NCBI GenBank assembly: GCA_017466325.1
Contig: JAFTUK010000009.1
Location: forward strand, 1-58,521
DNA from: Bacteroidaceae bacterium
GTDB taxonomy: Bacteria; Bacteroidota; Bacteroidia; Bacteroidales; Bacteroidaceae
DNA: 58,521 nt
Direction: 5' to 3'
Made by a program: the position numbers and the translations under genes. This document shows, one piece after another, positions 1-58,521 of this stretch. Positions within the stretch are counted from its first letter, which is position 1. Each line of letters begins with the position of its first letter. Below the pieces are notes generated by a model, which was given only the letters and a program-made list of their open reading frames with translations, was not told the origin of the DNA and did not search any database.

Positions 1-861
1 AAGGGTGGCATCTTCAATGAGCCATGAATCAAATGCATAGTAAGCCGTAGAAGGCACATTCTCGGCATAGCAATAGACATCAAGGAGTTCGGAGCAGTTA
101 TAGAAAGCATAATCCCCTATGCTCTCCACACTCTTGGGGATACTAACCGAATTCAAACCAGATCAACCATAGAAAGCATAATCCCATATGCTCGTCACAC
201 TATTGGGGATAACCGTTGTTTGACAACCCGAATGCAGATTATTTTTCGCTGTTTCTATTATAGCATTGCAGTTGTTTCGAGAGTCATATACAGGATTCCC
301 ATCCTCCACAACAATTGAGGTCAAACCAGAGCAATAAGAGAAAGCACCAAGTCCTATGCTCGTCACACTATTGGGGATAGTAACCGAGGTCAAACCAACG
401 CAATTGCCGAAAGCACCCTCCCCTATGCTCTTCACACTATTGGGGATAGTAACCGAGGTCAAACCAACGCAATCATAGAAAGCAGAAGACCCTATGCTCG
501 TCACACTATTGGGGATAGTAACCGAGGTCAAACCTCTGCAATAAGAGAAAGCACCCTCCCCTATGCTCTTCACACTATTGCCGATAGTAACCGATGTCAA
601 ACCAGAGCACCAAACGAAAGCATGCTGCCCTATGCTCGTCACACTATAGGCACTCCCCCCGTGCTCCACAGACTCAGGGATAACAACTTCACCAGAATAC
701 TCGCCACTTGTCTTCGCTATAACAGTAGCCTGCTTTGTCTCTGCATTAAGTTCATAGTTTATCCCATCAATCTCAACCTCTACTGCCAGCATGGGCAGGG
801 ACAGGAGCACTGCCAGGGACAGGAACAGCGCTCGCAAGGAATTGGGTAAATGTTTATTCAT
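1..861 (-). pseudogene. BspA-like leucine-rich-repeat surface protein, interrupted by an in-frame stop
   Basis: Starting at 861, the frame encodes a signal peptide (about residues 1-26, hydrophobic core LFLSLAVLLSL), a short beta-rich region and then repeats of about 23 residues with the pattern 'LTSVTIPNSVTSIGxxAF', which is the LRR_5/BspA type found on Bacteroidales surfaces. A TGA at 163-165 ends the frame after 232 residues, inside a repeat. At the matching position other repeats have Cys (AFYDC, AFSYC). Past this TGA the same frame stays open to the window edge and keeps coding good repeats (SIPKSVESIGDYAFYNC), so the stop looks like a point mutation of a Cys codon. The gene runs off the window, so its full length is unknown. 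The family binds host or bacterial surfaces; the ligand here cannot be inferred. Confidence 0.85.
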
Positions 862-950
862 GAAAAATATGTTTATAGATTAGAATTTCAATAACACCTT
901 TTTCGGTAAGTCCCTCCACACACCACCCCAGTGGCGACGGAATTCAGGGG

Positions 951-982
951 TAAAGATACAAGTTTTTCTGGGAATGACAAAA
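951..982 (-). promoter_or_regulatory. Probable promoter of the BspA-like gene
   Basis: On the minus strand TTTTG is followed after 19 bp by TATCTTTA, one base off the Bacteroidetes -7 consensus TAnnTTTG. It lies about 90 bp before the start at 861. Confidence 0.5.
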
Positions 983-1044
983 TTTAGCAGCCTCCACGTT
1001 GAGAATGCTACGCTTGTTCCCTGCAAAAAAACATGCAGGAAAAG

Positions 1045-1075
1045 TTGCCAACTTAAATACTTTGTATTACATTTG
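1045..1075 (+). promoter_or_regulatory. Bacteroidetes-type promoter of the small gene at 1097
   Basis: TTG (1045-1047), 20 bp, then TACATTTG (1068-1075), matching TAnnTTTG. The ATG at 1097 follows 21 bp later, which rules out an upstream in-frame start at 974. Confidence 0.6.
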
Positions 1076-1096
1076 TGCACAAATAAGTGCAGAAAT

Positions 1097-1279
1097 ATGG
1101 AAACAACAATGAAAGTGTCCACTTCCTTCCGTCTCAATGCGGATTTGGTGGAGAGCACAACCCTCGCTGCCATTGAGGAGGCGAAGGCGCAACAGCAGGC
1201 ATACAGGGACGGCAAGACTCCTGTTGAGGCAATAGACCTATCAAGCGTTGAGAACATGCTGAAGTCAATGGGTATATGA
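1097..1279 (+). CDS. Small orphan antitoxin-like protein (possible RelB/DinJ-type remnant)
   Basis: 60 residues. The N-terminus (KVSTSFRLNADLVE) resembles the beta-strand of a ribbon-helix-helix antitoxin. The rest (TTLAAIEEAK... DLSSVENMLKSMG) resembles the toxin-binding tail of RelB/DinJ-like antitoxins. The helices normally between these parts are absent, so the gene looks internally shortened. No toxin gene lies beside it: the next 240 bp upstream and downstream are non-coding. ATG 1097 is chosen because a TAnnTTTG promoter ends at 1075. Family placement rests on sequence feel only; it may be an unrelated small protein. Confidence 0.5.
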   Translation: METTMKVSTSFRLNADLVESTTLAAIEEAKAQQQAYRDGKTPVEAIDLSSVENMLKSMGI

Positions 1280-1312
1280 AACAACTCATCCCAACCTACC
1301 CCCCCAAGACGC

Positions 1313-1349
1313 AATACAGGCCCGGCCGTGATGTGACCGAGCCTGTATT
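1313..1349 (+). terminator. Hairpin after the small gene
   Basis: Nine-base arms AATACAGGC and GCCTGTATT enclose a 19-base loop, followed by AT-rich sequence. Plausible terminator for the gene at 1097. Confidence 0.5.
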
Positions 1350-1412
1350 ATTATATTAAGGTGCAGAAATTCTTCATCAGAAAACAAAACAAGTGCTACG
1401 CATACCAAAAGT

Positions 1413-1446
1413 AAAACGCCCCAAGGAACAAACCTCGGGGCGTTTT
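1413..1446. terminator. Bidirectional terminator between convergent transcripts
   Basis: AAAACGCCCC (1413-1422) pairs with GGGGCGTTTT (1437-1446), giving a GC-rich stem with T-runs on both strands. It can end the decarboxylase operon arriving on the minus strand. Confidence 0.8.
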
Positions 1447-1461
1447 TATTATCTTTATCAC

Positions 1462-1515
1462 GGACACAGCATTTCAGTGTCCCTACGTTAAACGCTAAAC
1501 GTTAAACGTTAAACA
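1462..1515. repeat. GGACAC...GTGTCC palindrome plus TTAAACG repeats
   Basis: An inverted repeat with 6-base arms (1462-1482) is followed by CCCTACG and about four copies of a TTAAACG-like heptamer running almost to the mmdB stop. The same two modules sit together near 21.0 kb in the other orientation. Confidence 0.6.
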
Positions 1516-1517
1516 TA

Positions 1518-2807
1518 CTATCCCAGGAAACTCAGCAACAGACCTGCTGCTACGGCAGAACCGATAACACCGGCCACGTTGGGACCCATGGCGTGCATGA
1601 GCAGGAAGTTGCGACGGTCCTCCTTCTGACCCTGCTCCTGAGAGACGCGGGCTGCCATAGGTACGGCGCTGACACCGGCAGAACCGATGAGGGGGTTGAT
1701 CTTGGAACCTTCCTTGAGGAACAGGTTCATGAACTGGGCCATAAGCACGCCACAGGCAGATCCCACGCCAAAGGCTACGATGCCCACGCAGAGGATACCG
1801 ATGGTCTGCACGTTCATGAAAGACTCGGCTGAGGCGGTAGCACCCACGGTAATACCAAGGAAGATGACCACTATGTTGTTTAGTTCGTTCTGTGCGGCCT
1901 TGCTGAGACGGTCCACCACACCACATTCCTTCATCAAGTTGCCGAGCATAAGACAGCCCACCAGAGTGCCGGCACTGGGCACTACGAGACTGACGACAAT
2001 GGTAACGACAATGGGGAAGATGATTTTCTCCTTCTTGCTGACGGTACGCAACTGAGACATGCGGATAAGGCGCTGCTTCTTGCTGGTGAAAAAGCGCATG
2101 ATGGGAGGCTGGATAACGGGAACCAGCGCCATGTAACTGTATGCTGCAACAGCAATGGGACCAAGCAGTTCGGGGGCCAGTTTGGAGGTAAGGAAGATGG
2201 CCGTGGGACCGTCCGCACCACCGATGATACCTATAGAAGCAGCCTGCTCGGGAGTGAAGCCGAGTCCGGGAATGTCAATCTGCGTTACGATGAAGGTTGC
2301 GAAGATACCAATCTGTGCGGCAGCACCCAGCAGGAGGCTCTTGGGGTTGGCAATCAGAGGACCGAAGTCGGTCATGGCACCCACGCCCAGGAAGATAAGA
2401 CAGGGATAAACGCCTGCCTTTACACCTATGTAGAGCACGTCCAGCAAGCCTCCGTTGGCCATGATGTAGCCATAACTGTGGTAATGGGGGCTGGCCGGAT
2501 TGAGGAACTCGTTGTTCCACATTTCAGAATGGAACAGACCGGCTCCGGGCAGGTTGGTAAGCACCATACCGAAGGCAATGGGAAGCAGGAGCAAAGGTTC
2601 GAACTTCTTCACTATGGCCAGCCACAGGAGGAAACAGCCTATGGCGAGCATCACCAAATTCTTCCAGCCACCTTCGGCCAGGAAACTGGCAAAACCCATC
2701 TCGCCAACGAACTTGGAAAGTCCTTCCTTCACCTCAAAGGCCATGACTGGCGTTGCGACAAGGAGCAACAGGACCACCAGGGAGAAATACTTGATATAAT
2801 TCTTCAT
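1518..2807 (-). CDS. mmdB: Methylmalonyl-CoA decarboxylase, Na+-pumping beta subunit
   Basis: 429 residues; membrane subunit of the OadB/MmdB/GcdB family, which accepts the carboxyl group from carboxybiotin, releases CO2 and exports Na+. There is an N-terminal hydrophobic segment (8-23) and many membrane helices. Family signatures are present: [13 protein letters not shown] with the conserved Asp near 199, [18 protein letters not shown], and [18 protein letters not shown] near the C-terminus. Length is normal. It is the last gene of the minus-strand operon alpha-gamma-carrier-beta, 22 bp after the carrier. In Prevotella-type fermentation the complex decarboxylates methylmalonyl-CoA to propionyl-CoA and couples this to a sodium gradient. 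An oxaloacetate decarboxylase role is disfavoured by the carboxyltransferase partner. Confidence 0.93.
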
Positions 2808-2829
2808 GATTATGGAAATGATGCTATGT

Positions 2830-3537
2830 TTAGTCCAACTCCACGAGTGCCTGTCCGCTCTGCACCTGGTCGCCCTCCTTGCAGAGGATGGCCTTTACAG
2901 TACCTGCGGCCTCCGCAGAAATGCTGTTCTCCATCTTCATGGCCTCCATGAGCAACACCTGATCGCCAATGTTGATTCGGTCACCCACCTTTACGCTGAT
3001 TTTGGTGATGGAACCGGGCAGGGGTGCAGTAACTGTCTTGCTGCCTGTAGCAGGAGCCGACATGGTGGGCGCTGTGCTCACACCGGCAGGTGTGGCAGGT
3101 GCAGGCTTGGGCTCCAGTGCAGGTGCCTTGGCTGCAACGAAGTCGGCCACCATCTCCACGAGCAGGTCGCCCTGGTTAACGCTCTGGCCGTTGCTCACGG
3201 CTACGCGCTGTACGGTACCGTCCACCTCGGACACGATGTCGTTGGCCATCTTCATGGCTTCGATGACGAGCAGAACCTCGCCACGCTTCACGTGCTGGCC
3301 TGCGGCAACCTTCACTTCGGTAACTGTGCCGGGCAGTTCGCTGACTACGTTCTTGGGACCGCCTGCCTGTGATGCGGCAGGGGCAGAGGCTGCGGGACGG
3401 GGTCCCTGAGCCTTGGTTTGGGGAATCTCAACCTGATAGGTCTGGCCGTTCACAGTTACCTGCATGTTGCCGCCTCTGAGGTCTTCCACGGTGGCCAGAT
3501 AGTCGGTGCCACCTATCTTGAACTTGAATTCTTTCAT
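2830..3537 (-). CDS. Biotin carboxyl carrier with two biotinyl domains
   Basis: 235 residues. N-terminal segment 1-42, Ala/Pro linker, biotinyl domain about 64-130 with EAMKM (Lys96), a second Ala/Pro linker, then another complete biotinyl domain about 168-235 with MEAMKME (Lys201). Both lysines sit in intact AMKM motifs, so both could be biotinylated. Carriers of this complex normally have a single biotinyl domain and are about 120-150 residues, so a duplicated swinging arm is unusual. It would carry CO2 from the carboxyltransferase (gene at 3901) to the membrane beta subunit (gene at 1518). It lies 30 bp after the gamma-subunit gene. Confidence 0.92.
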
Positions 3538-3567
3538 TTGTACGTTATTTAAAATGGGTTACACGAC

Positions 3568-3897
3568 TTAGAGCCTGGGGTTCAACTGTGATGTCCAGGT
3601 CTGACTGGTATGCGTGATGGTGAGCACGCGGCTTTCCAGGTTCTTCTTCTCCTCCTCGTAAAGGTAGAGAGCCATGGCCACGGCTGCCTTGTCCTCATCG
3701 CTGGCATTGGCAAAGGTCTTGGCCTGCTTCTGCTGGTTGTATGCCACCTTGGCACTGCTGGCCTTGGTGGCGGTCTTCTTGGCCACCAGAGTGAATACCT
3801 GAAGAATTACCACCAGGACAACGAGAATGGCAAAGACAACCACCACACAGGTAAGTGCCAGCCATGCGCTATCTATAGTTAATGCAAGGAAATTCAT
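3568..3897 (-). CDS. OadG-like gamma subunit of the Na+-pumping decarboxylase
   Basis: 109 residues with one strong transmembrane segment (about 13-37, ALTCVVVVFAILVVLVVIL), a short basic stretch and a charged C-terminal tail. This is the usual shape of OadG/MmdD assembly subunits, which hold the soluble alpha subunit to the membrane beta subunit. Sequence conservation in this family is low, so the call leans on size, topology and position: it starts three bases after the alpha-subunit stop, ahead of the biotin carrier. ATG at 3897. Confidence 0.8.
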   Translation of the reverse strand: MNFLALTIDSAWLALTCVVVVFAILVVLVVILQVFTLVAKKTATKASSAKVAYNQQKQAKTFANASDEDKAAVAMALYLYEEEKKNLESRVLTITHTSQTWTSQLNPRL

Positions 3898-3900
3898 AGG

Positions 3901-5472
3901 TTACAGAGGTATGTTGCCATGCTTCTTGGCAGGGTTGGTAAGTTTCTTGTTCTCCAGTTGTGCCAATGCGCGGATCACACGGAAACGTGTGTTGCGAGGC
4001 TCGATGACATCGTCGATGTAACCGAACTTGGCAGCCTGGTAGGGGTTGGCGAAGAGTTTGGTGTACTCGTCCTCCTTCTCCTTGATGTAGGCCTTTGCTT
4101 CCTCCACCTTGCCTGCATCCTTCAGGGCCTTGGCATCCTTGGCATAGAGCACGCTGGCTGCACCGCTGGCACCCATAACGGCTATCTCGGAAGAGGGCCA
4201 TGCATAGTTGATGTCGCCACGGAGTTGCTTACAGCTCATCACGATGTGGCTGCCGCCATAACTCTTGCGCAGGGTAACGGTAACCTTGGGCACAGTGGCC
4301 TCGCCGTAGGCGTAGAGCAACTTGGCACCGTGCAGGATGACTGCATTGTACTCCTGTGCTGTGCCGGGCAGGAAGCCGGGAACGTCCACGAGGGTAACGA
4401 TGGGGATATTGAAGGCATCGCAGAAGCGTACAAAGCGTGCGCCCTTGCGGCTGCTGTTGCAGTCCAGCACACCGGCCAACTGCTTGGGCTGGTTGGCAAC
4501 GATACCCACACTCTGACCGTTGAAACGGGCGAAACCGATAATCAGGTTCTTGGCATAGTTGGGCTGTACCTCGAAGAACTCGCCATGGTCAACGATACCG
4601 GCAATAACCTGATACATGTCGTAGGGCATGTTGGGGTTGTCGGGGATGATATCGTTCAGATAGTCCTCCATGCGGCCGATGGGGTCTGTGCAGACCTTGC
4701 GGGGAGTCTTCTCCATGTTGTTCTGGGGAATGTAGCTCATCAACTTCTTGATCATGGAGATGGCCTCCTCCTCGGTGCTGGCTGTGAAGTGTGTCACGCC
4801 GCTCTTGGTGGCATGCACGCTGGCACCACCCAACTGCTCCTGGGTAACCACCTCGCCAAGAACTGCCTTAACGGGGCCGGGGCCTGTGAGGAACATGTAT
4901 GAGGTGTTCTCAACCATCAGGGTGAAGTCGGTAAGCGCAGGGCTGTAAACGGCACCACCTGCGCAGGGGCCCATGATGGCGCTGATCTGGGGAACCACAC
5001 CGGAGGCCATGATGTTGCGCTGGAAAATCTCGGCATAACCGGCCAGGGCGTTGATACCCTCCTGCAGACGTGCACCGCCTGAGTCGTTCAGACCGATAAC
5101 GGGAGCGCCCACCTTCATGGCAATGTCCATTACCTTGCAGATCTTGCTGGCAAGCATCTCTGACAGAGAACCTGCGCTGACGGTAAAGTCCTGTGCAAAG
5201 ACATAGACCAGACGGCCGTCGATGGTACCGCTACCAGTAACCACACCGTCGCCCAGATAGTGCTTCTTCTCCATACCGAAGTTGTAGCAACGGTGCTCAA
5301 CGAACATGTCCATTTCCTCGAAACTGCCTGGATCCAGCAACAAGGCGATACGTTCGCGTGCTGTCAGTTTGCCTTTCTCGTGCTGCTTGGCAATGGCCTT
5401 CTCACCACCGCCGATGCGAGCCTTCTCGCGGAGTTCCATCAACTCCTTGATCTTTTCTGTTTGATTGCTCAT
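3901..5472 (-). CDS. mmdA: Methylmalonyl-CoA decarboxylase alpha subunit (carboxyltransferase)
   Basis: 523 residues, the usual length of MmdA/PccB-type acyl-CoA carboxyltransferases. The N-terminal crotonase-like half has [21 protein letters not shown] and the acyl-CoA-binding oxyanion region [12 protein letters not shown]. The C-terminal half has [28 protein letters not shown] and the end motif [17 protein letters not shown]. It transfers the carboxyl group of methylmalonyl-CoA to biotin on the carrier. First gene of the operon, behind a TAnnTTTG promoter and a leader of about 95 nt. The neighbouring beta and gamma pump subunits favour decarboxylase over propionyl-CoA carboxylase, because no biotin carboxylase gene is present here. 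Confidence 0.92.
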
Positions 5473-5566
5473 TTTGAGTTTTAAATGATATAGTGTTATT
5501 ACTCGTTCTTGTCGTTATCTCAAACTCTCGCGCGTACTTATTTATATATATAAGCACAAACTTCTG

Positions 5567-5574
5567 CAAAGTTA
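5567..5574 (-). promoter_or_regulatory. -7 element of the decarboxylase operon promoter
   Basis: Minus-strand TAACTTTG matches TAnnTTTG, about 95 bp before the mmdA start. The leader between them is AT-rich with no other gene. Confidence 0.6.
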
Positions 5575-5680
5575 GCAATAATCCGCGAATGAACAGGAAG
5601 GCATCGGGCGGTTTTTATGCAAATACCATGCTTTTTCCCAAATAATAAGCAACAGAGAATGGTGTTTCCTTCTTTTTTTA

Positions 5681-5688
5681 TAACTTTG
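5681..5688 (+). promoter_or_regulatory. -7 element of the MATE-PPTase-xthA operon promoter
   Basis: TAACTTTG ends only 9 bp before the ATG at 5698. It excludes in-frame starts at 5617 and 5659 and implies a near-leaderless mRNA. Confidence 0.6.
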
Positions 5689-5697
5689 GCATCCGAT

Positions 5698-7056
5698 ATG
5701 GCACAGAGAGTACCTACAGAATTGGGCGAGAAACCCATCGGCATACTGCTGATGAACTATGCCCTTCCTGCCATCATGGCTATGGTGGCAAGTTCGTTGT
5801 ATAACATAGTGGACAGGGCCTTCATCGGACATTACGTCGGCACCCTGGCCCTGGGAGGCCTGACGGCCACCTTCCCGTTCATGAACCTGGGGGCAGCCTT
5901 CGGCGCCATGGTGGGCGTGGGTGCATGTACGGTGATAAGCGTAAGGTTGGGACAAAAGGACTATGCCACGGCACAGAACGTGCTGGGAAATACCATCACA
6001 CTGAACCTCATCCTGGGCACATTGTTCACCATCGTGTGCCTGACGTTCCTTGACCCCATCCTGCAGATATTCGGAGCATCGGACACTACCCTGCCCTATG
6101 CCCGTGAGTACATGCAGATAGTACTGGTGTTCAACGTGATATCGCACAGTTACCTTGGTCTCAATGCCATAATGCGCGCGGCAGGACACCCTATCACGGC
6201 CATGGCGCTGACACTCTGCGGTGTGATGGTAAACGCAGCACTGGACCCCCTGTTCATCATTGTCTTGGACATGGGCATACGGGGAGCGGCCATAGCCACG
6301 ATAATCTCCCAAAGCCTGGCGCTGGTAGCCATATTGCTGCTTTTCAGCCGCAAGAGCGAACTTCTGCACCTGAGACGCGGCATCTACAAACTGAAGGCAA
6401 GCATAGTAAGGCAGACACTGGCCATCGGCATGTCGCCATTCCTGATGAACTCATGTGCATGCCTGGTGGTGCTGCTCCTGAACCGCAGCATGCAGGAGTA
6501 TGGCGGAGACAACGCATTGGCGGCATACGGCATAGTGAATAGCATTGCATTCGTTTTCATAATGATTGTCATGGGCCTGAATCAAGGCATGCAACCCATT
6601 GCCGGCTACAACTGGGGTGCGCACCAGAACGACCGTGTATGGCAGGTGCTCCGCTACACCATGACTGCTGCTACGGCGGTTACCATCATAGGATTTCTAA
6701 CCGGCATGATCATTCCCGAAATGCCTGCCAGGATATTCACCAATGACGAGCAGATAATATCCATGGCGGCACACGGATTCCGCATCTGTGTGCTCATTTT
6801 CCCTCTGGTGGGCGGCCAGATAGTGGTTAGCCACTTCTTCCAAAGCATAGGACACGCCGGCAAGAGCATCTTCCTGAGCCTGTCACGCCAACTGATCTTC
6901 CTGATACCGGGCATACTGATTCTGCCCAAATACCTCGGACTGGACGGCGTGTGGTATAGCATGCCCTTTGCCGATGCCATGAGTTGCATCATCGCCGCCA
7001 CACTGCTCTGGTGGCAGGTAAGGCACATTCGTTCCAAGGAGGAGAGCAAGGCATGA
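5698..7056 (+). CDS. MATE-family multidrug/metabolite efflux protein
   Basis: 452 residues from ATG 5698, the usual MATE length. About twelve hydrophobic helices fall in two similar halves, beginning with the typical MATE start 'KPIGILLMNYALPAIMAMVASSLYNIVDRAFIGH', here read in pieces: PIGILLMNYALPAIMAM then YNIVDRAFIG. It shows the family's inner repeat (MNPxx-like PFMNLGAAF; SPFLMNSC). It exports cationic drugs or metabolites using a Na+ or H+ gradient; the substrate is unknown. The stop overlaps the next gene's ATG (ATGA), so translation is coupled to the phosphopantetheinyl transferase. The starts at 5617 and 5659 lie upstream of or inside the promoter and are rejected. Confidence 0.88.
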   Translation: MAQRVPTELGEKPIGILLMNYALPAIMAMVASSLYNIVDRAFIGHYVGTLALGGLTATFPFMNLGAAFGAMVGVGACTVISVRLGQKDYATAQNVLGNTITLNLILGTLFTIVCLTFLDPILQIFGASDTTLPYAREYMQIVLVFNVISHSYLGLNAIMRAAGHPITAMALTLCGVMVNAALDPLFIIVLDMGIRGAAIATIISQSLALVAILLLFSRKSELLHLRRGIYKLKASIVRQTLAIGMSPFLMNSCACLVVLLLNRSMQEYGGDNALAAYGIVNSIAFVFIMIVMGLNQGMQPIAGYNWGAHQNDRVWQVLRYTMTAATAVTIIGFLTGMIIPEMPARIFTNDEQIISMAAHGFRICVLIFPLVGGQIVVSHFFQSIGHAGKSIFLSLSRQLIFLIPGILILPKYLGLDGVWYSMPFADAMSCIIAATLLWWQVRHIRSKEESKA

Positions 7057-7634
7057 GGCTTTTTGTCAGGGACAACCTTGCCGGGTACACGCAGGAAGAC
7101 TTGGACACGGACATGGTCCTGCTCCCCCGGTGGCGCAGGGAACAGGCCCTGAGATACAGGCATTTTCAGGGGCGCAGGGATTGCGCCTTGTCCTATCTGC
7201 TCCTTTGCCAGGCACTGGAGGAGGAGTATGGCATAACGGAAAAGCCTACCTTCGTCATAGGCGGACATGGCAAACCCTCCCTGTTGGAATATCCACACAT
7301 ACACTTCAACCTGAGCCATTGCGCCAAAGCCATTGCCTGTGCCGTGGCAGACCGCCCTGTGGGTGTAGACGTAGAGAGCACAGAGCGCAAAATCAGCGAC
7401 GCACTGATACGGCACACGATGAGTCCACAGGAGCAGGAGGAAATGGAAGGCGACCCCGTGCGCTTCTTTCACCTCTGGACACAGAAGGAGGCTCTGGTAA
7501 AACTGCGTGGCACTGGGCTTCAGGACAACCTGCACGACCTGCTTCTGCCACACAACACGGCCGACGTGGAATTCCGTACGGAAGACCACTCCGACCGGGG
7601 ATATATAATATCAACAGCAATACTTAAGACATGA
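7053..7634 (+). CDS. 4'-phosphopantetheinyl transferase (Sfp/AcpT-like)
   Basis: 193 residues. It moves phosphopantetheine from CoA to a serine of a carrier protein. The family signatures are clear: FNLSH (86-90), GVDVES with Mg2+-binding Asp106 and Glu108, and WTQKEALVK (142-150) followed by LRGTG. The ATG at 7053 overlaps the MATE stop and has a purine-rich stretch AAGGAGGAG upstream, which decides this start over 6984. The stop overlaps the xthA ATG. At 193 residues it is a little short for Sfp, closer to compact fatty-acid-type enzymes. No polyketide or peptide synthase is in the window, so the target is probably an acyl carrier encoded elsewhere. Confidence 0.88.
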   Translation: MRLFVRDNLAGYTQEDLDTDMVLLPRWRREQALRYRHFQGRRDCALSYLLLCQALEEEYGITEKPTFVIGGHGKPSLLEYPHIHFNLSHCAKAIACAVADRPVGVDVESTERKISDALIRHTMSPQEQEEMEGDPVRFFHLWTQKEALVKLRGTGLQDNLHDLLLPHNTADVEFRTEDHSDRGYIISTAILKT

Positions 7635-8383
7635 AATTCATCAGTTGGAACGTAAACGGCCTTCGTGCCGTAGTAGGCAAGAACTTCCACGAGGCATTCA
7701 ATGCCTTGGATGCGGATTTCTTCAGCCTTCAGGAAACGAAACTTCAGGAGGGGCAGATTGCCCTTGACCTGCCGGGATATAACTGCTACTGGAACTATGC
7801 CGAAAAGAAAGGATACAGCGGCACGGCCGTCTTCACACGCCACACGCCCCTGTCCGTATCCTACGGCATGGGTATAGAGGAGCATGACCACGAGGGGCGC
7901 CTCATCACTCTGGAAATGGAGGATTTCTATCTCGTGTGCTGCTATACGCCGAACTCTCAGGACGGGCTGAAGCGCCTCGACTACCGTATGCAATGGGAAA
8001 CGGACCTGCGTACCTACCTCATGCAACTGGACGGGAAGAAACCCGTCGTATATTGTGGTGACCTGAACGTGGCGCATCAGGAAATTGACCTGAAGAACCC
8101 GAAGACAAACCGCATGAACCCGGGCTTTACCGACGAGGAGCGCGCCAAGATGACCGAACTCTTGGATTCCGGCTTCACGGACACCTTCCGCTTCCTCTAC
8201 CCGGACACAAAGGAGATATACTCGTGGTGGAGTTACCGTTTCAAGGCACGCGAGAAGAACACGGGATGGCGTATCGACTACTTCATCACGTCTGACCGCC
8301 TGCGCGACAGGATAGAATCCGCCACCATCCACACAGACATCTTGGGCAGCGACCATTGCCCGGTAGGGTTGGTTCTGAGATAA
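7631..8383 (+). CDS. xthA: Exodeoxyribonuclease III / AP endonuclease
   Basis: 250 residues, the exact size of the ExoIII/APE1 family. Motifs in order: SWNVNGLRA (Asn7), LQETKL (Glu35, metal ligand), the substrate region NVAHQEIDLKNPKTN, WWSYRF, WRIDYF and the terminal SDHCPVGL (Asp241, His242). It cleaves DNA 5' of abasic sites and degrades 3' ends, acting in base excision repair in the cytoplasm. It overlaps the phosphopantetheinyl transferase stop by four bases (ATGA), making it the third gene of the operon. Confidence 0.95.
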   Translation: MKFISWNVNGLRAVVGKNFHEAFNALDADFFSLQETKLQEGQIALDLPGYNCYWNYAEKKGYSGTAVFTRHTPLSVSYGMGIEEHDHEGRLITLEMEDFYLVCCYTPNSQDGLKRLDYRMQWETDLRTYLMQLDGKKPVVYCGDLNVAHQEIDLKNPKTNRMNPGFTDEERAKMTELLDSGFTDTFRFLYPDTKEIYSWWSYRFKAREKNTGWRIDYFITSDRLRDRIESATIHTDILGSDHCPVGLVLR

Positions 8384-8442
8384 GCAGATACCAACAGGCA
8401 AGACGCCCTACCCAGACGTCCCTTTAGCAAAGAGCAAACAAC

Positions 8443-8472
8443 TGCCCCCGCCAGTACAAACTGACGGGGGCA
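8443..8472. terminator. Hairpin between convergent xthA and the protease gene
   Basis: TGCCCCCG (8443-8450) pairs with CGGGGGCA (8465-8472), with an inner CAGT/ACTG stem. No long T-run follows, but the stem is strong and the genes converge on it. Confidence 0.65.
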
Positions 8473-8495
8473 ATTCTATGTTGTCGGAAGGTCCT

Positions 8496-11400
8496 TTACT
8501 TCAAGGCAACCTTCTTGCCGTCTACGATGTACATACCGGCAGGCAGACCCTTGACGGTAGTTCCCACATACTGGCCGGAGAGAGTGTAAACGCCCTTGCG
8601 TCCTGCTGATACAGGCTCATCCTGCCATACGTCTTCAATGGCGGTTACCGTCTCGTTGGGGAGTTTCTCGCCGAAGTACAGAGAGAACACGCCCTTAGAC
8701 AAGCCCCAAGCGTCACCGTCGGGACCGAAGCCTGTGCGCACACCGGTGTTGCCGTTACCGCTTCGGTCAATCACATCACCGCCACTCTGGTTGAAGTCAT
8801 AGTAGGCGAGCAGATTGTCGCTTGCCACGTATGCCTCAGGATTCTCCATGTGCTGGTTGCACAGGTCCTTGACATTGGTGATGAACTTGCCCCACAGGCG
8901 GAACTCATCAATGACACCGATGACAGGAGTGTTGACACCACCGATGGCAAACTTCTTGATGCCAGTAATCTCACCCTTGTACTGAGCGGGATAAGACTTG
9001 ACGAGCACACCGTTACGCATGAAGCGGATAGCACCGGAAGAGGTACGCTGGATGGCATAGTGGTTCCACTCGTTGGCGATGAAATAACCTATTTCCGAGG
9101 TAATAACCGTACCATTGATGCAAACAGACATCTCTCCATAGTTGCCGACCTTCAAGAGCAGGGTCTCCTCGCTATCACCGAAGCCCCAGCAGTTTGTAGA
9201 GAAACGTGTGGGATTAGCCCAGAACTCGACGGTGAATTCATTGAGTGTAGCAGGTACATTGGTAAGAGTAACCCTTGAGGCCTCTCTTGAGAATGACAGG
9301 CCGTTCTTGGAGTCATCATTGGTTACGATGAGGGCACGTTCCTTTGTAACAGTGTTTGCGCCGATGGCATTGCTTGCCTTCAGGCTGATGTTATACTTGC
9401 CGGGATACTTGGGAACCCAAACCTGCTCCTTGTTGCCAGGAGTAATGGTAGTCTTCTGAGCCTGACCGTCCAGTGTCCATTCATAAGCAGTGGCACCATA
9501 GCGTGAGGTACTGTTCAACTGTACGGGAGTTTCCTTAAGGACAACGGGGTCTGTTACGACAAAGTCTGCCAAAGGTGCTACGGCAGTTACACTTACTGTC
9601 TGGCTGCTCTCAGCAGTGCGTCCGTCAGCGGTTGTCATCTTCAAGGTAACGGTGTACTCACCATCGGCCACATATGTGGCACCAGCCTTGGCACCGTAAA
9701 CGGTCTCCACCTCTGCGCCGGGAAGACTCCACTCATAACTGCATGCTTCGATATACTGGTTGGCAACCAGACTCAGATGCTCGCTACATGGTATTACCTG
9801 TGCACTCATTGTAAAGGCAGGATCCAATGCAACGGGTTCAATAACCTCTATCTTCACCTCGCTGCTCAGGGTATCTCCCTTGTAGCTCAAGCCATAGACG
9901 GTGGCGGTGTGGGTACCGACTTCAGTAAATGTAACGACGGGAGACTCAACACACTTTTCCACGATGCCGCATGAAGGAATCGTCCACCACATCTTGTTGA
10001 CACCCTCGCTGCGTGTAGCGGTAAGGGCAACAGGAATACCGGCATAAACGTCGGATACGGGATTGGCCTCGAGAGTTGCCTTCAACGGAGTGTTTACCAG
10101 AGTGGGACTGTCCTCTACCTGAGGATTGCCTGCTGCCTGTATGCTGGCATGGTTGCCGCCAACGCAATCCCTCATATAGTAATTGCCGTCCTCACCCTGG
10201 AAGGTGTCACCCTTGTAGTATGCGAGCAAACCCTGTGGGAGAACGTCACCATAGAATTCCTGGCGTTTGAAACTTGTGTAGGTAGAACCCTTGATCTGCT
10301 GGAGGGTACGCGCATGATTCCAAATACGGATTTCATCGTACACGGCGTTTTGCCATGAATTGTTGCTGCTATTGGAATTGAACACCAAGTTGCCGAAACC
10401 GCCAAGTCCACTGTACCCGGAACCGGTAGCGGTACCTACAACGACACCGTTCTTGTACATGGTAATCTTGTTGTTGTCAAATACCATAGCCACGTGTGAC
10501 CATGTGTTGAGAGTGAACGCCTGATTACTGGTTACACGTGCATTGGTGTTCCAACCGCATGTGAACGTACCGTTTGCGTTGAAGTGATGCATGTATGTGC
10601 CCCAACCCGGACCTGCTGCGTTGTTCCAGTCAAGGAACATGGTAGGCTTGATAAAGAACTCGATTGTGCATTCGTCATAGTGACTGGCAAAGACATTGGG
10701 AATAGTGAAGCCTGCATTCTCGAAAGCTACGGCCACGTTGTTCTTCTGCACTGCGGATGCGCAGGTTGCCTTTGCACTCTCTGTGCCGTCGGCATACAGG
10801 ACACTTACACCGTACTCCTGTCCGCCCTCTATGGCATAGGACAGTTCTGTGGTGTTGCCTGCAAGTGCTCCATCCTTATATATATTATAGGAGACAATCT
10901 GGTAGGAACCCTTGTTGGGAAGGTCCCAACTGAGTGTGCCCTCGGCATAGGAGAGATTGTTTACCGGTTCGTAACCCTTGCCATACACAATGGTGGAAAT
11001 CATCAGCTTGTTGCCCTCCTTGGTAATCTCAAACTTCTCGCCTCCGAGGTCGAAGGGAGTCTCTATGCCGTCCAAGTCCTGTTCCAAGTCAAGGATGCTG
11101 GCGTCATACACGTTACCGTAGCCGGTATTTGTAGCCTTCTTTCTGTTGATGATGAAGAAGTACTTCAGAGGCTTGTTGGTATCGAACTTGTTGCTGAAGT
11201 CTGTCACGTCGTAACAGAACTCCATGGGTTCTTCGTGCCACTCGTTCTTCCACTTGCCCAGCATGGGAATGGCAGGGGCAGGATCCGTATTGCCATTGTT
11301 ACCGTCACCGGCATAGCGGAAGTGGTGCATGTCACTAACTGCCTCAGGCTCTGTAGCATTCAGGTCGGTGCTGATGCCCACCTGCAGGAACAGTTCGCTT

Positions 11401-12470
11401 CGGTGAGTGTAGTCCATCTTCAACTTGATGACGCGCAGGGGGCGGAAGTCCTTACGTGCGTGGTAGAGTTCACCCCACCAGTAACCGCCTTTCATGGCAC
11501 CTGTTTCGGGATCGCTGACGGGACCAGCATACTTGTAGGGGCAGTAGATGAAACCATCGTTGCACCAGTTGCCCCAACTGTTCACGATAATCCATGCGCC
11601 CTTCTCGTCCTTGTCCAATTCGCCGGCAACGCCATTGCCGTCCAGGTCGAACTCGATGCGGTCGTCCCAACCTACCATTGTCACGGCATGGTCAACCTGA
11701 GTTCCCCAGCGGTGTACATAGTACTTGCCAGTTACGCCGGCAGCATCATTGGCCGCGGTCTTGGGAATGTCGTACCACTGACCACCGGATGCAACGCCAA
11801 GACCTATCAGGCCACCAGCCTTGAAATCGGTATCGCCTGCATGGTTGTAAAGCCACATCTTGGCAGCCGTACGGCCGGCCTCTGTCTCCACGCTCTGGGG
11901 CATGGAAGTGGGCTTCATCATACGGTTGCCTATGGCATTCATCCAGTTGTCATAGCCGGTCATCCAACCGAAATAGTTGTTTGACTCTTCCTGATAGCCG
12001 AACAGTTCGCTATAGGTACGTCCTCCATAGTGCACTACGTTGGGTACACCCACGAACTCCACGAACTGGTCCTTACCGTCGCTCGTGTTGGTGTGAAGCC
12101 AAACGAAGTGTGTGGGATACTGGTTCTCTGGCAAACTGGCGTCAAGGTCTCGCAAAGCGTTGATTTCGTGCGTGAACATGTAACCGATACGGCTTGCACT
12201 ACCGCAGGAGCCGCCCTGCTGGTTGAATGCGGGGGGGAAGTACTTCGTGTCGGCATTGTTCCAGTATTCGGGCAAATCCGATGCAGCACGGGCTACGACC
12301 CTGCTTTGCGATTCGCCTTCCACCTGTACATACTTCATCAGACGGGGTTCGGGCTTATAGGCCGTCCTCGGGTCTACATAGTCAGGATACTTCTCGCGAT
12401 TCACGGGAACGTCCTGAGCACTTGCGGCCATAGCACAGCAGGCCAGCATGAATAATGTAAGTTTTCTCAT
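8496..12470 (-). CDS. Large secreted papain-like (C1) cysteine protease with LamG and PKD domains
   Basis: 1324 residues. Signal peptide 1-18 (MLACCAMAASAQ). The papain-like domain is about 65-345: NQQGGSCGSASRIG carries the oxyanion Gln and nucleophile Cys89, VDHAVTMVGWDD carries the His, and WIIVNSWGNWCNDGFIY carries the Asn. A Fn3-like module follows, then a LamG/concanavalin-like domain (IEFFIKP... WSHVAMVFDNN... DEIRIWNHART), two or three PKD-like Ig folds, a second LamG domain (VEFWANP... VIDEFRLWGK... LLAYYDFNQSG), and a C-terminal tail YTLSGQYV...GMYIVDGKKV typical of exported Prevotella proteins. It probably degrades protein at the cell surface or outside, with LamG domains binding glycans. 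A TATATTTG promoter lies at 12543-12550. Confidence 0.87.
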   Translation of the reverse strand: MRKLTLFMLACCAMAASAQDVPVNREKYPDYVDPRTAYKPEPRLMKYVQVEGESQSRVVARAASDLPEYWNNADTKYFPPAFNQQGGSCGSASRIGYMFTHEINALRDLDASLPENQYPTHFVWLHTNTSDGKDQFVEFVGVPNVVHYGGRTYSELFGYQEESNNYFGWMTGYDNWMNAIGNRMMKPTSMPQSVETEAGRTAAKMWLYNHAGDTDFKAGGLIGLGVASGGQWYDIPKTAANDAAGVTGKYYVHRWGTQVDHAVTMVGWDDRIEFDLDGNGVAGELDKDEKGAWIIVNSWGNWCNDGFIYCPYKYAGPVSDPETGAMKGGYWWGELYHARKDFRPLRVIKLKMDYTHRSELFLQVGISTDLNATEPEAVSDMHHFRYAGDGNNGNTDPAPAIPMLGKWKNEWHEEPMEFCYDVTDFSNKFDTNKPLKYFFIINRKKATNTGYGNVYDASILDLEQDLDGIETPFDLGGEKFEITKEGNKLMISTIVYGKGYEPVNNLSYAEGTLSWDLPNKGSYQIVSYNIYKDGALAGNTTELSYAIEGGQEYGVSVLYADGTESAKATCASAVQKNNVAVAFENAGFTIPNVFASHYDECTIEFFIKPTMFLDWNNAAGPGWGTYMHHFNANGTFTCGWNTNARVTSNQAFTLNTWSHVAMVFDNNKITMYKNGVVVGTATGSGYSGLGGFGNLVFNSNSSNNSWQNAVYDEIRIWNHARTLQQIKGSTYTSFKRQEFYGDVLPQGLLAYYKGDTFQGEDGNYYMRDCVGGNHASIQAAGNPQVEDSPTLVNTPLKATLEANPVSDVYAGIPVALTATRSEGVNKMWWTIPSCGIVEKCVESPVVTFTEVGTHTATVYGLSYKGDTLSSEVKIEVIEPVALDPAFTMSAQVIPCSEHLSLVANQYIEACSYEWSLPGAEVETVYGAKAGATYVADGEYTVTLKMTTADGRTAESSQTVSVTAVAPLADFVVTDPVVLKETPVQLNSTSRYGATAYEWTLDGQAQKTTITPGNKEQVWVPKYPGKYNISLKASNAIGANTVTKERALIVTNDDSKNGLSFSREASRVTLTNVPATLNEFTVEFWANPTRFSTNCWGFGDSEETLLLKVGNYGEMSVCINGTVITSEIGYFIANEWNHYAIQRTSSGAIRFMRNGVLVKSYPAQYKGEITGIKKFAIGGVNTPVIGVIDEFRLWGKFITNVKDLCNQHMENPEAYVASDNLLAYYDFNQSGGDVIDRSGNGNTGVRTGFGPDGDAWGLSKGVFSLYFGEKLPNETVTAIEDVWQDEPVSAGRKGVYTLSGQYVGTTVKGLPAGMYIVDGKKVALK

Positions 12471-12542
12471 AAAATAGATTGTGTTGTTTTGTTAGGTTTC
12501 TTATCTCGGGTTAATTGGTGGTGTTATATCTATTTCATCGCA

Positions 12543-12550
12543 CAAATATA
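12543..12550 (-). promoter_or_regulatory. -7 element of the C1 protease promoter
   Basis: Minus-strand TATATTTG matches TAnnTTTG, about 73 bp before the start at 12470. Confidence 0.5.
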
Positions 12551-12677
12551 CCACTTTTACAATAATTACGGAACATTAAAACAATCTTTAACGCACTTGA
12601 TAACTCAAATGTCACTTATGCCTTGCATTTATGAAATTATTTCCCTGACCCGTGGCCTTTTCTTCGTCAAAAAAGTG

Positions 12678-12685
12678 TAACTTTG
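12678..12685 (+). promoter_or_regulatory. -7 element of the queA promoter
   Basis: TAACTTTG ends 11 bp before the ATG at 12697, which excludes the in-frame start at 12652. Confidence 0.6.
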
Positions 12686-12696
12686 CGCACGAAAAC

Positions 12697-14070
12697 ATGA
12701 ACATGGAGCCTAAGCACATACACATAAAGGACTACAACTATCCACTCCCTGACGAGAGGATAGCGAAATTCCCCCTGTCCCGACGGGACACAAGCAAATT
12801 GCTGGTGTACCGCCACGGGGACATCAGCCAGGACACATTCCATCACCTGCCCGACTATTTGCCCAAGGGTGCACTGATGATTTTCAACAACACCCGTGTG
12901 GTGAGGGCAAGGCTTCACTTCAGGAAGGCAGTGACGCCGTATTGCGAGGCGCCTCACAATACGTTGCAAGAGGCCTCGCAACACGTTGCGTCGACCGTCG
13001 CGTCGGGAGGCGTTTCCGACAAGCCCCAGGGGGCACTCATAGAGATATTCATCCTGGAGCCTGCCCTGCCTGCCGAGTATCAGGAAAACTTCCTCAGCCG
13101 AGGCCGGTGCTCGTGGTATTGCCTTGTGGGCAACCTGAAGAAGTGGAAGACAGGTTCCCTGCACCAGCAGATAAGGATTGGCGAAGAAACCGTAACCCTC
13201 TCTGCCACACGCGGCGAGGCGCACGGCACGAGCCACCAGATAGACTTCACATGGGACACCGGCCACACCTGGGCGGAAATCCTTGAAGCCACGGGCGAAC
13301 TGCCCATCCCTCCCTACCTGAACAGGAAGACTGAGCAGAGCGACCTCACCACCTACCAGACCGTCTACTCCAAGATAAAGGGCAGCGTGGCCGCCCCCAC
13401 GGCAGGCCTGCACTTCACACCCGAGGTGCTGGCAGAACTGGACAACCACGGCATAGAGCGCGAGGAGGTGACCCTGCACGTTGGTGCCGGCACCTTCAAA
13501 CCCGTCAAGAGCGAGGAGATTGGCGACCACGACATGCACACGGAGCACATTGCCGTGCACCGCACCACCATAGAAAGGCTCATAGCGCACGAAGGTGCCG
13601 CCATTGCCGTGGGAACAACCAGCGTGCGCACACTGGAGAGTCTCTACTACATGGGCATTTTGGCCATGCAGGGCAAGGAAGACCTGCATGTGGAGCAATG
13701 GATGCCATATTCGGAAACTACGACTTCAGAGGTGGATACCTGCCAGGCCCTGCAAGCCCTGCTGAAATACATGGACGAAAGGAATCTGGACATTCTGCAC
13801 TCCTCCACACAGATAATCATAGCACCGGGATACAAGTTCCGCATCGTCAGGATGATGGTAACCAACTTCCACCAGCCGCAGAGCACGCTCCTGCTCCTTG
13901 TCAGTGCCTTCGTACAGGGTAACTGGCGCAGCATCTACGACTACGCCCTGGAGAACGACTTCCGCTTCCTCTCCTATGGGGACAGCAGTTTGTTAGAAGG
14001 ACCCTCCCCCAACGGACCCTCCCCCAACCCCTCCACAAGGGAGGGGAGTGGTATGGACAAAAGCAAATAA
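12697..14070 (+). CDS. queA: S-adenosylmethionine:tRNA ribosyltransferase-isomerase, with repeat-derived insertions
   Basis: 457 residues. QueA moves the ribosyl part of SAM onto preQ1 in tRNA and isomerises it to epoxyqueuosine. Motifs: LPDERIAKFPLSRRDTSKLL, LMIFNNTRVVRARL, PTAGLHFTPEVLAEL, VTLHVGAGTFKPV, HMHTEH-like HDMHTEH and FHQPQSTLLLLVSAF. Relatives of this subtype run directly from 'RARxHFxK' into 'IEIFLLEP'. Here about 26-33 extra residues sit between (roughly 79-110), coded by a series of 20-24 bp palindromes. The C-terminus normally ends near FRFLSYGDSSLL; here it runs on as EGPSPNGPSPNPSTREG, coded by a 50-bp GC-rich palindromic element (13999-14048). The core enzyme looks intact. 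Confidence 0.9.
   Translation: MNMEPKHIHIKDYNYPLPDERIAKFPLSRRDTSKLLVYRHGDISQDTFHHLPDYLPKGALMIFNNTRVVRARLHFRKAVTPYCEAPHNTLQEASQHVASTVASGGVSDKPQGALIEIFILEPALPAEYQENFLSRGRCSWYCLVGNLKKWKTGSLHQQIRIGEETVTLSATRGEAHGTSHQIDFTWDTGHTWAEILEATGELPIPPYLNRKTEQSDLTTYQTVYSKIKGSVAAPTAGLHFTPEVLAELDNHGIEREEVTLHVGAGTFKPVKSEEIGDHDMHTEHIAVHRTTIERLIAHEGAAIAVGTTSVRTLESLYYMGILAMQGKEDLHVEQWMPYSETTTSEVDTCQALQALLKYMDERNLDILHSSTQIIIAPGYKFRIVRMMVTNFHQPQSTLLLLVSAFVQGNWRSIYDYALENDFRFLSYGDSSLLEGPSPNGPSPNPSTREGSGMDKSK
12939..13016. repeat. Series of 20-24 bp palindromes inside queA
   Basis: A 24-bp palindrome with arms GTATTGCGAGGC/GCCTCACAATAC (12939-12962) is followed at once by a 20-bp one beginning GTTGCAAGAGG (12963-12982) and then GC-rich sequence with GTCGACCGTCGCG. 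They encode the extra loop of the protein. Confidence 0.7.
13999..14048 (+). repeat. 50-bp GC-rich palindromic element, copy in the queA 3' end
   Basis: Two GGACCCTCCCCCAAC units followed by CCCCTCC-ACAAG-GGAGGGG. It aligns without gaps, in reverse orientation, to 14814-14863 (about 43 of 50 bases by eye). Confidence 0.85.
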
Positions 14071-14080
14071 TTGTTTTACT

Positions 14081-14479
14081 ATGGAACCTGATAATATCAA
14101 GAAAACAAACAAATATCACATATCCGAGTGGAAGAAGTATGCGCAATCCCTCACAGACAAATACGGGAAAGCCACAAACCTAATATGGATAAGCAAGAAA
14201 AGAAGAAAGTTCATATTGGATTTTGCATATGCACGGATACTGATCATCAACGATAACTTATACAAGTTCGCTGACATTACATCATGTAGGATAGAACAGG
14301 TACCAAGTACTGATAACGTTCTGGAGGAAACCGACACCAACCCTCTTGTATTGCTGATAGGCACAAATCGCAAAACCGAGATGCTTATGTCCATTACTGT
14401 TAGCGGCAAACAAACTGCCCATAGGATAAACAATCTGCTTCAGGAAATCATAAAGTCCAACAAACTATTTCATGAGTGA
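14081..14479 (+). CDS. Hypothetical protein, 132 residues
   Basis: Not recognised. From ATG 14081, ten bases after the queA stop. Charged N-terminus (MEPDNIKKTNKYHISEWKKYAQSL), then a strand-rich stretch (NLIWISKKRRKFILDFAYARILIINDNLYKFADITSCRI) and a later 'NPLVLLIGTNRKTEMLMSITVSG' region, ending in a helix. The alternation of strands with a final helix would fit a PH-like or similar small beta fold, but this is only an impression. No signal peptide or membrane segment. It overlaps the next gene by 8 bp, so the two are probably co-translated. Its base composition is more AT-rich than the flanking queA and Nudix genes. Confidence 0.65.
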   Translation: MEPDNIKKTNKYHISEWKKYAQSLTDKYGKATNLIWISKKRRKFILDFAYARILIINDNLYKFADITSCRIEQVPSTDNVLEETDTNPLVLLIGTNRKTEMLMSITVSGKQTAHRINNLLQEIIKSNKLFHE

Positions 14480-14750
14480 TTATATTGATGACATTTATGA
14501 ACGCTACATGCTCACTGGCGAAGGTGCTGAGTATTTCGAAGATTACACTAAGGAGGAAACAGAAGATTTCACAGAAGAGGAAGAAACAGAAATAGTAGCG
14601 GAGAATAGGGACCTTGATGCCCAGTTAGACGATGTAATTCGAATGCTAAAGCAACAAATAAAGGAAAAGGAACGTCTAATAAAGAAGGAGCAGCAGAATA
14701 AGAAGAAGAAGAAGAAGGAAAAGGAAAAAGCCAAAACGAAAAAAGAGTGA
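14472..14750 (+). CDS. Small charged protein with acidic and lysine-rich halves
   Basis: 92 residues, family not recognised. Residues 1-55 are very acidic (EYFEDYTKEETEDFTEEEETEIV). The middle 48-68 could form a coiled coil (LDAQLDDVIRMLKQQIKEKERLI). The C-terminus is almost only Lys/Glu/Gln (KKKKKKEKEKAKTKKE). It overlaps the 3' end of the gene at 14081 by 8 bp. It may be a partner protein or a nucleic-acid-binding or disordered tail protein; nothing in sequence decides this. Confidence 0.55.
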   Translation: MSDYIDDIYERYMLTGEGAEYFEDYTKEETEDFTEEEETEIVAENRDLDAQLDDVIRMLKQQIKEKERLIKKEQQNKKKKKKEKEKAKTKKE

Positions 14751-14770
14751 TTGTTGTCACGAATTAGAAT

Positions 14771-15346
14771 ATGACGAACGAGGATATTAAAGACCAGATC
14801 ACAGAACATCATACTCCCCTCCCCTGTGGAGGGGCTGGGGGTGGGTCCGCTGATGGCGGGTCCATTCTCCCCCTCGTTGACCCCGCCGGCAATGTCATTG
14901 GCAAAGCCACACGCACCGAATGCCACAACGGCTCCATGCTTCTGCATCCCGTGGTGCACCTGCATGTCTTCAATGAGAAAGGCGAACTCTACCTGCAGAA
15001 GCGCCCCATGTGGAAGGACATACAACCCGGCAAATGGGATACGGCCGTGGGTGGGCACGTGGACTTCGGCGAGGACATCCACACCGCACTCCTGCGAGAG
15101 GCACGCGAGGAACTGGGCATCAATGCCGAGGGTAGCGAACTGGTGCAGATGTATGAGTTCCACTCCGAACGCGAACACGAACTTGTCTATGCCCACAAAA
15201 TCGTCTACGACAAGGATATCATTCCCAGCGAGGAAACGGACGGCGGACGCTTCTGGACAATGCAGGAAATACGCGATGCCATCGGCCATGGCATACTGAC
15301 ACCCAACTTCGAACAGGAATTCATGCGGCTCTTTGAAAAGCAATAA
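14771..15346 (+). CDS. Nudix hydrolase with a repeat-derived N-terminal insertion
   Basis: 191 residues. Complete Nudix box at 95-117 (G-x5-E-x7-REARxELG: GGHVDFGEDIHTALLREARE then ELGI). The context 'GNVIGKATRTECHNGS...LHPVVHLHVFN...LYLQKRP' is that of YfcD/isopentenyl-diphosphate-isomerase-like Nudix proteins; the substrate is unknown. Relatives start close to the 'PLVDPAGNVIG' segment. Here residues about 15-31 (TPLPCGGAGGGSADGGS) are coded by a 50-bp GC-rich palindromic element. The actual start could therefore lie later, but no good ATG follows the element before the conserved core. Confidence 0.85.
   Translation: MTNEDIKDQITEHHTPLPCGGAGGGSADGGSILPLVDPAGNVIGKATRTECHNGSMLLHPVVHLHVFNEKGELYLQKRPMWKDIQPGKWDTAVGGHVDFGEDIHTALLREAREELGINAEGSELVQMYEFHSEREHELVYAHKIVYDKDIIPSEETDGGRFWTMQEIRDAIGHGILTPNFEQEFMRLFEKQ
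14814..14863 (-). repeat. 50-bp GC-rich palindromic element, copy in the Nudix gene 5' end
   Basis: CCCCTCC-CCTGT-GGAGGGG followed by CTGGGGGTGGGTCC; the reverse complement of the queA copy at about 86% identity by eye. It lies in frame inside the coding region. Confidence 0.85.
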
Positions 15347-15350
15347 CACG

Positions 15351-15430
15351 CCTAGGCCTTCTTAGGACACCCTAGGTCCTCCTAGGTTTTCCTAGAACCT
15401 CCTAGAACCTCCTAGTAATCCTATAAAACA
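15351..15430 (+). repeat. 10-bp phased CCTAGG array directly upstream of metY
   Basis: Eight consecutive 10-bp units in exact register: CCTAGGCCTT, CTTAGGACAC, CCTAGGTCCT, CCTAGGTTTT, CCTAGAACCT (twice), CCTAGTAATC and CTATAAAACA. The array ends 15 bp before the metY ATG with TCCTATAAAA. A similar array with the same ending lies before the GH20 gene. Confidence 0.85.
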
Positions 15431-15445
15431 CAAACCAACAACAAT

Positions 15446-16723
15446 ATGAAAAAGAACCTCGAAACTATCTGCATCCATGGCGGATGGAAGGCCACGAAGG
15501 GCGAACCCCAGCAGTTGCCCATCTACCAGAGTACCACCTTCCGCTATGAGACCAGCGACCAGATGGCCAAACTCTTCGACCTGGAAGATACCGGCTATTT
15601 CTATACCCGTCTGGCAAACCCCACCAACGATGCCGTAGCCAAGAAGATTGCCGCACTGGAAGGCGGCGTGGGCGCTGTGCTCACCTCATCCGGACAGGCA
15701 GCCAACTTCTACGCCATCTTCAACATCTGCCAGGCAGGCGACCATTTCATAACCTCCAACAACATCTATGGCGGCACATTCAACCTCTTCGGCGTAACGC
15801 TGAAGAAACTGGGCATAGAGTGCACCTTCATCGACCAGGACTGGGACGACGAGCGCATTGAAGCCGAGTTCCGCCCCAACACCAAGTGCTTCTTCGGCGA
15901 GACAATCAGCAACCCCGGTTGCCGCATCTTCGACATTGAGCGCTTTGCACGCATAGCACACAAGCATGGTGTACCCCTCATCGTGGACAACACCTTTGCT
16001 ACACCCATCAACTGCCGTCCCTTCGAGTGGGGTGCTGACATCGTCACACACTCCACCACCAAATACATGGACGGCCATGCCACACAGGTGGGCGGTTGCG
16101 TGGTGGATAGCGGCAACTTCGACTGGGAGGCCCAGCACGACAAGTTCACATGCCTGACCGAACCCGACGAGAGTTACCACGGACTTACCTACACCACCGC
16201 TTTCGGCAACATGGCCTACACCACTAAGATCGTTGTACAGTTGATGCGCGACCTGGGCAGCATACCCGCTCCCCAGAACTCCTTCCTGCTGAACATAGGT
16301 CTGGAGACCCTGGCCCTGCGCATGCGCCAGCATTGCGCCAATGCCCAGAAGGTGGCAGAGTGGCTGGAGAAGAACGAAAAGGTGGGTTGGGTAAGTTATG
16401 CCGGCCTGCCCAGCAACCAGGACCATGCCCTGGCACAGAAGTATCTGCCTGGCGGCACCTGCGGTGTAATAGCCTTCGGTTTGAAGGGCAGCCGTGAGGA
16501 GGCTATCCGCTTCATGGACAACCTGGACTTCATCTCCATCGTCACCCATGTGGCAGATGCCCGCACCTGCGTGCTGCATCCTGCCAGCCACACACACCGC
16601 CAGTTGTCTGAAGAACAACTGCGCGAGGCAGGCATCTCTCCCGACCTCGTTCGCCTCTCCGTTGGCATTGAGAACGTGGACGACATCATTGCCGACCTCC
16701 AGCAGGCCATGGACAAGATGTAA
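15446..16723 (+). CDS. metY: O-acetylhomoserine aminocarboxypropyltransferase (sulfhydrylase)
   Basis: 425 residues, PLP-dependent Cys/Met-metabolism family. Motifs: QLPIYQSTTFRYET, YTRLANPTNDAVAKKIAALEGG, LTSSGQAANFYAIFNI, VDNTFATP, and HSTTKYMDGHAT with PLP-binding Lys206. The C-terminal RLSVGIENVDDIIADL is also typical. Length and the sequence ISNPGCRIFDIERFARIAH fit MetY (O-acetylhomoserine + sulfide to homocysteine) better than cystathionine gamma-synthase, which is about 380 residues. Single gene with its own terminator at 16735. No TAnnTTTG promoter or SAM riboswitch is visible; instead the 10-bp CCTAGG array lies directly upstream. Confidence 0.88.
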   Translation: MKKNLETICIHGGWKATKGEPQQLPIYQSTTFRYETSDQMAKLFDLEDTGYFYTRLANPTNDAVAKKIAALEGGVGAVLTSSGQAANFYAIFNICQAGDHFITSNNIYGGTFNLFGVTLKKLGIECTFIDQDWDDERIEAEFRPNTKCFFGETISNPGCRIFDIERFARIAHKHGVPLIVDNTFATPINCRPFEWGADIVTHSTTKYMDGHATQVGGCVVDSGNFDWEAQHDKFTCLTEPDESYHGLTYTTAFGNMAYTTKIVVQLMRDLGSIPAPQNSFLLNIGLETLALRMRQHCANAQKVAEWLEKNEKVGWVSYAGLPSNQDHALAQKYLPGGTCGVIAFGLKGSREEAIRFMDNLDFISIVTHVADARTCVLHPASHTHRQLSEEQLREAGISPDLVRLSVGIENVDDIIADLQQAMDKM

Positions 16724-16734
16724 GGAATACTATC

Positions 16735-16772
16735 AGGCGAGTGCCCGACAGACGGAGCACTCGCCTTCCTTT
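16735..16772 (+). terminator. Terminator of metY
   Basis: AGGCGAGTGC pairs with GCACTCGCCT around a 12-base loop, followed by TCCTTTT. Confidence 0.85.
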
Positions 16773-16805
16773 TAGGACATACAGAAACCCTAAACTTATA
16801 CAATT

Positions 16806-18314
16806 ATGTTTAACAACTTTCACGGATTCCATCTTGTAGAGGAACTCCACAAAAGAAACCTGGAGAGGGCTGCCAAGCGACTGAACAGCAAGTTCTTCAA
16901 AATCCTGCTGGCCATTGCCGCCACCCTCACCATCTGGCTGCTGCCTGCCGAGTCATTCGGCATGGCTAACCTTACCGTTGTAGAGCAGCGCATCATCGGT
17001 GTTTTCGTATTTGCCACCCTGATGTGGCTCATGGAAGCCATCCCGGCATGGACCACCTCACTCATCGTGGTGGTGCTGCTCCTGTTCATGGTCTCCACCA
17101 GTGCGCTCACACCTTTTGTTGCCGGCTACGAAGCCGACCAGTTGGGTGTTATCCTCAAGTATGAGGACATCCTGCACTGCTTCGCCGATCCCATCATCAT
17201 GCTCTTCATCGGCGGTTTCATCCTGGCCATTGCTGCTACAAAGTATGGTCTGGACGCTACCATCGCACGCGTGCTGCTCAAGCCCTTCGGCACCCAGTCA
17301 CGCTTCGTCATGCTGGGCTTCATCATGGTAACAGGCCTGTTCTCCATGTTCGTCAGCAACACCGCCACCGCCGCCATGATGCTGGCCTTCCTGGCTCCCG
17401 TGCTCAAGGCCCTGCCTGCCGACGGCAAGGGTAAGATCGGTTTGGCCCTGTCCATCCCCGTGGCCGCCAATATCGGCGGTATGGCAACCCCCATCGGCAC
17501 ACCTCCCAACGGTATCGTGCTGAAGTACCTGAACGACCCTGCCGGCATGAACATGAACATCGGTTTCGGTGACTGGACAGCCTTCATGTTCCCCCTCACC
17601 ATACTGCTTCTGTTCCTGTCATGGATTATCCTGCTGAAGATGTTCCCCTTCAAGCAGAAGACCATCAACCTGGAAATCCCCGACAATTCACAGAAGGGCT
17701 GGCGCACAACATTGGTTTACATCACCTTCTTTGCCACCATCCTCATGTGGATGTTCGACAAGTACCTTGGCGTGAAGACCAATGCCGTGGCCATGTTCCC
17801 CGTGGCCGTGTTCTGTGCAACAGGCATCATTGACCGCCGCGACCTGGAGCAGATCAACTGGAGCGTCCTCTGGATGGTTGCAGGTGGCTTTGCCCTTGGC
17901 GTTGCCCTGAACAAGTCCGGTCTGGCCGCACACATGATTGATGCCATTCCCTTCAACACATGGTCACCCCTGCTTGTCATCATAGGTTCCGGTCTGGTAT
18001 GCTATGCTATGAGCAACTTCATCTCACACACCGCCACGGCAGCCCTTCTGGTGCCCATCCTGGCTGTTGTAGGTTTGAGCATGACCAACGAACTCTCCGG
18101 AGTAGGCGGCGTAAGCACCCTGCTCATCGGTGTTGCCCTCTGCTCTTCCGTTGCCATGGTTCTGCCCATCAGCACTCCTCCCAATGCCCTGGCTCATGCC
18201 ACCGGCCTCATCGAGCAGAAGAGCATGATGAAGGTAGGTCTAATCCTCGGTTTCATCAGCATAGCCATCGGTTATGTCCTGCTCATCTTCCTGGGCAGCA
18301 ACGGACTGATCTAA
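16806..18314 (+). CDS. SLC13/DASS-family sodium:dicarboxylate (divalent anion) symporter
   Basis: 502 residues with about eleven hydrophobic segments. Both helical-hairpin signatures are present: SNTATAAMMLAFLAPVL and SHTATAALLVPILAV, each with the S-N/H-T substrate/Na+ motif, plus ANIGGMATPIGTPPNGI and LPISTPPNALAHATGLI. Family members import succinate, malate, citrate or sulfate with Na+. In a succinate/propionate producer a dicarboxylate is the likely substrate, but this is inference. The N-terminal 30 residues are charged and cytoplasmic. It has its own terminator, and the metY terminator lies upstream, so it is probably a separate transcript. Confidence 0.88.
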   Translation: MFNNFHGFHLVEELHKRNLERAAKRLNSKFFKILLAIAATLTIWLLPAESFGMANLTVVEQRIIGVFVFATLMWLMEAIPAWTTSLIVVVLLLFMVSTSALTPFVAGYEADQLGVILKYEDILHCFADPIIMLFIGGFILAIAATKYGLDATIARVLLKPFGTQSRFVMLGFIMVTGLFSMFVSNTATAAMMLAFLAPVLKALPADGKGKIGLALSIPVAANIGGMATPIGTPPNGIVLKYLNDPAGMNMNIGFGDWTAFMFPLTILLLFLSWIILLKMFPFKQKTINLEIPDNSQKGWRTTLVYITFFATILMWMFDKYLGVKTNAVAMFPVAVFCATGIIDRRDLEQINWSVLWMVAGGFALGVALNKSGLAAHMIDAIPFNTWSPLLVIIGSGLVCYAMSNFISHTATAALLVPILAVVGLSMTNELSGVGGVSTLLIGVALCSSVAMVLPISTPPNALAHATGLIEQKSMMKVGLILGFISIAIGYVLLIFLGSNGLI

Positions 18315-18343
18315 GACTGACGTCAAATCACAACATAAGCAAG

Positions 18344-18378
18344 GAGGCGAACCGCCGTGGTTCGCCTCTTTGTTTTGT
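18344..18378 (+). terminator. Terminator of the SLC13 gene
   Basis: GAGGCGAACC, loop GCCGT, GGTTCGCCTC, then TTTGTTTTGT: a perfect 10-bp stem with T-rich tail. Confidence 0.9.
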
Positions 18379-18403
18379 ATGTATCGCCTCCCGTCATCGC
18401 GTC

Positions 18404-18492
18404 AGTTTCCTAACGAGGGAAACGCAGTCCTCTTAGTAGGAGGACTACAGTCCTTATAGTATGAGGATTGCAGTCCTCATAGTAAGAGGACT
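18404..18492. repeat. Four tandem hairpin units, period 22-23 bp
   Basis: Units begin AGTTTCC at 18404 and AGTCCT at 18426, 18449 and 18472. Each is a 20-21 bp hairpin (for example AGTCCTC...GAGGACT around TTAGTAG) plus a 2-base spacer. The loops keep a TAGTA-like core while stems differ and stay paired. It lies between the convergent SLC13 and GH20 genes. Confidence 0.85.
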
Positions 18493-18506
18493 GGTTCGCC
18501 AATGCG

Positions 18507-20168
18507 TCAACGCACCACTACTTCATCCAGGAACAACCATCCGCGGCGGGGTGTACGTTTGGCGGTAATGTGGAGATAGCGTGTCTTTGTCTGAGGTTCT
18601 AAGTCAAGTTTGTAGGGCTGGACAACAAAGGGCACATCGGCCAAAGTGGAATCCATCAACTGTATATAAGACACGGAGGTTCCGTCAGCATCGGCCTTGT
18701 CCATTGGGGCCACACTTACCTCGGCTGGGAGGAATATCTCAGGACCAAGGATTTGCAGGAAGGAAAGTTCCACGGATGACACCTCGCACTCCTGACCAAG
18801 ATCCAGCACCAGGTCGATGTCGCGGATAAAGCCCTGCCAACGCTGGTCGTTATTGTTCCAGGTACCGCATACTCCATCGGTGAGGGTGGAATCGCCACCG
18901 GCTTGGTAGAAAGAGTTGTAGGGACTGTTGTATATCACCTTGGCGCCACGGGCCAGATGCTCAACGGGCTGGAGGGATTCGCGGCGCTGGCCATACTCAT
19001 TGCACAGGTCAAAGGCATTGATGCCGGCCTGGCGCATGCTGTCGGCCACGCCAACTGCCCACTGGTGGAACTCCTCATAGGAACGTGTGCGTCCCAATCC
19101 ACGCTCGGCAATGGCCAGGGCACGGGGCCATATCTGGTACTCGAGGTTCTCGGGAGTGGGCACATACTCGGTGAAGATACATGCCTGTATGCCCAAGAGA
19201 CGTCCTGTGGAGGTTTCCTGTGCGGAAAGAGCACTGTCCAAAGGCACCTCGTAGATGTGCGAAAGTGGACGGTAGCCGCCCATCGCCTCGGGCTGTCCCG
19301 TGGGACGGTCCTGGTAACTGTCCAGATAGCACCAGTTGCTGGGGCACATGATTACGTCGTGTCCCAGACGGATAGCCTCGGTGGCCGTATCGGGGTTGCG
19401 CCACACCATTATTATCTGTGCACTGTCGGCAGGGTTGTCGGTCAGCCCCTCGTCCCAAACTATCATGCGGCGGCCAAGGTCCTCCACAATCTTCTGTATA
19501 CGGCGCATTGCCTCGGATTGCAGACCCTTCTGAGTGGCTGACTCATCGCCACCCACGTGGATGTAGGGAGAAGGGAAAATGTCTGCCACCTCGGCAAGGA
19601 CATCGGCCATGAACATATATGTGCTGTCCTTGCTCATGTCCATTTCGGCATGGTTATAGCCCACCCAAGGATAGGCGGCAACCACCTCCTCGCTATGGGC
19701 GGGGAACTCTATCTCGGGCACAATGGTGATGCCGCGCTCCTGGGCATAGGCAACCAGTTGGCGCATCTCCTCCTGAGTGTAGTAACCGCCAAAGCCGTTC
19801 TGCGCATCAGAGAAAGCAGGGGCAAACCACTCATTGCCCTTGGTGTCCTCGGTGGCACGGGGGCGCTGTGCCCACCATTCCTTCCAGGTCTGGTGTGTGC
19901 GCCATGCGCCAAGGTCGGTAAGACGGGGATACTTCTTTATCTCCAGGCGCCATCCTGCCGCATCGGTAAGATGCAGGTGCAGGACGTTGAGCCCATAGTT
20001 GCCCATCAGGTCTATCTGGCGCTTCAACACGTCCATGGGATAGAAATGGCGGCTCACATCAATCATCAGTCCACGCCACTCCATCTGAGCCGTTTCCTCC
20101 TGATTGGCCTTTGTGCATGAGAACAGGCACACGGCAAGCACAAGTATTGAAAGGATATGCTTCTTCAT
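18507..20168 (-). CDS. GH20 beta-N-acetylhexosaminidase, lipoprotein
   Basis: 553 residues. Lipoprotein signal peptide with lipobox LFSC (Cys18). The GH20 catalytic barrel starts almost at once: EWRGLMIDVSRHFYPMDVLK, LHLHLTDAAGWRLEI, VPEIEFPAHSEE, then HVGGDES with the catalytic Asp208-Glu209 pair, and ending near residue 400. The usual N-terminal GH20b domain is missing or very short. The C-terminal 130 residues look like an F5/8-type (CBM32-like) beta sandwich (RDIDLVLDLGQECEVSSVEL... RYLHITAKRTP...LFLDEVVV). It removes terminal GlcNAc/GalNAc from glycans such as mucin at the cell surface or in the periplasm. The nearby fucosidase and GH2 genes fit host-glycan breakdown. A CCTAGG array precedes the start. 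Confidence 0.92.
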   Translation of the reverse strand: MKKHILSILVLAVCLFSCTKANQEETAQMEWRGLMIDVSRHFYPMDVLKRQIDLMGNYGLNVLHLHLTDAAGWRLEIKKYPRLTDLGAWRTHQTWKEWWAQRPRATEDTKGNEWFAPAFSDAQNGFGGYYTQEEMRQLVAYAQERGITIVPEIEFPAHSEEVVAAYPWVGYNHAEMDMSKDSTYMFMADVLAEVADIFPSPYIHVGGDESATQKGLQSEAMRRIQKIVEDLGRRMIVWDEGLTDNPADSAQIIMVWRNPDTATEAIRLGHDVIMCPSNWCYLDSYQDRPTGQPEAMGGYRPLSHIYEVPLDSALSAQETSTGRLLGIQACIFTEYVPTPENLEYQIWPRALAIAERGLGRTRSYEEFHQWAVGVADSMRQAGINAFDLCNEYGQRRESLQPVEHLARGAKVIYNSPYNSFYQAGGDSTLTDGVCGTWNNNDQRWQGFIRDIDLVLDLGQECEVSSVELSFLQILGPEIFLPAEVSVAPMDKADADGTSVSYIQLMDSTLADVPFVVQPYKLDLEPQTKTRYLHITAKRTPRRGWLFLDEVVVR

Positions 20169-20183
20169 TGTCTGGTATTATTT

Positions 20184-20243
20184 TATAGGAAACCCCAGGA
20201 CAACCTAGGATTTCCTAGGACATCCTAGGGGATTCCTATAGTT
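20184..20243 (-). repeat. 10-bp phased CCTAGG array directly upstream of the GH20 gene
   Basis: Six 10-bp units in register on the plus strand: TATAGGAAAC, CCCAGGACAA, CCTAGGATTT, CCTAGGACAT, CCTAGGGGAT and TCCTATAGTT. Read toward the GH20 start it ends in TCCTATAAAA about 16 bp before the ATG, as in the metY leader. Confidence 0.85.
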
Positions 20244-20270
20244 TTCTATTGTTTCCTGTCTCTTCTTATC

Positions 20271-20930
20271 TCAGCGCCGTGGCACACCGCCCTTGAAGGA
20301 ACCGTGCACCTCGCATACACCTGCCTCCTCTACAATCTGCATGTAGTTCTCTGCACTCACTCCGGCACCTGCAAGGATGCAGAGCCTTCCGGCAGAGGCC
20401 TCAACGAGTGTCTTCAGCATGGGAATGCCCTTGACTGCCGAGGGTTCCTGACCCGATGTCAGCAGACGGTTGCAACCCATGGCAATGATTTCCTCCAAGG
20501 CTTGCATGGGATTGCGGCAAACGTCGAAAGCACGATGGAAGGTGATGCCAAGGTCGGCCTTGCCATGCTCCTTCTGCCACTCACGCGCCACGGCTATCCA
20601 TCGGGTACACATAGGCACATCCAGATCGCCGTCCTTGGTCAAGGCACCGATGACAATGCCATCGGCACCCTCTTCCAAGGCCATGACTATCTCGTCTGCC
20701 ATCTGTCCGGCCTCTGTCTCGTTGTAAACAAAGTCGCCCTCACGGGAACGGATGAGCACATGCACCACCACACCTGCAGCATGGCACATGGACACAGCCT
20801 GACGTATCTCCTCCCTCGTGGGAGTCAGCCCATCCAGTTCCAGGGCTGTACACAATTCTATGCGGTCTGCCCCACCTTCTATGGCACGCCTTACACTGGC
20901 AATGTCGGGACAACATACTTCTATCTTCAT
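20271..20930 (-). CDS. cutC: CutC-family protein
   Basis: 219 residues, a TIM-barrel member of PF03932. Conserved start KIEVCCPDIASVRRAIEGGADRIELC, then LDGLTPT, VHVLIRSREGDFVYN, GIVIGAL, ITFHRAFDV and RLLTSGQEPSA. CutC was first linked to copper tolerance in E. coli, but its biochemical function is disputed and some members may act elsewhere. It is slightly short of the usual 240 residues, losing some of the C-terminus. It lies 100 bp after GH20 in reading order upstream of it, separated by the CCTAGG array, so co-transcription with GH20 is uncertain. Confidence 0.9.
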   Translation of the reverse strand: MKIEVCCPDIASVRRAIEGGADRIELCTALELDGLTPTREEIRQAVSMCHAAGVVVHVLIRSREGDFVYNETEAGQMADEIVMALEEGADGIVIGALTKDGDLDVPMCTRWIAVAREWQKEHGKADLGITFHRAFDVCRNPMQALEEIIAMGCNRLLTSGQEPSAVKGIPMLKTLVEASAGRLCILAGAGVSAENYMQIVEEAGVCEVHGSFKGGVPRR

Positions 20931-20998
20931 AGTATTTTTATTTTAACGGTGAGAGGTCGGACCCCCTCAATCCCCCTGCAGGGGAGGAGAAGGTGAGT

Positions 20999-21150
20999 GG
21001 ATGAACGTTTAACGTTTAACGATGACAGGAAAGCAGGGACGCTGCTGCAGCGTCCGCTTAGTTCACGCATAGTTTATTGTTCTCGGACGCTACACGCAGC
21101 GTCCCTACTTTACTTACTCGCAGTTTTCCGTTTTCCGTTTTCACATTTCC
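20999..21150. repeat. Mosaic of palindromes and short repeats between cutC and the fucosidase gene
   Basis: In order: CGTTTAACGTTTAACG, a 19-bp palindrome with arms GGACGCTGC/GCAGCGTCC (21037-21055), an imperfect one GGACGCT...AGCGTCC (21085-21104) followed by CCTAC, then TACTCGCAGTTTTCCG and TTTTCCG repeats. The same modules recur on the other side of the fucosidase gene. Confidence 0.75.
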
Positions 21151-21154
21151 AATT

Positions 21155-22483
21155 TTACTTCAGCACCAGCACATAGTCCACTACGTCCACCTGTGCAGGC
21201 AGGGTGATGGTAATGCACTCCTTGGTCTTGGTGAACTTCACCTTTGCGCCACCTATGAACTCAGTAACGGACTTAACCTTGCGCTTCAAGGGAAGATGCA
21301 GGATGCGCTGGCCGTTCTCGTCCATCTCTATCTCGTTAAGAGCGGTGATATGCAGGTACAACTTGCCGTCCTTCTGGGTGCTGACACCCCACTTCTGAGG
21401 TTTGATGTCGCCGGCATCGGTGCCGTAGATGGTCTCGCCATAGGCAGAGGTCCATTCGCCCAACTCCTTCAGACGCTCCAGAGCCACGGCAGGCAGTTCG
21501 CCATTGGGCTGGGGACCTATGTTCATGAGCAGGTTGGCACCCTTGCCCGAGGTGTTGATGAGCAGACGGATAATGTCGGCCGTGCTCTTGTATTCGTTGT
21601 CTATAACCTTGTAGCCCCACATGCCGTTCATGGTCTGGCAGGTTTCCAAAGGCAGACGGCTCACCTTGGCAGCATGCTTGGCAAAACCGCTGGTCATCTC
21701 GCCTGGCAGGTCGCGCTCGAAAATCTGGATGTCCTCGCCCTCAAAGGGTGCGCCATGGTGGTTGTTACCTACCAGACAGGCAGGCTGCAACTTGTGTATG
21801 AGTTCGTACTGAGCAGGCAGTTCCCAGTTAAAGGGTACGGTATCCTCTTCGTGGTCCCACCAACCGTCGAACCAGATAGAACCGACATCGCCATACTCGG
21901 TGAGCAGTTCGGTCAACTGGGCATTCATGAAGTCATAGTACTGCTTCCAGTTGGAATTGTCACGAGTCTTGCCGCACTTTGTGCCGGTACGTCCCATGGG
22001 ATAATCGTCGCGCATCCAGTCGATGTGGCTGTAGTACAGATGCAGGCGTATGCCCTCCTCGCGACAGGCCTCGGCCAGTTCCTTCAGAACGTCCTTGCCG
22101 TAAGGTGTGGCCTCCACGATGTTGAACTTGCTCTGCTTGGTATGCCACATGGAGAAACCATCGTGATGACGGGTGGTGAAGCAGATGTACTTGGCACCTG
22201 CCGCCTTTATGGCACGCACCCACTCACGTGCATTGTACCTGTGGGGATAGAATGCATCCGCCACCTTGGCATACTCATAGCGGTCGGGCACTGCATTCTG
22301 CAAGTACCATTCGCCCTGGGCAAACATACTGTAGATACCCCAATGCAGGAAGATACCCAACTTCATGTCACGGAATTCCTCACGCGAGCGCAGATTGGCC
22401 TCGGTGGGAACATACTCTGTCTGTGCCTTGATGCCCGTGAAAGCGCACAAGGCCAGAAGGATTGAAAGGAATGTCTTTTTCAT
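21155..22483 (-). CDS. GH29 alpha-L-fucosidase, secreted
   Basis: 442 residues. Signal peptide 1-20 (ILLALCAFTGIKA). GH29 landmarks: KLGIFLHWGIYSMFAQGEWY, KYICFTTRHHDGFSMW, and GSIWFDGWWDHEE with nucleophile Asp206. A short C-terminal beta domain follows from about 350. It releases L-fucose from fucosylated glycans in the periplasm or outside. At 442 residues it lacks extra binding modules. Its flanks on both sides carry the same palindromic repeat mosaic, which suggests it may be an exchangeable cassette. No TAnnTTTG promoter was seen upstream. Confidence 0.93.
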   Translation of the reverse strand: MKKTFLSILLALCAFTGIKAQTEYVPTEANLRSREEFRDMKLGIFLHWGIYSMFAQGEWYLQNAVPDRYEYAKVADAFYPHRYNAREWVRAIKAAGAKYICFTTRHHDGFSMWHTKQSKFNIVEATPYGKDVLKELAEACREEGIRLHLYYSHIDWMRDDYPMGRTGTKCGKTRDNSNWKQYYDFMNAQLTELLTEYGDVGSIWFDGWWDHEEDTVPFNWELPAQYELIHKLQPACLVGNNHHGAPFEGEDIQIFERDLPGEMTSGFAKHAAKVSRLPLETCQTMNGMWGYKVIDNEYKSTADIIRLLINTSGKGANLLMNIGPQPNGELPAVALERLKELGEWTSAYGETIYGTDAGDIKPQKWGVSTQKDGKLYLHITALNEIEMDENGQRILHLPLKRKVKSVTEFIGGAKVKFTKTKECITITLPAQVDVVDYVLVLK

Positions 22484-22500
22484 GTTAAATTAATATAGAA

Positions 22501-22795
22501 GCCCCTCCCCCATGCCCCTCCCAGTGAGGGAGGGAAGCATAATGCTTTGGGGATGAGGTTAGTATTTGTTTGTTATTTTGTAGGGACTCGGCATGCCGAG
22601 TCCGCTTCTACTCTGTTTTTCGGACACGGCATGCCGTGTCCCTACCATGCTCTCGGCTACTCGCAGGTTTCCGATTTAAGCCGACTGCGTCGTCTTGAAT
22701 CTGCTTCCGCTCGGCAGAGTAAATAATTATTTTCTCTGCTCTCGCTTACTCGCAGGTTTCAGTTTTCCGTTTTCACCTTTCCGTTTTCCGCTCGT
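22501..22795. repeat. Repeat-filled gap between GH29 and the transglutaminase-like gene
   Basis: No gene seen. It holds a GC-rich hairpin (CCCCTCCC...GAGGGAGGG, 22501-22537), a perfect 20-bp palindrome GGACTCGGCATGCCGAGTCC (22584-22603), a second GGACACGGCATGCCGTGTCC (22622-22641) followed by CCTAC, then two copies of CTACTCGCAGGTTTC-like sequence and TTTTCCGTTTTC repeats up to the stop of the next gene. Confidence 0.8.
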
Positions 22796-24790
22796 CTATC
22801 CCTGCACGCTCGTTGCAGAAGCGTCCTTGTCAGAATCCTGGAGGTTCAGCAGGTCATGTGTAGCCTTCTTCTCGCTCTGGCGTGGGGTGATATTCACTAC
22901 AGAGGCCTCGCCTGCCTTTACCTGCACTATCTGATATGAAGCCAAGACGTCGCCACCCACCAGACGTGTACCGGTGACGAGCAGATATGCACCCTCGGGA
23001 AGTTCCAGACCATTGGCAAAGGGATTGCCCAGAGTCTGGTCCTCATCGTCGAAGTTCAGCGACTGGGGTCTGCCGTCCACCAGACGTGCCAGGCTGAAGT
23101 CGGTGAAGTACTTCACCTGCTCGGGAGCCTGCACGGTCAGTGTGCCGTTGGCAGAAGTGTTCTGTGCCTCGGGTGTACTGCCCTCAACGTATGCGGCTCC
23201 TGTTGCATCGAGCCATGCGTTCATGCCCAGTGCACGTGCACCAGCCACCTTGAAGACTTCCAGACTGCGTGAATCGGTTGTCTTGTGCATAGCCACGGAA
23301 ACAGGGCTCATGAATATCTTAAGGGGGTTGCCCTCATCGTCCACGGTGATGTTCTCATCCACCCACTGCAACCATGTGTCGGGAGTAAGACCTGAAGGCA
23401 AGAGTTCTGCCAGTTCGTCCATATAAGGACGCAGGGGTTCGGTGGAAATGCGGGTAGCACTATCCAGGAGTGCCTCCATGGTGACATCGCGCAAATCCTT
23501 CTCGCTGAGTCCGTTCAGCAGATATGCCCTTGCAGCCTCCTTGTCGGAAGCCTGCTCTATGAACGACTCTATCACCTGCCAGTTGCTGCGTGCCTTGCGC
23601 AGGATTTCGTCCTCTCCCCAGTAGAATGTAGCCTTCTGGTAGGCAACACGTATGCTGTCCTCCTTCATCAGGCGGCGGCCGTTCTCGCTGACAGTATCAA
23701 CGATGCTTCTGTCGGGTTCGGGCAACGAAGACACGGGAGCATAGAGGTCCAGTTCCTGGGCCGACACGCTGCTGGCGGTAAGGGAAGGTGTTATCTTCAC
23801 CTCTTCTTGCTTGGCAGGAACATACACGGCATTGAAGGCATCGCCTGTGCTTACCCACACAACAAGGTCACCGAAACCGGTTGTAAAGGATGCCTTGCCC
23901 TGTGCATCGGTCTTCTGTGTGGCAATGGGATAGAACTCGGCATAGTTGTAGACACGGAAGTCCACGGTAGCATCTGCGATGGGTGCACCGTTGGCATCCA
24001 CCACTTCCACCTTCAGGTTCTTGGTGGGGGCATAGGTGGGCAGGCAGTTAATCTCGGTGTAGCATTCGTCGCGACCCAGTACTTCTTCCTTGCCGTTGTA
24101 ATCGGCACCGAACACGCGGGTGTGAACAAGCATGGCACGGGATGCGGCCCAGTTGAACCAGCCCTTGTCCAGAACTGCCTCGGGTTCGCAGGCTCCCATA
24201 AAGCGCCAGCGGCCGTTGCCCTTGTCGTCATCGGCTACCCACACTTCCACCCAAGCATGGTTACTGTCGGTATGTGACCATCTGGGGCAATACACCTGAC
24301 GGGCAGGAATACCCACGGCACGCATGGCCGCTACGGTAAAGGTACTTTCCTCGCCACAACGTCCGATGGCATTGGCCATGGTGGTAAGGGGAGGTGACGT
24401 GCGTCCGTCGCTGGGCTGGTAACTTACCTTCTCGTGGCACCAGTGGTTAACCTCCAAGGCGGCCTCCTCCATGGTCATGTCCTTGATGCGTGGCGCCAGT
24501 TCCTCGTAGATAACGGTACGCGCCTCGTCCAACGACTCGTTGTTCACACGCACAGGTACCACAAAGTGTCTCCACTCCGTTTCCGGTACCAACTTGGCCC
24601 ATGGCATCTCCACACGGGCCCGCTCGGACATAGCCACCTGGCGTTCCCAGTACTCACGGGGGTAATCCACACTGTCCGATGTGGGCATGTACTTGTACAG
24701 GAATGCCACATAATCAGGTTTCTCGCTCTGGCATGCGCCCAACAGGAGCAGGGCCATGCACAGGAATGTTGCTGACAAATAGTGTCTCAT
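22796..24790 (-). CDS. Transglutaminase-like lipoprotein
   Basis: 664 residues from ATG 24790. Lipobox LLGAC (Cys20). Transglutaminase-like (papain-fold) domain about 75-250: RCGEES with nucleophile Cys145, SNHAWVEVW with His178, and GACEPEAVLDKGWFN nearby. A carboxypeptidase-regulatory or Ig-like domain follows (LKVEVVDANGAPIADATVDFRV, about 275-350), then a mostly helical and beta C-terminal half. The last 40 residues are beta-rich (VSVxNITPRQSEKK). Such proteins may act as cell-envelope proteases or cross-linkers; the substrate is unknown. An upstream ATG at 24850 is rejected because it would destroy the lipoprotein signal and lies inside a 9-bp repeat array. Confidence 0.82.
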   Translation of the reverse strand: MRHYLSATFLCMALLLLGACQSEKPDYVAFLYKYMPTSDSVDYPREYWERQVAMSERARVEMPWAKLVPETEWRHFVVPVRVNNESLDEARTVIYEELAPRIKDMTMEEAALEVNHWCHEKVSYQPSDGRTSPPLTTMANAIGRCGEESTFTVAAMRAVGIPARQVYCPRWSHTDSNHAWVEVWVADDDKGNGRWRFMGACEPEAVLDKGWFNWAASRAMLVHTRVFGADYNGKEEVLGRDECYTEINCLPTYAPTKNLKVEVVDANGAPIADATVDFRVYNYAEFYPIATQKTDAQGKASFTTGFGDLVVWVSTGDAFNAVYVPAKQEEVKITPSLTASSVSAQELDLYAPVSSLPEPDRSIVDTVSENGRRLMKEDSIRVAYQKATFYWGEDEILRKARSNWQVIESFIEQASDKEAARAYLLNGLSEKDLRDVTMEALLDSATRISTEPLRPYMDELAELLPSGLTPDTWLQWVDENITVDDEGNPLKIFMSPVSVAMHKTTDSRSLEVFKVAGARALGMNAWLDATGAAYVEGSTPEAQNTSANGTLTVQAPEQVKYFTDFSLARLVDGRPQSLNFDDEDQTLGNPFANGLELPEGAYLLVTGTRLVGGDVLASYQIVQVKAGEASVVNITPRQSEKKATHDLLNLQDSDKDASATSVQG

Positions 24791-24810
24791 GGTTTTTATT
24801 ATTTGGGTTT

Positions 24811-24855
24811 TTATTAAAGTCCTTAAAGTCTTTAAGGTCACTAAGGTCACTAAAG
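24811..24855 (-). repeat. 9-bp phased array directly upstream of the transglutaminase-like gene
   Basis: Five 9-bp units in register on the plus strand: TTATTAAAG, TCCTTAAAG, TCTTTAAGG, TCACTAAGG and TCACTAAAG. The array ends 21 bp before the start codon on the minus strand. Confidence 0.75.
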
Positions 24856-24874
24856 ACCCAGTATCCTTAAGGTA

Positions 24875-26530
24875 CTACCTTGCTATTCCCAGTCTCAGGA
24901 GTTCCTCCTGCTTCTTGGTTTCCAGGAACTCATAGATACCGCAAAGATGCTCGCGCACCTTGCCGCCGCCGAACTCGTAGACCTTGGTAACAAGGCCGTC
25001 CAGGAAGTCACGGTCGTGGCTCACCACTATCAGAGTGCCGTCGAAGTCCTGCAGGGCCTGTTTAAGCACGTCCTTGGTTTTTAGGTCCAAATGGTTCGTA
25101 GGCTCGTCGAGGATGAGCAGATTCACGGGTTCGAGCAGAAGTTTCAGTATGGCCAGTCTGGTGCGCTCTCCACCGGACAGCACCTTCACCTTCTTCGTGC
25201 TCTCCTCGCCTCCGAACATGAAGGCGCCAAGCAGGTCGCGTATCTTCAGTCGTATCTCGCCCTTGGCAATATCGTCGATGGTCTGGAATACTGTCAGTTC
25301 GCCGTCCAGCAGCGATGCCTGGTTCTGCGCGAAGTAGCCAATCTGCACGTTGTGACCGAGTTCCAGTTTGCCTTCGTGCTCCAACTGCTGCATGATGCAC
25401 TTCACCAGCGTGGACTTGCCCTCGCCATTACGGCCCACGAAGGCAATCTTGTCACCACGCTCCACGGTGAGGTTCACTCCGCTGAATATCTGCTTCACCT
25501 TGCCCGTATCGGGATTCTCGAACGACTTGGCCACATCGGACATCATCACCGGATAACTGCCTGAGCGCGGACTGGGCGGGAACTTCAGACGCAATGCGCT
25601 GGTATCCTCCTCGTCCAACTCTATGAGTTCCAGTTTCTCCAGCATCTTCACACGGCTCTGCACCTGCAGGGTCTTGGAGTACGTACCTTTGAAGCGCTCT
25701 ATGAAGTCCTTGGTCTCCTGAATCATCTTCTGCTGCTCCTCATACTGCTTCTGCTGCTGGGCACGGCGTTCCTTGCGCAGTTCCAGATAGTGCGAGTAGG
25801 TGGCCTTGTAGTCGTAGATGCGTCCCATGGTCACCTCAATGGTGCGTGTGGTGATATTGTCCACGAACTTGCGGTCGTGACTGATGACCACCACCGCCTT
25901 GCTGCTCTCGCGGATGAAGTCCTCGAGCCAACCGATACTCTCAATGTCCAGATGGTTCGTAGGCTCGTCAAGAAGCAGCACATCGGGGTTCTTCAGCAGT
26001 AGTTTGGCCAGTTCTATGCGCATGCGCCAACCTCCCGAGAACTCGCTTGTGGGACGGTTGAACTCTTCACGTTTGAAGCCGAGACCCAGCAATGTCTTCT
26101 CCACGTCCTCTTCAAAATGGGTCATGTCTATGGCATAGAACTTCTCTGAAAGTGCGCTCACCTTCTCTATCAGTGCCATGTATTCATCGCTCTCGTAGTC
26201 GGTACGCACGGTAAGTTCCTCGTTTATGCGGTTTATCTCCGCCTCCGTTTCGTGCAGATGGGCAAAGGCCTGGCAGGTTTCCTCGAACACGGTACGTCCG
26301 TCCTCCGTCATCAGATGCTGCGGCAGGTAGGCAATCACCGTGTCCTTGGGTGCGGATACTGTTCCTCTGGTGGCGCCACGGACGCCTGCCAGTATCTTCA
26401 GCAAGGTGCTCTTTCCCGCACCGTTCTTGCCCATCAGGGCTATGCGGTCCTTCTCGTTTATCTGGAAGGATATATCCTTGAACAATGTCGTGCCGCCGAA
26501 TTCGACGGTCAGTCCATCTACTGTTATCAT
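24875..26530 (-). CDS. ABC-F family ATPase (ribosome-associated)
   Basis: 551 residues with two ABC ATPase domains and no membrane segment. First: Walker A GKNGAGKST, signature SGGWRMRIELA, Walker B LLLDEPTNHLD. Second: GRNGEGKST, LSGGERTRLAI, LLILDEPTNHLD. The linker (about 240-310, RKERRAQQQKQYEEQQK) is the charged helical arm typical of ABC-F proteins, which bind the ribosomal E site and relieve stalled translation or protect against antibiotics. The subtype cannot be settled from sequence alone; it is closest in layout to the YdiF/Uup-like group. Promoter TAAATTTG at 26555-26562. Confidence 0.9.
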   Translation of the reverse strand: MITVDGLTVEFGGTTLFKDISFQINEKDRIALMGKNGAGKSTLLKILAGVRGATRGTVSAPKDTVIAYLPQHLMTEDGRTVFEETCQAFAHLHETEAEINRINEELTVRTDYESDEYMALIEKVSALSEKFYAIDMTHFEEDVEKTLLGLGFKREEFNRPTSEFSGGWRMRIELAKLLLKNPDVLLLDEPTNHLDIESIGWLEDFIRESSKAVVVISHDRKFVDNITTRTIEVTMGRIYDYKATYSHYLELRKERRAQQQKQYEEQQKMIQETKDFIERFKGTYSKTLQVQSRVKMLEKLELIELDEEDTSALRLKFPPSPRSGSYPVMMSDVAKSFENPDTGKVKQIFSGVNLTVERGDKIAFVGRNGEGKSTLVKCIMQQLEHEGKLELGHNVQIGYFAQNQASLLDGELTVFQTIDDIAKGEIRLKIRDLLGAFMFGGEESTKKVKVLSGGERTRLAILKLLLEPVNLLILDEPTNHLDLKTKDVLKQALQDFDGTLIVVSHDRDFLDGLVTKVYEFGGGKVREHLCGIYEFLETKKQEELLRLGIAR

Positions 26531-26554
26531 GTCGTTTCTATCTGTTTATGTGCA

Positions 26555-26562
26555 CAAATTTA
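26555..26562 (-). promoter_or_regulatory. -7 element of the ABC-F promoter
   Basis: Minus-strand TAAATTTG matches TAnnTTTG and lies 24 bp before the start at 26530. Confidence 0.55.
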
Positions 26563-26607
26563 CTCATAATTGGGGAAACGACCAAATATTTCCTTTATAA
26601 TAGCATC

Positions 26608-26639
26608 GGGACCGGGAGCACATGCTGTGTCCCGGTCCC
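26608..26639 (-). terminator. Hairpin after the M6 protease gene
   Basis: GGGACCGGGA and TCCCGGTCCC form a 10-bp GC-rich stem around a 12-base loop, between the M6 stop and the ABC-F promoter. The tail is AT-rich but has no pure T-run. Confidence 0.65.
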
Positions 26640-26702
26640 GTGTCTGTTCCTATATATTATATATAAGGTATAGGCAAATGCGTGCGCCCAAGGAATATGG
26701 GG

Positions 26703-28823
26703 TTATCGTACCACTTTCTTGCCGTTCACGATGTAAATGCCCTTGGCATTCATGTCATGGATACGGCGGCCGCTAAGGTCATAGGCGGCGTTCTTTCCGG
26801 CATTCTCCTGCTGGATGTAACCGCCGTCAATCTCCTCTATACCTGTCTGGGTATTGTCCACCACCATCATATCGTCTATGTACAGGCGGCAATCTGCGGA
26901 CAGGGTTATCCTGGCATCACCTGTGCCACTAACCTCAGTCTTGAACTCGGTCCACTCCTGCGGAGTCAGCGTGACGGATGTTGCAGACAGGGATATGTCG
27001 GGATTGTCTGTTGACAGTTTCAGGGTCATCGTACCCTCTGCGGCATAGGGAGCCACACGAACTGTCATGGTATTGGAACCTGTGAATCGGATTGAAGGTG
27101 TAACTACATCCTCGGCGGCCAGATTGCCGAATCGGCCACAATGGCGTCCGCCCTTCATATAGGACGCGCTCCAGCCTTCGTTGTCGGGACGGAATGTGCC
27201 GACACCAACCTTGAACGTCAACCAACTGCCGTCGTTTGCACCCGTTCCGTTGCAATCGTCGAAAGTTTCAGAGAACAACACGGACTTGTCTGCAGAGCAG
27301 AGGTCGCCAAACACAAAGGACATGGTTCCGTCGTCATTTCTGCCGATGCGGTTCACACGGATGTTCATCATCTTGCTGCCATCGGTATTGGCATTGTGCA
27401 GCGTTGCTGCCGGCGTGCTGTAGTTGGACAGGACATTCAGGTTGTTGTATGGATACGGGTCGGTTGTCTCGTTCCTATCGCCCTCGGTATTGTCAGCATG
27501 GAATATGGTCAGGCGCTGATGATCGTTCACGCCCTCGAGGAACGTGTTCGGAGCATTGTAGTAGTCGAATATCTGCTTGTCATAGTCAACATGCAGGATC
27601 AGCATGCCCTCGGCAGGGATATTCTTGTCCCATCCGCTCTGTGCCCTGTGCTCTATCATATAATATTCATTGCGATAGGCCGGATTGTATATGATATAGG
27701 ACTGACCGCCCTCGCTCAGGGGCTTCATGTCCCTTACCACGGCATCAAAGGTAAGTTCCACAGGCTCCAGCCATCCTGCCATCATCTTCTCCCAACTGGT
27801 ATAGCCAGCCGGAGTATAGCCGTTGTTGTTATAACTGCCGCTGTTCATCAGGTCCCAGGTACCCATGCCATAGTTTGCAGACGTGTTGCCGCTGTTGCCC
27901 GAAGTATCGTACATGTCGGGCAAACCAAGGCAATGCGAGAACTCGTGGCAAAGGGTGCCGATGCCTGCGGTGTTGCCTTTCTGGTTAACCTCGTTGGAAC
28001 AGGCATAGGTGTCGATAGTTATGCCGTCCTTAACCATAGGCTGGAAGTTGGTCTCCTTAACATACCTGAGGTTATGCTTGTGCGGCCATATCGTATTGCT
28101 GCCAGCACCGGTTGCCTGACCGCCACCTGCATAGATGAAGTAGACCTGCTCTACCTCATTGTCGCCGTTCCAGTCATAATCGGCCCAATTCACCTGGTCC
28201 GACACCATGTTGATGGCACTGACCAGCATGGAGCCAACATTTACGTCAATGTCGCCATTACTGCCATCCTGACCATAGAAAGCATAACTGTCGAGCATCT
28301 TCACCGGGCCTACGACATCGAAATTCAGTTCAAACTGTCCGTCGCTCTGGGCATAGAAATAGTCATGGACGCTGCCCTTCTGCCTGCCGTCGTCGAAAGC
28401 CTTCTCGTTAGCCTGTCTGTTGTAATATGCCTGAGCGTCAGTCATACTGAAGGCCTTGTCCTTGAACTCTACCAGTATTATCAAACCTTTTTTGTTGCCA
28501 ACATATTCTACCTTGCTGCTACCAGCAGAAGATTTACGGGCCTGTGCCGCACGGTTGTCTCCATAAGCGATGGCACGCTTGGCATAAGCGATAGAATCTA
28601 TTTCATGCGCACTCGCCATACGGAGCACGCCGTTACGTTCCAGATACCGCACCCCTTCTGCCGTTTGCCAGAAGTGTACATGTTCGTCACCCTTCAGTTC
28701 CACCCTCACTTCACGGCCATCGGCCAGTTTCTTTGTCTGCCAAAGACCCGGCATTGCGCGGTCGGCAAAGGCTGACAAGGCCAGACAAGTTATGAAGGCA
28801 ACTGATGTTAATACTTTCTTCAT
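26703..28823 (-). CDS. M6-family secreted metalloprotease
   Basis: 706 residues from ATG 28823. Signal peptide 1-20 (VAFITCLALSAFA). The M6 (immune-inhibitor-A-like) catalytic domain has the zinc motif CHEFSHCLGLPD with His293, Glu294, His297 and Asp303, preceded by YDWNGDNEVEQVYFIYAG. A beta-sandwich domain (about 530-660, DGSWLTFKVGVG... YIDDMMVVDNTQ) precedes the C-terminal tail AYDLSGRRIHD...KGIYIVNGKKVV, a presumed export or anchoring motif shared with other proteins in this window. It degrades proteins outside the cell. A terminator separates it from the upstream SusCD operon, but proximity suggests it supplies peptides for that importer. An upstream start at 28898 would disrupt the signal peptide. 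Confidence 0.9.
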   Translation of the reverse strand: MKKVLTSVAFITCLALSAFADRAMPGLWQTKKLADGREVRVELKGDEHVHFWQTAEGVRYLERNGVLRMASAHEIDSIAYAKRAIAYGDNRAAQARKSSAGSSKVEYVGNKKGLIILVEFKDKAFSMTDAQAYYNRQANEKAFDDGRQKGSVHDYFYAQSDGQFELNFDVVGPVKMLDSYAFYGQDGSNGDIDVNVGSMLVSAINMVSDQVNWADYDWNGDNEVEQVYFIYAGGGQATGAGSNTIWPHKHNLRYVKETNFQPMVKDGITIDTYACSNEVNQKGNTAGIGTLCHEFSHCLGLPDMYDTSGNSGNTSANYGMGTWDLMNSGSYNNNGYTPAGYTSWEKMMAGWLEPVELTFDAVVRDMKPLSEGGQSYIIYNPAYRNEYYMIEHRAQSGWDKNIPAEGMLILHVDYDKQIFDYYNAPNTFLEGVNDHQRLTIFHADNTEGDRNETTDPYPYNNLNVLSNYSTPAATLHNANTDGSKMMNIRVNRIGRNDDGTMSFVFGDLCSADKSVLFSETFDDCNGTGANDGSWLTFKVGVGTFRPDNEGWSASYMKGGRHCGRFGNLAAEDVVTPSIRFTGSNTMTVRVAPYAAEGTMTLKLSTDNPDISLSATSVTLTPQEWTEFKTEVSGTGDARITLSADCRLYIDDMMVVDNTQTGIEEIDGGYIQQENAGKNAAYDLSGRRIHDMNAKGIYIVNGKKVVR

Positions 28824-28880
28824 ATATATGTTCTTATTAAAGACTACTCTGATTGGCATGCGCCAAATTACCTTAGGGCC

Positions 28881-28917
28881 AAAAAGGGGCAAGCACAACT
28901 AATGGAATGCTTGCCCC
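28881..28917 (-). terminator. Rho-independent terminator of the SusCD-lipoprotein operon
   Basis: On the minus strand GGGGCAAGCA, 12-base loop, TGCTTGCCCC, followed by TTTTT. Confidence 0.92.
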
Positions 28918-28955
28918 TAATTTCTATTTAAAGTTTTCTGATTGACAGAAAGGTA

Positions 28956-29840
28956 TTAACGGGTCATCTTGACACCGGCTTCACGGAACCAAACGTAGCC
29001 AGTAAATGCACCGCTCTGGAACAAGCCACCGGTGAATGTAGCATCACCGAAATCAATGGTCTTGCTGTCAGCAGATACGTTTGCGGCAAAATCTGTTGTT
29101 GTCAGATAGCCATCCACCAAGTTGTAGAGATAGATATCGCAAACACCAATTCCTGAGAAGTTGACACCCTCTGCAAACAGTTCACCAGCCTTGATATAAA
29201 CCTCGGGCTTTCCTTCCTCGAAGTTGTAGCTGTAAGGCATTGTGAGCACTGTCCAGTCGTAACCCATCATACCGGTCACATACAGAACATTATTGTAGTC
29301 GGGATCACCCTCAGAAGCGGCATGAACAGTTACGTTCCACTTAGAACCACCTTCAGTAGTCATTGTCCACTTGCCGGCCATTGCCTCGTAGGGGCTGGGA
29401 TCCTTCAGTGTTACTACGCATGATGCCTTCTCTGCATCGATAGTAGCACCCTTTGCACTTACGATGGTAACAACGAATGCACGGTTCTTCTCGTTAACCT
29501 TCTCGTCGTTAACTGCGATTACCTCCAGGTTACCCTTCTCTGAATCTGCAGCAACATTGATAACATTGCTGGTGACAAGATAGTTCTCGTCTGCAATGGC
29601 AGGAGCCAACTCATCATTCTCTTCAACGGGAGCTACCTCGAAAGTAACCTGCACAGCAGCATTGCGCTCGCCTGCAACCACGAAGGGAATATTGAACATG
29701 CCGGCAGCCTCACTAACAGTCATGGCCTCACTTGCCATGCTTACCACGGCCTCACCGCTTGTGTTCCACTCTTCGTTCTCAGAGCAGGAAGCGAAAGCAA
29801 GGACAGCACCGGCCAGCAAAAATATTTTTGATAGTTTCAT
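28956..29840 (-). CDS. Surface lipoprotein of the SusCD operon (SusE-position)
   Basis: 294 residues. Lipobox FASC (Cys19). The N-terminal half has Calx-beta-like strands (VQVTFEVAP... NRAFVVTIVSAKGATIDAEKASCVVTLKD), and the C-terminal half is another beta domain with AMAGKWTMTTEGGSKWNVTV and DYNNVLYVTGMMGYDWT. It sits 34 bp after susD, the position of the substrate-binding SusE/F-type lipoproteins of Bacteroidetes importers. No specific family recognised. It is the last gene before the terminator at 28881. Confidence 0.78.
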   Translation of the reverse strand: MKLSKIFLLAGAVLAFASCSENEEWNTSGEAVVSMASEAMTVSEAAGMFNIPFVVAGERNAAVQVTFEVAPVEENDELAPAIADENYLVTSNVINVAADSEKGNLEVIAVNDEKVNEKNRAFVVTIVSAKGATIDAEKASCVVTLKDPSPYEAMAGKWTMTTEGGSKWNVTVHAASEGDPDYNNVLYVTGMMGYDWTVLTMPYSYNFEEGKPEVYIKAGELFAEGVNFSGIGVCDIYLYNLVDGYLTTTDFAANVSADSKTIDFGDATFTGGLFQSGAFTGYVWFREAGVKMTR

Positions 29841-29874
29841 AACTTTATTTCTTGTTTGTTAAGCAAATGTTAGA

Positions 29875-31404
29875 TTAGTAACCGGGATTCTGCTGACCCT
29901 TCAACTGGGGGTTAGAGTCCATCTCTGTCTTGGGGATGGGCCAGGTGAAGCGGTAGTCGTCCTTGTCGTACTTCATGGCACGGCCGGCAGCAACCACTAC
30001 AGCGTCCAGAGCAGGATTCTCAGAATGGTCTGCATAGCGCTGGAAGCCAATGTTCCAACGGCGCAGGTCGCTCATACGGAAGCCTTCACCGATAAACTCG
30101 CGCTCGCGCTCGCCCTGAACGGCGGTCAGCAACTGGTCGGCAGTGAAGTTACCTGCGGTGTGACCGCTGATACGGTTAGCCAGGAACTCGTTCATGTAGG
30201 CGTTAGCCTCGGCCAAAGTTGCAGAGTTGTGTGCACCTGCCTCGGCAGCAATCAGGTACTGCTCTGAGAGACGGAACAACTTGGGCATGTTCACATAGTT
30301 GTTCTCCTCGGTGGTACGCAGGGCGGGGTTGCCGGGGTACTTGAGGAATACATAAGATGCATAGAGGGTACCCTCGATGTCCAGGCTCCAAACCTTGAAG
30401 TAAGAATCGAAACGAACGTCGCCATCGGGGAAGTTTGCCAGAGTGTAGAATGTGGGGATGTAGTCGGCAGAGGTCTCGTTGGTGCTTGCGGTATAAGCGG
30501 CACCGGTAGAAGACAGACCCTCCTGCTTGCTCATGAAGCTACGCATGATGATCTCGTTGCTCTCGTCGTTAACCCACATTGAGGGATACTCCTCGATGGT
30601 AGCCAGAGTGTAAACACCAGACTCGATAACCTCCTTTGCCTTGGCAAAAGCGGTCTCGTAATCGCCCTTGACCAGAGCCACACGAGCCTGCATGGCGGCT
30701 ACGGCGTGAGAAGAGAGGTAGATAGCATTGGGAGCAACATTTGAAGCGTCAACGGCCTCATACTCCTTCAGACCAGTGTAAGCAGCCTCCAGATCGCTCT
30801 CAATCAGAGCGTATGTAGCATCCAGAGAACTACGGCTGGGATATGCGTCAACATCACCGGTGGGGTTGTACTTTGTAACCAGCATGGCACCGGTACCTTC
30901 CTTGGTAGCGTCTACCTCTGCATAAGGCTCAGAGAAGTGGTCTGCCAGGAAGAAGTAGCTGTAGGCACGCAGGAAGTGACCCTCGGCCTTGTAGCGGTTG
31001 ATCAGGGCCAGGTTAGCCTCGTCATATGCACCGGACTTGGCCATTTCGCCAGCCTTTTCAATCAGATAGTTGGCAGTAGCAATACGGCTATAGCAACCAG
31101 CAAACATGCTCTCGATGTCACCATCTGCAGATGTCAGCAGACCGTTAGAGAATGTACCTACACGGTTACCGTTGCTGATAAGACCGTGGAACTGGTCCAT
31201 CTGGATGTCCTGATATGTAATCCAGCCGCCAGTGTTCATGCCACGCAGGGCAGAGTAAACGCCTGCACGGAAACGACCGAGGTCGTTCACGTTCTGGACT
31301 GCTGTGGTCTCGTCGATAGAGCCGAAAGGCTTCTTGTCCATTTCACAGGATGAGAGAAGGCCAAGACCCAGCACCAGCATCAATGAAATATATATTTTCT
31401 TCAT
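29875..31404 (-). CDS. SusD/RagB-family outer-membrane lipoprotein
   Basis: 509 residues. Lipobox LLSSC (Cys20), then EMDKKPFGSIDETTAVQN. Family features: helical TPR-like fold with FLRAYSYFFLADHFSEPYAEVDA, YLSSHAVAAMQARVALVKGDYETAFAKAKEVI, and the C-terminal EREREFIGEGFRMSDLRRW followed by WPIPKTEMDSNPQLKGQQNPGY. It forms the lid over the SusC barrel and captures the ligand. It lies 43 bp after susC. The ligand may be peptides rather than glycans, given the adjacent M6 protease and the absence of a glycosidase in the operon; this is inference. Confidence 0.94.
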   Translation of the reverse strand: MKKIYISLMLVLGLGLLSSCEMDKKPFGSIDETTAVQNVNDLGRFRAGVYSALRGMNTGGWITYQDIQMDQFHGLISNGNRVGTFSNGLLTSADGDIESMFAGCYSRIATANYLIEKAGEMAKSGAYDEANLALINRYKAEGHFLRAYSYFFLADHFSEPYAEVDATKEGTGAMLVTKYNPTGDVDAYPSRSSLDATYALIESDLEAAYTGLKEYEAVDASNVAPNAIYLSSHAVAAMQARVALVKGDYETAFAKAKEVIESGVYTLATIEEYPSMWVNDESNEIIMRSFMSKQEGLSSTGAAYTASTNETSADYIPTFYTLANFPDGDVRFDSYFKVWSLDIEGTLYASYVFLKYPGNPALRTTEENNYVNMPKLFRLSEQYLIAAEAGAHNSATLAEANAYMNEFLANRISGHTAGNFTADQLLTAVQGEREREFIGEGFRMSDLRRWNIGFQRYADHSENPALDAVVVAAGRAMKYDKDDYRFTWPIPKTEMDSNPQLKGQQNPGY

Positions 31405-31447
31405 ATTGTTTTATGCTTCTTTTTTCCTTAAATGATTTGATTTACCA

Positions 31448-34426
31448 TTAGAATGTCAACTCCATACCGAACACGAACTGACGGGTGTTGGGGTAGTTGA
31501 ACTTAACGAGGTTGATGTCGGGCTCGGGATCGTAACCAGAGAACTTGGTAGCAGTGAAGAGGTTACGTCCTACGAAGAATACCTTGGCATTCTGGATACC
31601 CTTGGTAGCCTTCATCCACTTCTCGGGGAAGCTGTACTGAACAATCAGGTTCTTCATGCGCAGGAATGAAGCATCCTCCAACAGGTGGGTATCAAACTGT
31701 ACCTGCTCACCGTACTTGGGAATGTCGGTGATGTCGCCGGGCTTGGTCCAGATGTTCAACATATCAACACTCTGGTTGAAAGAAGTACCCTGGTTGGCGT
31801 TCTTCAGGAAGTAGTTGTCGTTGTTGATCATGTACTTGCCTGCCTGCCATGCGAAGTCAGCAGTAATAGAAAGACCCTTCCAAGAGAAGCTGGTACCGAA
31901 ACCACCGCTCCAGGGAGCATAACGCTGCTTGCCGGTGAACTTGGAGTCGCGCTCCTCGTTGTAAACCTTTGTCAGGTTGCCGTCCTTGTCGTACCACATG
32001 GGCTTACCGTCGCGGGGGTCAACACCTGCATACTCTACATAGTAGAACTCGCCATAGGGCTTGCCCACCTCGAGCTTCAGACCGGTGTTGGCGATGATGT
32101 ACTCGTCGCGGCCGGCGAACAACTCAGTAATCTCGTTCTTGTTGTAGTTAACATTTGCCTTGAAGGTCCAGTCGAAGTCGTTGCCCTTCAGGATCTTAAC
32201 GTTCACGTCGGCATCAAAGCCCTTGTTGACCATGGCACCGATGTTGCCCATACCGCCACCGAAACCGGTTGTGTAAGAGAAGGGAATAGACATGAGCATG
32301 TCAGTGGTCTTTCTGCGGTAAGCATCAACATTCAGGACAACGCGGTCCAGGAAGCCGAATGAAACGCCGGCGTTGAATGAACCAACCTTCTCCCATGTCA
32401 GAGTGCTGTTGCTGGGGTTAGAGATACCCATTGAAGACTGGCCGTTGTACATTGAACCAGTACCGAACAGACCATAGTAGTCGTAAGAACCGGCACCTGT
32501 AGAGTTACCTACCAGACCGTATGTAGCGCGAGCCTGCAGAACATCCAGCCAGTCAACGTCCTTCAGGAAGTTCTCCTTCTTCAGATCCCACATACCACCT
32601 ACAGAGTAGAAGTGACCCCAGCGGTGACCGGGAGCGAACTTAGAGCTGCCGTCGGCACGGTAAGATGCATCCAGGAAGTACTTGCCGTCGAAGTCGTAGG
32701 CAAAGGTAGCGAAGAATGAGTTGAAGCTTTCCTCTGCACGAGAGTCAGAGAGATTGCCGATAGCAATAGAAGTACCGTCGGTAAGACGGAGCTGGCGGGG
32801 ATCGGTCTGACCTTCAGTGAATACACCGAATGAACGGCTTCTTGAGAAGATAGACTCCTGACCGAGCAGGGCAGAGAAGTTGTGACCCTTGACCTTCTTG
32901 CGGTACTCAATGGTGTGAGTGAAGGTGTAAGAGGCATAGCGCTGGAAGCTGTTAGAAACATAGCCCTCGCTTGCAGGTACAGATGTACCCATGGGAGTGG
33001 TGAATGCCTCGTAGGGGATGTAGCGGTTGTCGGTTGTATAGTCATAACCGTCCATAGCCTGCTGGGCGCGGATGGTCAGGCCCTCGATGGGGTTCAACTG
33101 CTCGAATGCGTTCAGCATCAGAGTCAGGTTGTTCTTCTTGTAGCTGCGGTTCTCGTTAACGAAGCTGGGATGCTGCAAACCGCTATACTTCAGTACGTCT
33201 GCACGGTTGCCCCAAACGATGTTGCCCTTGTCGTCGAAAGAATAGTATTTGGGAGCATCGTAAGGCAGAGCCAGACGAGAGAAGATCATGGGGTTAGAGG
33301 TGTAGAGGTCGCTTGCCTCAGCCTCGTTGTTCTGCTGGTAAGAGTTGGTACCGAGGTTAGCCTGTACACCGGCCTTGAACCAACGGTTCAGACGAGCCTC
33401 CACGTTGGCACGCAGAGCCTCACGGTGCATCTTGGACTGCTCGATCAGACCCTCCTGGCTGTGGTGGTTGAAAGACAGGTAGTAGTTGATGTTCTCGCTA
33501 CCGCCGGTCAGGGCAGCGTCTACGGTGTAGGTGGGAGCATTGTTGCTCAGAACCTCATCGCGCCAGTTGGTGCTGATGCCGTAGTTGTTTACCAGATCCT
33601 TGACGCTCTGGCTAACGGGCTGGCCGATCATGTCGCGGAACTGGATGTACTGCTGAGAGTTCATCATCTGCAGACCGTCGGATACGGGAGTAGAGAAACC
33701 GTACTGACCCTTTACAACCAGATTGGCCTTCTCGTTCAACTTACCCTTCTTGCTGGTGATGACGATAACGCCGTTAGCAGCACGAGAACCGTAGATGGCG
33801 GTAGAGGCAGCATCCTTAAGAACGGTGATGTTCTGGATGTCGCTGGGGTTCAATGTGTTGAACATTGTAGAAGAAATGGGAGCACCGTCCAGAATGAACA
33901 GAGGTGTGCTGCTGGAGTTGATAGAGTTGATACCACGCAGACGGATAGAGGCGCTCTTTGAGGGGTCACCGCTTGAAGTCAGTACGCTCAGACCAGAAAC
34001 CTGACCAGCAAGAGCGTCGGTGAAGTTGGGAGTAACAGCCTTCTCCATCTTCTTGTTGTCAACGGTAACAACAGAACCTACCAGAGAACCGAGCTTCTTG
34101 GCGCTACCGTAACCGGTAACAACGAGCTCGTCCATCATCTCCTCGGCGGTCTGCATCTTCACGAGCATGCCGTTCTTGGCGGGACGTTCCATGGTCTCCA
34201 TGGCAATGTAAGAGAACACCAGGGTCTTGCCTGCCTGTGTGTTGATCTTGAACTTACCGTTCATGTCGGTCACAGCTGCAGTCTTTTCACCCTTTACCTT
34301 TACAGAGGCGCCGATGAGGGGCTCGCCATCAGCGGCAGACACTACTGTACCAGTGATTACTGTCTGCGCCCAAGCGGCAATGGTTGCCACCATGCACAGA
34401 AGCATCAATGAGAGTCTTTTTTTCAT
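31448..34426 (-). CDS. SusC/RagA-family TonB-dependent outer-membrane transporter
   Basis: 992 residues. Signal peptide 1-21 (MLLCMVATIAAWAQ). Carboxypeptidase-D-like regulatory domain about 22-90 (ITGTVVSAADGEPLIGASVKVKG), TonB-box region DELVVTGYG, plug with SIRLRGINSINSSSTPLFILDGAP and AASTAIYGSRAANGVIVITSKKG, then the long beta barrel ending VKFNYPNTRQFVFGMELTF. It pairs with SusD to import oligomers. The usual upstream promoter and regulator region is replaced: an IS3-type element ends 9 bp before the start codon, so current expression is uncertain. Confidence 0.95.
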   Translation of the reverse strand: MKKRLSLMLLCMVATIAAWAQTVITGTVVSAADGEPLIGASVKVKGEKTAAVTDMNGKFKINTQAGKTLVFSYIAMETMERPAKNGMLVKMQTAEEMMDELVVTGYGSAKKLGSLVGSVVTVDNKKMEKAVTPNFTDALAGQVSGLSVLTSSGDPSKSASIRLRGINSINSSSTPLFILDGAPISSTMFNTLNPSDIQNITVLKDAASTAIYGSRAANGVIVITSKKGKLNEKANLVVKGQYGFSTPVSDGLQMMNSQQYIQFRDMIGQPVSQSVKDLVNNYGISTNWRDEVLSNNAPTYTVDAALTGGSENINYYLSFNHHSQEGLIEQSKMHREALRANVEARLNRWFKAGVQANLGTNSYQQNNEAEASDLYTSNPMIFSRLALPYDAPKYYSFDDKGNIVWGNRADVLKYSGLQHPSFVNENRSYKKNNLTLMLNAFEQLNPIEGLTIRAQQAMDGYDYTTDNRYIPYEAFTTPMGTSVPASEGYVSNSFQRYASYTFTHTIEYRKKVKGHNFSALLGQESIFSRSRSFGVFTEGQTDPRQLRLTDGTSIAIGNLSDSRAEESFNSFFATFAYDFDGKYFLDASYRADGSSKFAPGHRWGHFYSVGGMWDLKKENFLKDVDWLDVLQARATYGLVGNSTGAGSYDYYGLFGTGSMYNGQSSMGISNPSNSTLTWEKVGSFNAGVSFGFLDRVVLNVDAYRRKTTDMLMSIPFSYTTGFGGGMGNIGAMVNKGFDADVNVKILKGNDFDWTFKANVNYNKNEITELFAGRDEYIIANTGLKLEVGKPYGEFYYVEYAGVDPRDGKPMWYDKDGNLTKVYNEERDSKFTGKQRYAPWSGGFGTSFSWKGLSITADFAWQAGKYMINNDNYFLKNANQGTSFNQSVDMLNIWTKPGDITDIPKYGEQVQFDTHLLEDASFLRMKNLIVQYSFPEKWMKATKGIQNAKVFFVGRNLFTATKFSGYDPEPDINLVKFNYPNTRQFVFGMELTF

Positions 34427-34498
34427 AATGTCTTGTACTGAAATAGGTTGACTCCCAGATAGCCTTAAATGTTAAATTATCCAATTCATTTAAGAATT

Positions 34499-34906
34499 AT
34501 GGGAAAACAAAAATTCAGCCGCTCATTGAAGCGCAGTATTTGCATCGAGTACATGCAAAGTGGCAAATCACGTAAGGAAATAGCCATGAAATATAACCTT
34601 CCAAGCGTGGTGACACTGTCAGGATGGATACATTCCTGTTTGAGTCCTTTGGAAATTCACGAAAAATGTGCATCTTTGCCACCAGTAACGGTTCAAATGG
34701 ACAGTGCCATGGCAAAGAAGAATGAAGAAATGCCGATGGATGTGGCATCCATGTCGGCTCTCATCGAGGCCCAGCGGAAGCAGATAGCCAAGCTGGAGAA
34801 GGAGCTGAAGTACAGTATGGACAAGACCCTGGCTCTGAACACGCTCATCGACGTGATCGAGGAGCAAGGCATCAAGGTGCGAAAAAAAGCTGGGGTCAAG
34901 CAGTAG
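34499..34906 (+). CDS. IS3 transposase OrfA (HTH protein)
   Basis: 135 residues from ATG 34499. An N-terminal helix-turn-helix (KRSICIEYMQSGKSRKEIAMKYNLPSVVTLSGWI) is followed by a C-terminal coiled coil or leucine-zipper region (MSALIEAQRKQIAKLEKELKYSMDKTLALNTLIDVIEEQG). OrfA binds the IS ends and, alone, represses or modulates transposition. Its 3' end holds the slippery A7 run used to make the OrfAB fusion. Confidence 0.88.
   Translation: MGKQKFSRSLKRSICIEYMQSGKSRKEIAMKYNLPSVVTLSGWIHSCLSPLEIHEKCASLPPVTVQMDSAMAKKNEEMPMDVASMSALIEAQRKQIAKLEKELKYSMDKTLALNTLIDVIEEQGIKVRKKAGVKQ
34882..34888 (+). other. Programmed -1 frameshift site
   Basis: A run of seven A residues read as A-AAA-AAA in the orfA frame. 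A shift of -1 here joins orfA to the open orfB frame, as is usual in IS3 elements. Confidence 0.75.
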
Positions 34907-35826
34907 AGCGCCTGAACGGCGATACGGGATATTCCATAACGTATTGCTGTGAGCTGCTTGGCCGGAGCAAACAGGCCTATTACAAGAAGCAGAAGCATGA
35001 TGACGAATACCTCCTGCGCGTGATGCACATCGTGGATGCCGTGAGGCAAATCCGCCAGATGGATCCAGGCATCGGCTACTACAAGCTCTGGCTGATGTCC
35101 AAGCGCATGTTCCTTTGCGACTGGGTGCCTGGCCGCGACGCATTCCTCCAGCTGCTGCGCGACTTCCAGCTGACGCAAAGGCGTCCCAAGCCTCGCCACA
35201 CGACGAACTCGAACCACCGCTACCACAGGTACAAGAACCTCATCCGAGGCTTCGTGCCGACACGGCCGAACCAGCTTTGGGTGAGCGACATCACGTACAT
35301 CGACTTGGTGGGAGACTGCTGCTACCTGCACCTGGTGACAGATGCCTACTCGCACAAGATCGTGGGCTGGTGCCTCTCTGATACACTGGAAGCGGAATAT
35401 ACGCTTGAAGCCCTCAGGATGGCCATTTCACAGGCTACGGCCGATGAACTCAGGGGGCTTGTCCATCACTCTGACAGAGGCGTGCAGTACTGCTGTAACG
35501 CCTATACGGACGAACTGAAGAGATACGGCATCAGAATCAGCATGACGGAGGACTACAAGCCTACCGACAACGCCATAGCCGAGCGTGTGAACGGCATACT
35601 CAAGACTGAGGTCATCTACCGCGAGAAGCGCTTCAAGACGTACCAGGATGCACTGGAGCGCATATCCAGCTTTATCGCCTTCTACAACGAAACCCGCCCG
35701 CACTCCAGCATCGGCATGAAGACACCTTCTGAGGCCCACAAGGAGCAGGGGCCACAACGCATCATGTGGAAGCCTGCAGGGGCACTCTCGGGGGCTGTCT
35801 GCCCCCTGCCGCTTGGCACCCCCTGA
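34888..35826 (+). CDS. IS3 transposase OrfB (DDE integrase core), made by -1 frameshift
   Basis: About 312 residues in the -1 frame from the slippery run. HTH_21-like region (YYKKQKHDDEYLLRVMHIVDAVRQIRQMDPGIGYYKLW), then the rve catalytic core: Asp in WVSDITYIDL, Asp in VHHSDRGVQY, and Glu in NAIAERVNGILKTE, followed by FYNETRPHSSIG. The DDE triad is complete and the frame has no stop, so the element may be active. A separate start at 35020 is possible but would cut off the N-terminal part. Confidence 0.9.
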   Translation, partial: SWGQAVERLNGDTGYSITYCCELLGRSKQAYYKKQKHDDEYLLRVMHIVDAVRQIRQMDPGIGYYKLWLMSKRMFLCDWVPGRDAFLQLLRDFQLTQRRPKPRHTTNSNHRYHRYKNLIRGFVPTRPNQLWVSDITYIDLVGDCCYLHLVTDAYSHKIVGWCLSDTLEAEYTLEALRMAISQATADELRGLVHHSDRGVQYCCNAYTDELKRYGIRISMTEDYKPTDNAIAERVNGILKTEVIYREKRFKTYQDALERISSFIAFYNETRPHSSIGMKTPSEAHKEQGPQRIMWKPAGALSGAVCPLPLGTP

Positions 35827-35857
35827 GTGTTTTTCATGGCATGGTTCACCCTGTAGC

Positions 35858-36060
35858 AGTCAACCTTTTCAGTACGAAGTAAACAAAAACAGATGAAAAG
35901 TAAACTATTTCCGTCGGAAGTCTACTTTCTTAGGAAAAGAGTCAACCTCTCCAGTGAAAGCAGTCAACTATACTCAGACGAAAGAGTCAACCAAATCCGT
36001 ATGGGTAAGCAAGTGTTAAAAAATAAGGCCTAAAAAGAGTCAACCTTTTTCAGGAAAAGA
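35858..36060. repeat. Degenerate ~21-bp phased AGTCAAC array next to the IS
   Basis: AGT(C/A)(A/T)AC starts at 35858, 35878, 35899, 35919, 35940, 35962 and 35985, a spacing of 20-23 bp, with a weaker copy at 36012 and a last clear one at 36038. Unit bodies share CTTTTCAG...GAAAG-like sequence. The first unit is the IS right inverted repeat itself. Confidence 0.75.
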
Positions 36061-36447
36061 CACTTTGAATTAACTTTCCTTGCCTTCTCCGTTCCAAAAC
36101 TATATTTTCTACGTTCCAAAACTATATTAATAACTATAATATTATAATATAATACTATATATAATTATTATAATAATATATTAATTATTAAGTATATATA
36201 TATATAATATAATAGTAATAAAACTATATAATATCATATAACAAGAAACAGCAACGAATGCAAAACAAATAAACTGAAACTGAGCTATCTGAGCTATCCC
36301 TGGCGTGATGCCCTCCGTAAGTGATATAGCAACAAAACAAACTGATTAACTGATTATCTGATTATCTGATTACCATCACATACCCAAAGAACCTACACCA
36401 TAGCAATCAATTAATCAGTTAATCAGTTAAAAAAACAACGGCAACCC
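36061..36447. other. Non-coding AT-rich region with short repeats
   Basis: No gene seen. GTTCCAAAACTATAT occurs twice (36091, 36113). 36121-36240 is almost pure A/T with TATATA and TAATATTA runs. TGAGCTATC is repeated near 36280. Four 8-bp units CTGATTA(A/T/C) at 36342-36373 are mirrored by two TTAATCAG units at 36411-36426. Confidence 0.8.
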
Positions 36448-36493
36448 CATCTGTGCAAATATGTCAAATCCGTTTCATCTGTGTCCCATCAAT
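36448..36493 (+). repeat. 46-bp direct repeat, left of the HigBA module
   Basis: Begins CATCTGTGCAAAT and ends CTGTGTCCCATCAAT. It matches 37381-37426 at about 43 of 46 bases. Confidence 0.85.
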
Positions 36494-36510
36494 GATTTTG
36501 CACTTAAATG

Positions 36511-36541
36511 TTGCGTAATTTGGAAACTTTATATATCTTTG
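36511..36541 (+). promoter_or_regulatory. Promoter of the toxin-antitoxin pair
   Basis: TTG (36511-36513), 20 bp, TATCTTTG (36534-36541). The ATG at 36565 follows 23 bp later, excluding a start at 36508. Confidence 0.65.
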
Positions 36542-36564
36542 CATTCGAAGAGAAACATTGTCAA

Positions 36565-36900
36565 ATGAAGAGGAGGTTTAAGACATTATTCCTTGAAAAT
36601 GCAATAGAGTTCCTTGAAGGTATATCGGAACAAGCAAGAGAAAAAGTACTCTACAACATACGTAAGGTAGAAGAGGGAGTTATAAGCAACGACCTTTTCA
36701 AAAAACTGGAAGGGACGGAAATCTGGGAATTCAGAACCCTTTACCAAGGCATCCAATACCGCTTGTTTGCATTTTGGGATACAAAAGAAGATACCTTGGT
36801 CGTTGCAACTCACGGAATCGTCAAGAAGGTATGGAAAGTCCCTACAAAGGAAATAGCAAAAGCGGAAGAGATAAGGAAGCAGTATTTCAATTCTAAATAG
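36565..36900 (+). CDS. HigB/RelE-superfamily toxin (phage Gp49-like)
   Basis: 111 residues. Small basic protein of the RelE/ParE fold: KTLFLENAIEFLEGISEQAREKVLYNIRKVEEG, then LFKKLEGTEIWEFRTLYQGIQYRLFAFWD, and VATHGIVKKVWKVPTKEIAKAEEIRKQYF. The LxGxxIWEFR and YR core are those of Gp49-like HigB toxins, which cleave mRNA at the ribosome. Toxin first and HTH antitoxin second is the HigBA order. It lies in an AT-rich island flanked by 46-bp direct repeats next to an IS, which suggests horizontal gain. Confidence 0.87.
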   Translation: MKRRFKTLFLENAIEFLEGISEQAREKVLYNIRKVEEGVISNDLFKKLEGTEIWEFRTLYQGIQYRLFAFWDTKEDTLVVATHGIVKKVWKVPTKEIAKAEEIRKQYFNSK

Positions 36901-36908
36901 ATACGGAT

Positions 36909-37235
36909 ATGGCAATGAAAACATACACCCTTGAAGAGCTTGAAGACAAATACATCGGCAAGAAAGGAACCGAGAAGAGAAACAAATACGAACAGGAACT
37001 GAGGGAAGAACTTCAGGCCTACCATATTGGAGAAGCTATCAAGCAAGCCAGATTAGCCAAGAATCTCACACAAAAGCAACTTGGCGAAAAAGTTGGTGTA
37101 CAAAAGTCCCAAATTTCCAGATTGGAGAATGGCAAGAGCATAACCATCTCATCCTTGATGCGTCTATTTTCAGCAATGGGAATTCCACTTACTTTAGACA
37201 TGGGAGGAATTGGCAAGGTTGTTCTTTGCCAATAA
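36909..37235 (+). CDS. HigA-type antitoxin with XRE helix-turn-helix
   Basis: 108 residues. The N-terminal 40 residues are charged and helical (TLEELEDKYIGKKGTEKRNKYEQELREELQ) and probably hold the toxin. The C-terminal XRE domain is about 42-100 (IGEAIKQARLAKNLTQKQLGEKVGVQKSQISRLENGKSITISSLMRLFSAMG). It starts 9 bp after the toxin stop. It should neutralise the toxin and repress the operon, likely at the promoter at 36511. Confidence 0.9.
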   Translation: MAMKTYTLEELEDKYIGKKGTEKRNKYEQELREELQAYHIGEAIKQARLAKNLTQKQLGEKVGVQKSQISRLENGKSITISSLMRLFSAMGIPLTLDMGGIGKVVLCQ

Positions 37236-37261
37236 GCATATAGGCATTTGTATTTCAATCG

Positions 37262-37300
37262 AGTAGGAGGGAAACGTCGTTTTCTTCCTACTTTCGTTTT
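37262..37300 (+). terminator. Terminator of the toxin-antitoxin pair
   Basis: AGTAGGAGGGAAA pairs with TTTTCTTCCTACT (13 pairs including two G-T), followed by TTCGTTTT. Confidence 0.8.
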
Positions 37301-37380
37301 CCGACCTCTTGGTTGTAAACAGGCATAGTGCTCCACCTTTCCGAACAATAATAACGACAAACGAGATAAACGAACAACCT

Positions 37381-37426
37381 CATCTGTGCAAATCAGTTAA
37401 ATCCGTTTCATCTGTGTCCCATCAAT
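37381..37426 (+). repeat. 46-bp direct repeat, right of the HigBA module
   Basis: Second copy of the repeat at 36448-36493; three mismatches in the AAATCAGTTAAAT part. Confidence 0.85.
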
Positions 37427-37495
37427 CCTTCAATAAATCGGCATTAGTCGTGAAAAAACATTAACCCTGAGTTCATATTTCTCGTTCGTTTTTCC

Positions 37496-37503
37496 TACCT
37501 TTG
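37496..37503 (+). promoter_or_regulatory. -7 element of the M16 peptidase promoter
   Basis: TACCTTTG ends 5 bp before the ATG at 37509, implying an almost leaderless transcript. Confidence 0.6.
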
Positions 37504-37508
37504 CAACT

Positions 37509-38723
37509 ATGAATTCACTTACATTAGACAACGGTTTGCGTGTGGTTTATGCGCCCAGCCCTACGAATACGATGTACTTGGGCTTGGCTCTGGATGCCGG
37601 CACTCGGGACGAGAAGGACGGGGAGAGCGGCATGGCACACTTTGCCGAGCACCTGAGTTTCAAGGGGACTGACAGGCGTACATCGCGACAGATAATAACC
37701 TACATGGAGAGTGTGGGAGGTGACCTGAACGCTTTCACCGGCAAGGAGGAGACGGTGTACTACTGCACCTGCCAGAAGGAGCATTTCAGCCGTGCCATGG
37801 ACCTGCTTTTCGATGTGGTGTTCCATAGCAAGTATCCGCAGGAGGAGATGGACAAGGAGGTGGAGGTTGTCATCGACGAGATAGAGAGTTACAACGACTC
37901 GCCATCGGAACTGATCTATGACGACTTCGAGGCCATGCTCTTCCAGGGACACCCCCTTGGCCGTAGCATCCTGGGCAATGCAGAACGCCTTCGTGCCTAC
38001 AAAACGGAGGATGTGCAGAGTTACGCCCGCAGACTCTACGTCCCCTCCAATGCCGTTCTTTTTGTCTATGGCAATGTCTCCGAAAAGGAGATACTTCGCC
38101 GCATCCCTGACGATGTATTGTCAGAGGCTGGACAACGTATTGTCACGGACGAGACAATACTACGACCATACGCACCCCAAAGCAAGGTGATTGAAAAGGA
38201 TACACACCAGGCACACATCATGATGGGGGCACGTGCCTTCGGCGGCACGCATCCGAAGCACCTGGCCCTGTTCCTTGCCAACAACATCCTGGGAGGACCG
38301 GGATTGAGCAGCCGCCTGAATCTGGCACTTAGGGAGAAGCGCGGCCTTGTCTACACCGTGGAAAGCACACTGACCACATATACCGACACGGGCGTGTGGG
38401 CAATATATTTCGGTTGCGACCACCACGATGCCGAGAAGTGCAAGAGGATAGTGAAGAGGGAGTTGCAACGCCTGTGCGACGCTCCCCTGTCGGAGAAGGC
38501 GCTGAATGCCGCCAAGAGGCAGATAATAGGCCAGATAGCCCTGTCGTACGACAATTTCGAGAGCGTTGCCATCGGTATGGGCAAGCGCATGCTGCACTAC
38601 GGACGCACGCAAACGAAGGAGCAGTTCATTGACCGCATCCAGGCGCTTACCGCCGAACAGGTATGGGATGCCGCCAGGGAGATATTCAACCCCGAGAACC
38701 TCACCATTCTGGAGTACAGGTAA
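37509..38723 (+). CDS. M16-family zinc peptidase (insulinase-like)
   Basis: 404 residues. The inverted zinc motif HFAEHLSFKG (HxxEH) lies near residue 55, with the distal Glu in EVVIDEIESYNDSPSELIYDDFE. The second half has the inactive pseudo-domain with DTHQAHIMMGARAF, GGPGLSSRLNLALREKRGLVY and FGCDHHDAEKC. No signal peptide, so cytoplasmic or exported by other means. Relatives process peptides and mitochondrial-type presequences. Residues about 203-218 (DVLSEAGQRIVTDETI) are coded by two 22-24 bp hairpin units (38115-38160), in a linker of normal length. The 3' end overlaps the convergent rluA stop by 23 bp. Confidence 0.9.
   Translation: MNSLTLDNGLRVVYAPSPTNTMYLGLALDAGTRDEKDGESGMAHFAEHLSFKGTDRRTSRQIITYMESVGGDLNAFTGKEETVYYCTCQKEHFSRAMDLLFDVVFHSKYPQEEMDKEVEVVIDEIESYNDSPSELIYDDFEAMLFQGHPLGRSILGNAERLRAYKTEDVQSYARRLYVPSNAVLFVYGNVSEKEILRRIPDDVLSEAGQRIVTDETILRPYAPQSKVIEKDTHQAHIMMGARAFGGTHPKHLALFLANNILGGPGLSSRLNLALREKRGLVYTVESTLTTYTDTGVWAIYFGCDHHDAEKCKRIVKRELQRLCDAPLSEKALNAAKRQIIGQIALSYDNFESVAIGMGKRMLHYGRTQTKEQFIDRIQALTAEQVWDAAREIFNPENLTILEYR
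38115..38160. repeat. Two hairpin units inside the M16 gene
   Basis: GTATTGTC-8 nt-GACAAC (38115-38136) is followed directly by GTATTGTC-8 nt-GACAATAC (38137-38160). Confidence 0.6.
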
Positions 38724-40116
38724 AGCGCAGACGCTCGCCCGTGGCGGGGTGTGTGAACGAGAGTTCCCCGGCATGGAGCATGAGGCGCTTGGCACTCTGC
38801 TTGCCATAGAGCCGGTCGCCCTGTATGGGGTTGCCCAATCCCTCTGCCATGTGCACACGCAACTGATGTGTACGCCCCGTGTGGGGAGTGAGCAGAAGGT
38901 GCGCATGCCCGTCCACATTTTCCATCACCCGGTATCTCGTCATGGCACTTTTGCCATGCTCCATATCCACCATTTGGCGCGGACGGTTGTCCACATCGGG
39001 ACGCAAGGGCAGACGAATTTCACCCTCCTGACCAACGGGCATTTCCCTCTCGAGCATGGCTTCATAACGTTTCTCAACCTCGCGCCTTTCAAACTGGGCA
39101 CGGAGTTCCGCCTGAACCTTGGCACTCTTGGCAAGAACAAGCAAACCGCTCGTATCCTGGTCAAGACGATGCACCGACAGGCATCCCGTTATGCTCTCCA
39201 CCGAAGGCAGGAACTCCTTGCCAGGTACGGAGAGGAGGCCCGATGGTTTGTTGACCACCACCAAGGCATCGTCTTCGTAGACGGTGGACAGACGCGACAC
39301 CAAATCCATATAGTTTCCCAAGCGAGGGTCGGCCTCCACGTCCATGCCACGGAGCATGTGGGCAAGTATCGGCCGGCAGCGTCCCGTGCAAGGGGGATAG
39401 AACTTGTCATCGGCCGAGTTCCATTCGGCAATGGCCAAGGGACGTATGCCACGGCGGAAAGCCTCCTGAAGGAGTTTCGGCGCACAACAATCCCCTGCCC
39501 CTCCAGGAGGCACGGCAGGAGCGAAGATGTCCAGCAGGTTGGCACTCTCGCCACGGATGTTCTTCACCGAATAACGGGCGAACAACCAGCGCTGAAGGGC
39601 ACGGGAACGTTCCTTACGCTCGTGGCGAAGGTCACACACCTCGCGTGGCGATGCCTGCCCCGATTCCAAGTAACGGTTTATGGCGCTTATCTCTGCCTCC
39701 TCCCGAAGGAAATAACGGCCCTCGCCCTCCTGTATGTCAAAGACAGGAGGCACGAACCCCGGTTGGCACGTCTTGCCCCCGAGGGTTCCGGAGAAAGCGG
39801 CAAGGTAAGAGACGGACCCCTCCCCAACGGACCCTCCCCCCTGCCCCTCCACAAGGGAGGGGAGTATAATTTTCTGCTGATGTGGGCACAAGTCGGTTGT
39901 AACCACTCCCTCCCCTTGTGGGAGGGTTGGGGAGGGGTCCGTTACTCCCCTCCCTTGTGGAGGGTCTTGAGGTCCTTCGTTGGTGGGTCCATAAATCAAC
40001 ACCCCAAACATCTTGCCCTCCTCCACGTCCTTGCGCCAGGCAGGGACGGAGAGGTAGTATTCCCTGACCCTTTCCATGGCAGGGAGGCAACGCTCGTCCA
40101 GGGTGTAGATTTTCAT
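38701..40116 (-). CDS. RluA-family pseudouridine synthase with repeat-derived insertion
   Basis: 471 residues from ATG 40116, which overlaps the WbqC-like stop (ATGA). The C-terminal catalytic domain has VVNKPSGLLSVPG, HRLDQDTSGLLVLAKS with the catalytic Asp, and PHTGRTHQLRVH and GDRLYG. The long N-terminal half (MKIYTLDERCLPAMERVREYY ... EGRYFLREEAEISAINRYLE) is that of a Bacteroidetes subgroup of RluA proteins; residues 250-330 include a Cys-rich APKLLQEAF...CTGRC part. Residues about 43-101 are coded by three GC-rich palindromic elements (39814-39990), between 'MFGVLIY' and 'VSYLAAFSGTL', segments adjacent in relatives. It isomerises uridines in rRNA or tRNA; the target is unknown. An upstream start at 40521 would read through the WbqC gene. 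Confidence 0.87.
   Translation of the reverse strand: MKIYTLDERCLPAMERVREYYLSVPAWRKDVEEGKMFGVLIYGPTNEGPQDPPQGRGVTDPSPTLPQGEGVVTTDLCPHQQKIILPSLVEGQGGGSVGEGSVSYLAAFSGTLGGKTCQPGFVPPVFDIQEGEGRYFLREEAEISAINRYLESGQASPREVCDLRHERKERSRALQRWLFARYSVKNIRGESANLLDIFAPAVPPGGAGDCCAPKLLQEAFRRGIRPLAIAEWNSADDKFYPPCTGRCRPILAHMLRGMDVEADPRLGNYMDLVSRLSTVYEDDALVVVNKPSGLLSVPGKEFLPSVESITGCLSVHRLDQDTSGLLVLAKSAKVQAELRAQFERREVEKRYEAMLEREMPVGQEGEIRLPLRPDVDNRPRQMVDMEHGKSAMTRYRVMENVDGHAHLLLTPHTGRTHQLRVHMAEGLGNPIQGDRLYGKQSAKRLMLHAGELSFTHPATGERLRFTCTPEW
39814..39990. repeat. Three GC-rich palindromic elements inside rluA
   Basis: Copy a at 39814-39864 (same orientation as the queA copy, one base longer). Copies b at 39906-39940 and c at 39945-39990 are in the opposite orientation and shorter or diverged. 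Each has the CCCTCCC-TTGT-GGGAGGG-like core next to GGTCC. Confidence 0.85.
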
Positions 40117-40628
40117 AGGTAGTAAACAGCCTCGGGGCCCATGTTGAAGAGCAGGTCTACGATGCTCAGGTTCTCGATGAAACCGTGCCTCGGGGCAAAC
40201 ATCTGATAATAGGGGGTGCCGATGCGCCTGCCCTCGTCCGGCAAGGGATAAGGCTCCAGAAGCCTCATCACCGTATGGTGCAGGTCGTTGTTGAAATCGG
40301 CAAGGCGCTCCCAGCGGTGCTCGTGATAAAATGGATGGAAGTCCTCCTCGTAATAGTCGAAATACGGTGTCTGCCTGTAACTGGACACCAGGGCATTCCA
40401 GTGCTGGTGGCGCCAATTGCCATGCTCGGAAATGAGGATTTCGCCCACAGGCATACGGCCATGCGGATTGACCACCGGCACCGTCAGGGCAAGTGCTCCG
40501 TGAGGGGAATCGATACGGCAACGGTTCATGGAAGTCTGCTTGCGATAGGCCACGGATAAATCAAGTGTAGCACCTTCGCGAAGCAAGCGTCTGTAATAGT
40601 CAATAGAACCCAAATATGCCGTTGTCAT
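40113..40628 (-). CDS. WbqC-like family protein
   Basis: 171 residues from ATG 40628. WbqC-like (PF08889) features: MTTAYLGSIDYYRRLL, SVAYRKQTSMNRCRIDSPHGALALTVPV, a basic central part, HWNALVSSYRQTPYFDYYEEDF, FNNDLHHTVMRLL and NLSIVDLLFNMGPEAV. Members occur with sugar or aminotransferase pathways and with radical-SAM genes; the biochemical role is not settled. A TACTTTTG promoter lies 5 bp upstream, which excludes the longer frame to 40853. First gene of a two-gene operon with rluA. Confidence 0.85.
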   Translation of the reverse strand: MTTAYLGSIDYYRRLLREGATLDLSVAYRKQTSMNRCRIDSPHGALALTVPVVNPHGRMPVGEILISEHGNWRHQHWNALVSSYRQTPYFDYYEEDFHPFYHEHRWERLADFNNDLHHTVMRLLEPYPLPDEGRRIGTPYYQMFAPRHGFIENLSIVDLLFNMGPEAVYYL

Positions 40629-40632
40629 GAGG

Positions 40633-40640
40633 CAAAAGTA
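40633..40640 (-). promoter_or_regulatory. -7 element of the WbqC-rluA promoter
   Basis: Minus-strand TACTTTTG matches TAnnTTTG, ending 4-5 bp before the ATG. Confidence 0.6.
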
Positions 40641-40746
40641 TAACTTTTTGCTCCCGTGGCAAAGGAAAAGTCGCCCTTTTTGAGCAAAGAAGAGGGCATT
40701 GGCAACAAAAACGGCACGCCGAGGCGGTATTTTAAGGGAAAAAGAG

Positions 40747-40754
40747 TATCTTTG
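40747..40754 (+). promoter_or_regulatory. -7 element of the GNAT-parE-coaD-ctp-ybeY operon promoter
   Basis: TATCTTTG, 34 bp before the ATG at 40789. The genes after it overlap or are spaced by 22-24 bp. Confidence 0.6.
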
Positions 40755-40788
40755 TGGAGATAATGCGCTATAACACGTCATATATTCC

Positions 40789-41943
40789 ATGTCTGAATTA
40801 ACCATCAAAAGAGTCACCACCAGAAAGGAACTGAAGAGTTTCATCCGTTTCAACTACGACCTCTACAAGGACTGCCCCTATGCAGTCCCCGATTTTATGG
40901 AGGACACCCTGGACACCTTTGACCGCAAGAAGAATGCCGCCTTCGAGTTTTGCGAAGCAGAGTACTTCATGGCATATAGGGATGGCAAGATGGTGGGCAA
41001 GGTTGCCGCTATCATCAACAACCGCGCCAACGAAACATGGAACACCCGCATAGTGCGTTTTGGCTGGATAGACTTCGTGGACGACATGGAGGTGAGCCGT
41101 GCCCTTGTAAAAGCCGTGGAGGACTGGGGCAAGGAGCGAGGGATGACGGAGATTGTCGGCCCCTTGGGCTTTACCGACCTCGACCCGGAAGGAATGCTCT
41201 TTGAAGGCTTTGAGAAACTGGGCTCCATGTACACCATATACAACTACCCCTACTACAACGACCATATGAAGGCCCTGGGGTTTGAGGAAGATGCCGTGTG
41301 GGTGGACCGCACCATCAACGTGCCCTACGACGGAGGCGAGCATGCTGCCAACCAGCAGAAGTTCTTCCGCGTGGCCAAACTGGTGCAGGACAGATACGGG
41401 TTCAAGATACACAAGTTCAAGTCCAAGAAGGAGTTGCGCGACAGCGGTTACATCATAAAGGTCTTTGAGATAATAAACACGTCCTACAGGGATCTGTACG
41501 GTTACAGCAATATGACGCGCCGACAGATGGAGCAATACGCTGAAATGTACCTGCCGTTCCTGAACATAGACCTAATTTCCATCATCGACGACAAGGAGGG
41601 AAAGCCCATTGCCATAGGCGTGTGCATGCCCAACCTGTCCAAAGCCATACAGAAGGCAAAGTCCAAACTGCTTCCCTTCGGATGGTGGCACATGCTGAAA
41701 GGCCTGTACTGGAAGCGTAGCAAGACCATAGACCTGCTGCTTATCGGTGCCCTGCCCGAATACCAGGATACGGGGTGCATAAGCCTGCTCTTTGCTGACC
41801 TCATCCCCACCGCACAGAAAATGGGTTTCAGAATAGCGGAATGCTGTCCCCAACTGGAGACAAACAACAAGGCGCTGAGTGTCTGGCGTTCCCTGGATAC
41901 CGAAGTGACCAAGAGAAGGCACACCTGGAAGAAGTCCATCTAA
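40789..41943 (+). CDS. GNAT-like N-acetyltransferase family protein
   Basis: 384 residues, no signal peptide. The N-terminal region (IKRVTTRKELKSFIRFNYDLYKDCPYAVPDF) and the later motif RFGWIDFVDDMEVSRALVKAVEDWGKERGM...EIVGPLGFTDLDPEGML resemble GNAT domains of large Bacteroidetes hypothetical acetyltransferases. The C-terminal half has a second GNAT-like strand pattern (KPIAIGVCMPNLSKA... DLLLIGALPEYQDTGCISLLFADLI... ECCPQLETNNKALSVWRSL). Substrate unknown. It is the first gene of an operon with topoisomerase IV subunit B, coaD, a ctp protease and ybeY. Confidence 0.75.
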   Translation: MSELTIKRVTTRKELKSFIRFNYDLYKDCPYAVPDFMEDTLDTFDRKKNAAFEFCEAEYFMAYRDGKMVGKVAAIINNRANETWNTRIVRFGWIDFVDDMEVSRALVKAVEDWGKERGMTEIVGPLGFTDLDPEGMLFEGFEKLGSMYTIYNYPYYNDHMKALGFEEDAVWVDRTINVPYDGGEHAANQQKFFRVAKLVQDRYGFKIHKFKSKKELRDSGYIIKVFEIINTSYRDLYGYSNMTRRQMEQYAEMYLPFLNIDLISIIDDKEGKPIAIGVCMPNLSKAIQKAKSKLLPFGWWHMLKGLYWKRSKTIDLLLIGALPEYQDTGCISLLFADLIPTAQKMGFRIAECCPQLETNNKALSVWRSLDTEVTKRRHTWKKSI

Positions 41944-41964
41944 ACACATCTGCATACCAAGACC

Positions 41965-43989
41965 ATGGAAGACATCAAGGAAAGCACGCAGACAGAAAAC
42001 ATAATATACGACGAGGAAAACATCCGGCACTTGTCGGACATGGAGCACGTCCGTACCCGTCCCGGTATGTATATAGGCCGTTTGGGGGACGGACAGCAGC
42101 CCGAGGACGGCATATATGTCCTGCTGAAGGAGGTAATAGACAACAGTATCGACGAGTTCAAGATGAACGCCGGCAAGCGCATAGAGGTAGACATACAGGA
42201 CAACCTGCGTGCCAGCATCCGCGACTATGGCCGTGGCATACCACAGGGCAAACTGGTGGAGGCCGTATCCATGCTCAACACGGGCGGCAAGTACGACTCC
42301 AAGGCCTTCAAGAAAAGTGTGGGCCTGAACGGTGTGGGTCTGAAGGCGGTAAACGCGCTGAGCAGCCGTTTCGAGGCACATTCCTACCGCGAGGGACAGG
42401 TCAGGAAGACCGTCTTCGAGAAGGGCATCCTGGTGAGCGACACCACCGAGGCCAGCCAGGACGAGAACGGCACCTACATCTACTTTGAGCCCGACCCCAC
42501 CCTGTTCAAGCACTACAAGTTCCGCGACGAGTTCATAGAGATAATGCTGCGCAACTACACCTACCTGAACACGGGTCTCACCATCATGTTCAACGGCAGG
42601 CGCATCCACTCGCGCGACGGTCTTTCCGACCTGCTCAACGACCGCATGGACTACGAGGCGCTCTACCCCATCTGCCACCTGCGCGGCGAAGACATAGAGA
42701 TAGCCTTCACGCACACCAAGCAGAACGGCGAGGAATACTACTCCTTCGTGAACGGCCAGCACACCACCCTGGGCGGCACGCACCAGGCTGCCTTCAAGAA
42801 GTACATTGCCGAGGTGATAAAGGACTATTCGGGCAAGAGTTACGAATACGGCGACATACGAAACGGACTTGTTGCCGCCATAAGCATAAACATACAGGAA
42901 CCCATGTTCGAGAGCCAGACAAAGGTGAAACTGGGTTCGCAGACAACCGCCCCCGAGGGCGGCATAAGCATAGACAAGTTCATCGGCGACTTCGTGAAGG
43001 AGCAGGTGGACAACTTCCTGCACAAGAACACGGACATTGCCGACATCATCCTGGCCAAGGTGCAGGAGAGCGAGAAGATACGCAAGGAAATGGCCGGCGT
43101 GGCCAAGAAGGCCCGCGAGATGAGCAAGAAGGCCAACCTGCACAACCGCAAACTGCGCGACTGCCGTGTGCACCTGTCCGACACACGCGGCACGCAACAG
43201 GAGGAGTCCTGCATCTTCATCACCGAGGGCGACTCGGCAAGCGGAAGCATCACCAAGAGCCGCGACGTGAACACCCAGGCGGTGTTCTCCCTGCGAGGCA
43301 AACCGCTGAACTGCTTCGGCATGACGAAGAAGGTGTGCTACGAGAACGAGGAGTTCAACCTCCTGCAGGCCGCCTTGAACATAGAGGACGGATTGGAGGG
43401 TCTGCGCTACAACAAGGTTATCGTTGCCACCGATGCCGATGTGGACGGCATGCACATACGCCTGCTCATGATAACCTTCTTCCTGCAGTTCTTCCCGGAC
43501 CTCATCAAGAAGGGCCATGTCTTCATCCTGCAGACACCGCTCTTCCGCGTGCGCAACCGCAAGACAAAGGTCAGCAAGAAGAAGATAGAGGCCATAGAGA
43601 AGGAACTGAAGGCCTACGACGAGGGCACGGACGTGGAACAGGACCCCGAACTGAGCGGCAAGGGCGCCTCGTCGCACAAGCGCCATATCTCCTTCGGCAA
43701 CGACTTCATCACACAATATTGCTACACCGAGGACGAGCGCCTGCAGGCCATTGCCGACCTGGGTCCCGACCCCGAGATAACGCGATTCAAAGGTCTGGGC
43801 GAGATAAGCCCGGACGAGTTCAAGAACTTCATCGGTGCCGACATACGCCTGGAGAAGGTCACGCTGAGCAAGGGCGACCAGGTGGCGGAACTTCTGGAAT
43901 ACTACATGGGCAAGAACACCATGGAGCGCCAGAACTTCATCATCGACAACCTTGTAATAGAAGAAGACATAGCCGAGGAGTATGAATAA
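41965..43989 (+). CDS. parE: DNA topoisomerase IV subunit B
   Basis: 674 residues. GHKL ATPase: [49 protein letters not shown]. Transducer domain to about 390, then [19 protein letters not shown] and [18 protein letters not shown], ending [30 protein letters not shown]. It decatenates chromosomes with ParC, which is not in this window. The sequence [26 protein letters not shown] is the ParE subtype typical of Bacteroidetes rather than GyrB. Its stop overlaps the coaD start by 8 bp. Confidence 0.92.
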
Positions 43990-44455
43990 GAAGGTCATCT
44001 TTCCCGGGTCGTTCGACCCTTTTACCATAGGGCATGCCAATCTCGTGGAGAGGGCCGTCAGGCTCTTTGACGAGGTCATCATCGCCGTGGGCTACAACGA
44101 GCAGAAGAAAGGATGGCTGCCCGTGGAGGAAAGGGTCCGTGCCCTGCGCGAATACTACTCTGCCATGCCACAGGTGCGGGTGGAGAGTTACACGGGCCTG
44201 ACCGTGGACTTCGCCCAATCGCAGGGAGCCAGGTTCATCCTGCGCGGCGTGCGCTCGGTAAAGGACTATGAATACGAACTGGGCATTGCCGACATAAACG
44301 CCAGGCTGGCCGACGTGGAAACGGTGGTACTGCTGGCCGACCCCACCATCTCGGGCATATCCAGCAGCGTGGTGCGCGAACTGCACCACTTCGGGCGCGA
44401 CATCACCCCATGGCTGCCACAAGGACTTGATTACAGAATAGACAGACAGAAATGA
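43982..44455 (+). CDS. coaD: Phosphopantetheine adenylyltransferase
   Basis: 157 residues, the usual length. Motifs: the nucleotidyltransferase TxGH-like [34 protein letters not shown], the ligand loop [22 protein letters not shown] and [16 protein letters not shown]. It makes dephospho-CoA from 4'-phosphopantetheine and ATP in coenzyme A synthesis. It starts inside the parE 3' end and overlaps the ctp start (ATGA), so translation is coupled across three genes. Confidence 0.96.
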
Positions 44456-46017
44456 AAAAGATACTCCTACTCAGCATAGGCATACTCTCATGCCTCCTCT
44501 CCGCCAAGGCTCAGAAGAGCGTGGACGAGCAGATAAGGAAACTGATTATCTCCACCATTACTATCAACAACTACTACGTGGATTCCGTAGACACAGAGAA
44601 ACTGGTGGAGGATGCCATCCGTGGCATGATCGAGAAACTGGACCCCCACTCCGCCTATAGCACGGCAGAGCAGACAAAGCGCCTGAACGAACCCCTGCAG
44701 GGCTCGTTCGACGGCATCGGCATTCAGTTCAACATACTGGACGACACACTGATGGTAATACAGACAGTCACCGGAGGTCCTTCGGAAAAGGCAGGCGTTA
44801 TGGCAGGCGACCGCATAATCTCCGTGGGCGACACCGCCATTGCCGGTGTGAAGATGCCTCAAGAGGATATCATGAAGAGGCTTCGCGGTCCCCGTGGCAC
44901 AAAGGCACACCTGGGTATCGTGCGCGAGGGTATCGACGAGACCATCTACATAGATGTCATCCGCGACAAGATTCCGCTGAATTCCGTGGATGCCGCCTTT
45001 ATGGTGACACCGCACACTGGCCTGATACGCTTCAGCAACTTTGCCGCCACCACATACGATGAGGTTGTGGAGGCCATCAGGAAACTCAAGGCCCAGGGCA
45101 TGAAGAACCTCATCCTCGACGTGACGCAGAACGGCGGCGGTTTCCTGCAGGCTGCGGCAGAGATAGCCAGCGAACTTCTTCCCAAGGACGACCTTATCGT
45201 CTACACCCAAGGACGTGCCATACAGCCACAATCCTTCCTTAGCCGTGGAGGCAGTGCCTTCCAGGACGGCAAGGTCATAGTACTGGTGGACGAATACTCT
45301 GCCTCGGCGGCGGAAATTCTGGCAGGTGCCATACAGGACCAAGACAGAGGACTGGTGGTGGGCCGGCGCACCTTCGGCAAGGGTCTGGTACAACGACCCG
45401 TGGACCTGCCCGACGGTAGCATGATACGCCTGACCATAGCCAAATACTATACCCCCAGCGGACGATGCATACAGAAACCCTACGAAAAGGGCAAGCAGCA
45501 GGAGTACCGCATGGACGTGATAAACCGTTTCAACCATGGCGAACTGACCAATGCCGACAGCATACACTTCCCGGATTCATTGAGATTCCAGACCCTGAAG
45601 AAGGGCCGCACCGTATATGGCGGCGGCGGCATCATGCCCGACTACTTCGTGCCCCTGGACACCACCAAGAACACCTCGCTGTACCGACAGATCGTTGCCA
45701 AGCGCATACTCGTGGATGCCAACCTGCGCTATCTGGCAAAGCATCGCAACGAACTGAAGCAGAAGTTCCCCACCTTCGAGGATTTCCGCCGCAAGTACGA
45801 AGTACCCAACGAGGTCATAGACAACATCCTGGCAGAAGCGAAGAAGGCCCTGAAGGAAAAGTATCCCAAAGACGAGGAGCAGAAGACCACGGAACTGCTC
45901 AAGCGCATGCTCCGCGCACTGGCAGCCCGCGACCTGTGGGACATGAACGAATACTTCGCCATCATCTACGAGGACGACGACATTGTGAACAAGGCCATCC
46001 AGTTGATGGAGGAATAG
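44452..46017 (+). CDS. S41-family C-terminal processing protease
   Basis: 521 residues. Signal peptide 1-20 (SIGILSCLLSAKA). Helical N-terminus, PDZ domain about 85-170 (GIGIQFNILDDTLMVIQTVTGGPSEKAGVMAGDRI), then the S41 core with LILDVTQNGGGFLQAAAEI, the nucleophile region VDEYSASAAEI (Ser near 283-285) and RRTFGKGLVQ with catalytic Lys310. The C-terminal 100 residues are helical and charged. It cleaves proteins at their C-termini in the periplasm. Positioned between coaD and ybeY in one operon. Confidence 0.93.
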   Translation: MKKILLLSIGILSCLLSAKAQKSVDEQIRKLIISTITINNYYVDSVDTEKLVEDAIRGMIEKLDPHSAYSTAEQTKRLNEPLQGSFDGIGIQFNILDDTLMVIQTVTGGPSEKAGVMAGDRIISVGDTAIAGVKMPQEDIMKRLRGPRGTKAHLGIVREGIDETIYIDVIRDKIPLNSVDAAFMVTPHTGLIRFSNFAATTYDEVVEAIRKLKAQGMKNLILDVTQNGGGFLQAAAEIASELLPKDDLIVYTQGRAIQPQSFLSRGGSAFQDGKVIVLVDEYSASAAEILAGAIQDQDRGLVVGRRTFGKGLVQRPVDLPDGSMIRLTIAKYYTPSGRCIQKPYEKGKQQEYRMDVINRFNHGELTNADSIHFPDSLRFQTLKKGRTVYGGGGIMPDYFVPLDTTKNTSLYRQIVAKRILVDANLRYLAKHRNELKQKFPTFEDFRRKYEVPNEVIDNILAEAKKALKEKYPKDEEQKTTELLKRMLRALAARDLWDMNEYFAIIYEDDDIVNKAIQLMEE

Positions 46018-46041
46018 GAACCGTCATATACCTTTTTCCCG

Positions 46042-46452
46042 ATGATTACCTACAACGCCATCAATGTGCCCCTGCCGGAGATAGAGCAGGACAGAGTTTC
46101 CGACTGGATTGGCCGGGTGGCCGCCTCCTATGGCAAACGCATCGACCAGGTGAACTACATCTTCGTGGACGACGAGGAAATCCTGCGCATCAACCGCCGG
46201 TTCATAGGGCACGACTACTACACCGACCACATAGGCTTCGACAACTGCCAAGGCAACTTCCTTGCCGGCGACACCTACATTTCCTTAGACACCGTGCGCA
46301 CCAATGCCGAACTGTTCGGCACCCCCTACGAAGAAGAACTGCACCGTGTCATCATCCACAGCATCCTGCACCTCTGCGGCATAGACGACCAGACGGAGGA
46401 GCAGCGCCAGACAATGGAACACGCCGAAAATATGGCTTTAAAATCATTGTAA
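46042..46452 (+). CDS. ybeY: Endoribonuclease YbeY (16S rRNA maturation)
   Basis: 136 residues. The conserved zinc site is present as HRVIIHSILHLCGIDDQ; the third histidine of the classical H-x3-H-x5-H motif is replaced by Asp. Bacteroidetes YbeY proteins often vary at this position, but the change may weaken metal binding. Other landmarks: VDDEEILRINRRFIGHDYYTDHIGFD and GDTYISLDTVRTNAELFGTPYEEELHRV. Single-strand-specific RNase involved in rRNA 3'-end processing and ribosome quality control. It starts 24 bp after the ctp stop and ends the operon before a strong hairpin. Confidence 0.93.
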   Translation: MITYNAINVPLPEIEQDRVSDWIGRVAASYGKRIDQVNYIFVDDEEILRINRRFIGHDYYTDHIGFDNCQGNFLAGDTYISLDTVRTNAELFGTPYEEELHRVIIHSILHLCGIDDQTEEQRQTMEHAENMALKSL

Positions 46453-46456
46453 TGGT

Positions 46457-46494
46457 AACAAGGGTTCGTCCTCATATGAGAACGAACCCTTGTT
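46457..46494. terminator. Terminator hairpin between ybeY and the PfkB gene
   Basis: AACAAGGGTTCGT pairs with ACGAACCCTTGTT, a 13-bp stem between convergent genes; the loop contains the palindrome CTCATATGAG. Confidence 0.8.
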
Positions 46495-46514
46495 GACTCA
46501 GTATTTTTCTCGTA

Positions 46515-47456
46515 TTACTCCGACGGTGTTTTTATGTAATTATCCTGACTTCTGCACACCTGCGATGAGTATCTGATGCCGTTTTCCACGAGGCATTCCC
46601 ATTGGGTCTTAGTCATATCCTGCAGCGCATCCCCACGTATGGCATTGTTGTACATGGCACACAGGAAACCGGCATTGAAACTGTCGCCGGCACCTACTGT
46701 GCTGACTATTTCATCGGCTGGAATCTGCGGCACGGTGAAGTCATAGGTTTCCCTTGGAGTGCAGATGAAGATGTGCCCTGCTCCTGCCGTGCAGATGAAT
46801 ATGGGGCAGAAGGGTGATATGTGCTTGCTGTATATCTCCTCGGAATCGCGTGTGCCGAAGAGGATGTCAAAATCGTCGGCACTGCCTCTGACAATGGAAC
46901 TCAGACGGCAGTTCTCCTGTATCACGGGCAACAGTTCCTGCTTCTGGTGGCTGTGCGAGCGACGGAAGTTGATGTCGTAATATATTACGGTACCGGCACG
47001 GTGGGCGGCATGCAGGATGTCCTTCACCTGTGGGCGCAGGCCAGGGCAGATGGAGTAGTACGAACCGAAGAGGAAATAGTCCCTGTCGGTAAACTCCGGC
47101 ATGCTGTAATCTGTGGCGGCAAGAGGTTCCTCCTTGTAGAAAGTATAGTCGGCATCGCCGTTGCTGTCCAGATATGCCAGCGAAATGGCGGCACGCTCGT
47201 TGTCGCGAACTTGGAAGTACTCGGTGGATATGCCGTTGCGGTGCATGAAGTCCACTATCTGGTGGCCAACCTTGTTGTTGCCGGTATAGCCCATGAACTT
47301 GCAGGGCACTCCGCTTCTGCCCACCGATACCATACTGTTGAAGGTGCTGCCACCGGGCACACTGGCAAAGGGTACGTATTCGCCCTTGCCTGCCTCCTTT
47401 TCACGGAAGAGAATGTCCATTACGGTCTCTCCCAATCCTATTATTCTTGATTGCAT
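46515..47456 (-). CDS. PfkB-family carbohydrate kinase
   Basis: 313 residues. Ribokinase fold with the first PfkB signature GGSTFNSMVSVGRSG and the C-terminal STVGAGDSFNAGF holding the catalytic Asp. The N-terminal SRIIGLGETVMDILF is fructokinase-like. Substrate is probably a hexose such as fructose, but tagatose-phosphate or adenosine kinases share these motifs. It lies 51 bp after the GH2 beta-galactosidase stop, with a hairpin between them. A shared transcript would link sugar release with phosphorylation; this is inference. Confidence 0.85.
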   Translation of the reverse strand: MQSRIIGLGETVMDILFREKEAGKGEYVPFASVPGGSTFNSMVSVGRSGVPCKFMGYTGNNKVGHQIVDFMHRNGISTEYFQVRDNERAAISLAYLDSNGDADYTFYKEEPLAATDYSMPEFTDRDYFLFGSYYSICPGLRPQVKDILHAAHRAGTVIYYDINFRRSHSHQKQELLPVIQENCRLSSIVRGSADDFDILFGTRDSEEIYSKHISPFCPIFICTAGAGHIFICTPRETYDFTVPQIPADEIVSTVGAGDSFNAGFLCAMYNNAIRGDALQDMTKTQWECLVENGIRYSSQVCRSQDNYIKTPSE

Positions 47457-47466
47457 ATAAATTGAA

Positions 47467-47493
47467 CGGAAGGGGAGGACCCCTCCCCTTCCG
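47467..47493 (-). terminator. Hairpin between the GH2 and PfkB genes
   Basis: CGGAAGGGGAGG and CCTCCCCTTCCG, a perfect 12-bp stem with a 3-base loop. It resembles the GC-rich repeat family in this window. It may attenuate reading of pfkB from the GH2 promoter. Confidence 0.6.
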
Positions 47494-47506
47494 TTTTACA
47501 TGACTC

Positions 47507-50500
47507 TTAGTCGGCTATGATGCTGAATTCGGAACCGCTGGCAAAGTCCTGGCCGTTCTGGCTGGACAGGGCGCGGAAGCGGAAGTAGCGAGCCTTCACG
47601 GGAGCCTTCAGCATAACCTTCTTCTCCTTCTGGTTGTTCTCGAAGGTACCCTTCATGATGGGTTCGCCCCAGTTCTTGCCGTCCAGGCTTACGAGGATTT
47701 CATAATCCTTGATATTGCCGTTGGGACCGTCCTGGCGGGGCAGGTAGATGAAGCCCTTGATGTTCTTCACGTCGCCTGCGTCGAAGTCAACCCAGTGAGG
47801 ATACTTGGCCACGGTAACGCTGTACATGGTATGCCAGATGGTGTTGATGTCACCATCGGTCAGGTGAGAGGCATTGCCTTCGCCGGCCTCCTCGCTGCTG
47901 GTGAATACCACCTCGGTGTTGATCTTCTCTATCTTGGCATAGGTCATGGTAACCTGCAGTTCGGGGTTCTCCTTGTAGAAGGCAGTGATAGTGCCGCCGT
48001 CGCGGAAAGCGATAGGAGCGGTGTACTCCTTGGCCTTCTTCTCCTTGCCTACCTTATACATAATGGTAGCGCCCTCGATACCGCTCTCTATGGTAACGTC
48101 GCCGTTCTTCTGCTGCATCATGAGCAGAGGCTTCTGGCTGGCAGTGCTTACATCTACGCCACCCTTGGCACCTACGGGACGGATGATGAAGCCCATGCGT
48201 GTGGGAGCACCGAAGGCACGGTCGTGAGGCAGAGGACCGCCCTGGCCGCAGGAGTTACCACCCAGACCTGTTACCATGGCATCGATGGTGAGGTAGTTGA
48301 TGTCGCTCTTGGGCAACTTGTGGGGATGTGTAGCCATGGTCATGTCCATAGCGCTGTGGTTCAGGGCAGAAACGGCATAAGGCTTCTCGTTCACGACAAG
48401 GATACCCTTGCCCTTGGCATTGCTGAGAGAGGTCCAGCGTGTCTCCTCGTGGTTGCCCATCTGCTGAGGCTTGGGCCAGTTGGTGAACTGTTCGGCCACG
48501 GTAGAAGAGAACTGCTCGATGAACTGGCCTGTCTTGCGGTCGTTGTAGTTGTCGACAGGACCGCGGCCATAGTATGCGAAGCGGTCGTACTGTGCGGGAA
48601 CGCCCATCTCATAACCCAGTCGTGCCAATACTATGCCGGGGTTGTTGGATGTGATGGCAGCCTGCAGTTCGATAGAACCGTCGGGATAGATGGTCCAGAT
48701 CTGGTTGGTGGTGAACTTGAAGTCGTCGGCACCGAAGGGACGGTCGGTATTCTCCTCCAGAGTGTGGATACCGCTGTCGTAGCGTCCGTTCTTGCTCTGC
48801 AGGCGTGCTGCGTTGGGAGCCTGGGAAATAACGGTGCAGGTAATCTTCACGTTACCGTTCTTCTCCTTTATCACCTGTGCGTTCTCGGCACGGTGCTTCA
48901 GGTTGTGCAAACCGTTGGCAAACCAGGGCTGGTAGCACCAGTTGTCGTTGCTCACGAAGGCACGGAATGCATTCAGACGGGGACCGTAACCGGGAACGAT
49001 AACGCTCTCACCACCATAAACCAACTTATTGATAGTACCCTGCTTCATGTCGAACTGAACCTCGAAGCCCTCGCCCTTGATGGTCTGGAAAGCCTTGTCG
49101 GCATCGGCAGAAACCTCAAGTTTGCCGGCATTCTCTGCCACCTGGCTGATAGCAGGAGCGGCTACAGAAGGACTTGCCACGAGCAACTGCTCCTCGAACT
49201 GGGGATAGCCCTGCTTTGCCCAAGGCATGTCGTGGCCAAGGAGGAACTGTACCTTCACGAATACCTCGTCCTTGGGATTGAGAGAAGCGAAGTTGTAGGG
49301 GAGAGTGTAAACGGCCTTCTGGCGTGGCTGGAGTGCCATGCGTGGACCCTGTACGGGCTGGTTCTTCTGTACGCACTTGCCGTTAACCCAGAGTGACCAT
49401 ACTATTTCGTAATCGTTGAGGGGAGTGTAGTAGTTCTTGTTGAAGATCTCCACCTTGCCCTGCTTGGCATCGAGCATCTTCACGCCTACATACTGGTAAA
49501 CCTTCTTCACCTCGTAATACTGGGGCTTGGGTTCGCGGTCGCCGAAGATGATACCGTTCATTACGAACTGGCCGTCGTTGGGGGTGTCGCCGAAGTTGCC
49601 ACCGTATGCCAGATAGCGTGTACCGTCCTTCTCGTAGTTGTACATAGACTGGTCTACCCAGTCCCAGATGGCACCGCCGCAGAAGAAGTTGGTGCTCTCC
49701 ATAGCATCCCAGTAGTCGATGAGGTTACCCACGGCATTACCCATTGAGTGTGCATACTCGGAGATATGGAAGGGGTACTTGATGTTGTACTTGCCGGTAA
49801 CTGCACCGCGTGTCCAGCCGATAGAGGGATACTGGTTGGAACCCATGTCCACAATGTCGTTGTTGCGCTCGTACTGAACGGGACGTGTGGTGTCAAATGT
49901 CTTCAGGGCATCGTAGGCGGCAACGAAGTTCTTGCCGGGACCTGCCTCGTTACCCAAAGACCAGATAACGATACAAGCGTTGTTCACGTTGGCGTGAGCC
50001 ATTTCCATCACACGTGCCACGTGAGCCTTCTTCCACTCCACGGGATGAGAGATAGAGGCTTCGCCGTAGTAGTACTCGTGGCTCTCGATGTTTGCCTCAT
50101 CCTCCAGATAGATACCGTACTTGTCGCAGAGGAAGTACCAGTAGGGGTCGCAGGGATAGTGAGAGTTGCGCACGTGGTTGATGTTGGCGCGCTTCATAAG
50201 CATAACCTCTTCCTTCTGCATCTCGCGTGTGATGGCATGGCCAACGGCAGGATGGCTCTCGTGGCGATTTACACCCTTCAGTTTCACGGTCTTGCCGTTG
50301 ATGTAGTAGTAGCGGCCAGCTAAACCGAACTCGTCGTCCTCGGCCTTTGTATCCTTGATCTCAACCTCGCGGAAACCAACGATGGTGGAAACAGTCTCCA
50401 GCACGCGGCCCTTCTTGTCCAGAAGTTCGCCCACCAGAGTATAGCGGTAGGGAGCCTCGGCTGTCCACTTGCGGGGTTCTATCATCTTCAGTTCGGCCTT

Positions 50501-51547
50501 TACGGTAGCCTTGCCGGTGAGTTTGTCCAGAGTGAAGGGAGCGCTGTATGCGATAACGTCAGTGGGCTTGTTGTTGTCATCGTACAACTCATGCTGGTAC
50601 AGAGTGTAGCGCATCTTCAGGTCCTTGACGTTCTTCTTGGAGGTGTTCAGCAGGTCGGCGCTGATGTTCAGCACACCGTTCTGATAGTTCTCGTCCAGGT
50701 CGGGCTTAACCACGAGGTCACGCACGCGAACGGCGGGACGGCTCTGGATGGCCACGGTGCGGAAGATACCGGGCAGACGGAACATGTCCTGAGCCTCCAG
50801 GAAAGAACCGTCGCTTGAACGGTAAACTTCCACGGCCACGGTGTTCTCGCCTTCCTCGTTCAGGTAGGGAGTGATATTGAACTCGGCAGTGTTACGTGAG
50901 TTCTTGGAGAAGCCCACATACTTGCCGTTTATCCAAAGGTAGAAGAAAGAGTCCACACCATCGAATGAGATGAACACCTCGCGGCCCTTCCAGTCGGCAG
51001 GTACGGTGAATGTGCGCAGGTATGAACCCACCTCGTTGCGGTGCTTGTAGGTTGTCCAGTGTGTGGGAGGAGTGCGCATTACGCCACCCTTCCAGTCGCC
51101 CACGGCCACACGGTGCTGGAAGATGACGGGCTGGTTCACATAGATGGGAGTGCCATACTTCTGTGTGCCGTCCTTCTGGATACCTACGATGTTCCATGAA
51201 GAGGGAACGGGGATGTTGTCCCATGCAGAGGCATCAAAGCCAACCTCGTGGAAATTGGCAGGACGCTCGTCGGGATTGGGAGCCCAGTGGAACTTCCATG
51301 TGCCGTTCAGGGATTGCCAATACTTACTGTTCTCGGGCAGAACCTTACGAGCCTTCTCCACGTTCTCGAAAGAGAAGAACCAAGCATGGGGCTGCTCCTT
51401 GTTGAGGGCGAGTTCTTCAACGGATTCCCATTCCTTGCCTGTCGGCGCGGTTTCGTTACCGTACTTGAAGCCCTCCAGATTGTCGGCACATGCCATACCG
51501 GCGATACCGGCCAACATGGTGCACACTGTCAGAAACTTTTTCATCAT
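47507..51547 (-). CDS. GH2 beta-galactosidase, secreted, with C-terminal binding domains
   Basis: 1346 residues. Signal peptide 1-21 (VCTMLAGIAGMACA). LacZ-type layout: sugar-binding domain about 75-270 (NGTWKFHWAPNPDERP... FISFDGVDSFFYLWINGKYVGFSK), Ig-like domain, catalytic barrel about 405-700 with acid/base Glu534 in WSLGNEAGPGKN and nucleophile Glu597 in FHISEYAHSMGN, a beta-galactosidase small-chain domain about 860-1130, then an Ig-like piece and an F5/8-type (CBM32-like) domain at the end (EGNASHLTDGDINTIW... KYPHWVDFDAGDVKNIKGF). It removes beta-linked galactose from glycans outside the cell or in the periplasm. A TATCTTTG promoter lies 36 bp upstream. Confidence 0.94.
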   Translation of the reverse strand: MMKKFLTVCTMLAGIAGMACADNLEGFKYGNETAPTGKEWESVEELALNKEQPHAWFFSFENVEKARKVLPENSKYWQSLNGTWKFHWAPNPDERPANFHEVGFDASAWDNIPVPSSWNIVGIQKDGTQKYGTPIYVNQPVIFQHRVAVGDWKGGVMRTPPTHWTTYKHRNEVGSYLRTFTVPADWKGREVFISFDGVDSFFYLWINGKYVGFSKNSRNTAEFNITPYLNEEGENTVAVEVYRSSDGSFLEAQDMFRLPGIFRTVAIQSRPAVRVRDLVVKPDLDENYQNGVLNISADLLNTSKKNVKDLKMRYTLYQHELYDDNNKPTDVIAYSAPFTLDKLTGKATVKAELKMIEPRKWTAEAPYRYTLVGELLDKKGRVLETVSTIVGFREVEIKDTKAEDDEFGLAGRYYYINGKTVKLKGVNRHESHPAVGHAITREMQKEEVMLMKRANINHVRNSHYPCDPYWYFLCDKYGIYLEDEANIESHEYYYGEASISHPVEWKKAHVARVMEMAHANVNNACIVIWSLGNEAGPGKNFVAAYDALKTFDTTRPVQYERNNDIVDMGSNQYPSIGWTRGAVTGKYNIKYPFHISEYAHSMGNAVGNLIDYWDAMESTNFFCGGAIWDWVDQSMYNYEKDGTRYLAYGGNFGDTPNDGQFVMNGIIFGDREPKPQYYEVKKVYQYVGVKMLDAKQGKVEIFNKNYYTPLNDYEIVWSLWVNGKCVQKNQPVQGPRMALQPRQKAVYTLPYNFASLNPKDEVFVKVQFLLGHDMPWAKQGYPQFEEQLLVASPSVAAPAISQVAENAGKLEVSADADKAFQTIKGEGFEVQFDMKQGTINKLVYGGESVIVPGYGPRLNAFRAFVSNDNWCYQPWFANGLHNLKHRAENAQVIKEKNGNVKITCTVISQAPNAARLQSKNGRYDSGIHTLEENTDRPFGADDFKFTTNQIWTIYPDGSIELQAAITSNNPGIVLARLGYEMGVPAQYDRFAYYGRGPVDNYNDRKTGQFIEQFSSTVAEQFTNWPKPQQMGNHEETRWTSLSNAKGKGILVVNEKPYAVSALNHSAMDMTMATHPHKLPKSDINYLTIDAMVTGLGGNSCGQGGPLPHDRAFGAPTRMGFIIRPVGAKGGVDVSTASQKPLLMMQQKNGDVTIESGIEGATIMYKVGKEKKAKEYTAPIAFRDGGTITAFYKENPELQVTMTYAKIEKINTEVVFTSSEEAGEGNASHLTDGDINTIWHTMYSVTVAKYPHWVDFDAGDVKNIKGFIYLPRQDGPNGNIKDYEILVSLDGKNWGEPIMKGTFENNQKEKKVMLKAPVKARYFRFRALSSQNGQDFASGSEFSIIAD

Positions 51548-51582
51548 ATTAATTTGTTATTTAGGTTATATGCGTTTCGTTG

Positions 51583-51590
51583 CAAAGATA
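51583..51590 (-). promoter_or_regulatory. -7 element of the GH2 promoter
   Basis: Minus-strand TATCTTTG matches TAnnTTTG, 36 bp before the start at 51547. Confidence 0.55.
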
Positions 51591-51682
51591 GCAATAATAT
51601 TTTGAATTCCATAGTATTTCGCCAAGTCTTTAGCGCCTCTTCGGGCTTTCGTCGGCAAAAATGCGGTATTTCCTGCCTGAGT

Positions 51683-52849
51683 CTATTGCTTTTCCCCCGT
51701 CACGACCTCGTATCGGGCGGCAGAAACCTTCTTGCGTATGCGTTCCTTGCGCTTGCGTATGGTGGCATTGGTGGTGTGTCCGAGATGCGCGGCAAGGGTA
51801 TTGGAATAACCGAGGTACATGCACAGGATACAGACAAGTTCCTGCTCGTTGAGGTCACTGCCCTCAAGCAGTATTCCGCACGCCTCGGCAAAACATTCCT
51901 GTAGCGTCCGCTCTATATTCCGCCTGCCCTCGGAATTTATGGCGGGCAGTTCCCTCTCGTTCACTTTCATAGCATTGATGTCGTGGCATACAGAGGTTTG
52001 CCCAAACAGTTCATTGCCCTTCGCCAAAGCAAGGCGCAGGCTTTCGGCATCAGTGGCAGGCGTACCGCTTGTTAATGCTTTGTCTGTAGTTTGTGCCTCC
52101 TCACGGGCAATGGTTGTGTTTCTGCGTCTGCGATACCGGACAAATGCGCACAATATACATATCAAGGCAAGCCCTGCCGCACCTGCTATCCAAATGTACA
52201 CGGCATTGTACTTATCTTTGGATGAGGCGATAATGCCGGTTTCAATCTGGTTCTTCAGTTCCTCCATGCTCATCGGTTCGAATGCACGGCTGTCACGTAT
52301 CTGCGTATGCAGGACCTTGTGCTTGTGTGCCGAGTCGGGTATCTCGCGGCTATCGTAAATATTCCATAGTATATGATGGCAGATGTACTCTATTCGGTCG
52401 TGCGGCGTATGCGGCGCCTCCAGAGCCTTGTAGGCATAGTGCATGGCAGAGTCGTGCGCTCCAAAATGCCACAAATCATCGGCCTTGTAGGCCATACACG
52501 TAGGATAACTCTCATGTTCCGGCCCTACTATTTCAAGGTACTGGTTTAGGTACTGCAGCGCCATTTCATAGTCGTGCCGTATGTAGGCGGAAATCCAGCG
52601 CAGGGTAAACAAGGCATCGGCACGCACCGTATCGTTGGCGTCTTCGCGCACGACAATATTGGCAAAATGCAGAGCCGCCTTGTCGTACAGGACCATACGC
52701 TCGTCGTTCTTCTCCAGGCTTGTCTTGTTGGCCTGCCACAGGTAGTCGTGAGCCATGCGCTGCTCCTGCTCGGGCGTACGCGCGTTCCTACAACATACAA
52801 TGGACACGAGAAGCCCGAGGGACAATAAGAGATAGGTACAAGTTTTCAT
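51683..52849 (-). CDS. Membrane-anchored TPR/HTH regulator
   Basis: 388 residues from ATG 52849. Lipoprotein-like or signal-anchor N-terminus (LLLSLGLLVSIVCC). TPR-like helices 28-185 outside, one transmembrane segment 217-238 (AVYIWIAGAAGLALICILCAFV) followed by basic residues, then a cytoplasmic part ending in a LuxR/sigma-4-like helix-turn-helix 334-375 (NEQELVCILCMYLGYSNTLAAHLG followed by TTNATIRKRKERIRKKV). This layout is typical of Bacteroidetes membrane regulators that sense envelope ligands and bind DNA. It lies upstream of the GH2-PfkB operon, in the same orientation, and may regulate it. TATCTTTG at 52871-52878 sets the start and excludes 52873. Confidence 0.8.
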   Translation of the reverse strand: MKTCTYLLLSLGLLVSIVCCRNARTPEQEQRMAHDYLWQANKTSLEKNDERMVLYDKAALHFANIVVREDANDTVRADALFTLRWISAYIRHDYEMALQYLNQYLEIVGPEHESYPTCMAYKADDLWHFGAHDSAMHYAYKALEAPHTPHDRIEYICHHILWNIYDSREIPDSAHKHKVLHTQIRDSRAFEPMSMEELKNQIETGIIASSKDKYNAVYIWIAGAAGLALICILCAFVRYRRRRNTTIAREEAQTTDKALTSGTPATDAESLRLALAKGNELFGQTSVCHDINAMKVNERELPAINSEGRRNIERTLQECFAEACGILLEGSDLNEQELVCILCMYLGYSNTLAAHLGHTTNATIRKRKERIRKKVSAARYEVVTGEKQ

Positions 52850-52870
52850 GGTGTCATGGTTGTTTGCATG

Positions 52871-52878
52871 CAAAGATA
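52871..52878 (-). promoter_or_regulatory. -7 element of the regulator promoter
   Basis: Minus-strand TATCTTTG matches TAnnTTTG, 21 bp before the start at 52849. Confidence 0.6.
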
Positions 52879-52964
52879 GGCAAAAAGGAGCAAATAACCT
52901 TTCCTCGGGGCGTGAAAAAGGTGTGACAAGATTGTGACAAGCGTGACAACAGCGCCTTTCATCT

Positions 52965-53048
52965 TTGTTGTCGCGTCAACACTGTTGTGTTGTTGTATCA
53001 ACACTGCTGTGTTGTCGCATCAACACTGCTCTGTTGATAGTACAACAA
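52965..53048. repeat. 84-bp triple-hairpin element, copy 1
   Basis: Bounded by TTGTTG and CAACAA, with three CAACACTG...TGTTG hairpins starting at 52977, 52999 and 53021 (22-bp period). It aligns without gaps to 56928-57011 at about three quarters identity by eye. It lies in the gap between the regulator and the gene at 53189; the rest of this gap holds a small hairpin ACCGCCACTGGCGGT at 53121-53135. Confidence 0.85.
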
Positions 53049-53188
53049 AAATATACCACCGTGGAGGCAAAGGTCAGAACACTCGCCTCCCCTACTCCGT
53101 CCTCGGTAGCAGCAAAATGAACCGCCACTGGCGGTAATTTTTATCGCCGAGGGAGGCGGACATCACCGCCACCGCCATCCCACCTCCA

Positions 53189-54019
53189 TTAATCGTAGGC
53201 ATGATAACGGGCGTCGTCTACTTCATGATAATCCCTCAACCAGGCAACGGCATCATCTGAACCAAGGTCCGCAGCAAATTCCATGTACTTGGCAACCAGT
53301 TCAAGTTTTTCCGGATGCTGTTCCTCCATGGACTCGGCCAAACGCAGTGCGGCATCCTTGTCCGTGAGGCTGTCTGCCAGATCTCGTGAGTCAACGATAT
53401 ACCTGACAGGCCTTTCTGCCATATCGTCCCATTCATTGATGATGGTCGAGTATGACTCAAGTTCAAACATGGTCTCCCCTACAGTCACGGGGGCTTTAAA
53501 GAGACTGACATTTATATACTCGGCTGCCGTGGCAGAAGGAGGAGACAGGGTTATGCTCTCGTCCGACATAAACCTATATTCAAAATCCAGCCATGGCAAT
53601 GGGTTGCCATCTATCTGTGTACGCAATGTGGATAGATTTACTTTATCCGTAAATTCATCTCTCATAATCATTGCAGTCCCACCTTCGTGGGTTGCCAGCA
53701 AAGCATCCCATCGGTCCTGCATATATGGAATGAAGGTGACGTCCACTTCGCAACACGCATAACTCAGACCTATAGAACCAGAACGCCATCTGTTGGGTTT
53801 GTCTATCGGATATCGTTTTGAACCATATTTGCTGACAACCTCTACATACCCTTCATCAGTGTGGGCCTTTACGTAGATTCGATCGACATATTCCTGGTAT
53901 GAACGCGAGAAGAGGAGGTCCACACGGATGCCCTTCTCCGTTTTCTCAGGAGAAACATAATAATTGTCGCAGGAATAATTGCGGTCTGCCCTTGTATCTA
54001 AAGAAACGTGTAAAATCAT
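53189..54019 (-). CDS. Hypothetical protein partnered with a DUF1963 protein
   Basis: 276 residues from ATG 54019. Family not recognised. The N-terminal part is strand-rich (YSCDNYYVSPEKTEKGIRVDLLF). A middle portion lists NLSTLRTQIDGNPLPWLDFEYRFM. The last 60 residues are helical, with a Sel1/TPR-like unit (EKLELVAKYMEFAADLGSDDAVAWLRDYHEVDD). No signal peptide. It starts 11 bp after the DUF1963 gene ends, so the two are co-transcribed. A start further upstream at a TTG (54118) would extend into the neighbouring gene and is rejected. Confidence 0.7.
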   Translation of the reverse strand: MILHVSLDTRADRNYSCDNYYVSPEKTEKGIRVDLLFSRSYQEYVDRIYVKAHTDEGYVEVVSKYGSKRYPIDKPNRWRSGSIGLSYACCEVDVTFIPYMQDRWDALLATHEGGTAMIMRDEFTDKVNLSTLRTQIDGNPLPWLDFEYRFMSDESITLSPPSATAAEYINVSLFKAPVTVGETMFELESYSTIINEWDDMAERPVRYIVDSRDLADSLTDKDAALRLAESMEEQHPEKLELVAKYMEFAADLGSDDAVAWLRDYHEVDDARYHAYD

Positions 54020-54030
54020 ATCACATAAAT

Positions 54031-54705
54031 TTAAGTTGAAAGGATTATTGCACGCACATCGGAAAAATCTCCGGCCCTCAATGCCTCGGGAGCAATAATG
54101 AAGCACAATGCCCCACAATCCACGAAATTATAATTATAGCCTTCCCCCTCCATAGAGTCCATCATCAGAAGGAGTTCCCATCCGGCACACTCCTCCGGCC
54201 ATGTCTCCCATTCAAGCCGGTCGGTCTTGCCGAACAATTGCAGTTCTGGAACGCCCTGGCCCTTCGGTTTCTCCTTGGTAAAGTACAAGGGGATAGGTTT
54301 GGCCTCGTCCTCTTCGCAGATGTAGGCACTGGTGCATTGTAGTTCGTCCAATCGTTCCTCCGGAACAAATATGACACGACACACCCTATTGTCGCTGGGA
54401 TGAAGCGATATGTTCGGACAGTCCCAATCTCCCCGGTAATAAGCCACGTCGGCAAAGAAGAGCAACAGTCCGTCCTGCCCGGCAAATGGCCATTTCTCGC
54501 AGATGTGGGGTTCTGTATGTTTCCGTATTTCGCCTATGCGCAACTGGCAAATCAGGGTCAAGGCATAACGTTCGCCATCCTCCTCTATCGTGGGCACCAT
54601 CACATCCTCGGGCAAATCAGCATAACCGAACCAGTGAGATTCCCCCAAAGCAGGCTCCCCCTTGCCAAGAAGTATATATATGGGTGGGTTCGCAGTCTCT
54701 TTCAC
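54031..54705 (-). CDS. DUF1963 (YwqG-like) family protein
   Basis: 224 residues. Family pattern: FGYADLPEDV, LTLICQLRIGEI, GLLLFFAD, a central acidic region, WELLLMMDSMEGEGYNYNFVDCGALCFIIAPEAL and DFSDVRAIIL. Members of DUF1963 are soluble proteins of unknown role. In some genomes they sit beside polymorphic toxins or secretion-system effectors and are suggested to act as immunity proteins. Here no toxin is visible. Upstream gene of the pair with 53189. Confidence 0.82.
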   Translation of the reverse strand: MKETANPPIYILLGKGEPALGESHWFGYADLPEDVMVPTIEEDGERYALTLICQLRIGEIRKHTEPHICEKWPFAGQDGLLLFFADVAYYRGDWDCPNISLHPSDNRVCRVIFVPEERLDELQCTSAYICEEDEAKPIPLYFTKEKPKGQGVPELQLFGKTDRLEWETWPEECAGWELLLMMDSMEGEGYNYNFVDCGALCFIIAPEALRAGDFSDVRAIILST

Positions 54706-54829
54706 GTGTTACTGTTAATTACGGTTCGCCGGGAACGCTTTCCCCGAAAAAATGGCTATAGAAAAGATGCCCAGCCTTGGAAAGAAAACGGTTCAAGGAA
54801 ATATAGAAAAGGAGAAAGTGGGAAATGTA

Positions 54830-55570
54830 TTATTCCCCACCTAAAACCTTCTCCATGAAGTATGGCAACTGTACTCGCCACCAGCACCAGTCGTGGTCCA
54901 CGTCGAAGCCCCAGTAGTCCATGTTGGCGGGGATGCCGCGCTGGCACAGTACGGTGTCCAGTGCGCGTGTGCTTTCCAGCAGTTCGTCCTCCCACTTGCC
55001 CTGACCCACGCAGATGTAGATGTTGCGCTTCTTGTAGAGGTCCATCCAGGGATGGTCGGCAGGCATTTCGCGCAGGAAGTCGATGGGCGAGTTCATGAAC
55101 GTGAGTTCGTCGCTGTACATGGGGAAGCCGTAGCCGGCAGTGTACAGGCCGCTCAGTGCTATGACGGAATCAAAGATGTCCGGACGGCGGAAGAAGAAGT
55201 TGCCGGCATGGAAAGCACCCATGGAACATCCCGTAACGATGAAGGTCTCTGTCTTGCGCTTGCGCACCTCGGGGATGAGTTCCTCGGTAACATAGTGATA
55301 CCAGCGCTCGTGCTGCTCTATGCGCCAACGGTTGTCAGCAGAGCGGTTGCTCCACGTCTCGCCGTCTATGCCGTCCACGCAGATGGCACGTATCTCGCCC
55401 TTTTCTATCCAGGGTGCGAGGACGTCTATCATGCCGAAGTTCTCGAAGTCGAAGTAGCGGCCGTCCTGCGAGGGAAAGATGAGGACGGGGCGTCCCTTCT
55501 TGCCGTATGTCTTGTACTCCATCTCGCGCTGGAGATGATTGCTGAAATGTTTGTTGTATTGTCCTTCCAT
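54830..55570 (-). CDS. Esterase-D-like alpha/beta hydrolase
   Basis: 246 residues, no signal peptide. PF00756-like core: GRPVLIFPSQDGRYFDFENFGM, CVDGIDGETW, nucleophile elbow TGCSMGAFHAG (Ser near 145), SDSVIALSGLY-like DSVIALSGLYTAG, and a terminal DHDWCWWRVQLPYFMEK with the catalytic His. It lies 76 bp after the ATP-grasp gene, same strand. Ester, amide or thioester substrates are possible. Probably works with the ATP-grasp ligase on one pathway, but this is inferred from position only. Confidence 0.85.
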   Translation of the reverse strand: MEGQYNKHFSNHLQREMEYKTYGKKGRPVLIFPSQDGRYFDFENFGMIDVLAPWIEKGEIRAICVDGIDGETWSNRSADNRWRIEQHERWYHYVTEELIPEVRKRKTETFIVTGCSMGAFHAGNFFFRRPDIFDSVIALSGLYTAGYGFPMYSDELTFMNSPIDFLREMPADHPWMDLYKKRNIYICVGQGKWEDELLESTRALDTVLCQRGIPANMDYWGFDVDHDWCWWRVQLPYFMEKVLGGE

Positions 55571-55599
55571 TATATAATATAAGGTTAGTGAAAAAGTTT

Positions 55600-55629
55600 A
55601 GGCAGGTCCGGAGTGAGGGGAACCTGCCT
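55600..55629 (-). terminator. Hairpin between the ATP-grasp and esterase genes
   Basis: AGGCAGGT pairs with ACCTGCCT; on the minus strand it is followed by AAACTTTTT. It may partly end the ATP-grasp transcript. Confidence 0.6.
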
Positions 55630-55646
55630 ATGTGTTTTTGGTGTCG

Positions 55647-56843
55647 TTACTTTCTGTTGCAAACGTCGTAAAGGAACTCGTCGCGCTCCCATTCCGTGCG
55701 GAAGCGTGCAATGTAGGCATAGTCGCCCATGGCAGGTGCCAGAGCCTTGTCTATGTTCGGGGTCATCTTCATGGCGTATGCATACTTGTCCAGTATCTGT
55801 GCGTCGTTCAGGTGATACTCCACGCCTGAGCGTCGGCCGGCATAGACGCAGAAGTAGTCGTCGTTGGTGTCGGGCTGCTTGCGCTGGTCAAATGCCACCA
55901 TGTCTGCCCAGATCTGATATACGTCCACGTTGTGTGCATAGTTGATCATGTCGGGGGTGTAGCCACCACCGGGACGCATGTTTACCTCCAGGGCCACGAA
56001 GTCGCCCTCGTTGCCGAGGCCGCGGTGGGCGCGTCCCAACTGGAAGAACTCCAGGTGCACGAAACGGCTCTTCACGCCGAATGCCTTGATGGTCTGGCGC
56101 CCCCAGAAACGCAGGTTCTCGTTGATGTGCTGCTGGACGTAGTAGGTGCTGTCGAGATTGTAGTTTACGATGTCCGAAATGGACGGGGGACATACGCACA
56201 TGCTCTCGAACATGGGTTCGCCCTTGGAGTTGATGATGGCATCGTAGGTGCAGATGTTGCCGGTGACGAACTCCTCGATGACATATTCGTGGATGTGCGG
56301 AGTGTTGTTGAGGAACTCGCGCAATGCCCATTCGCTCTCAAGTTTGTGCGTACCGCCGGAACCCACGCCTACATCAGGCTTGGCAAAGAGGGGGTAGCCT
56401 GCTTCGTAGGCAAACTTCAGTATGTTGTCCAGGCTGTCGCTTGCCTTTATCTGGCGTGCGGTACGTATGCCGCCGGCAGCATAGTACTTCTTCATCTCGG
56501 ACTTCTCCTTGATGCTGTCTATCTTGTCCGTCTTGATGCCGGTATTCACGTTGAAGTCGGTGCGCAGGCGTGCATCCTGCTCCAGCCAGTACTCGTTGTT
56601 GCTCTCTATCCAGTCTATGCGTCCGTACTTGGCGGCAAAGTGTGCCACGGCACGATACACCTGGTCATAGTCTTCCATGTTGTTGACACGGTAATACTCG
56701 GTAAGACTTTCCCTGAGACGGTTGTCCAGGTTGTCGTACGGAGCATCGCCAATACCAAATACAGTTACACCATTCCTCTTCAGTGCTGCACAGAAGTTCC
56801 AGTAGTTTTCCGGAAAGTTGGGGGAAATGAAAATGAAGTTCAT
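55647..56843 (-). CDS. ATP-grasp carboxylate-amine ligase-like protein
   Basis: 398 residues, no signal peptide. ATP-grasp fold similar to CarB/biotin-carboxylase-type ligases: preATP domain (FIFISPNFPENYWNFC), an ATP-binding region GYPLFAKPDVGVGSGGTHKL with the lysine and glycine loop, YVIEEFVTGNICTYDAII, and the metal-binding FVALEVNMRPGGGYTPDMINYA (Glu and Asn). Such enzymes join a carboxylate to an amine via acyl phosphate, making small peptides or amides. The product is unknown. First gene before the esterase at 54830, divergent from the S51-like peptidase at 57117. Confidence 0.85.
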   Translation of the reverse strand: MNFIFISPNFPENYWNFCAALKRNGVTVFGIGDAPYDNLDNRLRESLTEYYRVNNMEDYDQVYRAVAHFAAKYGRIDWIESNNEYWLEQDARLRTDFNVNTGIKTDKIDSIKEKSEMKKYYAAGGIRTARQIKASDSLDNILKFAYEAGYPLFAKPDVGVGSGGTHKLESEWALREFLNNTPHIHEYVIEEFVTGNICTYDAIINSKGEPMFESMCVCPPSISDIVNYNLDSTYYVQQHINENLRFWGRQTIKAFGVKSRFVHLEFFQLGRAHRGLGNEGDFVALEVNMRPGGGYTPDMINYAHNVDVYQIWADMVAFDQRKQPDTNDDYFCVYAGRRSGVEYHLNDAQILDKYAYAMKMTPNIDKALAPAMGDYAYIARFRTEWERDEFLYDVCNRK

Positions 56844-56927
56844 AATAGGTATGTTATTTGGTGGATACTAAGGAAACTGCCCATGGACTCTGGCGTATGG
56901 CGACTAACGCCCACCGTTGTCATTCTT

Positions 56928-57011
56928 TTGTTGCTACGCCAACACTTCACTGTTGCTGCGTCAACACTGCAGTGTTGCCACGACAACACTGTTTTGTCGC
57001 TACGACAACAA
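56928..57011. repeat. 84-bp triple-hairpin element, copy 2
   Basis: Bounded by TTGTTG and CAACAA, with CAACACT repeats at 56940, 56962 and 56984 (22-bp period). It sits in the divergent gap between the ATP-grasp and S51 genes. Stem differences from copy 1 are mostly paired. Confidence 0.85.
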
Positions 57012-57076
57012 AAGTTTGGCGTCATTGACATTTTCCTGCGTTTTCAGGTCTCAGCAGTGCAAAAATAATGTTTTTA

Positions 57077-57108
57077 TTTGAAAAATCCAAATAAATGCAA
57101 TATCTTTG
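57077..57108 (+). promoter_or_regulatory. Promoter of the S51 peptidase gene
   Basis: TTTG (57077-57080), 20 bp, TATCTTTG (57101-57108): the best full match to the Bacteroidetes consensus in the window. ATG follows 8 bp later, excluding the in-frame start at 57078. Confidence 0.7.
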
Positions 57109-57116
57109 CCCAATAT

Positions 57117-57842
57117 ATGTTCACTCTGTTTCTCACCAGCAGTCCTTGCGGACACGATGGAGCCATATTTGAAAAGAACGGTTTCCGCGAAGAACTTCTC
57201 CGTCAGTTGAACGGTGAAGTGCGTGGTCTGTACGTCACTTCATCGCCCGATGACTTTCATGGAAGCGAATGTGCCTCCGAAGGAATGTTCACGGCCCTTC
57301 AGAACTGTGGCATCAACATTGTCAGTTGGACCCTGTTGGACAGAAGGAACATAACACGTGCGCATCGTCTTGTGCGCGAATCGAACCTTGTCATTCTTGG
57401 AGGCGGCCACGTTCCCACCCAGCACAGGTTTTTCCTGGAGATGTTCCTGCGCGAAGCCCTGCTTGTTTACGAGGGCGTGCTGCTTACCATCAGTGCCGGC
57501 AGCATGAATTGTGCGGACGAGGTGTACTCCATTCCCGAACTGCCCGGCGAGGTGCGCGACCCCAACTACAAGCGCTTCTTCCGCGGCATGGGTCTGACGA
57601 GCATACAGATTCTGCCCCACTACTACGAGTGGAAGGACTTTGTGCTGGACGGCATGAAGATATACAACGAGGTGGCCGCCAAGGACAGCATGGGCAAGCG
57701 TTTCTACGTTTTCCCCGACGGCACCTACCTTTACAGCATGTTCGGCTACGAGGAAATCCGCGGCGAGGCCTTCCTGATGGAAAACGGCATCTTCCGCAAG
57801 ATATGCGAAGACGGACAGAAGGTGCTGTTGCCCATTATCTAA
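57117..57842 (+). CDS. S51-family peptidase E / cyanophycinase-like protein
   Basis: 241 residues from ATG 57117. Type-1 glutamine-amidotransferase-like fold: LFLTSSPCG, YVTSSPDDF, NLVILGGGHVPTQ, and the nucleophile loop TISAGSMNCAD (Ser in SAGS). Later QILPHYYEWKD and YVFPDGTYLY. PepE enzymes cut Asp-Xaa dipeptides; cyanophycinase cuts beta-Asp-Arg polymer. The real substrate here is unknown. It is transcribed away from the ATP-grasp/esterase pair and shares their gap, so the three may form one pathway of peptide making and breaking. This is inference. Confidence 0.88.
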   Translation: MFTLFLTSSPCGHDGAIFEKNGFREELLRQLNGEVRGLYVTSSPDDFHGSECASEGMFTALQNCGINIVSWTLLDRRNITRAHRLVRESNLVILGGGHVPTQHRFFLEMFLREALLVYEGVLLTISAGSMNCADEVYSIPELPGEVRDPNYKRFFRGMGLTSIQILPHYYEWKDFVLDGMKIYNEVAAKDSMGKRFYVFPDGTYLYSMFGYEEIRGEAFLMENGIFRKICEDGQKVLLPII

Positions 57843-57926
57843 CATTTATTGGTCTCCTGTAAAAAATCACGCCCATTGGCAAAACCCTATCATTTGCCTC
57901 TGCAACCCGTCACCACCAAACAAAAG

Positions 57927-57968
57927 ACAATCCGCAGACACTTGCCATTGGGAGTGCCTGCGGATTGT
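57927..57968. terminator. Terminator between convergent genes
   Basis: ACAATCCGCAG pairs with CTGCGGATTGT, with an inner CACT/AGTG stem. Confidence 0.8.
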
Positions 57969-57999
57969 ATATGTGTTTCAGTCGTTTCTTGGCAAATGC

Positions 58000-58521
58000 T
58001 TACCTAACCAGCACCACCTTGCCATTCTGGATGTAGACACCCTTCTGTGCCTTCTGCACACGACGGCCGGAGAGGTCGTAGACGGCAGATTTCACCTTTC
58101 CGTCTTCAGATTTCAGTTCATCAATAGATGTCTCTTCGCCAAAGTCAAACACAAATCCACGGCTCAACTGCTCGGTACCTGTATCCACCCCTTCATCATA
58201 AATACCAAGGTCACCCTTCTTGAGCATCATGTATGCCTTGTTGGCATTGTTCTGGAACTTGCCATCAGTAAGTTTGGCAAGGTACATACCCACTATGCCG
58301 TCAACTTTAGAGAGCACATAGTAGGAATAGGTTGGGTCGGTAGAGATTTGGGTAGTGGCAACGGTTCCGTAAAGGAGGTTGTCACCAATGGTAGCAGGTG
58401 TAGCATCGCTCTCAGCAAAGGTGTACGTACCCTCCTCTGCCTTGATGATAACACCGGTATTGGCAGGCAACACACCCTCTACCCTCTCCATCTTCAATCT
58501 ATTGCCAACAACCTTTACTCC
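58000..58521 (-). CDS. C-terminal part of a secreted protein (cut by the window edge)
   Basis: The frame is open to the window edge, so the true start is outside. Residues visible end with FVFDFGEETSIDELKS, then VYDLSGRRVQKAQKGVYIQNGKVVLVR, the same C-terminal motif as the M6 protease and (more loosely) the C1 protease in this window. The preceding part (GVLPANTGVIIKAEEGTYTFAES... NKAYMMLKKGDLGIYDEG) is beta-rich, as in the last domain of Bacteroidales surface proteins. Function unknown. An apparent internal ATG at 58497 is not a real start. Confidence 0.8.
   Translation of the reverse strand, partial: GVKVVGNRLKMERVEGVLPANTGVIIKAEEGTYTFAESDATPATIGDNLLYGTVATTQISTDPTYSYYVLSKVDGIVGMYLAKLTDGKFQNNANKAYMMLKKGDLGIYDEGVDTGTEQLSRGFVFDFGEETSIDELKSEDGKVKSAVYDLSGRRVQKAQKGVYIQNGKVVLVR

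Follow-up and report, generated by a model that had tools for sequence, protein, structure and literature searches.

Repeats in bacterial genomes are normally detected through a common sequence. In a gut bacterium of the Bacteroidaceae and its relatives, we find many arrays, often of about three copies of a 22-letter and frequently mirror-symmetric unit, whose common trait across species is period and symmetry. The window analyzed here, a stretch of 58,521 bp from this genome, raises the question of whether loci of differing sequence obey one structural rule, and which process would impose it. Should their spacing be under selection, the question of which reader recognizes DNA geometry in Bacteroidales becomes directly testable; otherwise, the arrays represent a natural record of slippage and template switching moulding intergenic DNA.

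Tandem arrays in the window

Arrays were located by TRF. A 22-bp array of 2.2 copies (12942–12990, forward strand) lies within the coding sequence of queA (gene 12697–14070, assigned by its PF02547 match), the one clear coding case among the window arrays. It resembles CGCAACACG/CGAGGCG arrays of other loci, and the same queA site carries a period-22 array with different letters in L032 and L035 (in L033 by eye only). The array at 52966–53047 consists of 3.2 copies of a 22-bp unit of family F1 (TGTTG-6-CAACA), has 21 matches at 18 places genome-wide, that is, kin at 17 others, and gives an RNA fold z of -5.4. A second F1 array (56929–57010; 22 bp, 3.7 copies) occupies a divergent gap, whose ortholog in the close relative G041 holds a 23-bp array of a different family. 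In a convergent gap, the array at 18425–18492 comprises 3.0 copies of a 23-bp unit of family F5 (AGTCCTC...GAGGACT); this array is conserved in G041 and has kin at C7 73905 and C11 59990. At 36085–36128, a 22-bp direct repeat of 2.0 copies adjoins AT-rich repeats.

The remaining arrays have shorter periods. The motif CCTAGG recurs every 10 bp with varying 4-bp spacers (TRF periods of 20 and 10 bp) at 15346–15415, between two co-directional genes; the orthologous gap of L031 retains CCTAGG with altered spacers. An array of the same type (10/20 bp; 20186–20238) precedes, by 18 bp, the start codon of a reverse-strand gene (18507–20168). A 9-bp array (TTAAAGTCC / TAAGGTCAC) spans 24814–24853, and 8–9-bp arrays extend over 36280–36430, where TRF and the sequence itself reveal an 8-bp array, AACTGATT, followed about 30 bp further by its inverted form, AATCAGTT (36340–36430).

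Period, copy number and genomic placement

Across 1.57 Mb of the genome, intergenic DNA contains 50 arrays of period 22 and 10 of period 23, in clear excess over the means of 0.4 and 0 obtained from five dinucleotide shuffles of 693 gaps. The corresponding numbers are 16 and 13 in G041, and 22 and 7 in L033-L110. A stretch of E. coli used as a further control has no array, but its 50 kb include just 5,989 bp of intergenic DNA, too little to carry weight. Copy number is narrowly distributed (2.84 ± 0.67 over 72 arrays of 22/23 bp) and the period is sharp. The sequence-only reading had proposed multiple arrays phased to one or two helical turns, to be checked by autocorrelation against shuffled sequence. 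The multiplicity stands, well above the shuffles; the phasing does not. Lags 9 (z 10.1) and 22 (z 7.6) stand out in the 1.57 Mb, whereas lags 10 and 11 are weak (z 2.8 and 1.6), lag 10 falling below its neighbours. In the absence of a clear excess there, helical phasing at 10–11 bp is rejected as a general rule, and the short-period arrays (37 of 7 bp, 12 of 8 bp and 29 of 9 bp) correspond to no whole number of turns. These 7–9-bp arrays form a second class, linked to the spaces between co-directional genes.

The 22/23-bp arrays are found chiefly at the 3' ends of genes: among gaps of at least 60 bp, they are present in 26 of 99 convergent, 33 of 445 co-directional and 4 of 120 divergent ones. 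Their scarcity between divergent genes agrees with a removal of insertions by purifying selection, as expected from a purely mutational origin in which hairpin-prone DNA is duplicated by slippage, made symmetric by template switching and, devoid of function, persists where it is harmless, at gene 3' ends.

Sequence families and symmetry of the units

Grouped by motif, the 22/23-bp arrays fall into several families dispersed within the genome. The families F1 to F8 rest on motif inspection, since automatic clustering of the units lumped 62 of 81 arrays together by chaining. Of 101 genomes in the genus, just 3 contain family F1, and other species possess 22-bp arrays of different sequence; because period and symmetry are shared rather than sequence, a sequence search retrieves the family in those three genomes while such arrays occur in many more. 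No 4-mer common to arrays across species, nor any strong shared motif, was found. The proposal that the arrays are unrelated from locus to locus holds in part: many 22/23-bp arrays belong to dispersed families, as illustrated by the kin of those at 52966 and 18425. That they are not copies of one element is borne out, the trait common to the species being a geometry, chiefly the 22-bp period. A CRISPR array was also considered and rejected, as the units abut and unique spacers are absent.

Dispersal of families within a genome is what miniature mobile palindromic elements of the REP/BIME or BrickBuilt-like MITE type, moved by a transposase, would produce. Judged by eye, the ends of some F1 arrays read TTTTGTTG...CAACAAAA and those of some F2 arrays CCTCGG...CCGAGG, the pattern expected of bounded elements, with no common leader or tail seen in the flanks. 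At two sites, an array in G041 is absent from the gap of our genome. However, these two occupied/empty pairs show neither clean borders nor duplications by eye. A Y1/RAYT transposase is absent from the genome, which is 88% complete and gives no match to PF01797, a search that returned matches in 5 of 14 control genomes. Transposition would also leave unexplained the in-place turnover described below, and we consider it an improbable source of the arrays.

Palindromy, anticipated as the usual state of the units, is common but not universal: 31 of 72 arrays of 22/23 bp are palindromic at p ≤ 0.05 against shuffled units, and the consensus symmetry of the direct repeat at 36085–36128 is just 0.55. 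It likewise occurs in 12 of 24 arrays of period 24–60, so that symmetry is not peculiar to 22 bp. A frame of constant spacing whose arms differ, AGT-N14-ACT plus four paired inner bases, is found 27 times between genes, in comparison with 0–2 occurrences of the AGT/ACT frame at N10–N13 and N16–N18. The loops of neighbouring units match better in direct than in inverted order (0.66 vs 0.46), but the arrays were chosen by tandem-repeat detection, a method biased towards direct copies; global palindromes with inverted unit order, seen by eye, are therefore not established as a rule. Compensatory change within single arrays is at about chance level (51 cells with compensatory double changes, 129 with one pair broken). 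Symmetric positions changed less often (10 of 283) than intergenic flanks (120 of 1649; p 0.02), without differing significantly from unpaired array positions (13 of 248; p 0.40). This count uses stems from either genome and is weaker than an earlier one (5 of 287) that was biased by taking stems from one genome.

Sequence turnover at an orthologous gap

One orthologous gap was studied in depth. It is flanked by what we take, from sequence, to be DUF2851-like and thioesterase genes; the name pflA is likewise our presumption. An array of about three units is present in 17 of 21 species, or 15 of 19 when the species used for choosing the gap are excluded (L289, the same genome as L084, is left out of the 17/21 count and included in separate means for this gap). 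The best lag is 22 in all 17 array-bearing species. Identity is 0.83 within arrays and 0.54 between species, against 0.48 for shuffled units and 0.80 for coding sequence, and in 92 of 136 species pairs the match does not exceed that of shuffled units; the flanks of the gap turn over at roughly the same rate as the arrays. Symmetric positions covary, with a score of 0.367 vs 0.184 that was reached in 0 of 500 shuffles (slid controls ≤0.131); the pair count covers units of the 8 of 17 arrays that have CATG at their centre, a choice biased towards alignable arrays, and units of a single array are non-independent observations. One L102 unit was omitted in the first count, and a repeat including it gave the same result. 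Palindromy is significant in just 10 of the 17 arrays.

Units that are alike within an array while species differ are in line with the earlier proposal of a process that generates and maintains the repeats. The proposal is incomplete, as copying also plays a part, given that many 22/23-bp arrays of the genome belong to dispersed families. Concerted units are also compatible with the mutational origin introduced above, as is the turnover of 7–9-bp arrays at shared sites. Moreover, positional conservation is absent overall: across 366 orthologous gaps, 21–24-bp arrays coincide no more often than expected by chance (4 pairs vs 2.66; 131 of 500), a second site has a 22/23-bp array in 0 of 10 relatives, and the first gap in 0 of 10 further genomes. 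Persistence of place and period with turnover of sequence is thus a property of one chosen site and is not general. At this site, however, free slippage should have let both lag and copy number drift, and they have not, which makes a purely mutational account possible but doubtful.

The arrays could also be read as a sequence-independent genome element, for which place, 22-bp spacing and a copy number of about three would be inherited and under selection, the bases being free to change. Each species would rewrite the letters through concerted evolution, and cells would read DNA geometry, that is, dyads two turns apart instead of a motif. We regard this reading as rather unlikely.

DNA or RNA level

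Transcribed hairpins could act as RNA elements, as terminators, stabilisers or attenuators, in agreement with the location at gene 3' ends and with the folding of 8 of 10 arrays into structures stabler than their shuffles (z -2.6 to -10.1). By contrast, the arrays of L285 (z +0.7) and L287 (z -0.3) do not fold, and the transcribed strand has no excess of G-U pairs: mismatches in co-directional gaps comprise 44 A-C and 28 G-T, and the 23 units of the orthologous gap hold 10 G-U and 7 A-C. The arrays lack the U tract of an intrinsic terminator, with 3.0 T in the 12 nt past the arrays vs 3.3 in the control (n 93), and the array at 18425 comes after a terminator-like hairpin of ordinary type (approximately 18347–18375). 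Nor does the window match a curated structured RNA family, with 0 Rfam matches at gathering score. Selection for a terminator or RNA hairpin is not supported, and RNA elements at large seem a very improbable explanation.

Discussion

The interpretation that we tentatively favour, while rating it somewhat short of probable, is that the 22/23-bp arrays are DNA minisatellites akin to REP, BIME and BrickBuilt repeats, evolving in concert under constrained spacing and with a putative function. They would be DNA-level minisatellites of about three units, often dyad-symmetric and chiefly at gene 3' ends. The units of an array may be homogenised via slippage, unequal exchange or gene conversion; imperfect symmetry may be repaired by template switching between the arms, or kept by selection; and families probably spread across the genome as copies. 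Constraint appears to act on spacing and approximate copy number, most simply through a putative DNA-binding or architectural protein that would read dyads two turns apart and tolerate base changes.

A survey of the open-access literature found no description of arrays of this kind for the group, and known systems offer partial parallels. Rickettsia palindromic elements are tolerated in frame within genes, as is the queA array, which differs in its 22-bp tandem units. The met boxes bound by MetJ form a tandem operator of adjacent short palindromes at fixed spacing; the spacing is comparable, but there one protein recognizes one sequence, whereas the sequences here vary between loci and species. 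REP and BIME are short palindromic extragenic repeats tagged GTAG or CGTC, located mostly 3' of genes, with units in either orientation and some within genes (PMC3733652). The arrays share the dispersal of short palindromes, chiefly extragenic and 3' of genes, and differ in being tandem without spacers at a fixed 22–23 bp in a genome that, at 88% completeness, gives no match to the RAYT transposase. BrickBuilt of Porphyromonas gingivalis comprises tandem 23-bp units in several dispersed intergenic copies with predicted stem-loops, forming one sequence family with a leader, a tail, IS5-like terminal repeats and 1 to 22.8 units; tandem repeats of 22 and 41 nt are mentioned alongside it for strain W83 (PMC4596501). 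The likeness lies in the same bacterial order and in tandem 22–23-bp intergenic units at several loci. The arrays described here differ from BrickBuilt in that they comprise several families of about three units with no leader or tail seen, and in that, at the orthologous gap studied in depth, the period is kept across species as the sequence turns over.

Period-22 and period-23 arrays between genes

The window, contig C5, belongs to a 2.59-Mb genome. Samples were drawn from that genome (1.57 Mb), from its close relative G041 (0.78 Mb) and from another relative, G042 (0.26 Mb); 78 public loci around queA (L033–L110) were used in addition. G041 is the genome of L031, a ruminant-gut Bacteroidaceae MAG and the closest named record by QueA (97% identity). 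Gene calls came from a simple codon-usage script and place gap borders only approximately; residual 3-bp periodicity in intergenic DNA indicates that some coding DNA was missed. The chance baseline for the own genome was five dinucleotide shuffles of its gaps.

The sequence-only reading had described phased, usually palindromic arrays with units of one or two helical turns, unrelated in sequence, and had suggested a common generating process. TRF recovers its arrays in the window; something real had been seen. The 693 own gaps hold 50 period-22 arrays against a shuffled mean of 0.4, and 10 period-23 arrays against 0. The corresponding counts are 16 (0) and 13 (0.6) in G041, and 22 (0.2) and 7 (0) in L033–L110; of these 78 loci, 28 carry a 22/23-bp array if coding arrays are counted. 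Period-22 arrays of the own sample lie between genes (60, versus 1 within). Autocorrelation agrees with these counts: own intergenic DNA gives z 10.1 at lag 9 and 7.6 at lag 22, and relatives, whatever their identity band, have an excess at lag 22 (z 2.2 to 3.1). At lags 10 and 11 z is 2.8 and 1.6, and a general rule of helical phasing is unsupported.

Copy number in the 22/23-bp arrays is 2.84 ± 0.67 (n = 72 own arrays). Of the gaps no shorter than 60 bp, such arrays occupy 26/99 convergent, 33/445 co-directional and 4/120 divergent ones. Among 7–8-bp arrays of known context, 41 of 43 lie in co-directional gaps and 19 have a stop codon within 15 nt; 9/10-bp arrays and multiples are co-directional in 46/53. 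AAAACGG heptamer arrays stand on the coding strand immediately 3' of stop codons (21123–21142, 22757–22790 and many own gaps), at times paired with an inverted CCGTTTT array farther along.

Other repeats in the window include related GGACCCTCCCC-type repeats (13995–14053, 14813–14863, 39814–39943), mutually inverted around two small genes (14081–14479 and 14472–14750); the stretch between them is missing from L031. Long palindromes, among them GGACGCTGC...GCAGCGTCC and GGACTCGGCATGCCGAGTCC, are dispersed in gaps at 21000–21110 and 22600–22680 and also occur in G041. A 69-bp tandem repeat (4.8 copies, 317–647) overlaps a minus-strand ORF, and a 738-bp gap contains irregular repeats in a very AT-rich block (36118–36241).

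Sequence families

On motif inspection, the 22/23-bp arrays appear to fall into several families (F1–F8). F1 (TGTTG-6-CAACA) includes the arrays at 52966 and 56929; the former, used as query, gave 21 matches at 18 places in the own genome; F1 is present in 3/101 genus genomes, the own and two near relatives only. Automatic clustering was rejected as a family definition: it chained 62/81 arrays and left families unseparated, partly because several have a common outer CAGT/ACTG frame. Counted in intergenic DNA and with four paired inner bases, AGT-N14-ACT is found 27 times, N15 10 times (8 with arm CCTC), N10–N13 2, 1, 0 and 0 times, and N16–N19 0, 2, 1 and 5 times. The paired arms vary (GTTG, ACTC, TTCC, TTTC; CCTC). 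No single motif is common to arrays across relatives, the best 4-mer (z 3.0) being in 3/39.

The period in orthologous gaps

Both G041 and the own genome carry a 22/23-bp array in 8 of 136 orthologous gaps, recognisably the same in 7 and different in 1; G041 alone has one in 2, the own genome alone in 0. The differing gap, 56844–57116, holds F1 in the own genome and in G042, whereas the G041 array there has 23-bp units and belongs to a different family. Neither of two occupied/empty pairs examined (G041 versus own) showed a clean insertion. At the array site inside queA, a period-22 repeat of altered sequence is kept in L032, L035 and, by eye, L033; it is absent from L034, L036, L038 and L039.

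The key gap, beside what we take to be a thioesterase gene, was chosen since the relatives L084 and L102 both had arrays there, and was then retrieved from the 20 genomes next in similarity. A period-22 array is present in 16/20, one being L084 itself; without this duplicate, in 17/21 species, and in 15/19 not used for the choice. The best lag is 22 in 17/17 arrays, with 3.09 ± 0.37 copies (18 rows, duplicate included). Identity is 0.83 within arrays (lowest 0.57); the best identity between species is 0.54 versus 0.48 for shuffled units, and 92/136 species pairs fall at or under the 95% point of that null. Coding DNA immediately upstream keeps 0.80 identity, and array flanks (0.47–0.49 against 0.43–0.44) align about as badly as the arrays; bases therefore turn over at the gap's pace while the period stays.

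Significant symmetry is found in 10/17 of these arrays. Symmetric positions (24 units, 8 species) are paired in 81.9% versus 69.3% (0/500 shuffles) and covary with a score of 0.367 versus 0.184 (0/500), evidence that shuffles overstate because the rows are related; slid controls, free of that bias, reach at most 0.131.

A process preserving geometry amid base change is supported at this one site. In 10 further genus genomes the key gap holds a 22-bp array in 0/10 and 7–8-bp arrays in 3/10; in the own genome, the gap upstream of the thioesterase gene has, by eye, 9-bp repeats in its place. At the 3' flank of a presumably pflA-like gene, where the own genome has F1, 0/10 relatives carry a 22/23-bp array. 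Across 366 gaps in 90 orthologous classes, 21–24-bp arrays coincide in 4 pairs versus 2.66 expected (131/500), and 7–9-bp arrays, frequently differing in sequence, in 14 versus 5.46 (2/500).

DNA or RNA, and known relatives

As RNA, 8/10 arrays fold more stably than shuffles, some as a single long hairpin (z to −10.1). The arrays of two relatives (L285, L287) show no excess stability; on the transcribed strand of co-directional gaps, A-C mismatches are at least as frequent as G-T (44 versus 28), and at the key gap they are not clearly rarer (7 versus 10); and no U tract was found 3' of arrays. These observations make it less likely that RNA structure is what selection acts on. A search for a Y1 transposase in the own genome (88% complete) gave no match. 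The arrays suggest a constraint on spacing, and a putative reader of that spacing; among known elements they most resemble REP/BIME repeats and the BrickBuilt minisatellite.
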